Positions 1 to 64,000 of a stretch of 64,000 nucleotides of DNA are shown piece after piece. Each line of letters starts with the position of its first letter. Within the stretch, counting starts at the first letter, position 1. The position numbers were made by a program, and so were the translations under genes. Origin of the DNA: Cristatella mucedo (lineage: Eukaryota > Bryozoa > Phylactolaemata > Cristatellidae); the NCBI GenBank assembly GCA_009760855.2, contig WPIO01000066.1:1260501-1324500 (forward strand), read 5' to 3'. The notes below the pieces were generated by a model, which worked only from the letters and a program-made list of their open reading frames with translations, was not told the origin of the DNA and made no database searches.

Positions 1-990
1 ACATTTGCCTGCATCACTCCCAGCCCATCAGCTGTTTGATCTCTTCCACATTCCTTGCTTCTCATATTGATGACATCTACATATTGAACTAGCAAACTTT
101 CTTAAATTGAATGACTGTGTGTCCAGTTCTGGTTCAAGCGATTTTAATTTAAAAATCAAAAAACGCATCGCTCAAAATCAGTTCCTTCAATATGTCTTCT
201 CTTGCCTCTCCATCCAATCTAGGTTTCCCGTTACAGCTTGAGTGTTCTTTAGACTACCATATCAGCTCCAAATTAAAGTATGAATAATGTCAGCTACATG
301 GCATCGCTTAAATTTACGCTTGTTTAGACATGGATACTATATCTGAAACGGTCCACGCATTTGTGTTACGCAGTCTTGACTTCTTTAACTCACTTCAAAA
401 CGGTATATCGGCCTGTTCAGCTAGGAGCTTTCAGTTGGTACGAGACACTGTAGCTAGGCTCGCTTGTTGGGAATGTCGAAGTTGCCAAATCACACCCGTT
501 TTTTCCTACTTTTATTGGATTCCTGTGAATGACACAATTGACTTCCAGATTTTGACACTCACCCGTAGGTTCCTTCATTCTTTGGCTCCAGTCTAGTAGT
601 CTAATCTACTCCCGCACAATGCTAGGCATTGCACTAACCACTTTTCTGATACAAATCACTTGGCTGCAGCTCTTTCAAACCTAAAATTTAATTATAGATC
701 AAGAATTTAGTTTTTAGGCTTTCAAAGCTTTGAAAGCTACCCCAAATGTCTGCTAAGGATTACCTGATGTAATTAAATTAAAAATCAAGCTACAACCCAC
801 ATATTTATCGCACAATTTAATGGTGCCACGTGATTCGTACATCATGTGCCTGTGCCTTCTGACCTATTGCTGGTTACTTCTAACCATGTTAAGCTGGCGA
901 TTATTAAGCATGCCGCCTCTAATCATTCGATCGTGCTTCAATTACAGCATATTTAAGCTGCCTATAAAAGTATGCAATCCTTAAGTTTTC
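1..990 (+). mobile_element. Family A LINE relic, 3' half
   Basis: Decayed 3' part of a family A LINE entering from the window edge. Positions 1-130 align by eye with the stretch just after the RT catalytic motif (words such as GATGACATC survive). Positions 330-590 keep a readable piece of the C-terminal region: ITPVFSYFYWIPVND corresponds to ITPLLADLHWLPVKQ in the best copy near 28.4 kb. Positions 800-985 match the 3' UTR (GTGATTCGTACATCATGTGC). Stops and indels are frequent and the hairpin and ATT tail are not preserved, so this is an old, noncoding copy. Confidence 0.75.
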
Positions 991-1337
991 TATTTGAATG
1001 CATTTTTATTGTTTCTGTGTTGATCCTATGAACCTCCACACCAAACCAGCACGGCCATCTATACATGTCCCAGCTCAATCTATCATTAATCGTGGCTATT
1101 GTTAGGTCCTGTGACAGCCAAATGGTTTTACAGTCACTCCAAAAACGAGGGGGGCAAGCTTAGACTTTACCACAATGACTCTAGACCACCTAATTTGGCT
1201 CCTCGCTTCTCTCGCCTTGCCTGAGTTAGATATCTACTAGATGTCGAGGCCATTTGCTGCTGCAATTGGGCTACTTACATTCGTCTGAATCACTGCTCTG
1301 CAGTAGGTTTGGTGCCCAAATATTTTGTCGTGTAAAC

Positions 1338-1452
1338 ATGTACCTTTCCATTGCATTTCCCTTTGCAGCAAATTTAAAGCGCCTAGAAATAGACAGAGTT
1401 CTCTGAGGGCGCTTTATCAAGTGCATCATTATTATTATTATTATTATTATTA
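1338..1452 (+). mobile_element. Family A LINE 3' end with ATT tail
   Basis: Only the last ~115 bp of family A: the terminal hairpin (AAAGCGCC ... GGGCGCTTT), the TATCAAGTGCAT joint and an (ATT)n tail. The hairpin stem is intact. Confidence 0.85.
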
Positions 1453-2214
1453 ATAAACTATTTTCGACATTCGTATACACCAGTCTCCTCAAGAACATGA
1501 GCTCCAGATGCTAGAAAGGCAACTTTTGCAGTCATTACAATGATGCTGATGAATCGAGCTTGCTGCGACTCATTAGGCTTGCTTACTTGCCTCTCGTGCG
1601 TCCTTGAGTATGTAACCGAGCGACTCTTACTATTTTTACGGTGATGGATAGATGGAATTAAAACCGTCTTTCCACTTCACTCTGTTCATCCGTGGTTGAT
1701 TGCTGTTTACAATGGACGTCTAACGCACAAGGTGATGGATTAAATAATAGGAGCTCTCGATGACAGCATTTCGATTAGGTTGACTAATTTGATCGTCACA
1801 TCTAGCCTACCATTAGCGGCTTTTATAGAGCTGATTTTACCCACACAAAGCTCCGTAGCCCCTGATCACTTAGAATTAGACCGGGGGACGCGTTCGGCAT
1901 ACTTTCTTGAGTCTCAATCCTTTAATGTTGCAAGATGGGATGCGGAGCACGCGCGTGTATTGCTTGCTACCAATCTAAAGCAGCCGAGAACAAATACAAA
2001 AATTCCTTAACTTCCTGTTTAAAAGACTTGCGTCGGTTACCATCGGCCAACGAGCATTTCCAGAGGAAATCGAAAACTATTATTTTAAACACATGCGGCC
2101 TTCTGCACGTTCCAAGTTAGCAAAGTTTGGTCGTTACAAGCTAATCAGAGATTCCGTTTGATATTATCAACTAACATATGAAAAAGCACCAAACTGTCCA
2201 AAAGATAGACTTAC
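1453..2214. other. Unassigned interval
   Basis: No repeat family or gene was recognised. Two short open frames on the plus strand (1780-2010 and 1935-2120) have no start context, splice sites or similarity I can support. A perfect minus-strand donor (GTAAGT) lies just left of the previous LINE tail, at about 1270-1275, with no convincing exon. Confidence 0.4.
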
Positions 2215-2637
2215 GTCGAACGATAATAATGCTAAGGGTTCTCTGAATACGCATTTTTTCCAGTCGCCTTCTCTCTACGTCGGAGTAGTAAATATACGAA
2301 AATTCGACGCAGTATCTATCTTGATGTATCAAGGTCAAATGCTGAGTGGTAAAAGATACATCGATCGTGTAGCTTCCGTCTCTGTTCTGAATGCATGTCG
2401 ACCGAATTTCATGCATCCATCTTCCACCCGTCATGCCAACATCTCGATATATACAGTTTGAGGATTTATTGCTGTCTAATTGTACTGATTGTAATCGTCT
2501 TTCTGCACCACACGGCTTGAAGCTGAACGTTAGCTCCACTGGGAGATCCATGTCGGTGCCAATAACTCTCACCCTAGCCGCTTCGCTTGACATCACATAT
2601 ATTTCGCTTGTTGGAATTGATAATGTGTAAGGAAAAT
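2215..2637 (-). CDS. Divergent Ig-like domain exon (LP type), minus strand
   Basis: Internal exon of 423 bp (141 codons), phase 1 at both ends. The acceptor is TTTTTAG just right of 2637 and the donor is GTAAGT at 2209-2214. The product begins DFPYTLSIPTSEIYVM, then has the strand motif DLPVELTFSFKP near residue 32, a cysteine pair spaced by 19 residues with MTGGRW between them, and ends in a G-strand-like stretch (RTLSIIIVR). DRYCVEF resembles an Ig F strand, but no partner B-strand cysteine is seen. It is the minus-strand relative of 44072-44494 (same length, shared TGGxW) and of 54651-55058 (shared DFPY start). Symmetric phase 1 exons are usual for extracellular Ig modules. The fold is inferred from pattern, not proven. 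No signal or membrane exon was found nearby. Confidence 0.6.
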
Positions 2638-3317
2638 CTAAAAACATGTAAATAAAGAAGCGTTTAGAGATCCATACATGAAACATATTTCCATTACAGG
2701 CCATTTTTCAAGATAAAATTGTCAGGGATAAATTGATGCTAGTACAGATATATACCTCTAAGTAATCTCTTTTCACTCCATAAACCCTTAAATTAAATTA
2801 TTTACTATGTTTAAGTTTCAATTTAAAATAAAGAATTATCTTTGCCATAAGGTTGATTGCATAAATGATTGCAGTCTAAGAAATGTTATACTGTATAGCC
2901 CAAATTATTTGCCTGATTTTCTAACTGCTGAATTGCACGAATTTTTTGGATCGCAGAGAAATTTACCTGAAATAAGTTTATGATAACCGTGACTGTATGC
3001 TATGACGAGTGCCTCTAACTAGCTCCGTTTCTCTAATGGAATCATGCAGAAAAGTTTGAAGCCGTTGAAAAATCATAGCCCTATACTTAGCGTTATTCAT
3101 CGGTGATACACTATATAATTTATTTTGCTTTGGCAAACCAATTATGTCTAAATTATTTGTATGCTGACCTTTTATGCATGCTGGTGTGAATCACTTGCTG
3201 GTACCTCCCTATTTTACCTTAAAAAATGTATTTATATGAATTATTAGAACCACATAAATTGCTTTATAAAAATGCTACTACTTGTTCAGTACTAGTAATG
3301 CAAGAAATTAAAGCATA
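2638..3317. other. Unassigned interval with one possible terminal exon
   Basis: AT-rich with no repeat match. On the minus strand an acceptor-like tract (ACTTATTTCAG) near 2966 opens a 26-codon frame to a stop, ending in LGYTV. This could be a terminal exon but is well within chance. Confidence 0.3.
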
Positions 3318-3743
3318 TTAGAATCCAATAGTTTACCAATACCTCGTACAAACCTCAAATCCTGCGTAGACCGTGAATTTAGTTCGAATGCTCCCAAAGC
3401 CTGGAACTCCCTCCTGACTTGCGTCAGAACATCCCCTGACTTGACAACATTTGAAAAGAACTTAAAAACGCACCCATTTAGTACAGCACTTATTGGGTCC
3501 CTGTGATTCGTCCTTCATGTGCTTTATTCGTGCTGACTCTGTACATGCTGCCACTAACCACACTTGCAAGCTGACTCTGAGCAAGTCACCCCTAACCATG
3601 TTGCTCATGCTGTTTATCAAGCATGATAATACTCACCATTCAATCGCATTTTTCAATGCAGCAAATTTAAAGCGCCTAGAAATGGATTGAGTTCTCTGAG
3701 GGCGCTTTAACAAGTGCGTTATTATTATTAGTAGTAGTAATCA
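3318..3743 (+). mobile_element. Family A LINE, truncated 3' end
   Basis: Starts in the C-terminal coding part (CCTCGTACAAACCTCAAATC), passes through the 3' UTR and ends with hairpin and ATT tail. 5'-truncated and broken by indels. Confidence 0.85.
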
Positions 3744-3777
3744 ATATTCGAATGCATTTTATTCGAAATTCCTAATA

Positions 3778-3852
3778 ATAATAGAAAATGTTATAAAGCG
3801 CCCTCATAGAACTCAATCTCTTTCTAGGTGCTTTACATTTTCTGTATTACAC
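3778..3852 (-). mobile_element. Family A LINE 3' hairpin, minus strand
   Basis: Minus-strand copy of the terminal hairpin only (AAAGCGCCCTCATAGAACTC). It lies ~35 bp from the end of the plus-strand copy at 3318-3743, so the two tails face each other and form an imperfect inverted repeat. Confidence 0.8.
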
Positions 3853-4565
3853 AAATTAAATTGTCCGATGGTAAATTTAAGTGGTCTTTTTGTGTTGAAC
3901 TATTTTTCATATTATGCGGTCAGTGAGAGAGATGATACAATTATTTAGGTATTTACATGCTTGAAGCAGTAGCTCAATGCAGTGTCTGAGCAATATCAAA
4001 CATCTGATTAGCTTGCAGAATAAATTAAACATTTGCAGGTGAACGTTTATTAATATGAACCAAAGAAGTCTTCGTATCCAAGTAATCACCCTAAGCTGCA
4101 GCTGGATAGAGGTTAAAAGAGGCTGTGAGTATCAGGCAATGTATAAAAAACTTTATTTGGAGCAAATGAATGCTTAACTGGGATATTGGATTTAGGTTCA
4201 GCATATCTGTTTGAAATTTATTTTTACAGCAAAAGCCTCCCATAAGTTTGAGCCGCCTACAGCTAAGGACTAAGACAAGGTCTTGAGAAAAGAACTACAT
4301 AGACTAAAATGGCCACAGCGTGTTTATCGGGGCATGCACGACTAATAAAGGGGAGTTTAAGACTGGTAAACTATGGACACATTTACTTTTATTATGCAAT
4401 CTGTGGGCAAACTTTGGAAGAAGAGACTAGCTCGTGAGCGAGACTAGGAGCTGTAACGGGTAATAACGTGTGAAGCTGATATTTGCGGGTTGTTTTCTTA
4501 CCCGTCATGCAATGCCTTTCTTTTTCACTGTTATTCAATGTAAGAAACGTATCTGCCCTAAAACT
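3853..4565. other. Unassigned interval
   Basis: No gene or repeat recognised. A 60-codon minus frame (3907-4089) is leucine and isoleucine rich but has no splice or start support. Confidence 0.4.
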
Positions 4566-5318
4566 GTTATATTAATGATAACGCACTTGTTAAAGCGCCC
4601 TCAGAGAACGCAACCTCTTTCTAGGCGCTTTACATTTGCTGCATTGAGAAATGCGATTGAATGGTGAGTAATATCATGCTTGATAAACAGCATGAGCAAC
4701 ATGGTTAGGTGTGACACGCTCCGGGTCAGCTTGCAATTGTGGTTAGTGGCAGCATGTACAGAGTCAGCGCGAATAAGCACATAAAGGACGAATCACAGGG
4801 ACCCATTAGATGCTGTACCAAATAGGTGCGTTTTTAAGTTCTTTTCAAATGTTGTCAAGTCAGGGGATGTTCTGACGCAAGTCGGGAGGGAGTTTCAGGC
4901 TTTAGCAGCATACGAAGTAAATGCATGGTCTCCAAAGGATTTGAGGTTTGGACTTAAGTTCAGACTGTTGATGCTTGGTTTAGACTCTTGGATTCCGAAA
5001 AGCAGGTGGTAAGATAGTTGGCCTGGTGGAGGAGTAGATCTGATAGATAGGCTTGAGCCAAAGCACCTATTGACCCAAAGGTTAGCTACAAAACCTTGAA
5101 GTAAATCCGTTGCTTCACTGGTAGCCAGTGCAGGTATGCGAGAAGTGGAGTGATGTGGCAACTGCAACGTTCATGACAGATAAGCCTAGGTGTGGAGTTT
5201 TGCAACAGCTGTAATCGGCTCATTGCACATGCCGGTAGGCCAGTAAGCAGTAAGTTGCAGAAGTCGAGACGGGATGTCACTAATGCATGGACCAACTTAG
5301 ACGTGGTATCCTTATCTT
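4566..5318 (-). mobile_element. Family A LINE, truncated copy
   Basis: Minus-strand copy from the hairpin at its left end back to the segment equivalent to TTSKLVHA of the best copy. A minus frame still reads KLVHALVTSRLDFCNLLLTG near 5.25 kb. 5'-truncated near 5318. Confidence 0.85.
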
Positions 5319-6329
5319 TACTAATACTGACGACCATATGTTTCAGCATGCTTAGCAGAACTAAATATGGAAAAAGAAATGAATATTTGTGCATGTGCAG
5401 CCTTTCCAGCTTATTGTAAACACACGGAAGCGTCATAAAATATGTCGGCTTATCAGGAGGCATCGGGTAGCAAAATAATGAGGAAAGCAATACAGTGAAC
5501 AATGTATGGGTGTTAAGTGCTTGAGGTTAGAGTGCAAGGGCTGCACATACGTGCTTTAAAAATCAGATGGACCTCGAGTTAAGATAGCCAAAGGTAAGCA
5601 CATTAGTTTTCAATAAGAGGCTCATACCACTGCTTCCTTACGAGTACCAACGATCAAAGTAGGGACTGTCATGATTACGGAAAGGCTAAAAAATTATACT
5701 TTAGTTAATATTCTAACGATAGCTAAGCATTGCTCCAGCGGGTTTCTTTAAAGCAGAAAAGATTCTGATCTGTTATCAATGCTAGACGAGAATATAAATA
5801 AATGTTAGTTGTGTAATTAGGATTGTCAATTTTTCTCAAAATTTTGGCGATGACTGCGGCCTTCTGCCACGGGATAGAACTGTGGACCGTAACATCAAGC
5901 ACTCTTCGGAACTGATCCTTGTGCCATGGCTAATTGAGTTAGCAAGACTGATACATGCATAGAACCCAACAAAAGACAAAGATTATTCTCGTGAATTCTA
6001 ATCATAATCGAACTGCAATCAGCACTAGCGAGCACCAAGTGAATCTAAAAGTACTTCATAAATTGGTGATCATCCATATATCAGATGACTTACGGAGCCA
6101 GAGGGAATTACTTCGCTAGCTATGTTCGGCCTGGTTTAGTAGGTTTAACCTAGCTTACATTCATGCAGGCTGCCAGGAACAGGCCGCCACACGGCAGCCA
6201 TATGACTGTCACTCGCTCTTAAAGTCATCTGCTGACCTTTTAGAGATAAAAATTAGCACACTCCATAAACGCCACTCTGTGACCCGGTCATTCAAAAATT
6301 ATCACTACTACTATTACTAATAAAGATAT
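5319..6329. other. Unassigned interval
   Basis: About 1 kb with no repeat or gene I can name. A GTAAGC donor-like site occurs on the plus strand near 5593, without a convincing exon. Confidence 0.4.
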
Positions 6330-6382
6330 TTATATGTTTTTACAGCGCCCTCAGAGAACTCATTTTGGCACTTTACATTTTT
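6330..6382 (-). mobile_element. Family A LINE 3' hairpin fragment
   Basis: About 50 bp matching the hairpin in minus orientation (CAGCGCCCTCAGAGAACTCA ... CTTTACATT), preceded by ACTACTATTACTAATA that may be a decayed ATT tail. Confidence 0.65.
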
Positions 6383-6769
6383 CTCTGAGCAAGGGTGACT
6401 AATAAACATGAATAGCTGGGTGGTTTTACATCCTACAAATAAAATCCAGGCATTCTCATCGATACAGATTCATTTGATGACTACTTGCCAGCAGAAGCGC
6501 CGAGGCGAAACAGCATCTATATTTACAGTTAAAATAAAAAATATAATCACAAAATGTCATGTCACTCAGGTTGGCGAATTTGTTGCCTGTAGTAGTTTGA
6601 ATTCGCTGAGAGGATAGCACTTTTCAAAAGATAGAAATAGACATCATCCGCAAAGGAGAGAAGGGGAAGAAAATCTATATGGTCATATTTCTGCTTGCCC
6701 TATATTAATAATGAGGTAGTCTTCATTTGAAAGGCATGTCTTTCTGAATTACTTATTACGTAAATCCAC
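6383..6769. other. Unassigned interval
   Basis: A 69-codon plus frame (6408-6617) is present but shows no recognised domain or splice support. Confidence 0.35.
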
Positions 6770-7425
6770 TGGATCCTGATCGATCATGCGATTGACTTCA
6801 AGGTTTTCTGGCACTCACGCTTAGGTGCTTTCATTCTCTTTCTTACAGTCATACCTATCAGATCTACTCCCCCAACAGGCGTGGCAAGGCAACACCTACT
6901 TTTGTGAATCAGATCGTTTAGCTACACCTCGTAGTAACCTCACGTGATTTGTAGACCGTGCCTTTACTTCGCATGCACACAAAGTCTGGAACTCATACCC
7001 GCTCAATGTAACAACATCATCTGACTCAACAACGTTTAAACAGAAACTTAAACGCACCTATTTGAAATTGTGAAATCATTAGCATATCGTATCTTGCCTG
7101 GGCATTGCAAGCAATGTTTGAGGTCCATCTCAGAGTCAGACTCAAGGAATTCCCTTAACTCATTTAAAAAGAATGAGAAAACACGCCTATTTATGGCAGC
7201 AGTTAGTGGGTCCCTGTGATTCGTTATGTACGTGCCTATGGGTGTTCACACTGCCAGTAACCATATTTGCATGCCGACCGTGTGCAAGCCACCCCTAACC
7301 ATGTTATTCTTGCTGTTTATTCAGCATGCTACCACAAACCATTCGACCGTGCTTCCTTTGCAGAAAATGTAAAGTGCTTAGAAAGACGTTGAGCTCTCTG
7401 AGGTCACTATAAAAAATTTATTTTG
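6770..7425 (+). mobile_element. Family A LINE relic, 3' portion
   Basis: Begins at the equivalent of RIDFKVLSLTFRSL (CGATTGACTTCAAGGTTTTC), has a duplicated or rearranged stretch around 7050-7190, then 3' UTR and a decayed hairpin with a lost stem (CTCTGAGGTCACTATAAAA). Confidence 0.75.
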
Positions 7426-8464
7426 ATAGTTATAATTATGAATTGGCAGCCTAAAAGTAATAAAAAATCGTAATTGACACTCAAAAATAGCAGGTTTATA
7501 ATTCAGACAATAATATTAATATGCAGAAGTACAGTAACAGACGAGATCTAGATCTTCATCTAAAGTATTACCAATGCTGGTGAAAATGCCAGCTGCCCGA
7601 TCTTAAAGTTTGAAAAAATCTTTCCTTTGAGCTTACAGCCAAATAATGAATTCACAGTGGCATCTCACCCTGGTGCCGACCATTCAATACAGCTCCTACT
7701 ATTAGCATTTATAGAATCGCATGACCGTTTTCTTTCACCGTCAAAACAATAAAGAGCTTACAATTTCATTATGCGACAAGAGTATTCGAATTCTCAAAAT
7801 GATAATGTCATTGTGAAAAGGAGACCTGTCGTAATTAAGTCTGTCTCTCTCTCTCTCGAAGATAAAGAGTACTATTCATAAACAGTATGCAATGAAGCAA
7901 AGTGTATGTTTATGTTAAGTTACTCACTTAAAAACCTTATGAATCATGTTCAGGAGCTTGCTTTTGAGTGGTTAAGAAAATATTCTAGTGTTGTACAGTC
8001 TCGCTATCAGTTTAGAGCTACTTATATTCTATAGGTTAAACATTACGGTAAATGCATTACCTAAAAAGTGCAAACTTTTCTATGACTGTAATAATGATAA
8101 ATCTTCAAGTGCGTTTAATCTGAAGAGTTTAAATAAATGCATCGTCTAGATTTTTTAAGCTTTTAAAATGATACGTGTTTGCTTTGAATCTAACTGGCGT
8201 CTTTATTGATCACTATTTTCCGACGATTATTTCTCATTAAATTAATCGGAAAGTATAAAATCTACGTAAATTTTAATATTACGTGTAATTTTTAGAATTT
8301 CATATGTGCTTAAAAAGAATCTAGATAGTATCGTCGATGATACAGAATGTTTACTGCCTTTTGAATTCAATTATAAGTATTTTACAGTAGCCTCACTTAA
8401 AATAAACAGAGCGAAAAACGTCTCATCCTAAACAGATAAATTCGCAATGGTTCTTGTTACTTAC
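7426..8464. other. Unassigned AT-rich interval
   Basis: No repeat match apart from a short CT run at 7845-7857. No open frame worth reporting. Confidence 0.4.
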
Positions 8465-8512
8465 CTGGAAAGTTATTGGCCACACCACTAGGCATGAGCG
8501 CTCCAGGTGACC
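8465..8512 (-). CDS. Candidate 48-bp mini-exon
   Basis: A 48-bp segment with very good splice borders on the minus strand: acceptor TATTTTTAG on its right and donor CAG|GTAAGT on its left. In phase 1 it reads SPGALMPSGVANNFP without a stop, and 48 bp is a multiple of three, matching the phase 1-1 habit of the Ig-like exons on the same strand (15041-15430 upstream and 2215-2637 downstream). It could be a linker, stalk or tail exon. Chance occurrence is possible; only transcript data would decide. Confidence 0.35.
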
Positions 8513-9431
8513 CTAAAAATACCAGATATTATCCAGCTATTATTAAACTGAACCTAGGTTAGACGCTGGCACAAAACTTCTATTAAAACTAGACTTTCTT
8601 TCCATCTCTTAAAAACCAAAGGACACTATTTAAACAACCGGGCACAATTTTCTTTCTCGAAAGAGTAATGTGCTACTAGGCACAAAAAGCCAACCATTGA
8701 CCTTGAAAATTAAAAACGTTCTTTACAGACAGAAACGTCTGATAAACACATGCAGTAGATGAGCTGATATTGCAATGCTATTTTCAGCTGAAGGTGAATT
8801 TGCGGAGCTTTCCCTAATTTATTCCTATCTGAGACAATTGAACTAGCAATCGCCATGCTTCATAGCTATTTTAATAACGCATCCGATCTTGCTAGCTTAT
8901 TACAAAAGACATTTCAAGCTAAGAATTCTAAGAAAATGGCTTTTTTGGATTTACACAGAGTCTTGCGAAAAATGATGGTGAAAACCAGGACCAGTCTGCT
9001 GGTACTCTTTGATCTATACCCATATTTCGACCTGTTGAGTCTTGGATCATTTTTATATTACCTGACCCCGTTCGTCAGAAAATTATTTCATCTGTCAAAT
9101 GCGCATTGCAGGGATCTTCCATGAGGTTCATCTTTTCATTGTATGCTCCTTTTCTATGTATATTATATCTATCCAGCTCCTTTCATTGGTAAACAAAATT
9201 GGCTTTCATTTCTCAGCTAATTGACCCTGCCAGATATACCATTTGAAACTTTTAATCCAGGGTTTCGGCTAAAAAATCGTATTTTGATGGGTTTAAAAGT
9301 AATAAAGCTTCAAGAAAATCAGACTAATCTCAGTATTGGAAAAGCTAATCTGCACCGAAAAGTGAAGGACCTCACCTGCAAGATTAGTTCAGCTTGACTA
9401 ATTCCATGTATGATGACCCACAGTCTAAGCA
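8513..9431. other. Mostly unassigned; possible RT relic at 8855-9124
   Basis: An 89-codon plus frame at 8855-9124 contains TSLLVLFDLYPYFDLL, which resembles RT motif A of family A (SLLVLLDLSAAFDTIDH). It may be a very old LINE fragment; the flanks cannot be aligned by eye. The rest is unassigned. Confidence 0.3.
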
Positions 9432-9617
9432 TTAAATAAATAAATACTAGCTGATTTAACAGCCTCTTTTTGTATTGCGACCGAACAGTCTTTACGGCTA
9501 TCACCACCGCTTACAGTGGCGATAAAGGGTCGCCCACCGGAGGATTCGAACCCACGACGTCGGGGCCGAGGTGGTGAAAAGCAACCGCCTTACCTATTGA
9601 ACCATTACGGCTCACCG
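9432..9617 (-). mobile_element. SINE S2, minus strand
   Basis: tRNA-derived SINE. The tail (AAATAAATAAAT) lies at the left end and the head at the right. The box B-like GATTCGAACCCACGAC and the body words CGATAAAGGGTCGCCCACC and TTAACAGCCTCTTTTTGTAT match four other S2 copies here. It is not a tRNA gene: it carries the SINE body and an A/T-rich tail. Confidence 0.85.
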
Positions 9618-10094
9618 AAAACCACTCATCCTCATCTATCAAACAAGCCTAAGTGAAGTTAGGAAACGTTGGAAAAATTGGAGAGGGCCTATTTCAGACT
9701 GGGATGTGCTAACTAGTTTAAGCACTTGTGACATTGCGACTATATGAATATACATTGCCATTGATAGGACAACTGCAATCTTCATCAATCAAAACATGCA
9801 TCCAGCGCCATTTATTGCCTGCAGCTATTTCAAACTGAGCAACTTCTCATGCCTGTCATTGATATCAGAGCTGAAGCATAATCTCACTTCATTTAGATAT
9901 ACAAATGCTTATGGTTACGTGTAGAGTAAATTTCAATAACCCTAGTCTCGTACAGGTAACTTCATCTGCTGGCACGTACATGCCTATATGGCTCCTATTA
10001 TGCATCTGTTCATTTCAGTGTCCTCACAGCGAATTAAAATCAGAGGTAGTCTGAGCTCTGAGCTCGTATTTACCTAAACCGTAAATAGAGAGGC
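9618..10094. other. Unassigned interval
   Basis: No gene or repeat recognised. Confidence 0.4.
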
Positions 10095-10860
10095 AACGAG
10101 TCGTGACAGACCAGCTGAGCTCACATATTGAAACTCCAAACCTTGCAAGTAAATTCCAGTTTTTTTAGAGGTAATCATTCCAAAGGGTAAGCGCTGATTC
10201 AGGTGAATACAGAACAATTTAAGAATGCATACTGGACAAGAGTTTATGCTTATTTAGCTCAATCTTTCAGTAGCTTTTTACGCTATGAATACCCGAGTCC
10301 TCCTGGAGCGTCTCTTTTCTCCCCTGGGCATCACAGACACTGCACTGCAATGGTTCAGGTCCTAGTCGGAGACTCAAGAGTATTGATATGAATGAACAAA
10401 GATCGTCCTAGGAACCTTTGGAGTATAAGGTACCTCAGGGCTCCGTACTTGGCCCCGGGTCTTTTCGGAGTTTATATTATTATTCTTACCGATGTGATTG
10501 CTTGGCAAAATCAAGTTTTTCACTTCTATGCAGATGACACTTAGTTGTAGTTTTGCTTAGATATCTCCCGGACCTCAAACACGTTGAATTCTCTCAACTC
10601 CCTTACTGCATGTACTGATAACATCCGCACATGGATGGCAGCCAGCTTTCTAAAATTGAATAATGGTAAAACCAGCTTACAAGTTATGGGCAAACCAAAA
10701 GTGATTCAGAAATAGGAAAGACTAATGCTCAAATGCTTGCTGTAATTAAGCATGCTCCCATTATTAATTTGATCGTGCTTTCATTGCGGCAAATATGGAG
10801 TGTCTAGAGAGACATTAAGTTCCCTGAGAGAACTGTGTCAAATTTATAATTATTGTAATC
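10095..10860 (+). mobile_element. Family A LINE relic, RT part plus 3' end
   Basis: From ACCAGCTGAGCTCACATATT (equivalent to the DQLNSYIE start of the RT domain) through motif B and C remnants (CTATGCAGATGACACTTAGT gives a stop in the catalytic stretch) to a deleted C-terminal region and a decayed hairpin near 10.8 kb. The part between roughly 10.73 kb and the 3' UTR is missing, so it carries an internal deletion. Confidence 0.75.
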
Positions 10861-11852
10861 ATTTTTATAATCATTTTTCCCATCAATATTGTGCCACAAT
10901 CCTTGATAACCTTGCAGCTTGCAATGTCCGCTACAAGGGTCGTAAGTTCAGTTAAGCTTTTCCTTAATCATACTGACATATTGCATTTCCGTTTTGGCTA
11001 CTTTTTTCAAGCCGTACCGTGACAGTAAGTGGACTGTGCATGCTAGATAGGGCCTATAGTGATTCGGAATATCTCTTATCTTCTCTTTCCTGCCTAACAG
11101 CACCAATCAAAGCTAGCGTTCATAGTCCATTGCTGAATTCTCTGGTAGCAATGCTGCATGCAAAGATTATCTAAGGCAATCAATGTGGAAACAACCTTTT
11201 TAAGGCTTAATTATTTTTTCTGGCATAGGTTTCGTGAAATCATATTCATCCTATCTAAACTGCTTGGTGCAGTGCTCCCTACACCATGTTAGATTCTCCG
11301 GCTGCTAGTAAGCTGCCAATTTGGAATTACCTTGCATACCTATATTATAATATTCATATACTATTCACCTTTTATCGTCGATCAAACGCATTCTCCGATA
11401 CTTTCGCTATCTGTAGGGTCCTTAAAGTATACGATAAGAAAATATTAATGCAAAGACAGCACCATGCTGATACCTCAAGCCCAGCTCTCTTGGCATCGGC
11501 AGCATTGTTTTGAACCATTCTGATCGATCTCTTTCAATAATTGCAGTACATCATTCTGTGCTAATCAGTTCTTTGATAACCTGGGCACCCCATCTCTTGC
11601 TTTTTATAGCACATAATTTCATGAGACCAACTCACGCCAAGTGCCTTAGACGCGACTACATTTTCTTCTACAAATTTATTCTATGATTACCTATGAATAC
11701 CATATCTACTTATCTGACCAGTTGCAGATCTAATTGAGTCTACATTGCGTGCCCTAATCCTAATGTAATAACACCTGTGAATTGCCAAATGTCAATATTT
11801 TTGTCGAGCGAATATATCCCCATCACAATTGCTATTCAATCCCATTTCCGAC
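10861..11852. other. Unassigned interval
   Basis: No repeat match. A 75-codon plus frame at 11286-11513 is unsupported. Confidence 0.4.
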
Positions 11853-11975
11853 CTGCCATCGTTGGTAGAATTCTGCGATGAGACAATTATTGACATGCTC
11901 GGCGAGTTGGCATAGGTTGATGAAAGCACTGTGATCCATAGCCGAGGTGTCAAATTTTCTAACGAAGACATTAAA
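11853..11975 (-). CDS. Candidate 123-bp exon, unknown protein
   Basis: Minus-strand segment of 41 codons with an acceptor (GGCCTATACAG) and a weaker donor (CAG|GTCGGA). Read in phase 0 it gives a well-composed helical-looking stretch (FINLCQLAEHVNN, then AEFYQRWQ). A second minus frame is also open here, so the choice rests on composition. No family recognised. Confidence 0.3.
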
Positions 11976-12099
11976 CTGTATAGGCCTATTATGCACACAT
12001 AAACACACATACAACAGATAAACACGGGAAGACCCTACTAAAGGAATAAGAGAATCGATTGTTTCATTAGCAAAGTCTAGATTTAGTTATAGTATTTAT

Positions 12100-13880
12100 T
12101 AATCACCGATGCACTTTGAAATAATGCTGACATCTACAATAAACTAAATCCTCATTGGTTGTCTGGTTACCGTTTCAGCTAGTGATCCCGTGAGCATCCA
12201 GCTCGTATCTACTGAAGCTTATTTATCAAGATTATGGAGCTATCATGGAGTCCATTCTGAAAGTTTTAGCATCCCTTATCAGTTCCTGGTAATTAACATT
12301 AAGCAAATACGACTCCTTTCCCTCAATTCTAAACAGGAACCTAATGTCTACATTAAAGAATTATATGAGTGAACTCATCCTTAAATCCATCACCCAGTCG
12401 CAGATAACTAATAATTCTAGACTAGAGATCATACTCTCATATCCTACATCAAAAACGCGCACATCTGTTGTTGTCATGCATAACTACAATAATAAATGTG
12501 TGCTTAGCTTCATCTTAAGGCCCTGGATCTTCAAAAATGCGGCTTTTTGGACGATAATTTACAAAGCAACACTAGACCAAACGAACTTGAGCTTCTCAAG
12601 CCTCATCTACCTTGTATCCCATCTTGTATCTATCGACGATATTGAAGCAAGTTACGGTATACCCGCTTACCTCTTAGTTGAAACCTCACAACTATCCTGT
12701 TGATTCGAGTCTGGTTCAGACCCGACCATTCCACAGAGTTGGCGTTGCTAGCTAATTATAAGGACCTCTTCATCGGTGCAGATTGGTTTAAAGTACCTTT
12801 GCTTGTTTTGCTGGAGCATTGAGCCAAGCTTCATAATACTAATGGGCTAATCATTGTCATGTGCCTCATAATCTTACCAGGACTTTGTGAAACTGACAGC
12901 AGTTGTTAGGTCTTATCTCTTTAGTGGATTCCAGGATTGTGATGAGAATGTTCCATGATGATGCCGTCAACCTCTTAAGTACAGTTACCTAAGTGCTCTA
13001 TGGTGCTGCTTATCTTGCCTGTCTTATCTTATCTTATCTCTACCTGCTTATCTTAACAGTGTCTACACTTCCTGTTGCCAACGTGATTTCCAAAACCACG
13101 CAATAAAAGCTTTCATTTCTAAGCAGATGTCACTCGTGTTTACCTGTTTTTTTATCCCTGCCAGCCCTCGTGCACATCGAATTCTCACGACTACTTTGCT
13201 TTGACGTGTTGCTGACTGGTTGATTTGGATGGCAATGAACATTCTCATGGATAACGAACAGAAAGCTAAAGTACTATGTACAGGCAAGCCAATGACTAGG
13301 TCATTGAAATGCTTACAGCTGAAAATCGGCTCAAGCAGCAAATCCCCTGTAAATCCTGCTATGTGAAATCCAGACTTCCTGTTACGAAGTAACCTTTCGC
13401 ACAGGGCGAATGCATAATGTCTGCAATCAAGTCTGCAAACGATCGATTTGAGAACTTTGCTCACATTTGAGCTGCCTGGATAGGGATACTATATTCCAAT
13501 CGGTCCTTGCATTTGAGACAACCCTTGTGGACCTGTGTAGCTTACTTCTTGCTGGCCTATTCTACCATAGCATTCAGACAGGGGCTGTTAGTTGGTGTAC
13601 AAATATGCAGCTATTCCTGCTAGTTCTTGAGCTTTGCAGTTGCTGTTTCACACAACTGTAAAGCGACCTGATCGGCTTCCCTACCAAGCAGCATACTTAC
13701 AGTAAATGTTCTATCAATCATTTTTAGATTCCTTCATTATCTTACTTCATCCTACCAATTAGAACAACCACTGACTAGAAAGCATGTCACCAGCTTTAGT
13801 GAATCGAATCGTTCAGCCGTACCTCGTATGAACCTCCGATTCTGTTGTGACCTTGCATGTATTCCAGGTATTTGGATCTA
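12100..13880 (+). mobile_element. Family A LINE, long but heavily decayed
   Basis: One of the longest family A relics. The left end matches the pre-RT region (AATGCTGACATCTACAATAA against ATGCTGATGTCGACAATAAA near 27.0 kb). Near 12.56 kb ACACTAGACCAA, then TTGAAACCTCACAAC, mark the RT start. From 13080 the catalytic block is recognisable as TTCTAAGCAGATGTCACTC. The C-terminal region follows to about 13870. The long minus frame 13063-13464 is antisense to this relic and is not a gene. Confidence 0.75.
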
Positions 13881-14316
13881 GCAAAAAAACCTTGAATTTT
13901 CTCCAACACAAGCAATCATATTTCCCGCCACCTGCTAAATCCTTTACACAAGGGGGCTTAAGAATTCCGCACGCGCTTTCTACATTTATTTACTACCAAT
14001 AGCACTACTGCATTTTTTATTGTAAGAATACCAAATTAAAGCCAATGTTATTAAAATTGTATGTGATAGAGGTTAAAAAGAAAATTACAACTATATTTTT
14101 TAGTTTACTATTACTAGATCGGACTTTTGACTAATAACAAAACTTCTACCAGCAAGAGCTAACTGATAATAAAACATCCTGAATAGCCTGATTATAGCCT
14201 AAATTATTGAACCCTTATTGTGGATTAATTTCTTGTATCCACAAGATTATTCAATACAAAATTGGCCAGTTAAAAAACGTAACTCACACTCGAATGTTGT
14301 GTATACTGATCAATGA

Positions 14317-14317
<1 letters not shown>
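13881..14317. other. Unassigned AT-rich interval
   Basis: No gene or repeat recognised before the CT run that follows. Confidence 0.35.
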
Positions 14318-14352
<35 letters not shown>

Positions 14353-14356
14353 TCTG
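14318..14356. repeat. (TC)n microsatellite
   Basis: About 39 bp of nearly pure TC dinucleotide repeat, ~125 bp upstream of the next exon. Confidence 0.9.
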
Positions 14357-14479
14357 ATTCGGCATTACGATATTTATGTCAGAAAAACAGAAATGGCACT
14401 AAATTTATAAGATTATATCTGTAAACAATTTTCTTGAGCATCACCATCTGTGACATTATTTTATTTCTGTTTCTTTTAG

Positions 14480-14760
14480 TGCTGTTAAAAGTGCAGCATT
14501 TACTTAAGCCACCTGGAGCTACGGTTAACCTGTCGTTTGATGGCCCCTATTGTAGGCTGGATATTGAAGGTGGAATATATGAAGTGGCTAAATGTAGAAA
14601 AATTGTTCATGGGGCAAAAGACATATCGAGTATATTTATTTCTGAAATTGGCTATAAAAGCTTGTTTACAGCTGAAGCTGTGAAGCTGACAGCTGATTTT
14701 CTGTTTCGTGCATCCACTCAACAAATTTACTTGATTAAAGCAACAGTACTACTTAGGGAG
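14480..14760 (+). CDS. Partial or degenerate LP-type Ig-like exon, plus strand
   Basis: The acceptor TTTCTTTTAG ends at 14479 and a donor GAG|GTAAAT follows 14760. The product reads PPGATVNLSFDGPYC, corresponding to the LP strand motif of its relatives, then a second cysteine after 13 residues rather than 18-20, and closes with the G-strand-like IYLIKATVLLRE. The exon is ~281 bp, shorter than its relatives at the N-terminal side, and would end in phase 0 instead of phase 1. It may be a truncated, possibly dead, copy. It points toward the minus-strand exon 15041-15430, 280 bp away, so the two form a convergent pair. Confidence 0.45.
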
Positions 14761-15040
14761 GTAAATTGATGCCAAGATAATATGCCCACTCTATATGCCT
14801 TAATAGACCACACCATCGCACTAACATGTATCTTGTTCCAGTAAATCAAACCTTGCAGCTAATTAGTCCTACAGCCACACGTCATATCCGACATTTCTCA
14901 CCAAAATCTCCTACATTATGCAAGTATTTAAAAAGATTACGTTTTTTTCGCATTTAAATTTAGCCACATCACTGGGTAGCTACATTTTCTTGCTAAGCAC
15001 ATAAGTTTGAAAGTTAATAGATACGTAAAGATGTACTTGC

Positions 15041-15430
15041 TTTCTACAACATCAACGATGAATCTATCTCCAACATCATCGTTCTCTGCCTTTATCCTGC
15101 TAAAAAAAGTCAAGTCGAACGAGTACTCTCCTGCGATGCTGCTTGTTACCTCCTTGGTTATAGAAAGAACGCTTGCATCGTACTGGTTGAGGCGCTTTGG
15201 TGTGCAGAAAACTCTCTGTTTAATAAACATCATCTCGGCATTAAATTTTTCAACACATTGGCAAGGCACAGTTGGTTCCACCTCGCATAAATACATTTGA
15301 CTTTTTGAACCTGAAATCCATCTGTTGATTGATAAGCGAGCTGGTAAAGTGATCTCTTTTAACTGGGCTCGCATGCATCCTCGGTTTCCCACAATTAACT
15401 TCATGTTTTGAGCCACCAAATGCTTTTGAG
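15041..15430 (-). CDS. LP-type Ig-like exon with possible GC donor, minus strand
   Basis: 390 bp, 130 codons. The acceptor is a long T tract ending TTTTAG at 15431-15432, phase 1. The product starts QKHLVAQNMKLIVGNRGC, has TLPARLSINRW near residue 32, a cysteine pair spaced by 18 residues, and SIAGEYSFDL, an Ig F-strand-like stretch whose cysteine is replaced. It ends DRFIVDVVE. A phase 1 end, matching its relatives and giving a whole number of codons, requires the donor GCAAGT at 15035-15040, a GC-AG intron. The alternative GTACAT two bases farther on would end in phase 2. The IVGNR block echoes VVAGNR in 44072-44494. Confidence 0.55.
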
Positions 15431-16674
15431 CTAAAAAAAATACAATGTGCAATGAACATATAACTTGTTGGATCTATAAACTGCTAGTTACTATAGAACG
15501 ATATTTAGGGCTACTTTTTATTTTACTGCAAAATTAGCAGCGTTGTATGGCTTATTATTAGATTTTTAATTGATTTACATATTTTATGCACCCATTACTG
15601 TGTACGTGAATGGTATGTAAGAACCCTGCTGGGCAAGAATATATTTTAGCGATAGGAAATATTTCTTAAGTCTTTGCTAAGAGCAAGACTAACGAGTGCA
15701 GAACTACATTTTTGAGAAATCAACTTCAATCGATGGTTCGATAAGCCTTATATATCAGTTGCAAATATGTAATCTGATTTTATATTATTTGTACGAGACA
15801 GGATCTTATTTACAGCTTAGCTGAAACTAAATTTAGTTTTATCGGACTGTTAAAAGATGACCAGAGCTGTACCAACGTCAGTGTTGCTCCTTAAATTGCT
15901 CTAAATGTATTTGCGTGTTGCGAGCGAAAAATGATTCCGATCTTCCTACATACTCTAAAGAGGTATAGCTGAATCAGGATTACCGGCAAGGAAATGCGAT
16001 GATTTTAAAAATTCTGACACAATGATTGGAAAAGATATGCCAGAGCTGTCAGCAGAGAAGTTTGCATTCAAATTTGGTCTCTTTAGAAGATGATCCAGCA
16101 CATATCATGACCAATCTTAATTAGACGGAAAGGAAATATGAACATATTTTTCCAGATGTAAGCTTACAGAATTTAGCAGCTGACATTGATTCACCCAGTG
16201 GCTAAGTCACGGGGCAGGGGGGCATTTAAGCTCTAGAATGGGCAGAAATATGTACCACATTCTTATCCTTTGCCCCTCTAAACAACTATAACGACGCAAC
16301 TAGAGCAAGCCTCTATTTTTTCTAGAATATATGAGACTTTATTCACTAGATTATAAATATATATACAGATATATAGGGTTTATATTAGATACTTTATTCA
16401 CTATTGCTCAGATTTAATTCTAGTCCAGCTATCATAAAAATATTGCAAGTCATATTCCTCTCCCCATAAAATATTTCCATGTCTTGCCCACAAGAAGAAA
16501 ATCGTAGCTCCCCAGCTGAGTACGAAGACTTCAACATATCAAATGACATCATTAGTAACATGCATATACTGAGATATTTTAAATTTTATGTAAACACCAT
16601 GGGTATACCTTCTCTAATGAGTTATATATACATGGTAGAAGATAATCTGTTCTTTGATAAGTAACAGTAATAAT
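15431..16674. other. Unassigned AT-rich interval
   Basis: About 1.2 kb with no named repeat. A 61-codon plus frame (16479-16664) is unsupported. No signal-peptide exon for the minus-strand Ig-like exon was identified here, although it would be expected in this direction. Confidence 0.4.
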
Positions 16675-16822
16675 AAAAATAATAATCGTAATAATGCACT
16701 TAATAAAGCGCCCTCTAAGAGCTCAATCAATTTCTCAGCGCTTTACATTTGCTGCTAAGGAAACACGATCGAACGGTGAGTGGTATCATGCTTGATTAGC
16801 AACTTGAATAACATGGCGAGCG
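16675..16822 (-). mobile_element. Family A LINE 3' end, minus strand
   Basis: Minus-strand hairpin and a short 3' UTR piece (AAAGCGCCCTCTAAGAGCTC ... AGCGCTTTACATTTGCTGC), with a degenerate ATT tail at the left. Confidence 0.8.
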
Positions 16823-17109
16823 GATCTTGCAGGAATTTAGTAAGTGAAGTACTGAGCTGACGATTAACTCGAACGGAGGATGCTATGTGAGCGCCATGTG
16901 ATTGCTACGATTGCAGCTTATATCGATATCTATTAGGATCACCTTCAAACGTTAGGACCCCACTTAGTCTTCCGTTTGTGCCAACTTTAAATCACAAATC
17001 GTCAGTAGAACTCAACATCTCAAAATTCCTGAATATTTCTATCAGATCTACTGTTCGATGGATATATGTTCTCATTGTTTACTTGTTATGTTAGCTTCAA
17101 TTGTGGAAT

Positions 17110-17592
17110 TTAATGTATCTCCATCTGTAACTCCACAATTTCGCAAAGGCAATGTCTACTTCACGTAGTAGAGTTTTGAATAGCTCCACTCAGCCTAGGC
17201 AGCTTCCATATACATTTGGTAGCCAACAGACTTCGTCTCACACAACAAAGTTAGCATAAGAAGTACAGCTGACTCGAGAGAACAGTTGACATTGTGACTA
17301 GCGTGGAAGTAGCTGCTCAGGGTGGCTGCAAAGGTAAAGGATGTGTCACAGTCGGCATCAGGATAATAATTGCTGTTGCGAAAGTATTGCGGAAGTGAGT
17401 TCCCCATTTTTAGAACCCGGAAAGCAAAAGCTTATGTTGTTAATGGATATTAAGTAGAGACATTGAGCAACTAATTTAATCTCCATAAAAAACCTGAGGG
17501 TCCAGAGAAGCTGGAACTGATGCAGAACTTCGGCTAGCTATGAAGGAGCCAAGCCATAGCCGGCCTTGTGCGGCAGTCTAAGAACTTTGGGA
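17110..17592 (-). mobile_element. Family B LINE 3' part, minus strand
   Basis: Family B 3' UTR and C-terminal coding remnant. Marker words are AATGTATCTCCATCTGTAAC, TTTGGTAGCCAACAGACTTC and GAGCCAAGCCATAGCCGGCC. A minus frame still reads DCDTSFTFAATLSSYFHASH. The homology stops near 17592. Confidence 0.8.
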
Positions 17593-17964
17593 CGCCAACA
17601 TGTTGGAATTTAATAATTGCTGTAGTCCTAGCGGCTTTTACTGAGGCATGATTGCACGCAATCAACTTTTTAATGACGAAGGCTGAAAACATTTTGGCTG
17701 AGTCGTTAATACCTGCAGAGTGAGACCTCTGATCATTTGCAAGCGAATACTTTTTAACTTCTTTTAAGTCAGTTTTTTTGGTTGGCAGGTCATAGATTTT
17801 TAAGTGAAAAGCCAATCAAAAAAATTAAGTAGCATGGCAAAGTCAGGTGGGCAGAATTGATAGTGAGTAGCCTCAAAATAGCTTCTCATGGCTTCTAGAA
17901 ACTATATCGTCTAGTAGGCAGCCAGAGTACAGTCAACATAGTGGCCATTAAAACTGTTAAAGTA
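17593..17964 (-). other. Unassigned insert between two family B pieces
   Basis: About 370 bp with no match to family B, lying between two family B fragments that overlap in the consensus. A 93-codon minus frame (17534-17815) spans into it and reads lysine-rich, non-repetitive protein (for example IYDLPTKKTDLKEVKKYS). No start, splice or family evidence supports a gene. Confidence 0.3.
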
Positions 17965-18175
17965 AGTTAGGTGTCCACACAGGACCTTAGGACTCGAACA
18001 GGCCGAAGCTGGTGCAGCAGTTCAGCTAGGCACGATGGAGCCAAGCCCCGGCTGGCTTTTTGGGTCAGCATAACAACTTTTCTCTGTATCCGTTGCTCAA
18101 CCGGCATCTATCCTAGCTCTTTTTTCAAAGGAGAAACGTGCTCAAGCCTCTGGGACTTGAAGACTTAAGGAGAAT
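17965..18175 (-). mobile_element. Family B LINE fragment, minus strand
   Basis: Internal family B piece (GTGTCCACACAGGACCTTAG to GGGACTTGAAGAC). It overlaps in consensus with the end of 17110-17592, so it comes from a second copy or a duplication rather than from the same copy split by an insert. Confidence 0.7.
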
Positions 18176-18845
18176 ACTTTGTGTGAGTTTTGTTTTAGGG
18201 CTAAGGTCCTTTTTTCTTGCAGGGCTCAGCACACCATGCATCACAGCAGAGAACTGCAGCAGTGTATTCTCTCGCCTACCACCACTCCTCAGCTCGGTAT
18301 TGAGTTTAAGCATGCAATCGCTGTGCGAAGAGGTAGAATTGTGCATTGTAAAATGCACAGCAGAACGCTTCCTTGCGTACCTTAATCAATTGCCTATTAG
18401 ACTATCGATCTGGTGCGAGCAGCTTTGGGACCACAAAGTTTCGACGAAATTTGCCTTGTTAGAGTCCCTGGTCCTGGTGACCGATACAGAAGCATCGTCT
18501 AGTGGAGTCCTGCAGGAGGTGAGCAGGCCACAAAAGTAGCTTCCGGAGTCGTCTTAGCTACTAACCCTGCAAGACTATCAGTCAGTGTAATGATTTCTCT
18601 CTGTATTGCATGAATAACCTGGAACAATTGAAAAGCCTCAAGCTATGGAAACATCGTAGCACTGTCTTGAGCTGTTAAAGGGTTAGAGCGACTCCCAACA
18701 GCTGGTCTCAGCCTTGAAGATTTTCAATCCATGGAAACACTTCAACCCAATTAGATTAATGGTACTAATAGCAAAAGAAGGTAACAAGGTAAAGTCCTCA
18801 AAAATGGTAGACAATTTTAATTTTTTTTTATTTGCGTATTAAAAC
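18176..18845. other. Unassigned interval
   Basis: Moderately GC-rich. Overlapping plus frames (18138-18539, 133 codons) and a minus frame are open but none shows a domain. Possibly an older, unrecognised repeat. Confidence 0.35.
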
Positions 18846-18994
18846 AGCCGAGCTGGATTGGTCCAGCGGTTAAGGTGCTTGCCCCGACTAAGATCTCGCA
18901 GAGATCGTGGGCTCGAGCCCTGAGCCATATGTGAAGCTCCTGAATAGAGATTAAGTTCTCTTGGGCGCTACACAAATAAATTGTATGTTTTTTT
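18846..18994 (+). mobile_element. SINE S1 with LINE A-like tail
   Basis: tRNA-like head with a box A-like TGGTCCAGCGGTTAAGG and a box B-like GGGCTCGAGCCC, followed by AGAGATTAAGTTCTCTTGGG and CGCTACACAAATAAATTG, which resemble the family A 3' end (AGAGATTAAGTTCTCTGAGG and GCGCTTTATCAAGTG). The 8-bp word TATTAAAA flanks it at 18837-18844 and 18995-19002 and may be a short target-site duplication, though it is low complexity. Confidence 0.8.
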
Positions 18995-19657
18995 TATTAA
19001 AAGTTAACTAGTTATAAATGCGTTCCCTAACCTTTATGGTTGTCAGATCCATGTAGTACGGTTAATCAAATTATTACGTTAGACCTATTTACGCAGGAAG
19101 TAGTATATTGAGTTCAACATAATGATTTTATTTGAAAACTAACAGCCCGAACTTAAGTTTTATGGTGTACTCTGTGAATATATGCTACTCCGCCCTAAAC
19201 GGACCTGGGGATAATCACTTTTCAAAATGATAAAACGTTAAATTAAAAAATGGCACGCTCCCTCCAGATCAAACGTTTAACAGATAGTTATAACCTGATC
19301 ATAAAAGCTTAAATAGCTTAAATGAGATCACCAACGCTATAGCCCAGCCCACCAAGCTCATACCAACCTCCCTCAAACGGCCTTGCAGGGCCCTAACTTC
19401 TCATTTACTTGCCAGCAATAAGCTTACATTAGTATGCTTACATTGATTTAACAACCTGAAGTAGCTATCATTCAGCAAATATCACTAGGGATAATGCCTT
19501 AATAAATGACAGCCACAGGGACCGCAGTAACTAAGTTGTCCATTAACATCGAAATTCATGAATCTCGGGACAGCTGATCCAGTTCCTGTAGCGGCCATAA
19601 CCCAAATGGGAACGGCCGCCAGTGGTCATTTGTCTGGAGAGGCGAAGAGTGGTGACT
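18995..19657. other. Unassigned interval
   Basis: No gene or repeat recognised. Confidence 0.4.
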
Positions 19658-19935
19658 TTTATGTACGTATCTCCGTCTGTAACTCCACAAAGTCATAAAA
19701 ACCATGTGGTAGCTACATAGGAGAGTTTTCTATAGCTCATTCACAGCCTAACTGGCTTTCACAAAGCATTCGGTATCCAGCAGACTTTGTCTCACCCAAC
19801 AAAGAGAAAGTATAAAGCATAGCAGAGTCAGGAGAGCAGTTGAGGTAGCCAGTAGTATTGAAGTAGTAGCTCAGGACCGCTGAAAAGGATGAGCCATTGT
19901 GGGAGGTAGGAGAGTAGTTGTCGTTTTGTAACTAT
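19658..19935 (-). mobile_element. Family B LINE 3' end, minus strand
   Basis: Family B 3' UTR and a short coding remnant (ACGTATCTCCGTCTGTAACT, CAGCAGACTTTGTCTCACCC). 5'-truncated near 19935. Confidence 0.8.
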
Positions 19936-20104
19936 GATGGAACTAGCTCTTCGTTTACTGGAAGTCAGTCTTAAAGCGTTAATTCAATTCTATTCATATA
20001 CAATTGAGGTGATTTCAAGTTCAATAATGTCGTAAATATTTTGATATTTGTATTGGCCAATACGAGTGAACCGCACGGCTGTATCATGGTCTGATAGCCA
20101 GTGG

Positions 20105-21900
20105 TATAATAATAATAACAATAATGCACTGGGTAAAGCATACTCAGAGAACTCAATCTCTTTCTAGGCGCTTTACATTTGCTGCAAAGGGAAACGCGAT
20201 TGAATGGTGAGTAAAATCATGCTTGATGAACGACATGAATAACATGGATAGGTGTGCTATGCACAGGGTAAACATGCAAATGTGTTTAGTGGCAGCATGC
20301 ACAGTGTCAGCATGCATTACCACGTTAAGGACGAATCGCAGGGACCCACTAAATGCTTTCCTAAATAGGTGTGTTTTTAAGTTCTTTTTAAATGTGGTCA
20401 AGTCAGGGAAAATTCTAAAGCAAGTCGTAAGACATTTGCAGGCTTTAAGAGCATGTGAGCTAAATGCACGGTCTCCAAAGGATTTTAGTTTGGTCCAAGG
20501 TATTGGTAAACTGTTGGATTCCGAAAAGCCCACGGTACGATGCTTGGCATAGTGGGGGAGTAGATCTGAGAGATATGCTGGAGCCGAAGAATGAAGTGAC
20601 CTAAAAGTGAATTAGAAAACCTTGAAGTCGATCCGTTGCTTGACTATGAGCAAGTGCAGTTCGGCGAGAAGTGGATTGATATCAGAACTGCCACGATCAC
20701 GACAGACAAGCCTAGCTGCAAAGTTTTACACCAGCCGGAATCGCCCGATTGCACATGCTGGTAGGACAGCAACCAGTGGGTTGCAGAAGTCACAATGGGA
20801 TTTGACAAATGCATTGATCGACTTGGACGTGGTATCCTTATCCAAGCATCTCCGATTTTTAGCAATGTTACGTAGCTGAAAGCAGACAGAATTGAATGAG
20901 GCGCTGATGCGGTCGTCTAACGAGAGATCATTTTGGAACATGACACCTATATTTAGAGCTGATATTCAACGGGAGACATGCAGGTAAAGCCAATTTTGAG
21001 AGTCAGCCTTTTCCATTTCGTAATCACGCTTGCTTTGTTCATAACTAGTAAGTTAGTTTTATCTTTGCTTAGTTTTAGAAAATTTGTTGCCCTTAATGTG
21101 GGGATGTCATCAATACATGCAGCAAGTGAGTTGATAGAGTTCGAGGTGCTCGAAGGCTGGGAGGGATTAAAGCAAGGGTACAACTCAGTGTCATCCGCAT
21201 AGAAGTGAAATCCTAGATTGTGCTTGGCAATCGCATCAGCAAGAGGGAGAGTATACACCTCGAAAAGAGCTGGACCTAGCAGGGAGCCCTGAGGTACCAC
21301 ATATTTCAGGATGATCTTTGTCCATTCTCGTCCATACTCTAAAGTCTATTACTGAGATGGGACCTGAACCATTGCAGAGCAGCGCCAGTGATGCCCAGGT
21401 GAGATGATAGGCGCTCTAGAAGAACTTTGTGATCGATAGTATCAAAAGCTGCCGAAATATCGAGCAAAACAAGCAGAGACATTATACCTATGTCTGGACT
21501 CCTAAGTAGGTCGTCGTACACCCTAAGCAATGCTGAGTCGGTGGAGTGATTAGCTCTAAAGCCAGACTGACACTTATTGGCATGGTTTGTAGTTTCAATA
21601 TACGAGTTCAGCTGGTCTGCCACAACCGGTTCCAGTGTTTTTGATAGAAAAGGTAGAAGGGAGACTGGGTAGTAGTTGCTTAAGTTCTATTGGTCTAGTG
21701 TCGCTTTCTTGAGAATTGGCCTGACTACAGCTTTTTTGAAAGGTGCTTGGACATGACCAGAGGCTAATGACATATTATTGATGATAGTTATGTATGGCAG
21801 CAGCAGATCAATGTCACTTAGGAGCAGGACGGTTGGAATAGGATCCAGAGGACTTGCTCTCTTTTTTGATTGATATATGACTTTCAGGAAGAGATCACTT
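20105..21900 (-). mobile_element. Older family A LINE, 3' part, split by a nested copy
   Basis: Minus-strand family A copy with its hairpin at the left. Readable RT remnants on the minus strand include GTTDSALLR-like sequence near 21.5 kb, LLVLLDISAAFDTIDHKVLL and FYADDTELYPCFN (the catalytic YADD is kept), but stops and frameshifts break it into at least four frames. At 21722-21739 the complement has six As where the copy at 27380 has seven, showing the ancestral length of that run. Homology ends at 21900 and resumes, in consensus order, at 23077, so a plus-strand family A element has landed inside it. Confidence 0.85.
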
Positions 21901-23076
21901 GTGTCCGGTTCTTTTCACGGTTTATACTCTGCCTCTTGCTGATGTGATTGCCAAGCACAATCTAGGCTTTCACTTCTATGCAGATGACACTCAGTTGTAC
22001 CTTTGCTTTGATCCCTCACAGCCTTTGAGCACCTCAAATTCTCTCAACTCACTTGCTGCATGCATTGATGACATCCGCACATGGATGGCAGCAAATTTTC
22101 TAAAAGTTAACGATGATAAAACTAACTTACTAGTTATGGGCAAACCCAGTGTGATCCAGAGATTGGAAAGGCTGACTCTCAAAATTGGCTCTGCCAGCAT
22201 GTCTCCAGTTGAATCAGCTCGAAATCTAGGTGTCATATTCCAAAGCGACCTCTCGTTAGACGACCACATCAGCTCCACAGTCAAATCCGCCTATTTTCAG
22301 CTTCATAACATTGCTAAAATTTGGGCCTGTTTAGATAAAAATACCACGTCCAAGTTGGTCCATGCATTCGTGACATCCCGTCTCGACTTCTGCAACTCAC
22401 TGCTTACTGGCCTACCAGCATGTGCGATCAGGCGATTGCAGCTGGTGCAAAACTTCGCAACTTGGCTTGTCTGTCGTGAGCATCGCAGTTGCCACATTAC
22501 TCCGCTTCTCGCCGACCTGCACTGGCTACCAGTCAAGCAAAGGATTGACTTCAAGGTTTTGTCCCTCACTTTTAGGTCCCTTCATTCTATGGCTCCAGCC
22601 TATCTGTCAGATATACTACCCCATCAGGCCAAGCATCGTACCGACCGCTTTTCGGAATCCAACAGTCTAGAAATACCTCATACAAACCTTAAATCCTTTG
22701 GAGACCGTGCATTTAGTTCATATGCTCCCAAAGCCTGGAACTCCCTCCCGACCTGCGTCAGAACATCCCCTGACCTTACCACATTTAAAAAGGAAGCTCA
22801 AAAGACACCTATTTAGGACAGCATTTAGTGGGTCCCTGTGATTCGTCCTTGATGTGCTAATGTGTGCTGACACTGTGCATGCTGCCACTAACCACATTTG
22901 CATGCTGACCCTGTACATGTCACCCCTAACCATATTATTCATTTCGTTTGTTTTTCAAGCATGATTTTACTTACCATTCAATTGCATTTCACTTCACAGC
23001 AAATGTAAAACGCCTAAAGAGAGATTAAGTTCTCTGAGGGCGCTTTATCAAGTGAATTATTATTATTATTATTATT
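21901..23076 (+). mobile_element. Younger family A LINE nested inside the older copy
   Basis: 5'-truncated inside RT motif B: it begins at the equivalent of GPVLF. A 305-codon frame (21899-22816) keeps FYADDTQLYLCFD and the C-terminal region through RTSPDLTTFKK, then a small indel breaks the last ~10 residues. 3' UTR, intact hairpin and (ATT)n tail follow to 23076. Flanks share at most TTGTG (21899-21903 and 23075-23079), so the target-site duplication, if any, is very short. The pair makes a large inverted repeat. Confidence 0.9.
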
Positions 23077-23228
23077 GTGACCTGCTTAAATGAAGATATC
23101 GAGATGCAGCCAGGAATCGGGTAGCAGCATTTTAGGGGGTGTTCTCATCGCAGGGATGGACTCCCTGATCTTGTTTATCTTCTGCAGAAAGAATCGAGAT
23201 AAGCGATCGGCTCGATCATCACAAGGAT
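23077..23228 (-). mobile_element. Older family A LINE, 5' remnant beyond the nested copy
   Basis: Continues the minus-strand copy: GTGACCTGCTTAAATGAAGA matches the complement of the pre-RT segment near 27.2 kb (GCATTTAAACAGGTCAC), through GGGATGGACTCCCTGAT, to about ATCACAAGGATCAC, where homology stops. Joined across the insert, the two parts are collinear with no gap. Confidence 0.85.
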
Positions 23229-24017
23229 CACACTGTTTTGTTTGTCGTTACATATAGACGTTTACAGCTTATGTTGGCTTCTCAGGGCGCTATCCCAACA
23301 GTGGTACCCTGTACCTTATCAATTTCACAGCTTCGCTGGTACTCAAAAGATCGACGTGAAATTTGGAATGTATGTGTGTGCACCTGCCTTGACATGCCCC
23401 CTGGGCATCTAGGCATGACGGATACGATTTGTACGTCGGAAAATGACCTTGAACTGATCGTGATCACAGTCAACAAATTGACATGTCAATTATTTACATT
23501 TTGCTTGTGGCGTGTGGATTTCAAAGCCGTTTGCCTTGCATCTTTTGTGAGTTTGCCATATTTCCAGGGTGACTGGTATTGAACCAGTTGACTTGATGGT
23601 ATAGCAATATTTGGCTAAGCCTCAGTGCTTTACGGGACCTTGACTTTTACAGGTCATCGTAAGGTCAACAAGGCAGCTACGATACATCAAACGATAGCTA
23701 TGTTACTTTCGTTTTTTGTGCCAACGTGCATAACGTTCGCTCTATATGTCTTTTTACAACGTCAATGAGTGTGCGGTTGACTTCAATCCCATTTGTTGGG
23801 GCATATAACTCCCACTATTGTTGCCCTTACCTCCTGGACATTTTCAGGAGAGCTACGTGTAACTTTGCAAAAATCAAACATCGCAGGCTATTTCCACTCA
23901 GGTTTACGTACATATGACTTTTCCAGGGTGTTTATATTGAGCTTGGTGGCTTTTGAATATGCGTGTTTTACTTAAACTTTAGGGAGATTGTACCGCCTTT
24001 GCTACTACATACTCATG
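23229..24017. other. Unassigned interval with a 114-codon open frame
   Basis: A plus frame at 23238-23582 is open for 114 codons; a minus frame overlaps it. Cysteines are scattered and the sequence is not obviously low complexity, but no motif, start context or splice site supports it. Confidence 0.3.
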
Positions 24018-24251
24018 AAAAACCTGTGATTAGTCCTTCATATGCTTATGCATGCTGACACTGTGCATGCTGCCACTCACCACACTTGCATGCTGACCCT
24101 GTGCATATCACCCCTAACCATATTATTCATGTTGTTTATCAAGTATGATATTACTCACCATTCGATCGCATTTCCGTTTGCAGCAAATGTAAAGCGCCCA
24201 GAAACAGATTGAGTCCTCTGGGGCGCTTTATCAAGTGCATTATTATTATTA
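24018..24251 (+). mobile_element. Family A LINE 3' UTR and tail
   Basis: 3' UTR (GTGATTAGTCCTTCATATGC), hairpin with one stem change (AAAGCGCCCAGAAACAG ... GGGGCGCTTTA) and ATT tail. Confidence 0.85.
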
Positions 24252-24650
24252 CAGGCACTCATGCAAGCAGGATTGCACGAGCATACAGTTTATGGCGCCA
24301 TAAGTTTTGGGTTTTATTTAACTTGAATGAATTAAGCTTGCCGTTGAAAAAAGTTCGCTAGCGTATCCATAAACTATGAGTGATTCAGTTTTTACATTAC
24401 TCATGCCTCTGGTGTCGCTTCTTTATTATACGTTGCAAAGTAATAAGCAATTCAGTTATCGGCTGATTAAAACTTTCTCATAGAACCTAAAATTTTAATT
24501 CTCCATATGCTTATCAAAGGGTAGCGGTACAAAAAAATCACATTTTAAAACGAGAGGGTTGTGATGCTTTAATATGTTTCTAGCAGAATAGTACTAACAA
24601 TAACGTGCCATTCGGATTGATCATCTAAAGGAAGAACATTTTTATTCCAG
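24252..24650. other. Unassigned interval
   Basis: No gene or repeat recognised; a good acceptor tract (TTTTTATTCCAG) closes it. Confidence 0.4.
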
Positions 24651-24926
24651 TGCATGCTCAAGTACGAGACTCTCACTATATTGCCACGTCAAAAGACGCT
24701 TGAGGCTACCGGAATGCTACATGAAGTGGAAACTCACCTTGGCCGTCTGCTGTCCAGAAGAAGCTTGCGATATATATGGGCAAAAACGACAAATGCAAGA
24801 AGCTCATTATTGTCAGACGATGCAGCAAATTACATTGGCTTTGCTATTACATTGCGCCTCGGCGTGGCGATTATGTTATGGCCATTACAATCAATGTAAA
24901 TTGAAGCAGCTACTGCAGATGAAAGT
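24651..24926 (+). CDS. Candidate cysteine-rich exon, phase 2-2
   Basis: 276 bp with an excellent acceptor (TTTTTATTCCAG) and an excellent donor (GT|GTAAGC). In phase 2 it is open throughout, exactly 92 codons, and symmetric. The product has about eleven cysteines, including LRLPECYMKWKLTLAVCCPE and LLLHCASAWRLCYGHYNQC. No family recognised; secreted or extracellular cysteine-rich domains look like this, but that is inference. The phase 0 frame is also open for most of the exon and cannot be excluded. Neighbours are LINE fragments only. Confidence 0.45.
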
Positions 24927-25464
24927 GTAAGCTAACCGGACTTCTGCACATACTTCCAGCCGAGGCGTACGGGTAATATTTTTGATTATATTGGCCACAT
25001 AAAAATCCACTTGCAAAAGTTTGATGAACATAGTTATGAAATTGGCTCATATCCCACTCTCAAATCTCCTGTTCTAGGTAATTGAGCTAAAACTATTACT
25101 ATTGTTGTACTAACCTTCGCTAGCAATGCTGTTTGAGTTACTCTCAATTTTTTAATTAAACCACTTTTTTTGGCTCATGTAGTCCTTACTCAGACTTTTC
25201 AAAACCAGGAAACAATTATCGGACGACAGTAAATGCATTCACCACAAATTGAATGGATTTTATTTGTAGCGCCAGGATAGCCATTGCATGTGATATAACA
25301 GACGGGTCATATATGAACGATTCTATTAACAAAAATTCTGATTTCAACGGTACTTTTCGCAAGTCGAGAATTTCATTTCGCAAAAACGCAATAATTTTAA
25401 GAGTGAATGGAGGAGTTAGTGAATGTGCTATATAAAAGAACATTCTCAAACCAATAATAATTTA
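24927..25464. other. Mostly unassigned; weak exon-like segment
   Basis: Near 25267-25412 on the plus strand an acceptor (TTTTATTTGTAG) and a donor-like GAG|GTTAGT enclose an open frame reading IAIACDIT and later NAIILRVNG, faintly Ig-like. The opposite strand is also open. Too weak for a gene call. Confidence 0.25.
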
Positions 25465-25537
25465 TATAATAATAATAATATTGCACTTGATAAAGCGCCC
25501 TCAGAGAACTTAATCTCTTTCTAGGCGCTTTACATAT
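25465..25537 (-). mobile_element. Family A LINE 3' hairpin, minus strand
   Basis: ATT tail plus hairpin in minus orientation (AAAGCGCCCTCAGAGAACTT ... GGCGCTTTACAT), nothing more. Confidence 0.85.
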
Positions 25538-26743
25538 ATATTGTGTAACGCTTTTATAACCGTTAAAATCTCCGGTATATACAGTAGAGATGTCTAAATA
25601 GAAGTCACTAATAAAATGTTGACGACTCATCCCAGTTTAATCATTTAAGCTCAACATTTGATAATTCTTAGGTATGCAATGTCTCCTACCTAAAGCCTTT
25701 TAAAACATAACCGCTGAGCCCTGGTTATTGTATTACCGTAACCGTTCAAAAAAAGGAAGCCTCAGAAGTCACCGCTCTAATTTTTCACATGAATGATTCT
25801 CCTATCAGACTGTTTGCTTCTTCATCCTTGTCACGCTCTCTGCCTTCACTCTTTCCCTTCTCTTCTCCGGTACATTATTGTCTCGCCATGCCTGCTTTCG
25901 AACTTCTCAAACTGCTCTTTTGTAATCCTGTTTTTTCATTGTTCTTCAGCTTCGTCTACTTCAAGAAACCTAGTACCTTGCTTGCACTGTTTGCCTCTCA
26001 AGCTTTTGTTTTCTATGGTAGGCAACCATTGCATTCTTTCTTACCATGTCTTTTAAGGATTGATTCATGTGACCAGAAGTCTTTAAAAGTGCACTGTAGC
26101 CGTACTGAGAACGCAGTTCACGGTTGCTGGTCACGAGTAACACTGACCTTGACACCGACTCCAAAGGAAGAGGTTGAGCCTTGGGGAGCTTGACACAAGG
26201 CTCGGCAAGCTGTGTTGGCGATATCCTATGGTGAGCAGCCAATATCATTCTGACAACAACACTGAACGGACCGGATGAGCTCCGGCATGTGTGACAGGCT
26301 CACACAGCTAGCGAAGCCTGGCTTGGTCCAAATCCGTGAACACGCTCAACTAGCTCAGCCAGCAATGGCTTGTTCTTTGAGACGAGGACTCGCTTGAAAT
26401 TGAGATCGGTACCCTCACTTCAGAAGTTTTAAGAAAATGTAGACAACCCATTTCGGTTTTAGCGCCCCCTTCATCTTGACGCCCGTGACATTTGTTCTTT
26501 TGCTCACCCCGTGCTAAGGTCACTAAAACAACCCAGGTGACATGAGCTATCCTGCGACATAACCAAAGCTACCGCATACACCTTCAAATGACTATTACGA
26601 CTCATGGTCACGTGTTCGGTCTTTACCAAACGTGAATATGAGCCGGTGGCGGTAACTCGCTGTACCGATTTTCCGCAAGTAGAATCGCAATTAATGATTT
26701 ATTAGGTGGATAGCTGCTCTAATAATAGAGCATTTCGAAGTCG
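25538..26743. other. Unassigned interval, GC-richer after 26.0 kb
   Basis: Overlapping frames on both strands at 25789-26248. The minus one (25970-26248, 92 codons) reads KDMVRKNAMVAYHRKQKLER, basic and helix-like, the plus one is leucine and serine rich. Neither is supported by a domain. 26250-26700 has no recognisable repeat. Confidence 0.3.
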
Positions 26744-26808
26744 AATACGTCAGATCTTGGACAGGGATTGGCATGTCATGTCGATTCTGGTCCAAGATCT
26801 GATGTATT
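26744..26808. repeat. Short hairpin: 19-bp inverted repeat
   Basis: The arms 26744-26762 and 26790-26808 pair over 19 bases (AATACGTCAGATCTTGGAC with its complement); the only imperfection becomes a G-U pair in RNA. The loop is 27 bases. It lies just upstream of an AT-rich tract and the best family A copy. Confidence 0.7.
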
Positions 26809-26837
26809 ATCCTGCCGTGCAGTTAACATACTATAGG

Positions 26838-26917
26838 TACTATATATATGTATATACAGTATATATATATGTATATATATATACTATATACAGTATATAT
26901 ATAGTATATATATATAC
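26838..26917. repeat. AT-rich (TATA)n tract
   Basis: About 80 bp of TATA repeats with palindromic ACTATATACAGTATATA interruptions, directly abutting the 5' truncation point of the LINE that follows. Confidence 0.85.
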
Positions 26918-29031
26918 TGTATGTCGTACCAATCGATCCTAGCAAAGGCTAAGTCTAGCTTCTATAGAAACATTGTTGAATCACAGATGCACAATCCAAA
27001 AATGCTGATGTCGACAATAAACCATCTCCTCAACCGTTCCCAGGTTAGCTCCTTACCTGATGATCCTTGTGATGATCTAGCCGATCGCTTCTCTCGATTC
27101 TTTGTGCAGAAGATAGACAAAATCAGGGAATCCATCCCTGCGATGACAACCTTCCCACTAGAATGCTGTTCCTCGGTTCCTGGCTGCGCCTCAATGTCTG
27201 CATTTAAACAGGTCACTAGTGATGTAGTCCTAAAGCTCGTATCTCAATCAAAGAAGAAAACAAGTCCACTGGACCCTATTCCCACTGTCCTGCTCCTACG
27301 TTGCATTGATCTGCTGCTGCCATGCATAACCAACATCATTAATATGTCATTAGCCTCAGGTCAGGTCCCAGCACCTTTCAAAAAAAGCTGTAGTCAGGCC
27401 ACTTCTCAAGAAAGCTACACTAGACCAAGAGAACTTAAGCAACTACCGCCCAGTCTCCCTTCTACCATTCCTATCAAAGACACTGGAACGGGTCGTGGCA
27501 GACCAGCTGAACTCGTATATCGAAACCTCACACCTTGCTAGTAAGTTCCAGTCTGGCTTTAGAGCTAATCACTCCACAGAGTCAGCATTGCTTCGGGTAT
27601 ACAACGACCTACTTAGGAATGCAGACATGGGTAGAGTGTCTCTTCTTGTTTTGCTCGATCTTTCGGCAGCTTTTGATACCATCGATCACAAAGTACTTCT
27701 AGAGCGCCTCTCATCTCGCCTGGGCATCACTGGCACTGCTCTGCATTGGTTCAGGTCCTATCTCAGTGGGAGACTCCAGAGTGTTGACGTGAATGGACAG
27801 AGATCATCTGAAGTACCTCTAAAATATGGAGTACCTCAGGGCTCTGTGCTAGGTCCGGTCCTTTTCACCGTTTATACTCTCCCTCTCGCTGATGTGATTG
27901 CCAAGCACAATCTAGGCTTTCACTTCTATGCAGATGACACTCAGTTGTACCTTTGCTTTGATCTCTCCCAGCCTTCGAGCACCTCAAATTCTCTCAACTC
28001 ACTTGCTGCATGCATTGATGACATCCGATCATGGATGGCAGCAAATTTTCTAAAACTTAACGATGATAAAACTAACTTACTAGTTATGGGCAAACCTAGT
28101 GTTATTCAGAAATTGGAAAGGCTGACTTTCAAAATTGGCTCTGCCAGCATATCTCCAGTTGCATCAGCTCGAAATCTAGGTGTCATATTCCAAAGCGACC
28201 TCTCGTTAGACGACCACATCAGCTCCACAGTCAAATCAGCCTATTTTCAGCTTCATAACATTGCTAAAATTAGGGCTTGTTTAGATAAGGATACCACGTC
28301 CAAGTTGGTCCATGCATTCGTGACATCTCGTCTCGACTTCTGCAACTCACTGCTTACTGGCCTACCAGCATGTGCGATCAGGCGATTGCAGCTGGTGCAA
28401 AACTCTGCAGCTAGGATTGTCTGTCGTGAGCGTCGCAGTTGCCACATTACTCCACTTCTCGCCGACCTGCACTGGTTGCCAGTCAAGCAACGGATTGACT
28501 TCAAGGTTTTGTCGCTCACTTTTAGGTCTCTTTATTCTATGGCTCCAGCCTATCTTTCAGATATACTACCCCATCAGGCAAAGCATCGTACCACTCGCTT
28601 TTCGGAATCCAACAGTCTAGAAATACCTCGTACAAACCTTAAATCCTTTGGAGACCGTGCATTTAGCTCGTATGCTCCCACAGCCTGGAACTCCCTCCCG
28701 ACCTGCATCAGAACATCCCCTGACCTGACCACATTTAAAAGAAACTTAAAAACATACCTATTTAGGACAGCATTTAGTGGGTCTTTGTGATTCGTCCTCG
28801 ATGTGCTTATGCGTGCTGACACTGTTCATGCTGCCACTAACCACATTTGCATGCTGACCCAGTGCATGTAACCCCTAACCATGTTATTCATTTTGTTTGT
28901 TTGTCAAGCATGATTTTACTTACTATTCTATTGCGTATCACTTTGCAGCAAATGTAAAGCGCCTAGAAAGAGATTAAGTTCTCTGAGGGCGCTTTATCAA
29001 GTGCAATATTATTATTATTATTATTATTAAC
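26918..29031 (+). mobile_element. Best-preserved family A LINE (RT region to tail)
   Basis: 5'-truncated L2/CR1-like non-LTR retrotransposon. It encodes the reverse transcriptase that copies element RNA at a nicked target. Two frames remain: 26921-27541 covers the pre-RT region, and 27495-28790 (431 codons) covers RT motif A (LLVLLDLSAAFDTIDH), motif B (GVPQGSVLGPVLF), the catalytic FYADDTQLYL and the C-terminal region (LLADLHWLPVKQRIDFKVLS). They are separated by a frameshift in an A run at 27380-27386: seven As here, six in the older copy near 21730. The endonuclease half is absent. 3' UTR, hairpin (AAAGCGCCTAGAAAGAGATT ... GGGCGCTTTATC) and (ATT)n tail complete it. Being the least decayed copy, it is probably the youngest here; still inactive. 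Confidence 0.92.
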
Positions 29032-30018
<987 letters not shown>

Positions 30019-30745
30019 GTAACCGAGTTCCTGGGGTCAAAGGCTATTTCCTGCCAAACCCAGCCATACTCCGGCCACACTGCCGCCTGCCATGCCACCG
30101 AGCTAGGGTAAGCCGAGCGCCGTCAGTTAAACATCTTTATAACGCATGCGCCAACAACAACGGGGGAACTAAACAAGTCTACAGGGAGGGTCCTATACAC
30201 AGTACACTACGGGGACGCCAGACGACGCAGCAAGCACGAACAAACGTGTTAGTTGGGGTCAGTCGGCTTCAGCAGTCCTGTCGTTGTACCGACTCCGAAT
30301 CCAACAGTACGAGCGTACGCCGTCCAAAACCCGGCTGGCTGAGTAACTGCTGGCTAGTCTGAGTCGACAACTACTACAGTCGTAAGCGTCCACCGAAAGA
30401 CGCCAACACACGGGGGGGGGTCACGAACACACTACACGGGGGGAACTAGGTATAAACAAGTCAACAACGAGCCAGCTATCCAGCTCCGCTCGGGCCTTGG
30501 GTACTCGTTCCCTTGCGTGCGTGGCAGCATCGCCGGAGCACGCCTGCACGAATCCAGGTGCATAACTCGGCGAGACCAGGAGCCTCCAACACCACGACTT
30601 ACTTGGCCAACTTCCCATACCCAAGAGCCCCGGTGATTTCATGTCACTGCCTACATCCGGCCGTGCCATAGGTCCGACCCAGGCCTAGCCGGTGACCCTA
30701 ACCCTCACTATTGCCGTCTGGTCCCGGCCAACCAAACCCAGCCTG

Positions 30746-30747
<2 letters not shown>
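30019..30747. other. GC-rich island between two AT microsatellites
   Basis: About 730 bp, clearly richer in G and C than the surroundings, with several CG dinucleotides and a run of nine to ten Gs near 30412. The 12-bp word CCAAACCCAGCC occurs at both margins (30054-30065 and 30732-30743) in direct orientation. An 82-codon minus frame (30421-30669) is the longest. No LINE or SINE match. It could be the remnant of another mobile element or a promoter-type CpG-rich segment. Confidence 0.45.
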
Positions 30748-30796
<49 letters not shown>

Positions 30797-31117
30797 TACA
30801 TATATATATGGTACATATATATATGGTACATATATATATGGTACATATATATATGGTACATATATATATATGGTACATATATATATATGGTACATATATA
30901 TATATATGGTACATATATATATATATATGGTACATATATATGTGGTACATATATATGTGGTACATATATATATGGTACATATATATATATATATGGTACA
31001 TATATATATATGGTACATATATATATGGTACATATATATATATGGTACATATATATATGGTACATATATATATGGTACATATATATATGGTACATATATA
31101 TATGGTACATATATATG

Positions 31118-31204
<87 letters not shown>
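30748..31204. repeat. (AT)n with 21 GGTACA interruptions
   Basis: An AT tract, then about 340 bp in which ATATAT blocks of 8-18 bp are punctuated by GGTACA (21 occurrences by my count, two preceded by TGT instead of TAT), then another pure AT tract. Long frames across it (such as repeated HIYMV) are artefacts. Confidence 0.95.
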
Positions 31205-31205
<1 letters not shown>

Positions 31206-31494
31206 TTTAGCTTCGCTATACCCGAGAAAGCATCACAACGTTGGCTTATGTGGTGCCTCCCCGGATTAATTATAGCTGTGCATGCATAATCTTTGCCTTA
31301 CTCAGTTACAGCTGCCTCTAGTGCTTGAACGTCACCTGCTTCACTCTGCCTTCCACACTAAAAATGCGATACCTCGCTCGGTTCAGCTTCACCAAACCAG
31401 CTTAATTCTTGCCTTGCCGGCTTTAGCTTCATCCAGCATAACGAAGCTAGCTTCACCTAGTTACTGGCCACTCACATTGGTTTCAACTTCGAAT
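31205..31494. other. Unassigned interval
   Basis: Contains several CTTCACC and AGCTTCA-type words but no gene or named repeat. Confidence 0.35.
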
Positions 31495-32257
31495 TCGGGC
31501 TTGTTTAGATAAGGATACCACCTCCAAGTTGGTCCATGCATTCGTGACATCTCGTCTCGACTTCTGCAACTCACTGCTTACTGGCCTACCAGCATGTGCG
31601 ATCAGGCGATTGCAGCTGGTGCAAAACTCTGCAGCTAGGCTTGTCTGCAGTGAGCTTCTCAGTTGCCACATTACTCCACTTCTCGCCGACCTGCACTGGC
31701 TACCAGTTCAGCAGTGGATTGACTTCAAGGTTTTGTCGCTCACTTTTAGGTCCCTTCATTCTATGACTCCAGCTTATCTCTCCGATATACTCCCCCATTC
31801 AGGTTAAGCATCGTACAACCAGCTTTTCGGAATCCAACAGTCTACAAATTCCTCTTAAAAACCTTAAATCCTTTGGAGACTGTGCATTTTGTTCATATGC
31901 TCCCAAAGCCTGGAACTCCCTCCCAACCTGCGTCAGAACATCCCCTGACCTGACCACTTTTAAAAGGAATTTTAAAACACACCTATTTAGGACAGCATTA
32001 GTGGGTCCCTGTGATTCGTCCTTCATGTGCATATGCCTGCTGACACTGTGCATGCTGCAGCTGACAACATTTGCAAGCTGACCCTGTGCATGTCACCCCT
32101 AACTATATTATTCTTTTTGTTTGTTATTCAAGCATGATTTTACTTACCATTCAATTGCATTTCCCTTTACAGCAAATGTAAAGCGCCTAGAAAGAGATTA
32201 AGTTCTCTGTGGGCGCTTTATCAAGTGCTGTATTATTGTTATTATTATTATTATTAT
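31495..32257 (+). mobile_element. Family A LINE, truncated 3' copy
   Basis: Begins at GCTTGTTTAGATAAGGATAC (the LDKDTTSK position). A 92-codon frame (31529-31807) keeps AFVTSRLDFCNSLLTGLPAC and stops at a one-base indel (CATTCAGG). The 3' UTR, hairpin and tail are well kept. Fairly young. Confidence 0.9.
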
Positions 32258-32411
32258 CGGTACAGCTTTGCTCGGGTCAAATAACGCCGGCTTCAGATTG
32301 CCAGACAAGAGACTAGCTAGGGTGTGGCCAGCTAACTGATTGGCTACTAGTTCTCTGGTATTTAGTGAGGTTATGGGCAGTGGCTGCTCTGACGTAACTT
32401 CATGTAATGTA
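32258..32411. other. Unassigned spacer
   Basis: Short interval between a family A tail and a family B 3' end; nothing recognised. Confidence 0.35.
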
Positions 32412-32690
32412 TTGCAATGTATCTCTGTCCATAACTCCACAAAGTCATAGAGACACTGAGGGTGTTACGCACGAGATTTTTGTATAGCTCACTCGCAGCA
32501 TAAGCGGCTTTCGGTATGCATTTGGTAGCCAACAGACTAAGTCTCAGGCAACAAAGAGAAAGTGGGAAGGATAGCAGAGTCAGGAGAGCAGTTGAGGTAG
32601 TGAGTAGAATACAAGTAGCAGCTCAGGACCGCTGAAAAAAATTTGCCATAGTTGGCAGTAGGAGAGCAGTTCTCGTTGCGTAATAAAAGT
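32412..32690 (-). mobile_element. Family B LINE 3' end, minus strand
   Basis: Family B 3' UTR (CATAACTCCACAAAGTCATA, GGTAGCCAACAGACTAAGTC) and a short coding remnant; 5'-truncated near 32690. Confidence 0.82.
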
Positions 32691-32940
32691 CGACCGAATG
32701 CTGGCTGCTCCTCACTTCAGCAGCTGTTTCAACTGCCTCCTGCTGCTGCTGTGCCAAAATCGATAAATCACGGATTGTCTATTACTTTGCTAAAAGGTAA
32801 GAGTACAGGTCGATGACAAGGAGTCAACCGGTCAAACCAGGATGAGTGGCATGCAGTGCAAGCTGTCCCAGAGCTGCAGTTTCCTCTCTTTCACCACCAG
32901 CTCTCATTTGCTGCTGCCATTGTCTATGCTTAAGCTTGCT

Positions 32941-33500
32941 TCATCCCAGCACGGCTAGCACGGTCGTCTGCCCTTTGCCCAGCGGCAGGTGCAGGGGTCC
33001 CTGCAGCCTGTGGCTGCTGTAGGAGAGGACCTCCTGCAGCAGCTGCCCAGTCTCTGCACTGAGCACCCTCACACAATCCCTGTCTCCCCACACAGCCACG
33101 TACAGAAGGCGGCCTGCAGCATCATACAAGTACCGGCTTCTCGGCTCAAGTTTCAACTGCCTGTCACATCGGTGGCAGTAGCTGGCCACCATATATAGCT
33201 CTATGCAGTCTTCAAGCTTCGCCATGCCATCGCTCGTAGTGACCAGGGTAGCAGCAGTGAGAGCCACACTATCTCATACTCGTACTTGCTGCTGTCCAGC
33301 AGCCGCACCGTGCTCAGCTGCAGCAGCTGTAGCCCTGGGCCAAAGCGCTCAATCGCAGCGAGCAGGTCGCCGAGCACTCTCAGCCTCCTGGAAAACCATG
33401 GCAGCACAGCACAGCGACACTTGTGTCCACGAGCCACTGCGAGTGCCTTGCAGCCGCAGCAACAGCAGAGCTGCGTCTGATGCCGAGCCGTGAGCTCAGG
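32941..33500 (-). pseudogene. GC-rich gene fragment, possible beta-propeller, frame broken
   Basis: Two minus frames join end to end across a one-base shift within 33201-33267. The first gives VLGDLLAAIERFGPGLQLLQ and SSKYEYEIV. The second gives LYVAVWGDRDCVRVLSAETG, QLLQEVLSYSSHRLQG and ends at a stop at 32941. The repeated short beta-strand style resembles NHL or WD-type propeller blades, but this is a guess. Base composition differs from the AT-rich surroundings. A SINE (33537-33722) sits immediately upstream. It may be a degraded gene, a processed copy or exons with an unseen intron. Confidence 0.35.
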
Positions 33501-33536
33501 CCTACAGCAGCAGCTCGTCGAGCACAGATGATGCTG

Positions 33537-33722
33537 TGAGCCGTGATGGCACACCAGGTAAGGTGGTTGCTTTCATGACCTTGGTCCTGAGGTCGTTGGT
33601 TCGATTCCTGCGGTGGGCGATCCTTTATAGCCACTGCAAGTGGTGGTGACAGCCGTCAAGGCTCTTTTGTCGCTATACAAAAAGAGGCTGTTTAAGCAGC
33701 TAGGATTTATTTATTTATTTAT
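33537..33722 (+). mobile_element. SINE S2
   Basis: Head GTGAGCCGTGATGGC ..., box B-like GTTGGTTCGATTCC, body CGCTATACAAAAAGAGGCTG and tail ATTTATTTATTTAT. It lies antisense within the GC-rich minus-strand gene-like tract. Confidence 0.88.
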
Positions 33723-33822
33723 GACGTCTGAGCAGCAGGACGAGATGTGAGTAGAGCAAGCCTGCTACCGGAGCAAGTTAATCCTCCAGAGATCGCACTG
33801 CAATGACCGAGTCGTCCTCTCT

Positions 33823-34025
33823 CTAGCTCTGCCTCGCACGTTTCCAGGAGCTCACTTTCCTGCTGCTCTCACTGCATTCCTTCTTGACACACTCTCTGGC
33901 AGCCAGCAACTGATGCTCCTCTGACGTCACTGACAGGTCACAGTAAGGGACACCAGACTGGAAGCTGCTGGAAGCAGGGCCGAAGTACTGGCCTGGCTTC
34001 TCTTCTGCAATAAAGAACGCCGGAT
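33823..34025 (-). CDS. Candidate terminal exon of an unknown gene
   Basis: Minus-strand exon with acceptor TGTATTTACAG at its right edge, phase 1, running to a stop at 33823. It reads PAFFIAEEKPGQYFGPASSS and GVPYCDLSVTSEEHQLLAAR, then a basic, serine-rich end. It joins in frame to the exon at 34103-34235 across a 77-base intron, the shared codon being A|AT. No family recognised. Confidence 0.4.
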
Positions 34026-34102
34026 CTGTAAATACAGGCAGCAACAGAGAGCTGTGTGTGTAGAGATTGTCTGCTCTCTAACTTGAATGCCTGAATACAT
34101 AC

Positions 34103-34235
34103 TATTCGTTATGTTAGCGATGGCAAGCATGGCTGACTGAGTGCTGCCATACTCTGTAGGTATAGTAAAATCTGCTAGGACACCAAAGCTGCCTAAGTCG
34201 TGTATTATTTCAAGTAAAATATGTCCTTTCACTTG
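34103..34235 (-). CDS. Candidate internal exon paired with 33823-34025
   Basis: Acceptor TTTTTGTATCAG at the right and donor A|GTATGT at the left (intron 34026-34102). Phase 0 start, phase 1 end. It reads KGHILLEIIHDLGSFGVLAD and then FTIPTEYGSTQSAM. The phase match with the next exon supports it, and both lie in the GC-richer tract. Product unknown. Confidence 0.4.
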
Positions 34236-34995
34236 CTGATACAAAAATTGTGGCTGACGGATATACAGCTCATCACTATTCACGTGGTTTGGCATAACCA
34301 CTTTCCAGTATTGTTTATTATGTCAGTGACGTTTCTTAAATATATGATACTCATGCACGATGGTGCTCAAGTTGGCAGTTCGTTGCTCAGTCCTAATTTT
34401 CTTGCTATAATAAATTAAAAAATGAAATATTACTTTTCATTGCTTGCCTGTACTGTAAGCAACATACTTGGCAGCATTTTCAGCTTTACAAATGTGACCC
34501 TTATCTCCCTCGCTCACTTTTAATACCAAGCTGAATCACAGTGGCTAAAAAAGTGATTGAAAAGGAAAGCCACACAGCCCACCCACAGTCTCGTCACCGA
34601 CACATGCAATTACGCCTTACCAAATGAGAGTGATCATAAATGCACAGCTATGCATAATTACATGAGACCCCGTTAAGTGCTTAAATAAGCTGACATCCAG
34701 TTATAAGATACTTTTGGTGTGAATGCAGAAGCAAGCAGACCATTGTTCAAAATATGAATAAAAAGTGAGCAGTAAGGCTGAATCAGGGAGATTAGAGGAA
34801 ACAAATTATCAGTAATGAAGTGATAGTTCAGCATAGCTCAGAACAGTTGTGCAGTCAGCTGAAGGACCGAACACAATTAGACTTGTGGGACTCAAACAAC
34901 CCAGTGACTCAATCAGACCATTAGTTTTTAACAACCGTAGCAGTATAAACCTATTTTAACCGTAGCAGTATAATTTGACATGCCTGCTGCTTCAT
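34236..34995. other. Unassigned interval
   Basis: No repeat match. Further upstream exons of the minus-strand candidate gene would be expected here, but none was identified with confidence. Confidence 0.35.
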
Positions 34996-35930
34996 GTCAT
35001 GTCATGTATCTCCATCAGTAACTGCATAAAGTCATACAGACCATGTGGGTGTTACGCAGGAGACTTTTGTATAGCACACTCACAGCCTAAGCGGATTCCG
35101 GTACTCATTCGGTAGCCAACAGACTTCGTCTCACGCAACAAAGAGAAAGTGGGAAGCATAGCAGAGTTAGGAGAGCAGTTGAGGTAGTGAGTTGCATAGA
35201 AGTAGCAGTTCAGGACCACTGAAAAAGATGTGCCATAGTCGGCAGTTGGAGAGTAGATGTCGTTGCATAAGAATTGTGGAAGCGAGTTCCACTGTCTAGG
35301 ACCTGCAGAGCTAAAGCTTCTGTCGCCAACTGTCTTTAAGAGGAGGAATGGAACAGCTAATTTATTGTCCACACAGGACCTGAGGGTGCGAACAGGCTGA
35401 AACTGATGCAGCAGTTCAGCTAGATAGGAAGGAACCAAGCCATGGCGGGCCTTGTGGGTCAGTGTAAGAACTTTGCTCTGTATCCTTTGCTCAACCGGCA
35501 ACCATCCTAGCTCTTCCAGCTAAGGTGACACGTGCTCAAACCGCTGGGACTTGAAGACCAGCCTTGCAGCCATGTTCATAGTTCGCTGTAGTGGCATAAT
35601 AGCTTCTTTGGTAGCCAAGCCAAAAGGGAATTACAATAATCAAGCCGAGACAGAACTAAAGAGCTACTTAAATTTTTTACAAGCCACTGTGGAAGACAGC
35701 TTCTAATCATGGATGGGGATCGGATGTGATGGCTAGCTGTAGAGGCAGTCTTCTGAATGAAGCTTTTGAAATTGAGGCAGCTGTCGAACACGACACCTAG
35801 ATTATGAGCATGTGGTGAAGGTCGCACAATAGCATCACCTATTAGAACAGCAAAGCCTTTGCTGCTGACACGTCTAGCAGGACTAAGGATGTTAGAATGT
35901 CTGAGGGAGCATGACTTGATGCAGCCTGCG
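34996..35930 (-). mobile_element. Family B LINE, longest 3' copy
   Basis: Minus-strand family B from the 3' UTR (GTATCTCCATCAGTAACTGC) back into the post-RT region. A 149-codon frame (35052-35501) reads VEQRIQSKVLTLTHKARHGL, VPSYLAELLHQFQPVRTLRS and GDRSFSSAGPRQWNSLP. A second (35576-35827) reads AHNLGVVFDSCLNFKSFIQ and SRLDYCNSLLAWLPK. These blocks parallel the C-terminal region of family A but are clearly a separate family. It supplies the local reference for the other family B pieces. Confidence 0.88.
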
Positions 35931-36860
35931 AGCCTTAGGAGGGCTCCGACAGCCTAAGCAGCCTCAGGCTCAAGAGTGAATGGCAGACTATGAAGCCACA
36001 GTCCTGCCCAAATCCATGCCTCGGTGGTGACATCCATCAACCACAAACTGCTGCCAGCTGTTGGGCAGGTTCGGAACGAACAATGGCCCGAAAGTGTGAA
36101 AAACAATGCATGCTTGGAATATAAGGGTGTTGGAGCCAGCAGGCTCGGTGCCCTGTCAGACCCAGCTGGACGACAGGTCGTTCAGAGGGCTGTAGCAGGC
36201 CATCATAATGTCTATCAAGAAAGCCATCAATCAAAAGAATGAGAGCTTGAGTACTGGCAGCATGGCAGCCCTAAGCCTATTTTAAAACATCGTTAAACAG
36301 ATCGCAATATTTTCAATTTTACAATACTAGATAGTAAATGCAATTTAAAGTTTTGTGTATGGACCGACAACTTTCGAAGTCAAAGTGAGAGTAGTCATAG
36401 AAGGGAATCTAGGATATATCCAGCCGTGTCGGTTGCTCGGCCTGTCGGTGTTTGCATGCAATCGTTTAAAGTTAGCAGCCATCTCGTTGGAGTTAGCTGT
36501 ATTTTCTGTATAGGGTTTTTGTTTTCCAAGGTGCAACTGCAGTGAAATGACTCCGGGACCTTACCTCACTGGAGCTTGCTAATAGCAGCCAATGTACCTG
36601 CAGCTACCGCACTATTCGGCCATAGCTTTTCTCTCGTGCTTGCTTGAGCAGTACAGAAACCTGCACTCTGTGTAGGCTCTAATTTGTTCGGCGAACCAGC
36701 AAAGTCACTCTTGCCTTTGTCGGCACTGGGCTAACAGGCTTAGGTTAGTAGTTCTATGTATTACTCTACCCATATTTAAGGAGCCTACTCCGGAAGCGAA
36801 CTCGTGAACCTGCTCATCCCATTGCCGTCTTTATACCCCTGACTGTGTTCTATATCTCTA
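35931..36860. other. Unassigned, GC-richer interval
   Basis: May contain further decayed family B sequence at its left end. Frames at 36024-36242 (plus) and 36037-36234 (minus) overlap and neither is supported. Confidence 0.3.
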
Positions 36861-37255
<395 letters not shown>

Positions 37256-38573
37256 AGTCCCCCTGTATCTCACTCCCTTGCTCACTCTCCCCATATCTCA
37301 GTATCGACCTCTTGGACTAAGATGTTTAGTCTCATCTCAAAAACAGTGCAAGCTGTTTTAAAATAAGATTTTGAACGATTTTTAGTGCGCATACAACTGT
37401 TGACTCTTCACTTGGAAGAAATAGTGTGGCTTCGTATCCAGAAGGGCAGCAACAGAATAAATCTATCAAAGAGGATGATTGCTCTGGCTATTCCGAGTCG
37501 CTCTACTGCCGGTAGTTGACTTGCAATTTATCGTTCTGCAATCATACGTTTGTTGACAACTTATTACTTGCAGCCAACCTCTAGGCAGTCTCTGTGCATG
37601 GCTGAATATTTCCACACGTTTACATTTCTTCGTAAACACACCCATCTCTATAGATGCATGTAACATGACGAATGAGCCACTTTTAAGTGGCCAACTAAAT
37701 ATGGGCTCTCAGTAACTATGGTGTCCCAAAAACCTAGCCAATAGCTTTGCCCCAATAATTTATGCTGAGTAAAGCACAGCTGTTAGTAACCAGATTTGTA
37801 AACATGCTCTTTCTTGTACTATTGAGATACTGCCTGCGTGTGGCCGAGTAAAGTGTAAGTACACTGAAGAAAATCAAGTAAAGCTTAAATCAGCAATGAC
37901 ATTCAGCATCACATTTCACACATCTCACGGAGGTCCGTGCAGGGTCATTTTAATAATTTGCCTTCACTTAGCCAAGCATAGCTCGAGCTGCCGAACTTAA
38001 ATTGGTAGCAAACGCAGTTCGATAGTGTCGTCACGAAGCCTCAGGGGTTCCCCACCACTGTGGCAAGCATTAACAGTCTATGTCTCTAGTCTCCACCCAT
38101 GCCCAGGTGCTCACTTGTAGCTGTCACACATGTTTGAATTTATGTGTCAGCCAAAGTAGCCTTTTTGAGGTGGTGATATTTTTTCAGTTTACTTATGCAT
38201 CTCTTTTTCTTTATCACTCTGCATTCACACACTGCAGCTGATTCTGGTACTGCTATGGACAGGCTACACAAAAGCAGCTGCTTGTCCTATTTAATTTTTA
38301 TGGATGCATTATTAGTCCTACCTTCACAGTCAGACGGAAATTAATTTTGCATGCCCAGGAAAGCACCAGATCACCGTGGATCGTAGGACCAGTGAACTGC
38401 TGGGAAACACTTAATGTCATGCAAACCAAAAAGGGATTGAAAGTCTGTTTGAGCTTGGCACATGCAAAGACATCAAATTCGGTCAACGCCACCTAGCATA
38501 CTCACAAGCAAGAATTACTCAAGTTTAATTATGGAGACCAGCAAGCGTCCTTGTGCAGCATTATAATATAATA
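37256..38573. other. Unassigned interval
   Basis: No named repeat and no convincing gene. Small frames at 37466-37666 and 38298-38492 (both minus) are unsupported. Confidence 0.4.
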
Positions 38574-38745
38574 ATCCTAGCTGATTAAACAGCCTCTTTT
38601 TGTATAGCAACAGAAGAGCCTCTACGGCTATCACCACCACTTGCAGTGGCGATAAAGAATCGCCCACCACAGGAATCGAACCCACGACCTCGGGACCGAG
38701 GCCGTGAAAGCAACCGCCTTACCTAGTGTGCCATCACGGCTCACC
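38574..38745 (-). mobile_element. SINE S2, minus strand
   Basis: Minus-strand copy: AGCTGATTAAACAGCCTC, GTGGCGATAAAGAATCGCCC, GAATCGAACCCACGACCTC and a head ending GCCATCACGGCTCACC. A short ATT array follows. Confidence 0.88.
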
Positions 38746-39470
38746 AATTATTATTATTATTATTATGGGAAAGTGGCACGACACTTGTCTCCATGTGCAA
38801 CAGAAGCTGTGTTGACTAGATAATAAAAAATGCACTTACAGGCTGTGTACAATGTGCATGTGGCACTGCACATTCTACTCTGCCTTTGTGTGTGAGGTTG
38901 ATTGCAATACAGGATTGTTAAGCTTCGTGCTTTTGAATATAAAGCACACGTATTAGTGTACACACGCGCTCTTCATTAATTAGTATTGCCTTTTTCGCAA
39001 TGTTGGGCATTAACCGGAAAGTAGGACAGAACCAAAAAAAATTGTGAAGAACAGAGAAATGTCTTCAGGAGGTGGAAAGATTAAGAAGCTGGGCTGTCCT
39101 TGTCAGAAATGTTGTTCTGGTCGTGGGCTCGAGTCATGCAGCTGGCGACTTCTATTATTCGGGAGCTGTGGTGAGGCATGATCGCTAGCCCAATCGCCAG
39201 GCAGTACCGTCCTGGTTAGGCTTTCCCTTGCTGACTCTGCGGCTTTCCGAGCTGTCCTGTGCCTGTTCGACCGGTTGAGGCGTCGAGTTTACTTCGAAGC
39301 CAAAGCTCTACCGTCACACTTTTGCTCCCATAGCTCCTCTTAGCTGTTACTTTCTCCATCTCACTAAGTGACGACCTTACTTTCTGTTACCAGCATTCGG
39401 GCTAAGAAGCTCAGATAAGTGCCGAAGGAGCTGCTCTCATCGGGCAGATAGCCCGAGAATAAAACGCACT
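38746..39470. other. Unassigned interval
   Basis: Starts with an (ATT)n run (38746-38766). Around 39110-39140 CTGGTCGTGGGCTCGAGTC resembles the box B region of SINE S1, possibly an old fragment. Confidence 0.3.
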
Positions 39471-39535
39471 TTTTGTTGCAGCATTTGGTGAGTCTCCGTG
39501 ATTCGTACTGTGTGCACACGTGTTGTATGACAGAG
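39471..39535 (+). mobile_element. Family A LINE 3' UTR fragment
   Basis: GCAGCATTTGGTGAGTCTCC and GTGATTCGTACTG match the start of the family A 3' UTR; nothing on either side aligns. Confidence 0.5.
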
Positions 39536-40048
39536 GCTACGGCCGCTGCCATTCTTGTGGAAGTCTCGTAGAGACACAGCAGGCTCAAGTGAGTGAACAA
39601 CCAGACTCTCCTTTATAACTCACAGTGGGCACATATGTGGGAGCCCAGTCGATGGCAGTGAAGACACGAAATATAATCTGCATTAGTGGCTTGACACTGT
39701 GCTGTCTCAATGGCTTCAACTATTGGCCGCAGGTGAGGCATGTACATAAGTGTCAAGGCTTGTACCTAATTATACCAGCAGAAGCCTCAGGTGCACACAA
39801 CATCCCTTCCCCCATAGAAAATATATTTCATAGTCCAGCAGCCTAGCTAGGGAGGAGGCAGCGATCTTCACGAATGGAAAGTCATGGAGCCATTGGCTCG
39901 CAGAGTCCTCCTCTTCTGCCTGCTCAGGCCGTGCCCTGTCCTGCCGTTTGTTATTCGGGCTTTGTCGGGATATTAATTTTAACATTAACCAGCTCTGATC
40001 GACTTGGATGGGAGCAGGCTACATGACAGCCACTCCCAGGAGGCACAC
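39536..40048. other. Unassigned, gene-like composition
   Basis: Several short frames on both strands. The right end reads on the minus strand into the gene-like tract described next. Confidence 0.3.
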
Positions 40049-40063
40049 AACAGCTCCGCCCCT

Positions 40064-40216
40064 AAGGCGGTTGCTTTCACGACCTCGGTCCCGAAGTCGT
40101 GGGTTAGATTCCTGCGGTGGGCGATTCTTTATTGCCACTGTAAGTGGTGGTGATAGCCATACAGGCTCTTCTGTCGCTATACAAAAAGAGGCTGTTTAAT
40201 CAGCTAGGATTTATTT
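40064..40216 (+). mobile_element. SINE S2 with perfect 15-bp target-site duplication
   Basis: A 5'-truncated S2 copy (body CTATACAAAAAGAGGCTG, tail GGATTTATTT) flanked by AACAGCTCCGCCCCT at 40049-40063 and again at 40217-40231. A perfect duplication of this length is the mark of target-primed retrotransposition and shows a comparatively recent insertion. Without the SINE and one repeat, the minus-strand frame 40211-40567 continues through LLVRGGAVVCLLGVAVM to a stop. Confidence 0.95.
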
Positions 40217-40700
40217 AACAGCTCCGCCCCTCACAAGCAGGTGGTAATAGATGCTGCCCACCCTTAGGAGAAGGTGGGGCACCACTGCCACTGTCAGGCG
40301 GTTCCCACAGGTCACCTCTGGGTGAGCCCCGATGACCGGTCTCATGGACTGTTTGCCGGCCGTTCCGGCCCTACGAGAAACACTCCAGCTCATTACAGCC
40401 TCGTCGTTCTCGGAGTTCCACTCTGCAGAGCCGATCTCGCGGTTGTGCTGCTCTGCCCTCTGCACTGAGACCCTCGCCGGGTGCTTTTCCCGCCGAAACG
40501 CTCTAGCTGATGAGCTTGGCTGCAGCGAAGCTCTCGCTGCTTTGCTCGCAGGCAGCCTTCGCCTCATCGAAGGCTACTATGGCCTTGCAGCTGACAGCTA
40601 TCTTGAGGCGCTCCTCTGTACTCTGCCCCGAGATGCTCGTACAGTTGCCTCTCTACCAATGAGAAGCTATAGCTGCTCCCCTCCAACTGGCCTTCCAGTC
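40217..40700 (-). pseudogene. Gene-like tract broken by frameshifts and a SINE
   Basis: Minus-strand reading frames in a GC-rich tract. The part nearest the SINE reads RPVIGAHPEVTCGNRLTVAV and VPHLLLRVGSIYYHLLVRGG. Further upstream, in another frame, STEERLKIAVSCKAIVAFDE and AKAACEQSSESFAAAKLIS are readable before a stop. The helical second block has a TPR or SNAP-like flavour, not enough for a family call. A plus-strand frame of 191 codons (40332-40907) is open over the same bases and could be the true one. No splice sites resolve it. Confidence 0.3.
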
Positions 40701-40907
40701 AGCTCACCAAATTCTGCCTGCCATAGGCAGGCTGCGTCTTGTCAAGGGGAGCCGGCCTGCTATGCCGTGTGCCCAGGGAGAGCCAGTGTGCAGCGGCTGT
40801 CACCACCAACTGTTGGATCAACTGATGGATACATAAGGCTAGGCCCAGCTGGCTGTACTTACTTGTCAAAATCGCCAGAGCTCATACAGTCCGCGAAGAG
40901 TTGTTAA

Positions 40908-41268
40908 TGTAATGTATGTATCTCCGTCAGTAACTCCATAAAGTCATAAAGACCATGTGGGTGTTAGGCAGGAGAGTTTTGTATAGCATACTCACAGCCT
41001 AAGCAGCTCTCGGTACGCATTCGGTAGCCAACAGACTTCGTCTCACGCAACAAAGAGAAAGTGGGAAGCATAGCAGAGTCAGGAGAGCAGTTGAGGTAGT
41101 GAGTAGCATAGAAGTAGCAGTTCAGGACAGCTGAAAAAGATGTGCCATAGTCGGCAGTTGGAGAGTAGATGTCGTTGCGTAAGAATTGTGGAAGCGAGTT
41201 TCACAGTCTAGGACCTGCAGAGCTAAAGGTTCTGTCGCCAACTGCCTTTAAGCAGAGGAATGGGACAG
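40908..41268 (-). mobile_element. Family B LINE 3' end, minus strand
   Basis: Closely resembles 34996-35400: GTATCTCCGTCAGTAACTCC, TTCGGTAGCCAACAGACTTC, GGAATGGGACAGCT. Ends abruptly at 41268. Little decayed. Confidence 0.9.
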
Positions 41269-41527
41269 CTGTAATGGCCTGTGATTATGAACCACCGGCT
41301 TGACAGCCGAGCCTCAATTAAAAACTGAGAGCTTTGCTGCTGAATTGAAACGCTTATGAGATAGCCTCTATAAGACGAAGACTAGGAGCACCACCTTGCA
41401 TATATCAGTACCAGAGTGATAATTTTCTTATTTATGACCCAGTTATTATATAAGGCTTGTACCTGAAGGCACTCGCTCTACTGGAGTAACGATCTGCCGG
41501 GCAGTGAGTATAGAGCTGAGCTTAATG
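41269..41527. other. Unassigned spacer between family B ends
   Basis: About 260 bp between two family B pieces of opposite orientation; nothing recognised. Confidence 0.35.
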
Positions 41528-41623
41528 TGTACCAAAAGCCGCTTAGGCTGTGAGTACGCTATACAAAACTCTCCTGCCTAACACCCACACGGTCTTTATG
41601 ACTTTGCAGAGTGACAGAAGGAG
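41528..41623 (+). mobile_element. Family B LINE terminal fragment
   Basis: Last ~95 bp of family B (AAAGCCGCTTAGGCTGTGAG, AACTCTCCTGCCTAACACCC), running straight into the CATA repeat that follows. Confidence 0.85.
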
Positions 41624-41656
41624 ATACATACATACATACATACATACATACATACA

Positions 41657-41690
<34 letters not shown>

Positions 41691-41720
41691 CATACATACA
41701 TACATACATACATACATACA

Positions 41721-41754
<34 letters not shown>

Positions 41755-41799
41755 CATACATACATGCATACATATATACATACATACATACATACATAA
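41624..41799. repeat. (CATA)n microsatellite grown from a LINE tail
   Basis: About 175 bp of CATA with a few TATATA interruptions, continuous with the family B 3' end. Frames of HTYI or VCMY type across it are artefacts. Confidence 0.95.
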
Positions 41800-42740
41800 G
41801 CGGCCGCAAGCCTGCTACTGAGTCGGTTGGGAGTCACCGGCATGTGTCAGCCATAAAATACGGGCTATTTTTGTGCCTTTACTAAGATGGTTTTGTTTCT
41901 AATGCTGAGCGCCGACTATCAAGTGCTGTATTTTTATCGTTGGCACATATATCACGATCTGGCTCCAAAGACACCTCTGGAACAAACGTCTTCACGCAAG
42001 CACGGTCATTGGTCCTTTTCCCATATATAGATGCAGTCAAAAACTTGGGCAATTCACTAGTATTACATCTTTGCCACTATAGCAAGGCCACATTAAGCTC
42101 TCACACTTGCGATTTCTTCAAATTTTCCAAGCAATAACTTATAAAAATTAACTTTTCAAGACAAAATAAGAAAAATTCCGATAATTTCCGAAGAAATGGA
42201 ATGAATACAAATCACGTGGAAAGTTTTGGTAGAGGTTATGACAAAATCACGAAGTTAAACATTCTTGAAATACTTCAAATTGTCTAGAAGTTTGAGATCA
42301 TTGGTAGAAAATCGCAACAATAAGTTGGATCGAATTTCCAGGAGGAATATCAACTACCTCAAGCTTTTCAATGAATCTTTTGATTGAGCCCTACTGGTTA
42401 GTTACGTCAACCTTGTGAAAAGTCTAATTGTAAGTATTCAAAGACAAATATGGGAAAGTAGATACAACAGGAAATTCAATCTTAATTTATAGTTTCCAGA
42501 TTCCCGTGACATTCGTCACATCATTACTATATTTAAATAGTATTAGTATGTCGCACAATGTGTTGTTGTGAATATATTAAAAAACCATAAGCAGTGTGAT
42601 TACAGCAATTTAAGTTATTTTACATCAGGTTTATAATACTAAGAGCACTTACTTCATATTATATTTTCTCACTTTTAAAACTCACGAGCTCCACAGGAAC
42701 CTTTAATAACTAACTCATCAATTTACAGAATGTTTTGGTA
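41800..42740. other. Unassigned AT-rich interval
   Basis: No gene or repeat recognised. Confidence 0.4.
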
Positions 42741-42910
42741 ATGGAGAAACCTTTATTACGTTTCGCCAAACTAGCAGGATATCTCTTCAATTGTTTAATC
42801 ATTACCGTCGCGTTTGCAACGTTTTGCTTTGATCTTGCACTCTTCAGAAAATATGATTGGGCAAAAGTTAGTATTATCGGCCTGTATGCTGAAACTTGTG
42901 CACCAGGCAT
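42741..42910 (+). CDS. Candidate first exon with a membrane segment
   Basis: ATG at 42741 opens 56 codons and two bases to a perfect donor, AT|GTAAGT. The product is basic at the start (MEKPLLRFAKLAGY), then hydrophobic (LFNCLIITVAFATFCFDLAL), then DWAKVSIIGLYAETCAPG. A membrane segment followed by W and GLY-x3-C recalls the first loop of claudin/PMP22-type four-span proteins (W ... GLW-x2-C), but the spacing is not exact. It may equally be an uncleaved signal anchor. An acceptor at 42961 would give a 51-base intron and a phase-matched continuation (SNAHIVYFTDDNKPQVQVYT) to a stop. It lies 1.2 kb before an Ig-like exon on the same strand, but the phases (2 against 1) do not fit a direct join. 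Confidence 0.4.
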
Positions 42911-42961
42911 GTAAGTCCCTCATTTTATTTGCCGCTTCATTTCTAAAGCGTCAATCTTTAG

Positions 42962-43344
42962 TAGTAATGCTCATATTGTTTATTTTACCGATGATAATAA
43001 ACCTCAAGTTCAGGTCTATACTTACATCCGACTACTCTCTGAAGTTAAGAGTAATTTTCGAATTAAGTAGTAGCGACCCTATTTGTTTGGACATTGCATC
43101 ACATGTTAAGTTTAGCATAATGAAACCAGCACAACCCGCATAATTCGGCATTCACAATGTGGGCTACTGAAGGATACTTATATTTACATACATTAAATAT
43201 CCGCTCATCCTAGCAAATGTCTGGCTTCAATTTGCATACAATAGAGAATGGTGTTTAGTGGCTTTGGTTCGTTACCGTTCCACCATCTCAATTTCTCCTT
43301 ACTTTCTTGCTCCGTATATTTAAAAGAAAATCACTATTAGACTG
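42962..43344. other. Possible second exon, then unassigned
   Basis: The first ~105 bases can be read as the continuation of the 42741 exon. A different frame is open to 43143 with a hydrophobic stretch (VVMLILFILPMIINLKF). Only one can be real; neither is proven. Confidence 0.25.
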
Positions 43345-43745
43345 CTACAAATTATGCGGAATCCAAAGACAATGAAGCCGTCCTAATATCTACTGGCAAA
43401 CCTAGAGTAACTCAGTAAACAGGAAACCTAAACAAAAATGGGGCTCTACAAGCGTAACTGGTGTTTTACCAACAAAACCTTATTATCCTGCTATGAAGTG
43501 AATTTTTACTAGACGACCACACCAGCTCAATGCGAAACCGGACTGCTTTCAAATTAGCAGTATTCCTAAAGATTTAGGGTTATTAGAAACGGATACTAAG
43601 CTCAAGTTCGCTTTTCCATTCATTAAATCTCAAGTAGTCTACTTAGCTTAACGCCCCTGGACTTGTGTGTCGTAATCTTAGCTATTGCAACATCACATCC
43701 CACACTATTTAGTGACACTCGCTCTAAATCACCGGCTTCTTTCCA
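43345..43745 (+). mobile_element. Family A LINE relic, heavily decayed
   Basis: CTGGCAAACCTAGAGTAACT corresponds to the MGKPSVIQ segment, GACGACCACACCAGCTCAAT to LDDHISST, followed by remnants up to the HITP region. No frame survives. Confidence 0.65.
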
Positions 43746-44071
43746 AAAAAATTACTGGCTTTTTTCCAAAGACTTTTAAAATTTGTTTAAGACTAATCGC
43801 TCCCTAGGTCAGTTTTTATAAAAATATTGCATTCTTTTTTCTCTATTTTCAAGGGTACTAAAAAGCATGTTTAATACTGCTTGAGAACTCTAAAGCATAA
43901 TAATATTTTTAATAATTATTTTATAACGTTGCATTTTCATATAAATAAAATTGACTTGCTTTTTTGTAGGACAGGAACAGTACAGGAATTGAGATTACTT
44001 TAAATGAATGTTAGCAGAAACAATTGCCCTAAAGATTATTTTGCTAATTATAAGTTTTAAATTAATTTTAG
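43746..44071. other. Unassigned AT-rich interval
   Basis: Sequence leading to the next acceptor. An ATG at 44008 opens a hydrophobic run (MLAETIALKIILLIISFKLI) in frame with the Ig-like exon that follows, so an unspliced signal peptide is an alternative to use of the acceptor at 44071. Confidence 0.4.
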
Positions 44072-44494
44072 ATGCAACGACGATTACAGTTGTAGCTGGA
44101 AACCGTGCCATGTTGACGTTTCAATATCATCGTGTACGGTTACCGGCTACTGTTATAGTCTATCGCAGTGGTGAAATCCCAGAAATATCAGTTTCTTTGG
44201 GGCAGTACAGAATCTCAGACGAATCTAATGGCTGCAAGCTCGATGGTGTGATGGACACAGGAGGAACATGGTTCTTCAGACAATTATATTTTTGTTCTGC
44301 AAATCCAAAAGAGAAACTGGAGACTTTTAACAGGCACGATGTAACTATAATCGTTATTACAACTAGGATTACTCTCGACTATCCAAGATGGTTTGCAATT
44401 GAGTTGATCCCTCCGTTTTTGATTTATTTTGGGCCTAGTGGATTCGTTCAAGATATTGCTAAAAAAGAAGTTTTTTATCTAAAAGTTCTAGATG
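44072..44494 (+). CDS. LP-type Ig-like exon, plus strand
   Basis: 423 bp, 141 codons, phase 1-1. The acceptor is TTAATTTTAG and the donor GATG|GTAGGT. The product starts ATTITVVAGNRAMLTFQYH, has RLPATVIVYRSGEIPE, a cysteine pair spaced by 19 residues enclosing MDTGGTWFF, then RHDVTIIVITT and RWFAIELIPPF (Ig F-strand-like without its cysteine), and ends EVFYLKVL. Its length and TGGxW block make it the closest relative of the minus-strand exon 2215-2637. An in-frame ATG 64 bases upstream opens a hydrophobic stretch, so it could also be a first exon carrying its own signal peptide. A family A LINE begins 430 bp downstream. Confidence 0.6.
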
Positions 44495-44926
44495 GTAGGT
44501 ACAATTTCGTATTTAAGGTTTTTCGGCCGACTTTAATTTTGGTAACTGTGCATGTGCTAATGAATACTGCTTCGGACTTACTCAGTTAGTTGTAGAGCTT
44601 AACTAGTCAGAACTTGGAAGTTTGAGCTTTTGCATATCTTACATCAATATAAGTTTATTCAGCTCTAATCTTTCAATCCCGTTTTCTTAGTTAAGATTTT
44701 GCAGCTACATAAATAGGGCTAAATACAATATTGCCACAGCCGATAAATTGACCATTAGAAATACACTAGGAATTCTTGTTAAGGTAAAATCTTTCGGCTA
44801 ATTATGGATATTCATCCAGTCGTAGCTCAAGTTCAATGCAGTTGTTGGCCCTGTCATCCTCATTAGCCAGCTGATCAGACGTAACTATTTCCCGGCATCT
44901 GGGCTCTGCATCAAGCCACCAGCTCT
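44495..44926. other. Unassigned interval after the Ig-like exon
   Basis: Intronic if the exon is spliced; no gene or repeat recognised. Confidence 0.4.
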
Positions 44927-46428
44927 AATAATAATAATAATAATAATAATAATTCACTTGATAAAGTGCCCTCAGAGAACTTAATGTCTCTCTAGGCGCT
45001 TTACATTTGCTGTAAAGTGAAATGCAATTTAATGGTAAGTAAAATCATGCTTGAAAAAACAAACGAAATGAATAATATGGTTAGGGGTGACATGCACAGG
45101 GTCAGCATGCAAATGTGGTTAGTGGCAGCATGCACAGTGTCAGCACACATAAGCACATCAAGGACGAATCACAGAGACCCACTAAATGCTGTCGTAAATA
45201 GGTGTGTTTTTAGGTTCCTTTTAAATGTGGTCAGGTCAGGGGATGTTCTGACGCAGGTCGGAGGGAGTTCCAGGCTTTGGGAGCGTATGAACTAAATGCA
45301 CAGTCTCCAAAGGATTTAAGGTTTGTATGAGGTATTTCTAGACTGTTGGATTCCGAAAAGCAGGTGGTACGATGCTTGGCCTGATGGGGTAGTATATCTG
45401 ACAGATAGGCTGGAGCCATAGAATGAAGGGACCTAAAAGTGAGGGATAAAACCTTGAAGTCAATCCGTTGCTTGACTGGTAGCCAGTGCAGGTCGGCGAG
45501 AAGTGGAGTAATGTGGCAACTGCGACGCTCACGACAGACAAGCCTAGCAGCAGAGTTTTGCACCAGCTGCAATCGCCTGATCGCACATGCTGGCAGGCCA
45601 GTGAGCAGTGAATTGCAGAAGTCGAGACGGGATGTCACGAATGCATGGACCAACTTGGACGTGGTATCTTTATCTAAACAGGCCCGAATTTTAGCAATGT
45701 TATGAAGCTGAAAATAGGCGGATTTGACTGTGGAGCTGATATGGTCGTCTAACGAGAGGTCGCTTTAGAATATGACACCTAGATTTTGAGCTGATTCAAC
45801 TGGAGATATGCTGGCAGAGCCAATTTTGAGGGTCAGTCTTTCCAATCATTGGATCACACTGGGTTTGCCCATAACTAGTAAGATAGTTTTATCATCGTAA
45901 AGTTTTAGAAAATTTGCTGCCATCCATGTGCAGATGTCATCAATGCATGCAGCTAGTGAGTTTAGAGAATTTGAGGTGCTCGAAGGCTGGGAGGGATCAA
46001 AGCAACGGTACCACTGAGTGTCATCTGCATAGAAGTGAAAGCCTAGATTGTGCTTGGCAATCACATCAGCAAGAGGCAGAGTATAAACCGTGAAAAGAAC
46101 CGGACCTAGCACTGAGCCCTGAGGTACTTCATATTTCAGAGGTACTTCACATGATCTTTGTCCATTCACGTCAATACTCTGGAGTCTCCCACTGAGATAG
46201 GACCTGAATCACTGCAGTGCAGTGCCAGTGATGCCCAGGCGAGATGAGAGGCGCTCTAGAAGAACTTTGTGATTGATGGTATCAAAAGCAGCCGAAAGAT
46301 CGAGCAAAACAAGCAGAGACACTCTACCCATGTCTGCATTCCTAAGTAGGTCGTTGTATACCCGAAGCAATGCTGACTCTGTGGAGTGATTAGCTCTAAA
46401 GCCAGACTGGAACTTACTAGCAAGGTGC
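44927..46428 (-). mobile_element. Family A LINE, RT region to tail, minus strand
   Basis: Second-best family A copy. Three minus frames cover RT motif A (LLVLLDLSAAFDTINHKVLL), motif B and FYADDTQWYRCFDPSQ, and the C-terminal region (MVHAFVTSRLDFCNSLLTGL). The frames are separated by small indels, one after TNLSLQ-equivalent positions. Intact hairpin and (ATT)n tail at the left. Truncated near 46428 at the TSHLASKF position, where SINE S1 abuts. Confidence 0.92.
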
Positions 46429-46435
46429 TCTACTT

Positions 46436-46580
46436 GCCGAGCTGGTTTGGTGCAGTGGTTAAGGTGCTCGCCGTGACCAAGGTTCGGCTGAGGTGGTGGG
46501 CTCGAGCCCCGAGGCACATGTGAAGTGCCTGTATAGAGATTAGTTCCTCTTGGAGGGCAATATAAATGAAATATATTGAA
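46436..46580 (+). mobile_element. SINE S1 at the LINE truncation point
   Basis: tRNA-like head (CCGAGCTGGTTTGGTGCAG, then GGTTAAGGTGCTCGCC), box B-like GGGCTCGAGCCCCGAGG, and a 3' part TATAGAGATTAGTTCCTCTT. Lies head-to-head with the minus-strand LINE at its left. Confidence 0.85.
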
Positions 46581-46639
46581 TTTGCTCAAGCCATTTAGCT
46601 TTACACAGGATTAACCCTGGGTCATTGGCTATTAATTCA

Positions 46640-46735
46640 GTTCGTATGCTTCCTAAGTCTGGAACTCATCAATGACGGACGGCACTAAATTCTTGAACCT
46701 GACAAAAGTTTAAAAAAGAGTTAAAGTGCACCAGT
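46640..46735 (+). mobile_element. Family A LINE fragment, very decayed
   Basis: TCGTATGCTTCCTAAGTCTG and GAACTCATCAATGACGGACG resemble the AFSSYAPKAWNSLPT coding segment, followed by AAAAGAGTTAAAGTGCACC. Short and uncertain. Confidence 0.45.
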
Positions 46736-46849
46736 CACCAATGCCTTCTCTCTGTTTTTGTGAATTGACCTTGGTAGGCTACGGCAAGCTGACAATTTGA
46801 GTGTAATTATTCAGCAGATTGGCTTACATCTATACAGCACATTTGAGGT

Positions 46850-47025
46850 GCCTATGTGTCTTCGTTTGTAACTTCCTAAATCCACCAATACTGTGTGGGT
46901 GTAATGGTGCAGTGTATTCTATAGCGCATTTGGAACATAAGTGGCTTTTGGTAGGCATCGGTTGCCTAGAGACTTATTCTAGGAGGCAGTTGACTGAGTA
47001 GCACAGAAGTAGCAGTTCATGACGC
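46850..47025 (-). mobile_element. Family B LINE 3' end, decayed
   Basis: TGTCTTCGTTTGTAACTTCC, TGTGTGGGTGTAATGGTGC and AGCACAGAAGTAGCAGTTCA follow the family B 3' UTR order in minus orientation. Confidence 0.6.
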
Positions 47026-47489
47026 CTAGCAAAACAATTATTTCTATTAAGGCATTATTTACTATTCACATGTTTTATTGTTTTTAGTATTATTGCTAGT
47101 AGCTAGAACCCATGCAAAGTCACAGATAACTACAGCTTTGCTTCAGAAAGACGGCCTACGGAATTACTACCTGTGCTAGAGAGCGTCCTCGGGGGCTCCG
47201 AGATTGCTGTGGACCTTTACGTGATTACTCTGCAATACTGCTTGGGTATTTCCCTGCTATTTTCATTGTGACAGTTTATGAGCTGTCCTCGGATGTGCTA
47301 ATCAAAACAAGATCTACGTAGCATAAGTGGTGAGGTTGCCATTAGTCAATAACTTCCGGTGAGCCTTCTTCGGTGGGTCAGCAAGAACCTTATTGCATCC
47401 TGCATTCGCCCTAACGCCAGCTCGGCGGTTAAACATTCGACCCGTGAGCTTGAAGTGCTGACTAGCAATCGTTGTGGTAGTGACGGTTA
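47026..47489. other. Unassigned, possibly family B 5' sequence
   Basis: GC-richer and directly upstream of the endonuclease start of a family B copy; it may hold its 5' UTR, but there is no second copy here to compare. Confidence 0.3.
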
Positions 47490-47864
47490 TTAAGATCCGA
47501 ATTAAATTCAAAGGGGGATCTAGCGGGCCGGCTACATGCCGGCTTGAGTGCATGCCACTGATTCGGCATCGCTTATTTGTTGAACAGCCTATAGAACTCC
47601 GCCTGCTAAATGTCGGCCCACTAAAAACCAAGGGGTTACTTATTCACGATCAGGCTGTCCGGGATAAGCTAGATGCATTTCTACTTATCAAAACTTGGAT
47701 GACGCCCTGCTTAGGGTAGCTGTATATCTGAGAATACCCAGCCAGATTCTCATTCTTTCAGTCTATGTGTTCTGACAAGGTTGGTGATGGGGTGGCTGTT
47801 CTGTTCGTGAATCATTTATCAATAAGTTATGCAGTTTTCTGCATGGGTCATCTTTTAAATCAGT

Positions 47865-48178
47865 TCCGATTTCAAGGCCTGGAACTCACTCCCGTCGTGC
47901 ATCACGACATCTCCTGACTCAACCATGTTTAAAAAGAAACAAAAAACGCATCTATTTATCACAGCATTTGGTGGGTCCCTCTGATTCGACCTTTATGAAC
48001 TTATGCTTGGTGACCCTATGCATGTTACCACTAACCATGCTATCCTTCCTGTTCCATGAACATGCTACCTCAAACCATTTGATCGTGCTTCCTTTGCACA
48101 AAATGTAAACTGCCATGGGATAGACATAGAGTTATCTGAGGGCGCTATATCATATGTATTAATATAATTATTATTATT
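47865..48178 (+). mobile_element. Family A fragment nested in family B
   Basis: From the coding end (AAGGCCTGGAACTCACTCCC) through the 3' UTR (GGTGGGTCCCTCTGATTCGA) to a decayed hairpin and ATT tail. It interrupts the endonuclease of the family B copy. Confidence 0.8.
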
Positions 48179-48221
48179 GGAATCAGGTCCTCATCAAAGG
48201 CAGTGTCTAAATATAAATATT

Positions 48222-48362
48222 ATTCATTTAGATAGCGCCACAGGAGAACTTAATCTCTATTCAGGTGCTTCACATATGCCTCTGGGCTCGATCCCACGAC
48301 CTCAGCCAGACCTCGATCGGGACGAGCAAGTTATCAGCTGGACCCAACCAGCTCTGTTTTGA
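48222..48362 (-). mobile_element. SINE S1, minus strand, nested in family B
   Basis: AGCGCCACAGGAGAACTTAA then TCTCTATTCAGG is the complement of the S1 tail; GGGCTCGATCCCACGACCTC is box B, and the head ends CAGCTGGACCCAACCAGCTC. It lies right behind the nested family A fragment. Confidence 0.75.
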
Positions 48363-50845
48363 TGTACCGACCTCTTTTTTCTCTCTAGTTTTTGGAGTTC
48401 TTTGCTAAAATATTTACGTGTAAGGGGACATTATTGTTTGCAGGATACTTAAATTTTCACTTTGAAAAATCTAGCAATAGCCAGGTCCCATCATTTCTCG
48501 ACTGCTTGGAGAAGTTTGGTTTGGTCTAACACGTTAATTGTACCACTCACGTCGGTGGCCATATTCTAGATCTCGCGATCACTAAAAATGTTCACCATTG
48601 ACCTTGTGGTATTCCGGCTGACCCTCTCGGATCGTTAGTCGGTCTTTACTGTTCCTGCTCCGTTACACATTCGATGGAATGCCTATTTTATCCAGCGAAA
48701 TAACTAAAAAGCATTAACGAGGACTCATTTTTGAAATATGTATGTGATGCAGGTATTCTTGATCTGCACCCAGACTCGACTCGACTAGCAACCTCCTTAC
48801 CCTGACGGATGCAGGGAGCATGACACTTCGGAGTGCTCGGTACAAGCTTTACCTTGTACATTCTGTCGGTGTACAGAGTCTTTGAGATTCCTTTTTTATT
48901 TTCCAAAATACTTCAAAAGAAGAAACTTCTTAAAGGCAGGCTTGATCATTATTTTAAGAAATCGAGATAGATGCAGATATAGTCACTTTTAAAAAGTTCC
49001 TTAGAGTCTAGATTTGGAATCCTAAAGAATCAGGGCCTACTTTTTACTCGAAAGCTGATCTCCTGCCAGTCAGACACCAAACAGATTTAGTGGCTGGTAA
49101 ACACTTTACTGGCCAATTTTGAGATGTCTCACTCCCCAGATATTACTGGATAAACCAAAAATGTTGCAGCCTTCTTTACTGAAAAAAGTGTGCAAAATCG
49201 TACCTCTATAAAGCCCTCTCAGACTAAAGCAATTGCCGAGTTGTAACCTATGAATTTCCTTTGAAGATTCTCCGAGGTTTCTGCATTGAATGTGGCTAAC
49301 TTATTAAGGTCTCTTTTCACTTGGATACCGGCCAGCATCTCTGTGGTCTCCACTGGCAGAGTAACCTAGCCCAACCATAACCCACATTCTTAAAGCTTCT
49401 CTAGGAAAAGAGGTTGCATCCAAGTTCTTGAAATCGGCTATCGGTTTAACGATGCTTTAAAATCCTGGATTAAATACAGACTTTCTTGAAAACTATCGCT
49501 CAGTTTACATTCTTTTTTGTGTGTAAACGATTCTAGAAAAAAATGTCGCTAAACAGCTGGTAGTTACGTTAAAAAGAATGAAATCCAGAAATTTTGTAAT
49601 TAGGGTTCAAGGGGCAGCACTCCACATAAACTGCACTAATCCGTGCTACCAATGACATCCTGTGCACCAACGATGACGGGAATCTAAGGCTCTAGCGCTT
49701 CTAGATATAGTGGCTGTATTCGCCAACACTGACCACAAGGCAGCTAACAGTCTGGGGGACGAGGCACTGGCGTGGTTTAAATCGCACTTGGCTGATCTTG
49801 TTCAATCCGTGTCGTGTGGGGCTCAGGTCTCACATACGAGACCGGTCACCTGTGGAGTCCCTCAAGGGTCCAGCCTCAGTCCTTTGCTGTTGTTCTTTTA
49901 CACCCAACCTCTGGGAAAAGTAATTACGACCCATCGGACATGATATCACTTTTATTCTGACGATATTCAGCTGTATTTGTCATTCAAACATTCGGAGTCT
50001 GCTGCAGCAACTGATTAGCTGAACGCTTGCTTTGCCGACATGTGATCCTGGATGTAGGACATTTCTTGAAATTAAATGACAATAAAACTGAGCTGCTGCT
50101 CAAAGGACCCTAAGCGTACCTCTGGATTAGAAGCCAATGGTCTTCGTATGGGTGATCCGTTTGTGCTACCATCACCATATGCTCGACCTTTGCATGTCGT
50201 TTTTGACAGCTGCCTAATTTTTAAAAGTTTCATTTGGAAGACTGCGTCTAAAGCTAGCCATAACGTTGGACCCCTCTCTAAGATAAGGAGCTGTCTTCCG
50301 CGATGGCTTGCATAAATTTAACTAGCTCCTCGGTTTTGGCTCGTCTCGATTATTGTGTAATTTCCTTTTGGCTGGGCAACCGTAAAAAGCAACCTGGTCA
50401 CTGCAGCCGGCGACGAAAATGGGTAAAGGGTATTTTGAAAATCTCAGAGGTTTGACCACGTGTGTCCTTTGCCAAAAGAGCTAGGATGTCTTCCGGTTGA
50501 TCAACGGACACGGAACAAAGTTCGCTGGCTGTACCAAAAGGCCATGCCATGGCTTTGCCCCTCCATACCTAGCTGAACTATGAAACCAGTTTCAGCCTCC
50601 TTGTGCCCTCAGGTCCTGTATGGACCCTGTCGTCCCGAGCTGCTGCTCCAATGCAACTCACTAACAAAACTGCTGTCTTTACTCTGTATTGCTTTCCACT
50701 GTATTTTGTGGCATGACGTGAAGTCTGTTGGCTGCAGAATGGTTGCCAAAAGTCACGAAGACTGTGACAGCCCTTAAAAACCTTTGGTGCGTAACACCCA
50801 CATAGTCTCTGTGGAGTTACAGACGGAGATACGTTCCCTTAAGTT

Positions 50846-51335
50846 ACGAGGTGTCTTATGATATAGCTTGTGGGTCTACCCCATTTTCTGCCAGGCTTGC
50901 TGTTTACGTTTGACTGAGCAAGTCTGAATGTTTGTATGACAGTAGGTCGCATTTACAAATAGTTTTGGCAGTGTTCCAAGAAACCTCAACATTTTTTTCC
51001 TATGAAATCTATCCATGAAAACAGGGTAGTTTGTCAGCATTGAGTGGCTCATATGAAACATGCTAACGCTGGCAACGTCGCTAAGTTAGTTGTCAGCAAC
51101 TGCTTTTCATCCGATATTGCACGACGGAAAAAATCTGTCAAGCGATGTCATTATATCAAAATTTGATCAGTCCCTCGTGTCAGTTCACGACCTTGCGAAT
51201 GACGAATGGCTTTATCCAAGCGAATTTGCCGTTGTTAATCACTTCCTTGGTCTTTACGGTTATTTATTCGCTTGCTGGATTTTCTCGTTTAATCTACGTT
51301 TTATTTCACTCCGCCGATTAGCTTCATCTATCGTG
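50846..51335 (+). other. Unassigned interval with an 85-codon open frame
   Basis: Plus frame 51090-51347 starts with ATG-like context and reads FHPILHDGKNLSSDVIIS, VHDLANDEWLYPSEFAVVN and a hydrophobic HFLGLYGYLFACWIFSF. Composition is protein-like and a membrane segment is possible, but there is no family, and its end runs into the LINE that follows. Confidence 0.3.
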
Positions 51336-51891
51336 CCTCCCAGTTGACACATCACGCCACTTCTCACCGACCTGCACTGGCTCCCAGTCAAGCAACGGAT
51401 CGACTTCAAGGTTTTGTCACTCACTTCCAGGTCACTTCATCATTTGGCTCCAGCCTATCTCTCAGATCACTTCTCCACCACGCCAAGTTAGTATCATTGC
51501 TTTTTGGAATCCCGCAGTTTATCAATACCTCGTACGAACTTTAAATCCTTTGGAGACCGTGCATTTAGTTCCCATGCTCCCAAAGCCTGGAACTCACTTC
51601 CGACTTGCGTCAAAAAGTCCCCTGACTTTACCACATTTAAAAAGAACTTAATAACACACCTATTTAGGACAGCATTTAGTGGGTCCCTGTGATTCGTCCT
51701 TGATGTGCTTATGTGTGCTGGCACTATTCATATCACCCCTAACCATGTTATTCATGTTGTTTATCAAGCATGATATTAATCACCATTCAATTGCGTTTGT
51801 CTGTGCAGCAAACGTAAAAAACCTAGAAAAAAATTGAGTTATCTGAGGGCCCTTTATCAAGTGCATTATTATTAATATTCGTATTATTATT
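51336..51891 (+). mobile_element. Family A LINE, truncated 3' copy
   Basis: Starts at the HITPLLADLHWLPVKQ segment (CTTCTCACCGACCTGCACTG); a frame at 51504-51692 keeps NFKSFGDRAFSSHAPKAWNS. 3' UTR is shortened, hairpin altered (AAAAAACCTAGAAAAAAATT), tail present. Confidence 0.88.
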
Positions 51892-52394
51892 GTTATACCC
51901 AAATCGTTCCCTGTTAATCAAAGGTCACGTTTGTCTGACTGAATCAGTCGCATTGATTAATAATTAATGAAAATTAAGCATTAGGGTAACCAGATGAGTA
52001 TTTAAAAAGTTTGGTGATGGCTAGTCATCAGATGCTTGAGTAACTAGGATGCAAGTAATCCCACCTCATCCAGGCTACCATTTCTTATATGAACTGTGCT
52101 GCTATCATGAGGTGCCATTTCTCCAAATCTAAAAGTGTGCCGAGTTCATCATCTTTACATAATTTATATCTGCCAAAGTTACATGTGCTATAGTGCTATA
52201 TATGTCACTTTCAGAAGTATGTTTGTTGATCTAGCGTAATTCTGTATTTTCAAGATATTGGTTTTGAATATGCTGGTAAGACAGGGGCAGCAGGTTTATA
52301 AAGAGACCAAGTAGGAGCAAGTTGTAATGACCTTATGAAACTTCTAAGTAAAAATTACTAGCAAAATTTAAGCGTAAAATTACCTGCTACACGA
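51892..52394. other. Unassigned interval
   Basis: No gene or repeat recognised. Confidence 0.4.
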
Positions 52395-52545
52395 TTTATT
52401 AACCTCATTTATACAGCAGCCCAACAACCTTAACGGCTACCACTTCAATCATTAGCTAGCAGTCAAAATATTGCTTGCTGATGGGCTCGAATCCAGCAAC
52501 GTCCTAATGAAGTAAACATCGGGCTAATGTCCAAGGAAAGAAGGA
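52395..52545 (-). mobile_element. Possible old SINE S2, minus strand
   Basis: CACGATTTATTAACCTCATT, CAACCTTAACGGCTACCACT and GGGCTCGAATCCAGCAACGT follow the S2 order in minus orientation, with many changes. Confidence 0.45.
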
Positions 52546-52719
52546 GTTGGCATGGTAGTACATGTTTAACAAAGGGACACTGCAATGCCTGGCAAAATGT
52601 ATTTGATTAGGAGACAGTTAATTTGACCTAGTATAGGAATATTGGTTGTGCCTATACAGATGTATGTAATTGCTTTCAAAAGTAATAAACAAGGTCGATA
52701 TTCACATTTCATCTTTCAG

Positions 52720-52773
52720 CTGAAATTGATGGATCTGCAGTCAACTCTTCAAAAGTTCAGAATAGGGACACAA
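52720..52773 (+). CDS. Candidate 54-bp mini-exon
   Basis: Acceptor TTTCATCTTTCAG and donor CAA|GTAAGC enclose 54 bp, a multiple of three. In phase 1 it reads EIDGSAVNSSKVQNRDT; in phase 0 LKLMDLQSTLQKFRIGTQ. It sits between two Ig-like exons on the same strand and could be a linker or tail exon. Chance is possible. Confidence 0.35.
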
Positions 52774-52985
52774 GTAAGCTTCAATGAATGTTATTGTTTT
52801 TTTGGTTGTGCCATGCAATTCAGCAATAGCTTAACGAGTACTAATGCATTAAGGCTTTCTTTAAGTTTCTTAGTGTAATGCCACAGTTTGCTTGGAGTAT
52901 GCTGTGTGGTTTCAACATTCTCTGTGACTGCTTGCAGGGGTTTAAAGGACAGCTGACATATTGCTTAAACTTTAGGAGAGTTGTT

Positions 52986-53168
52986 GAGCCGTAATGGCTC
53001 ACTAGGTTCAGTGGTTGCTTTCCACGACCTTGGCCCCGAGGTCGTGTGTTCGAATCCTGTGGTGGGCGATCCTTTACCACCACTGCAAGAGGTGGTGATA
53101 GCCGTAAAGGTTCTTCTGTCACTATACAAAAAGTGGCTGTTAAATCAGCTAATATTTATTTATTTATA
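52986..53168 (+). mobile_element. SINE S2, full-length head
   Basis: Best example of the S2 head: GAGCCGTAATGGCTCACTAG, GTGGTTGCTTTCCACGACC and box B GTGTTCGAATCC, body CACTATACAAAAAGTGGCTG, tail ATTTATTTATTTATAT. No clear target-site duplication. Confidence 0.9.
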
Positions 53169-54650
53169 TATTTCGCATTCACAATTCCAAGTGATTAACC
53201 TCTATTTAGCTGGCATCAGTTCTGGAAAGACTTAAGAGTACATTTGACATATATAAAGGTCAATAATTATAGTGGTAACATTCGCTGTTTTTATAGCTCT
53301 ATTAGAAAACTATTCTCTTTCTAAAGAGCTAACTTATACCGGAAATATATATTTATTTAGTTATAGTTTAGACGTTTTTAAATAACTAAGATTTTCTAAA
53401 CATGTTTTGACATTGAAAAGGTGGTAGTAAACTTAATCCCTATTTATTATTCATGAACATATTTACGGTTAGTACTTATGATAAAGACAATTTTAGTCCA
53501 GTGAATAAATTGTGCTTAGATTTATTTATAGAAACTTGTCCTGCTATCAGAGCTAGATAAGGACTTTCTTTGTAATCCTACATTTTTTCGAATTTGAATA
53601 AGTGCCAGATGCTATATAAGAATTCAAGGTTTAACACTACAAAACTCGAAGTATCTTGTGGGGAATAATTTTTGCCTTGGTTATCCAAATTATTTTAAAC
53701 GGTGGCAAATGTTGTGCATGCAAGCCTTACAGTACCTGTGAAGTACACTTTTATAGGTTTAGTCCAGGAGACTGTTGATATCTGTAAACGGTTCTATATC
53801 TTTAAAAAAACTGAGCTATCAGAGTGGTATGATTCCTTACAGGATATGAGCCGCATTGGCCAATCATCAGACGCAGTCTAAATTGCCTGTTAAAAAAAAT
53901 TTTCCCCAACAACATGCTTTTCTTGACTGCTATTGAAATCTAAGGTTTCGTGGTGGTTAGCTTGACACAGATCAAGGTCCGATGATTGAAAGGACATGGG
54001 TTTACTCATCTTTGAGAATAGCCATTATTTCGGAAGATTAGTGAAATGCCTGGACGATTGCTTCTAGCAGCAATTAAGCTAATATTATGTTAGTGCCAAA
54101 ATGCATCGACTGTCTTTGTGGAACCAATGTGTTTTAAAAGTTGCCTTTATGGTTAGCTAATTAGATTGATATGCTAGCACATGCTGATAAATGCATAGCA
54201 AAATTCCTTACTTGCTAAGGCTGTCTAATAATGAGAGTTTGCACGGATTATTGCTAATAGTATATGCACAATTATTCGATCCCAATAGTAAGGCTAGATT
54301 TTTTGATGAACTTGATAATTATAAAACGATTTTAGGTTCTGGTCAAAGTTTGTCGCCAGCTAAGTTGACAAGGTGACTTTTAACTCTCAAGCCATTAGTC
54401 TAATTTATACGGATTGCTTGTTTAGGATAAATCATGTACACATCGGCTTGACATTTTTTCAGAGCCCAGTCATTGCTTTATGGGCCTTTACATGTGTGTA
54501 TAATTAAAGCTTACCAGCCCTAAAGTGGATCATTTTGTCAACGGGTACTGATTAATTGACACATCTAAGTAAGTAGTAAATAAATTTATTCTAGGTTTCA
54601 ATTAAGCTTAAATTACTTAATGTGAGACTAAACCAGGTTGTTTTTTGCAG
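53169..54650. other. Unassigned AT-rich interval
   Basis: About 1.5 kb without repeat match. Near 53.66 kb a hydrophobic, then cysteine-rich, reading (WGIIFALVIQIILNGG, KCCACKPYSTC) lacks an ATG and splice sites. Probably intronic or intergenic. Confidence 0.4.
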
Positions 54651-55058
54651 ATTTTCCTTACGAGCTGCACGTGGAACCACGGGATATTATCATGAAGGAA
54701 CATGGGTTCGCTAAATGGAAAGCGACAGTGTCGTTTATTGAATTGCCAGTGACTATACGCATTGAAAGGAAAACTGATGGGTTATTCGTCGGAGGCGGAG
54801 TTATTATTCGTGGCAATCCTTGCTTGTACTCAGTTTTCAATTCGTCTCGAGTATTTGAAATTCAGAAGGAGGTGCACTGCTCAAGAGATCAAGAGCCAGA
54901 AGTATACAGATTAGAGATAAACGCCACACATTCCAGCTTGTTGATCCCTGACAGCAGTAGTTACACGTTGGGATTATTTTACCCATCAACTCGCCGAAAT
55001 TCATCTTCTTTATTAGACAAAGTAGTTGAAGTAAAGTTCGGAATCACTGTTGTTAAGC
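54651..55058 (+). CDS. LP-type Ig-like exon, plus strand
   Basis: 408 bp, 136 codons, phase 1-1, with acceptor TTTTTTGCAG and donor AAGC|GTGAGT. Begins DFPYELHVEPRDIIMKEHG, sharing DFPY with 2215-2637, then FIELPVTIRIERKTDG, a cysteine pair spaced by 18 residues (PCLYSVFN to EIQKEVHC), EVYRLEINATHSSL, SSYTLGLFYPS and the closing VEVKFGITVVK. No canonical Ig cysteine pair. One N-glycosylation-type site (NATH) fits an extracellular domain. A family B LINE end lies about 50 bp after the donor. Both splice sites match consensus and the frame is open, so it looks functional. Confidence 0.65.
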
Positions 55059-55107
55059 GTGAGTATTCTAACTGATCAGCTAAAGCTTTAGCATCTCTGT
55101 TAGGAAA

Positions 55108-55350
55108 TAGTGTATACGGCACATCTTTTTCAGCGGTCCTGAACTGCTACTTCTATGCTACTCAATACCTCAACTGCTCTCCTAACTCGGCTACGCTTCC
55201 CACTTTCTCTTTGTTGGGTGAGACGAAGTCTGTTGGCTACCGAATGCGTACCGAAAGCCGCTTAGGCTGTGAGTGCGCTATACAAAACTCTCCTGCCTAA
55301 CACCCAAATGGTCTTTTTGACTTTGTGGAGTTACTGACAGAGATACATAA
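55108..55350 (+). mobile_element. Family B LINE 3' end
   Basis: CGGTCCTGAACTGCTACTTC through GTTGGCTACCGAATGCGTAC and CTCCTGCCTAACACCCAAAT to GAGATACATAACATAAC, the tail. 5'-truncated. Immediately downstream of the Ig-like exon. Confidence 0.88.
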
Positions 55351-56467
55351 CATAACGTTTAAGTCTTGGAATGTGTACTAGAAACTATGAAATCGTCGTT
55401 TTAAGCATTGGTGTTACTTTCGCCCCTTTAGTCCTTGTACTCCAGCTCTATGAAATTGTACCACGCTTTCCATAGCATAGAACCTTAATGACATCTACTG
55501 ATATTCTAGGAACTTATGTCAAACGGTCAAACTTGAAAGTGCGCTAGAATATGTGCTAATAAATATCCAGATACGCATGCTTATCGCTAGGTTGTACATT
55601 GACAGTCATGGATTATTGCGAACTTATTTCTGAAATTATACTTGGCCTCATCGGCTACTAAAATTACTTGAGCATATACGTTCAAGCAGGATCTGCGGAT
55701 TCATCAATACAAGCTATTGGGTTTCTCAAAAAAACTCTCGCAGTTTGATAATTGTAAAGTAAGACCTTATTTTTTCCATTCTCACCAAATCTTTTCACAC
55801 TGTCTTCCATGGCAGTATACTTTTAGTTTTGGGTGAATATCAATTTATTTCTTATTTCGTTTTGAAATAACAAATACATTTAGTTGGGGGCCAGTTAATT
55901 ACAAGAGTGATGGACAGAAACAGATGACACATCATGATGGTCGATCATCTCATTCCAAATGTCGGCCTAAACAAAAAGAGCCGGCAAGGCTCCCGCTTAC
56001 TTAATTCGTTTGGGATTCATTAATGTTTTTGCCGAATCCTTGAACCAATACTAGAATAAGTGTTGGCTAACACTATTTGAGTCTTGTATTTTCCAATTAG
56101 TGTAACGAATTCTTAACCTTTCTATGTCAAGAAGGCACTTAAAGGAATGGGTGCCTAGTGGGTATTTTCGTAAAGTATCTTGGGAACGAGCTGGATTAGT
56201 GATGCCATTCTAAAAGTTTCTTTGAAGACGAATTTGCAAAAATATTTGATGTTTTTTCCTGAAACGATCAGATTCCGTCTCCAAGTGTTCATGCAATGCT
56301 GATTGCTACTTACATTTTACTGTATATCTTTCTAATTTTGAAGAGCGCTGAGGTATAATTTTACTATTCCATCGCATCGAATCTGTAGATACTAATTCCT
56401 ATCCAGTATTAAGTTAACGGGGTTTAAATAAATTTATCCGGGTCGTGAAGTAGTTCCGTTTACTTAC
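55351..56467. other. Unassigned interval
   Basis: No gene or repeat recognised. Confidence 0.4.
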
Positions 56468-56549
56468 CATTCATCCTAGCTGGTATCCAGTCAGAGGTTT
56501 CCTGGAGATCTTTGCTTTGGCAGCTGATCTGATAGGTTAACAACTTTCT
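56468..56549 (-). CDS. Candidate 82-bp exon, minus strand
   Basis: Acceptor AATTATTCTGTAG and donor AATG|GTAAGT. Only one frame is open: RKLLTYQISCQSKDLQETSD then WIPARMN, phase 0 start and phase 1 end. Product unknown; it lies opposite the plus-strand Ig-like series. Confidence 0.3.
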
Positions 56550-57129
56550 CTACAGAATAATTAACTTAGGATGGATGATATGTATGGTCTTAAGCATGCC
56601 ACAGTGAAAAATATAAATGTTGAGGTCAGGATGATAGCCTTAAAAGTATAGCACTGGTAGCAACTGAGGGGCATCACCTCTTGATTGTAAGACCCATTAT
56701 TTATCATATAGTTTTTGTGAAAACCAACTTACTAAAACAAGGGGCAAGAATACTGGGTGAACGGAATTGAAATAGACAGATATATATTTTTCTGAGATTT
56801 AATAATGCAAGGTTATTGTAGGAGCTGACCGTACCCATAAGTGAGCTTCATATTCAAGGCTGATAGGATCCGGAGGCTAGGTCGGTAAATCGTGCATTGT
56901 TGTGTTAGTATTGGTGACGGATTGAGATTAAGTGAAGCGAAATTTGCGAAAACATCCTGAAGAAGCAATGATCGTGGCTTTGATAGGCTTGTGTCAATGA
57001 AGTAGCCATTAAGCTATTGTCTGAAAAACGAATTGATGCATCATAGAGGGGAAAATTAGGTCAGAGACTGAAGAGATCTTCTCCCCAACTAGGGCGAGAA
57101 TCGTGTAACCCACTTATCGGAACCATTGA
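56550..57129. other. Unassigned interval
   Basis: No gene or repeat recognised. Confidence 0.4.
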
Positions 57130-57490
57130 GGCATACCTCGTACAAACCTCAAATCATTTATAAACCGTTCCTTTATTTCGCACCCTCCCTGGAACTTACT
57201 TTCAACTTGCATCACTAAATTTCTTGACTTGACCAGAAGAAGCTAAAAACGCATCTATTTATCACAGAATTTATTGAGTCCTTGTGATTCACAACCTACG
57301 TGCATTTTGGTTAAACCATTCTTGCATGTTGATCCTATGCATTTCACCTGTAACCATGCTATCTATGTTATTTACTATGCTTGCCTTAACTAACAGTTCG
57401 ATCCTGCTTCCTTTTCAGCAAATATAAAGCAACATAGAAAGACACTGAGCTTGAGTTCTCTCAGGGCGCTATATAGAATGTGTTTTATCG
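57130..57490 (+). mobile_element. Family A LINE relic, 3' end
   Basis: ACCTCGTACAAACCTCAAAT, shortened coding end, 3' UTR (TTGTGATTCACAACCTACGT) and decayed hairpin; tail lost. Confidence 0.78.
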
Positions 57491-58139
57491 TAATGATTTG
57501 CTGTCCGTGATCATGCTTTTTGAAGCAACTCAGTCATTCATCTTGAAAAGACAAGATAACACATTCTGCATCATTTGACAACTTCTTAAAGGCAACTAGT
57601 ACGTAGTTGACTCAAAATATACGAGACACTTAATTTCCTATTAAATCTAGTCCTAATTGCAAAGGGCAACAGGTGGATTTTCGAGGCTGCATTGGCGTAC
57701 TTGTTCAATTAATCTTCAGCACGATTATTAAAATTTTTCCAAAGCTTGGTACTCATTTTTCTACTCAGTGTAGAGAGCTAGTTGAACGTGAATTATACAA
57801 TTGTGCCGGCACTCATCAACATGGCATCCTCTCGACTTAGATTCTTAGCAGTGAATTCCACTACATTTCTCTTTATTGTTACTCCACAATGCTCTAAAAC
57901 TGTTTCATCGATTCGACCATGCTAAAAAACAGTGCACTAACCAAATATAGAAACAAGACCCACCTTGATCGTCGTTTTATCCGTAGACTCAGAAGAATTT
58001 ACTTTCTGTCTCTGTTGTGTATCGGCAAACAAACAAGCAAAAGGTGACCGCTCTCTCGAGTTTTCCTTCGATTGTGGAAATTGTTCTGTATCTCGTTTCT
58101 TCGTGAACACCATTTTTGCAATTACGCTCTTACAGTCTA
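57491..58139. other. Unassigned interval
   Basis: A 69-codon minus frame at 57937-58146 (serine and lysine rich) is unsupported. No repeat match. Confidence 0.35.
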
Positions 58140-58690
58140 CGCACAACTCTGCAGCTATGATTTTCTGTACTGAGCTTCACATGCGCCCCATCACTTCGCT
58201 ACTCGGCGACCTGCACTGGCTTCTGGTCAAGCAGGGCAGCTGCTTCACGGTTCGGTCCTCACTTTTAGATCCCATCAATCATGGACTTCTACTAAGCTAT
58301 CTGGTCTACTCCTACACTAAGCTAACCACCGTACCACACACTTTTTTTAATCGAATCGTTTACCTATGTCTTGTACCAACCTTAAAACCGTTGAAAACGA
58401 TTCCTTCAGTTCATATTATCACTAAGCTTAGAACTAATTACCTTTGTTCGTTACAGGGTCCCTGAATTGATGGCATTTAAATAAAAAGCTTAAAATGCAC
58501 ATGCTTATTGCAACATTCCGTGGGTCTTTTCGATCCATCGTTCGTGTGCATGTATCTGCTTGGGGACATTGCAACCAATAATATGGTTATGCTTTCTATA
58601 TAGCATCTTCACAGTGCTTACAATAATATAAAACTTTCCGAAAGCGCCATGCAGTTGTATTACTGTTATTATTATTATAAGGTTCAATAG
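58140..58690 (+). mobile_element. Family A LINE relic, C-terminal part
   Basis: CTCTGCAGCTATGATTTTCT and CACTTCGCTACTCGGCGACC correspond to NSAARLVC and ITPLLADLHW; TGGGTCTTTTCGATCCATCG marks the 3' UTR; ends near an ATT run at 58666. Confidence 0.75.
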
Positions 58691-58814
58691 ATGCATAGTT
58701 ATATTCTAAGATTTCCATTAAAAGGATTTATCGTTGACGTAATTGCTTTTGGACCGAGTTTCATAAAGTGAAAAAGCGTTTCAAAGTGAGACTTGGCATT
58801 TGCTAAGATAGATC

Positions 58815-59098
58815 AGTCATCCTAACACACTTATTTAGGACAGCATTTAGTGGGTCCCTGTGATTTGTACTTGATGTGCTTATGGGTGCTGACACTGTGC
58901 ATGCTGCCACTAACCACATTTGTATGCTGACCCTGTGCATGTCACCCCTAACCACATTATTAATTTTGTTTGTTTTCAAGCATGATTTTACTTACCATTC
59001 AATTGCATTTCACTTTGCAGCAAATGTCAAGCGCCTAGAAAGAGATTAAGTTCTCTGAGGACGCTTTATCAAGTGCATTATTATTATTATTATTATCC
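58815..59098 (+). mobile_element. Family A LINE 3' UTR and tail
   Basis: From CACACTTATTTAGGACAGCA through the 3' UTR to an almost perfect hairpin (AAGCGCCTAGAAAGAGATTA) and (ATT)n. A young-looking 3' end. Confidence 0.9.
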
Positions 59099-59484
59099 TC
59101 GCAAGCTTTTGATATACACTCAGTACTGATATGTGTATGTCATTTCATACTCAAGCTAAGTAATTCATGCTAGTTTAATGTCGGACACTGGCTATAGCCA
59201 TTTTTTGAGTGGGTGCAGGATGTGTAACTCTGGGTGGAAAAGTCTTGCAGAGCTTCATATGAGTAAAGGTAGAACGGCTAATATTCGCAGTTGCCACATC
59301 ACATCACTTCTCGCCAATCTGCACTGGCTCTGTTTAAACAAATGTAATCTGTAGAGCCGTTCGATTGCTGGATAATTTATTTCGGAATTCTTTCAAGATT
59401 TTCTGTAGTAATCTTTCTTGAGCCAATTACTCTTGTTATTCAACCTTCTGAAGAGGCTCAAATGAGTAGCAAAGGTATCTTGGG
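59099..59484. other. Spacer with a 50-bp family A scrap
   Basis: Positions 59286-59335 (CGCAGTTGCCACATCACATC) match the HITPLLADLHWL segment. The rest is unassigned. Confidence 0.45.
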
Positions 59485-59600
59485 TAATAATAATAATGTA
59501 CTTGATAAAGCGCCCTCAGAGAACTTAATCTCTTTCTAGCCGCTTTACATTTGCTGCAAAGGGAAATGCAATTAAATGGTAAGTAAAATCATGCTTGAAT
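59485..59600 (-). mobile_element. Family A LINE 3' end, minus strand
   Basis: TAATAATAATGTACTTGATA, hairpin and GCAAAGGGAAATGCAATTAA. It ends ~100 bp before the acceptor of the next exon. Confidence 0.88.
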
Positions 59601-59702
59601 CGATGAATCATGCTGTAATCGTTGCTAACCAAAATCCAAGCGAAGGCTCCCCACACTATGCTGTAGGTGTCGAACTATCACCAGCTATATTTTATTTTTC
59701 AG

Positions 59703-60086
59703 ATTATTGCAATGCTTTAAATTCAACCAGAGAAAGTCTATCCTATGTCTCCAAAGTTGGAGATACACTGCACATCAACTGCTTGGCATTCTGCTACCCC
59801 AGCAACGCCAGTGTTGTCGTCGGCATTCAATCGTACGAAACTGACAATGCGAGCTCATTTGGCATCCACTGCGATTCGGGGAAGCTGCATTTGGATAGAA
59901 GCCAAGGCAGGTTCGCCACGTATAAGTCGGACTGCTCCCGCGTTCTGCAGCACTTTCCCAGCCGAAGCAGGCTCGGGGTGCTGTTTGTGTTTGAAAAAAT
60001 TACAGCTCTCATGGAAGGAGACTATGGATGCTACACCCTCGCATTCGGGCAACGCACGGCTTACTCATTTAGGATTTATGTCCAGA
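59703..60086 (+). CDS. Ig V-like first domain exon of a multi-Ig gene
   Basis: 384 bp, 128 codons, phase 1-1. Acceptor TTTTATTTTTCAG and donor CAGA|GTAAGA. It reads SKVGDTLHINCLAFCYPSN, then ASVVVGIQSYETDN, a cysteine pair spaced by 20 residues, and GVLFVFEKITALMEGDYGCY, ending YSFRIYVQ. GDTLHINC (B strand) and the GDYGCY F-strand motif form the canonical Ig cysteine pair; the other pair matches the LP-type relatives, so this is the family member that still looks like an ordinary Ig domain. One potential glycosylation site (NAS). Followed after a 185-base intron by a phase-matched Ig exon. The signal-peptide exon was not found upstream. Confidence 0.7.
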
Positions 60087-60271
60087 GTAAGACACTATGG
60101 CAGCAATAGGCTACACTAGAAAATAACTTGCCCGGTTGCAAATACGTGCACGTGCCAATAACTATTACTGTAGCGACTGCTAGTAGGCACCAGTTTACAC
60201 GAGCTCGGTATTATTGATGGTGATCGGTAAATGTCGGTCCATATTCACAACAATGGACTTTCTGTTGACAG

Positions 60272-60589
60272 GAGCTCCAGAAAAAATGGTAATGACGGGT
60301 CCTAGGAGTGAATTCGAGGATCCGAAAGGTCATTCCAATGTCACGTGTCAAGCAATTAATGCCAGGCCTCCAGCACGTTTGGCGTGGTTTCTCAACGACA
60401 ACCGGGTTCTGCTTAATGTATGGCATACGCCAGCCGCTTTTGAAGATACTTACTCAATTGGAAATACTGAGACAACTATCATGCTTCCTAGCACTCGAGG
60501 TCTAAATGGGAAGACTATAGCTTGCCAGACGCTACCTTACCAAAACTCGCAACAAATATCTTCGGTATCCCGAAAAATCATTGTATACT
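60272..60589 (+). CDS. Second Ig domain exon (I/C2-type)
   Basis: 318 bp, 106 codons, phase 1-1, acceptor CTGTTGACAG and donor TACT|GTATGT. Canonical Ig signature: SNVTCQAINARPPARLAWFL gives C-x11-W, and GLNGKTIACQTLPY supplies the second cysteine about 60 residues later; ends SRKIIVY. Two potential glycosylation sites. It joins in frame to 59703-60086. The downstream partner is probably 61615-61884; joining to 61067 instead would create a TGA at the junction codon. Confidence 0.7.
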
Positions 60590-60950
60590 GTATGTATTTG
60601 AGAGAGAGTTTTCTCACTTCTGCAACCACATTTTTGAGGCCAAACGAATTCAGATGATATTAAAAAATAGATGGCCGCATTTTAAACCAATTATTTTAAT
60701 AGTTCTGCAAAAACTCTCACATTGACTTCAATTGCCTTAATGAGTTTGCTATAATGAGAACTAATTGAAAATAGCTACTGTTTATTAATTTAAAAATTTG
60801 AAGTAGTCTTATAAATGTGCATCAATCTTTATACAGAATTTAAATGCAAATTTAGATGAAGATTATTGCTAAGTTATTTCTTGTATAGTCTGGTGAGGCT
60901 AGATTAAGGTTTTTTGCCCTACCAGTCTCATATTTGTGGTAGATACTTAC

Positions 60951-61052
60951 TTCAAATGCTTCGACGTAAGTCTCAGTTATAGATTTCGGATTTTTAGTGG
61001 TTCTGTTTCTGCTTGATTCTCCATCGATGAAGCCTACCATTATGTCAGTAAA
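60951..61052 (-). CDS. Candidate 102-bp exon with a tyrosine motif, minus strand
   Basis: Minus-strand segment of exactly 34 codons between an acceptor (GGTGGGTGTTAG) and a perfect donor (GAA|GTAAGT). It reads MVGFIDGESSRNRTTKN then PKSITETYVEAFE: hydrophilic, like a cytoplasmic tail, with TETYVEA loosely like a tyrosine signalling motif. It lies inside the apparent intron of the plus-strand Ig gene and 14 bases from a plus-strand candidate exon, so at most one of the two may be real. Confidence 0.3.
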
Positions 61053-61066
61053 CTAACACCCACCAG

Positions 61067-61206
61067 GAATCATAGCAGCTAAGCATTTATACAAATTCCC
61101 AAAGACCAGATTCGATTTTATTAAGCTCTCAGTGGTCCGCATCAAAGCAGACATGACCACCGAGAGTGACACACAGCAAATGTCCTCGTCCAGGACGCTT
61201 AAAAAA
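61067..61206 (+). CDS. Candidate tail-like exon, plus strand
   Basis: Acceptor AACTAACACCCACCAG (with a CTAAC branch-like word very close) and a strong donor AAA|GTAAGC. Phase 1 start, phase 0 end, 140 bp. Reads AAKHLYKFPKTRFDFIKLSV, then KADMTTESDTQQMSSSRTLK: basic then serine and threonine rich, as in a juxtamembrane or cytoplasmic segment. A direct join to 60589 makes a stop codon, so it would need another partner, or it would end the protein there. Confidence 0.3.
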
Positions 61207-61327
61207 GTAAGCATGGTTTTAATCGAAAACCACGCATTATTTATTTTAAGTCAAACATCATAGCTCTCTAAGTAAGATATTGAAGATACAATTTCAACTA
61301 GGCAATCATGTTGTTTTCCAAATATTA

Positions 61328-61415
61328 GTTAGCATCTCAGTTACCACACCACACCACTTCATGCCGACCATCACTGCCTATCAATCCAGCAACACATCGA
61401 ATTCAAGGTTTTGTC
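61328..61415 (+). mobile_element. Family A LINE scrap
   Basis: CATCTCAGTTACCACACCAC to GAATTCAAGGTTTTGTCAGT matches the segment from RSCHITP to DFKVLS with several changes. Confidence 0.6.
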
Positions 61416-61614
61416 AGTAAATGTTTGGCATAGTAAAAGTTTTCGCTGAGCAAATTTATTATTATTGGAAAGTAAAATCAGTATGAAATGATTTTATTTA
61501 AATAACTAAATAATTATATTTAGTTATTTATGACGCAAACTTTTTATTGTTAAAATGTAATTATCAGAAATAACCATGCCTACATGCAGCATTAAGTGCA
61601 ATATTTATTTTTAG

Positions 61615-61884
61615 ACATGCCGAGAGACATTAACGACACATTCATAACCTCGAATGATGAAATTACAGTTTCCTGTAATATATTTGATAGTAATCCTCCT
61701 TTGACAGACGAGGACTGCGAGTTTAACAAGTATGATAACCCTCATTTAACGTCTTATCAAAGTGTGTCACTAAACGTAACTATTGTACGAGCTGAGGGAA
61801 CTGCCGTTTTCTTCTGCCAATGCACCTACAACCACTTCGGTCGGCAAGCATTCGTGTCAGCAAAAATCTATGTAAATTGGAAAG
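61615..61884 (+). CDS. Third Ig domain exon
   Basis: About 270 bp, 90 codons, phase 1 start. Acceptor TATTTATTTTTAG is strong. The donor for a phase 1 end is AAAG|GTTGGT, weak; GTAAAT at 61872 is an alternative giving phase 0. It reads DEITVSCNIFDSNPPLTDED and GTAVFFCQCTYNHFGRQAFV: an Ig cysteine pair with the central tryptophan missing and the domain shortened. Potential glycosylation sites at NDT and NVT. Continues the gene of 59703 and 60272. Confidence 0.6.
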
Positions 61885-63756
61885 GTTGGTATTTATTTGA
61901 CAAGTGTAGCTTGAGATGTTAGCTACGAATAGACAAGAGGCTGAGCCAGCCTATCTTTTAGAGAACGACAGAAAAAATAGGCCCAGTGACTTCTGCAGCT
62001 TTTCTTGCAATTATCTTCATTTTTCTTATTTAAAATTCTTTAAATTATTACATCTATTCATTTTAAACGAATATTAACCGATTCAAGACTCTGGAGCCTG
62101 TAGCCATTCTGTAAAAACGATTCCCCTCCTTCAGCCATGAATGTGTCGCTTAAAAATTACATCGGGTTCAAAAGTAACTGTATCTTGGCATGTCTTCTAC
62201 ACGAAAAAGGGGATAGCCATTTGATATGTTAAATGGTAAAATAAAAACATGCAATGTTTAGATAACCAATACGGATATGCGTATTAGCACAATGAAAACA
62301 ACTTCTAAATTAGTGCTTGCATTGTGGTTTTATCATTTCTCACGATAACACTTTACAAACCGAGAGACACCAACTACGTATTGATGGAAAGAATAACTTC
62401 AAAATTTAGAAGCATCGGTATAAATGCATACTTTCACAAGAGGAACCACTAGCTTGAAATTATAGTTAAGTTTGTGGTGATGGACCAAATTAATAATTAG
62501 TATTCGCTCATTATCGCCTTGCAAAAATCCTATCTAAGGAAGTAACACTTGGTGTCAGTTTCCTAAAAAGATAAAATGTATTCATAGTTATCACCATATC
62601 ATAGAAATGAATAGCCTTTTCACTGTCTTTTATTTTGGTGCACATGTGTTTTGCCCAAGTTGCGAAGTGCTTAATTGTATTGTATGTTTTGAGACTTATT
62701 AGAAAGCAAACATAGTCCCTTAGCTTCATTTGGAAGTTTTGTGAAAATTAGAAAATCGCTCCGGGTAAAGAAATTCTAAAATTAATGTTCTAAATTTTTT
62801 GGTGAATCACTAAATGTTAGGGAACTCGTTATTCCAGATTAAATAGTGATCAATCAAAGTGCTGCATGGCTATATGACCCAGCACAATTAGTCTCCGACT
62901 CTGAAGCGTATTACCCAGATCCAGTTGTATCATTAGCATCAATATATACTCATTGGAATAAACTGGTTTATTGCAAGCAAACTCATAATTTTTAAAGATT
63001 TTCATCGGATAGATACGAATAAGCTACGCATGAGTATCCGATTACTACATGCCGTTGAATTTATTTTCGGCTTCCTGGAGAAGAAAGAGTGACAAGAAAA
63101 TGAAACCAATAATTTTGTATTTGCAGGTGTATTTTTAAAAGTTCAAAAAATTTAAAATGACAATCTAAACTAGATCCTGTCAATCTTTAAATCACCTGCA
63201 AGATCCTTAAGTCACATAACTGAGATAGCAGAGAAAAGGAAATTATGGCGAAAAGATTGTATCAATCTGAAGCTTGAGAGAGTTGCTTGCGTGGCCACAT
63301 TCTGTTTGGAGAAATTTCTTTTTTGATAGAACCCTAATTCGAAAACAAAGTTAAGCAGTGCGGCGTTGAGCTTTCAAAGGCAAAAGCATCAGTGCTGAAA
63401 CTACTTGGAAAATGAAGTGACCTACAGAATAAAACTGGCCTATTACCTTCAGGCGGAGAGCTTCAATGGCTAGTTATGCAACTAAGGGAGCCTTTTTATA
63501 AATATAGAGTTTTCATTGCTGGCTGCTTTAGCTAAAAATTCAAAAACCTACTATGCTATGTTCACTAAAACTGCACCTGGAAGCGATTCTAAAGGTTGCG
63601 TCAATATACTTGTATAGCCTAAAGCCCCTAAGCCCAGTATGGTCAGTAAATTAGTTTCGAATTTCAAAAGCCTCATATTGGTAATAAAAGAGGATCCTGA
63701 ATAAGAGCACAGGACGATTAAAATACGACCAATCGGTAAAACTGTGTGCCACTTAC
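61885..63756. other. Unassigned AT-rich interval
   Basis: No repeat match. The membrane and cytoplasmic exons of the Ig gene were looked for here and not found; they may lie beyond the window or be too small to see. Confidence 0.4.
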
Positions 63757-63813
63757 TTCCACGTGAATCACTTTGCCTAGCCTTAAGCAGGTACAAGCGT
63801 GACTCAAACGAAA
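63757..63813 (-). CDS. Candidate 57-bp mini-exon, minus strand
   Basis: Acceptor AATTTATCTACAG and perfect donor GGAA|GTAAGT; 57 bp, phase 1-1. Reads SFESRLYLLKARQSDSRG. The same frame runs on past the donor for 99 codons in all, so an unspliced reading is possible. Product unknown. Confidence 0.3.
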
Positions 63814-64000
63814 CTGTAGATAAATTACCGTCTAATATGAAGGCTATCAAATTTAGAGAGCTGGAATTACTTAGATATTACTTAGATTTGGCTTTGAAAA
63901 TTGACTCCCTATGAGCAGAGACTCCCAAGACTGTTCAAGAATGCTAGCTCTACTGAAGTCTCAGAGTCTCCAAGGGAAAGGTGAAAAAATAGCTGCTTTG

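Follow-up and report, generated by a model that had tools for sequence, protein, structure and literature searches.

Probable cell-surface receptors with divergent Ig-like distal domains encoded by a gene cluster in the bryozoan Cristatella mucedo

Probable receptor genes at the locus

The window, a stretch of 64,000 nucleotides from contig WPIO01000066.1 of Cristatella mucedo, holds exons of two genes, A and B (Table 1), which belong to one array of at least 12 copies whose distal domains diverge and whose tails differ. The exon order is D1-D2-(V2)-V-C2-C3, followed by a transmembrane (TM) helix and a cytoplasmic tail, and it is kept in five genes. Four of them (A-D) terminate in exons for the TM and tail that carry stop codons, while no TM exon of gene E was found in the DNA examined. 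The remainder of gene A (V2, V, C2, C3, TM and tail) lies beyond the left window edge.

Table 1. Exons and open frames of the probable receptor locus, numbered from the first letter of the window
Feature	Position	Strand	Description
Gene A D2	2215..2637	-	non-canonical V-like Ig domain (predicted), cysteine pair x19
Short ORF, outside the family	14480..14760	+	antisense to gene A, within its D1-D2 intron, phase 1-0
Gene A D1	15041..15430	-	non-canonical V-like Ig domain (predicted), pair C56/C75 (x18), phase 1-1, GC donor
Gene B D1	44072..44494	+	pair x19, just two cysteines
Gene B D2	54651..55058	+	pair x18, just two cysteines
Gene B V	59703..60086	+	separate V-type Ig domain, canonical B-F pair and accessory x20 pair
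Gene B C2	60272..60589	+	CD80-like C2-set Ig domain, phase 1-1, Pfam C2-set_2 24.3 bits (cut-off 21)
Gene B C3	61615..61884	+	membrane-proximal Ig-like domain, no Pfam match of its own
Gene B TM and tail exon	71618-72432	+	after C3, beyond the right window edge

A preliminary description of this DNA grouped six exons into one divergent Ig-like family; its observations were confirmed in part and its interpretation found partial support. Coordinates, strands and frames were correct for all six. AG precedes each exon and GT follows five, the 15041 exon ending at a GC donor (gcaagt). The constant phase 1-1 ascribed to the exons is present in five; the 14480 exon (281 nt) ends in phase 0. The 44072 exon has a weak acceptor site, and its open frame extends upstream as far as an ATG at 44008. 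Ten other ORFs of the window gave no Pfam match above cut-off, and Rfam (at gathering thresholds) and tRNA scans were both empty.

The D1/D2 exons as one family

Of the proposed single family only the four exons with an LP motif (2215, 15041, 44072 and 54651) remain. Similarity within the window, assessed by Smith-Waterman alignment with 500 shuffles per exon pair, is only partly above chance: it is strong for 15041-44072 (z 8.6, none of 500 shuffles as high) and falls through 2215-54651 (z 3.5, 4/500), 2215-44072 (z 3.3, 7/500) and 2215-59703 (z 2.3, 19/500) to 15041-59703 (z 1.7, 29/500). There was no signal for 59703 against 54651 or 44072, nor for 54651 against 15041 or 44072, and all five pairs with 14480 had z of 0 or below. 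Leave-one-out searches recovered 15041 (E 3.6e-4) and 44072 (E 6.8e-4), 2215 was reached at E 0.13 with one unrelated ORF ranking above it, and 54651 was not among the best 8 matches listed. Membership of the four exons is settled because sequence from outside the window recovers them: an HMM built from 18 exons beyond the window and searched against 1,929 ORFs (at least 45 codons) of 242 kb found 2215 at E 1.1e-23, 15041 at 6.4e-23, 54651 at 5e-20 and 44072 at 5.7e-15, with the next unrelated ORF at E 0.2. This HMM is not fully independent for 44072 and 54651, since these baited some of the outside exons. The 14480 and 59703 ORFs were not among its best 16 matches listed; 59703 was rejected as a D1/D2 member and is a separate V-type domain with a canonical pair.

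The weak in-window statistics for 2215 and 54651 would fit a motif hunt that had brought together chance ORFs or exons of decayed pseudogenes, and 14480 is such a case. It was rejected as a family member, as it shows no similarity and its frame length is expected by chance: open frames of at least that length (114 codons) averaged 6.4 over 60 dinucleotide-shuffled versions of the window with two repeat stretches excluded, against 32 observed, a count that includes transposon frames. As a general explanation this is hardly credible. It is contradicted for four of the six exons by the outside-trained HMM, and also by the exon order conserved across five genes, by splice sites that are conserved, among them a GC donor common to genes A and C, and by dN being lower than dS wherever computable. 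The suggestion that these are fast-evolving domains was not borne out: positive selection was rejected, with dS computable in just 9 of 23 comparisons and large, and the paralogues are old, therefore rapid current diversification is not demonstrated.

The protein database search, which requires shared 5-residue words and similar length, returned no match at E ≤ 10 either for the spliced gene B protein (2,755 candidates scored) or for the four-exon alignment (419 candidates scored). The database does include animals, because a control with a reverse transcriptase from the window scored 7,902 of 7,983 candidates at E ≤ 0.001, several of them labelled fish UniRef entries. PDB sequence searches gave nothing at E < 0.05, the best match (0.063) being the poxvirus protein OPG185. 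The titles and abstract openings listed in literature searches gave no account of a D1/D2 receptor family, though this does not prove that none has been published.

Predicted fold and the shifted cysteine pair

The cysteine spacings claimed for the five full exons were correct (Table 1), and with more copies aligned the pair is kept in 22 of 22 D1/D2 exons. The ordinary B-F pair, present in the 59703 exon as described, is absent from all 22, the accessory pair being the sole one kept: neither the B position (Gly+7) nor the F position (Tyr+2), as placed by motif, carries a cysteine. In D2 the final residue of the F-strand motif DSGxYxC is F, Y, L, M or V, and the F strand of the 54651 exon reads DSSSYTL. 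The D2 domains of genes A and C have one cysteine immediately past the F-strand Tyr; a second cysteine pair in gene A D2 is found elsewhere among the 22 exons only in gene C D2.

Structure prediction was the check proposed for the Ig-like fold. The models of D1/D2 have the V-set strand order A' B C C' C'' D E F G and an Ig sandwich, but confidence is low for 54651 (AF2 pLDDT 46.2) and middling for 15041, and in Foldseek nothing matched at E ≤ 0.001. Pfam Ig profiles barely detect the family: a single member of 22 was listed for V-set PF07686 (E 0.077), below the gathering cut-off of 26 bits, one for 'ig' (0.14) and one for Ig_ZP2_N (0.049). Profile libraries miss it because the canonical pair is absent and the accessory pair alone is kept. 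D1 and D2 almost certainly form one Ig-fold family, and are predicted to be V-set Ig domains that lack the B-F disulphide. They appear to have lost the canonical pair, and the conserved cysteines suggest that they are held by an accessory bridge tying the C'' region to strand D.

Accessory disulphides are also present in CD28 and ICOS, and an MYPPPY-type loop is a mark of the CD28 family. Structural matches to the D1/D2 models include CTLA-4 entries and one ICOS entry. CTLA-4 has a V-set accessory disulphide of similar spacing (human Cys48-Cys66, zebrafish Cys46-Cys65) according to PMC12092003, but also keeps the canonical pair (Cys21-Cys92), whereas D1/D2 have the accessory pair alone and thus not the combination of both that characterizes the CD28 family. 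The likeness of D1/D2 to CD28/CTLA-4/ICOS V domains is one of modelled structure and cysteine spacing.

Possible roles of the receptors

The gene products, whose sequence shows a hydrophobic TM segment, are very probably membrane receptors, with a presumed location at the cell surface. It is rather likely that the four exons encode D1 and D2, the two membrane-distal domains in a multigene family of type I membrane receptors that lie clustered, and that they are spliced to the downstream exons. D1-D2 would most likely be the distal ligand-binding head on a stalk of V, C2 and C3, and ligand binding might lead to receptor clustering at cell contacts. None of the four tails read (A-D) has an ITIM or ITAM: by eye, genes A, C, B and D have 0, 1, 2 and 0 tyrosines past the TM, and no Tyr precedes x-x-I/L/V. 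Such tails may act by recruiting an adaptor, by being phosphorylated on serine or by anchoring to the cytoskeleton. Distal recognition by these receptors, with binding of a ligand, is slightly favored, while an immune or allorecognition role is possible, though doubtful.

VCBPs are secreted proteins in which V domains are followed by a chitin-binding domain; membership was rejected, as four genes here have a TM and tail, and no chitin-binding domain was among the Pfam matches of the exons scanned. Snail FREPs, according to PMC7588048, likewise have two distinct tandem V-type Ig domains (IgSF1 and IgSF2 of 2-IgSF FREPs), of which D1 and D2 are reminiscent. That the window shows just the Ig part of secreted lectins of the mollusc FREP/VIgL type is very improbable all the same, and membership was rejected: FREPs have a C-terminal fibrinogen domain where four genes here end in TM and tail exons carrying stop codons, and none of the 52 Fibrinogen_C matches in the genome maps to contig C624 or C652.

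A family for cell adhesion in development or the nervous system (nectin-/CD80-like, homophilic or heterophilic), tandem by happenstance and without a role in immunity or self-recognition, is possible, though doubtful. It is in accordance with the CD80-like C2-set_2 identity of the C2 domain in genes A, B and D, all those tested, with the tails free of ITIM/ITAM and with old paralogues whose dN lies below dS where computable; the size of the array, its divergent distal domains and differing tails look more like recognition families than adhesion sets. An immune or allorecognition receptor complex comparable to that of Hydractinia (Alr) or Botryllus (FcoR), in which D1/D2 would be the polymorphic head reading self and non-self, is somewhat less likely still. 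In its favor are the clustering of the type I Ig receptors and the divergence of their V-like distal domains. PMC11999971 describes Alr as a family of 41 genes in a single complex, encoding Ig-domain proteins whose V-set and I-set domains are unusual, and by this description it resembles the array. FcoRs, according to PMC12065747, are likewise type I, clustered by haplotype, with a V-type Ig, a Sushi, two C2 Ig, a TM and a long tail. The same source reports ITIM/ITAM motifs on candidate Alr genes, and ITIM/hemITAM or core tyrosine motifs with a single V in FcoRs, unlike the D1-D2-V order and the four tails here, where none was found; the V-to-C2 gap of only 115-186 bp in genes A-D is too small for a Sushi, and none lies there.

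From these results we conclude that the cluster probably encodes cell-surface receptors resembling recognition receptors. It is conceivable, if unlikely, that they form a receptor complex not described before: type I Ig receptors in a haplotype-like array at a single locus, in which a C''-D bridge replaces B-F in two distal V domains and leaves a recognition head, its core strands freed, for self/non-self or pathogens. With the accessory pair alone in 22 of 22 domains, the family offers a clean natural experiment in how well a V fold bears relocation of its bridge, and if the array is polymorphic, it would be a ready candidate for an allorecognition or immune locus.

Receptor genes in and around the window

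The profile of the four window exons designated D1 or D2 (15041, 2215, 44072 and 54651, named by start position) recovered two more exons from flanking DNA of the same contig, C624 (E 2.9e-22 and 3.8e-18), on which the window spans 1260501-1324500. Exon-by-exon reading of 242 kb of this contig, window included, gave five putative genes, A to E, whose exons we joined by order and phase: D1 and D2 (membrane-distal V-like Ig domains without a B-F cysteine pair), further Ig exons (V2, V, C2, C3) and a transmembrane and cytoplasmic exon (TM/tail). All 23 Ig exons with splice sites set, those of genes A-D plus D1 of gene E, have a length divisible by three and a phase-1 frame without stop. The window holds D1-D2 of gene A and D1 to C3 of gene B, head to head. 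V2 occurs in A and in C, with one more copy beside a D2 at 980 kb, and was not found in B or D; no convincing TM exon of gene E was seen in the 242 kb read. A GC intron donor (gcaagt) follows D1 in both A (15041) and C (-35130).

Exons of the putative receptor genes, in window numbering extended past both ends (negative to the left) for genes A-E and in contig numbering for C652
Gene	Exon	Position	Strand
A	D1	15041-15430	minus
A	D2	2215-2637	minus
A	V2	-3628..-3344	minus
A	V	-6606..-6241	minus
A	C2	-7036..-6722	minus
A	C3	-11499..-11227	minus
A	TM/tail	-19340..-17848	minus
B	D1	44072-44494	plus
B	D2	54651-55058	plus
B	V	59703-60086	plus
B	C2	60272-60589	plus
B	C3	61615-61884	plus
B	TM/tail	71618-72432	plus
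C	D1	-35130..-34732	minus
C	D2	-41491..-41078	minus
C	V2	-45017..-44733	minus
C	V	-49198..-48836	minus
C	C2	-49665..-49351	minus
C	C3	-56149..-55892	minus
C	TM/tail	-66130..-65442	minus
D	D1	97396-97773	plus
D	D2	104744-105151	plus
D	V	110708-111091	plus
D	C2	111278-111595	plus
D	C3	114626-114895	plus
D	TM/tail	116920-117224	plus
E	D1	130306-130683	plus
E	D2 (ORF)	138068	plus
E	V (ORF)	140594	plus
E	C2 (ORF)	141467	plus
E	C3 (ORF)	150012	plus
C652	D1 (ORF, beside D2)	1333797-1334405	minus
C652	D2	1325725	minus

Relationship and extent of the D1/D2 exons

The preliminary description placed six window exons, correctly located, in one Ig-like family with constant phase 1-1. All six are preceded by an acceptor AG and five are followed by GT, the exception being the GC donor of 15041; phase 1-1 holds for five, while 14480 (281 nt) ends in phase 0. 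Within the window alone, a strong relation was obtained only between 15041 and 44072 (z 8.6, 0/500 shuffles). In the same shuffle test 2215 was weakly related to 54651, 44072 and 59703, and 14480, which drops out as a member, to none of the other five; in the leave-one-out search 54651 was not among the best 8 matches listed. From window sequence alone the six-exon family is thus not secure.

An HMM trained on 18 D1/D2 exons, none from the window, found the window's four among 1,929 ORFs with E 1.1e-23, 6.4e-23, 5e-20 and 5.7e-15, the best other ORF having E 0.2. The training set is not a blind sample: two exons came from the four-exon profile, five D1 from the 44072 query and seven from the 54651 query, so that the test is partly circular for these two baits; 15041 and 2215 were bait only within the four-exon profile. 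Comparison of profiles with hhalign relates D1 to D2 (96.5%, P 8.7e-10), and the V profile showed no such relation to D1 (P 0.3) or D2 (P 0.13). The unrooted 22-exon tree gives 99% bootstrap to the branch splitting all D1 from all D2, therefore the D1-D2 unit probably predates the gene duplications; a rooted check gave D1 as non-monophyletic, an effect of root placement.

Searches of the genome (572 Mb, 688 contigs), whose counts are lower bounds, matched 44072 at 8 places, all on C624, and 15041 at 9. Of the latter, eight lie on C624, including two D2, and the ninth is elsewhere at E 9.98. Exon 54651 matched 11 places, nine on C624, one on C652 that is a D2 by profile (E 9.7e-14) and one dismissed at E 0.96. 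With the exons of A and C read directly, C624 carries at least 12 D1 and at least 11 D2 places between 980 and 1,706 kb, D1 places 1108048 and 1160340 being counted from unread search matches. The V exon had 15 matches, nine of them on C624; three on C652 and another on C99 have E 0.002-0.003, and the last two are weak. The second site of the family lies on C652, at about 1311245-1552733. Other dense groups of Ig_2 matches occur on C332 (14.16-14.72 Mb), C111 (10.42-10.82 Mb), C174, C634 and C166, and arrays of Fibrinogen_C matches on C177 (0.47-0.89 Mb), C166 (4.60-4.75 Mb) and C668 (1.08-1.24 Mb).

LINE copies lie at window 27354-28790 and elsewhere. The 120 best protein matches listed for their reverse transcriptase share 43-55% identity with it; many of those named are fish and none is near-identical, therefore the source species may be absent from the protein set. 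A GC-richer stretch with long ORFs (32900-34350 and 40200-40910) gave no Pfam match above cut-off among the ORFs scanned.

Cysteines of the distal domains

The cysteine spacings first reported for the five full exons are all correct, and the shifted pair persists with more copies aligned: spacing is 18 or 19 in 19 of 22 D1/D2 exons, 15 in two and 16 in one. The first cysteine shares one column in all 22, the second in 20, the remaining two having it two columns earlier. None of the 22 carries a cysteine where the motifs place the canonical B and F positions. The F strands of D2 (DSGNYSF, DSGTYYL, DSGIYEY, DSGSYRF, DSGTYKM and similar) match the V-set motif except that another residue stands in for the cysteine; those of D1 are less regular. 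The pair's cysteines are the only ones in the aligned sequence of 16 of the 22 exons, and two more have an extra cysteine probably past the domain end. Among the 22 exons, further pairs are confined to D2 of A and C (columns 42 and 120, C-strand end and F strand) and to D1 of A and C (columns 53 and 68), which suggests that bridges come and go in pairs. Both canonical cysteines, B and F, are present in the V domains of genes A, B, C and D, along with another pair whose spacing is 21, 20, 21 and 20, respectively.

Divergence, tails and possible role

The closest genes are A and C, with identities of 41% (D1), 44% (D2), 57% (V2), 52% (V), 56% (C2) and 59% (C3) and dN of 0.55, 0.48, 0.43, 0.40, 0.35 and 0.32, respectively. 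Between B and D, dN is 0.90 (D2), 0.66 (C3), 0.62 (D1), 0.56 (C2) and 0.55 (V). dS, computable in nine of 23 comparisons and saturated in the others, was 1.9-4.0, with dN lower in each. These figures suggest somewhat faster change of the distal domains in A-C and of D2 alone in B-D, in genes that look to be under constraint. Positive selection is not shown by these values.

The tails of A and C are related and Lys/Ser/Ala-rich, extending beyond the TM for 470 residues in A and 201 in C; that of B is Ser/Thr-rich (237 residues) and that of D Pro-rich (67 residues). They contain 0 (A), 1 (C), 2 (B) and 0 (D) tyrosines, and no ITIM or ITAM was found in these four. Each named receptor family tested differs from these genes in at least one defining feature, for Alr the ITIM/ITAM-like tail motifs, which are reported for candidate genes there.

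Judging from sequence, the products are most likely membrane receptors in which D1-D2 would form the recognition head. D1/D2 is predicted to work like a V-set ligand-binding domain, which the accessory bridge would stabilise, and these receptors may have a role in immunity, allorecognition or adhesion.
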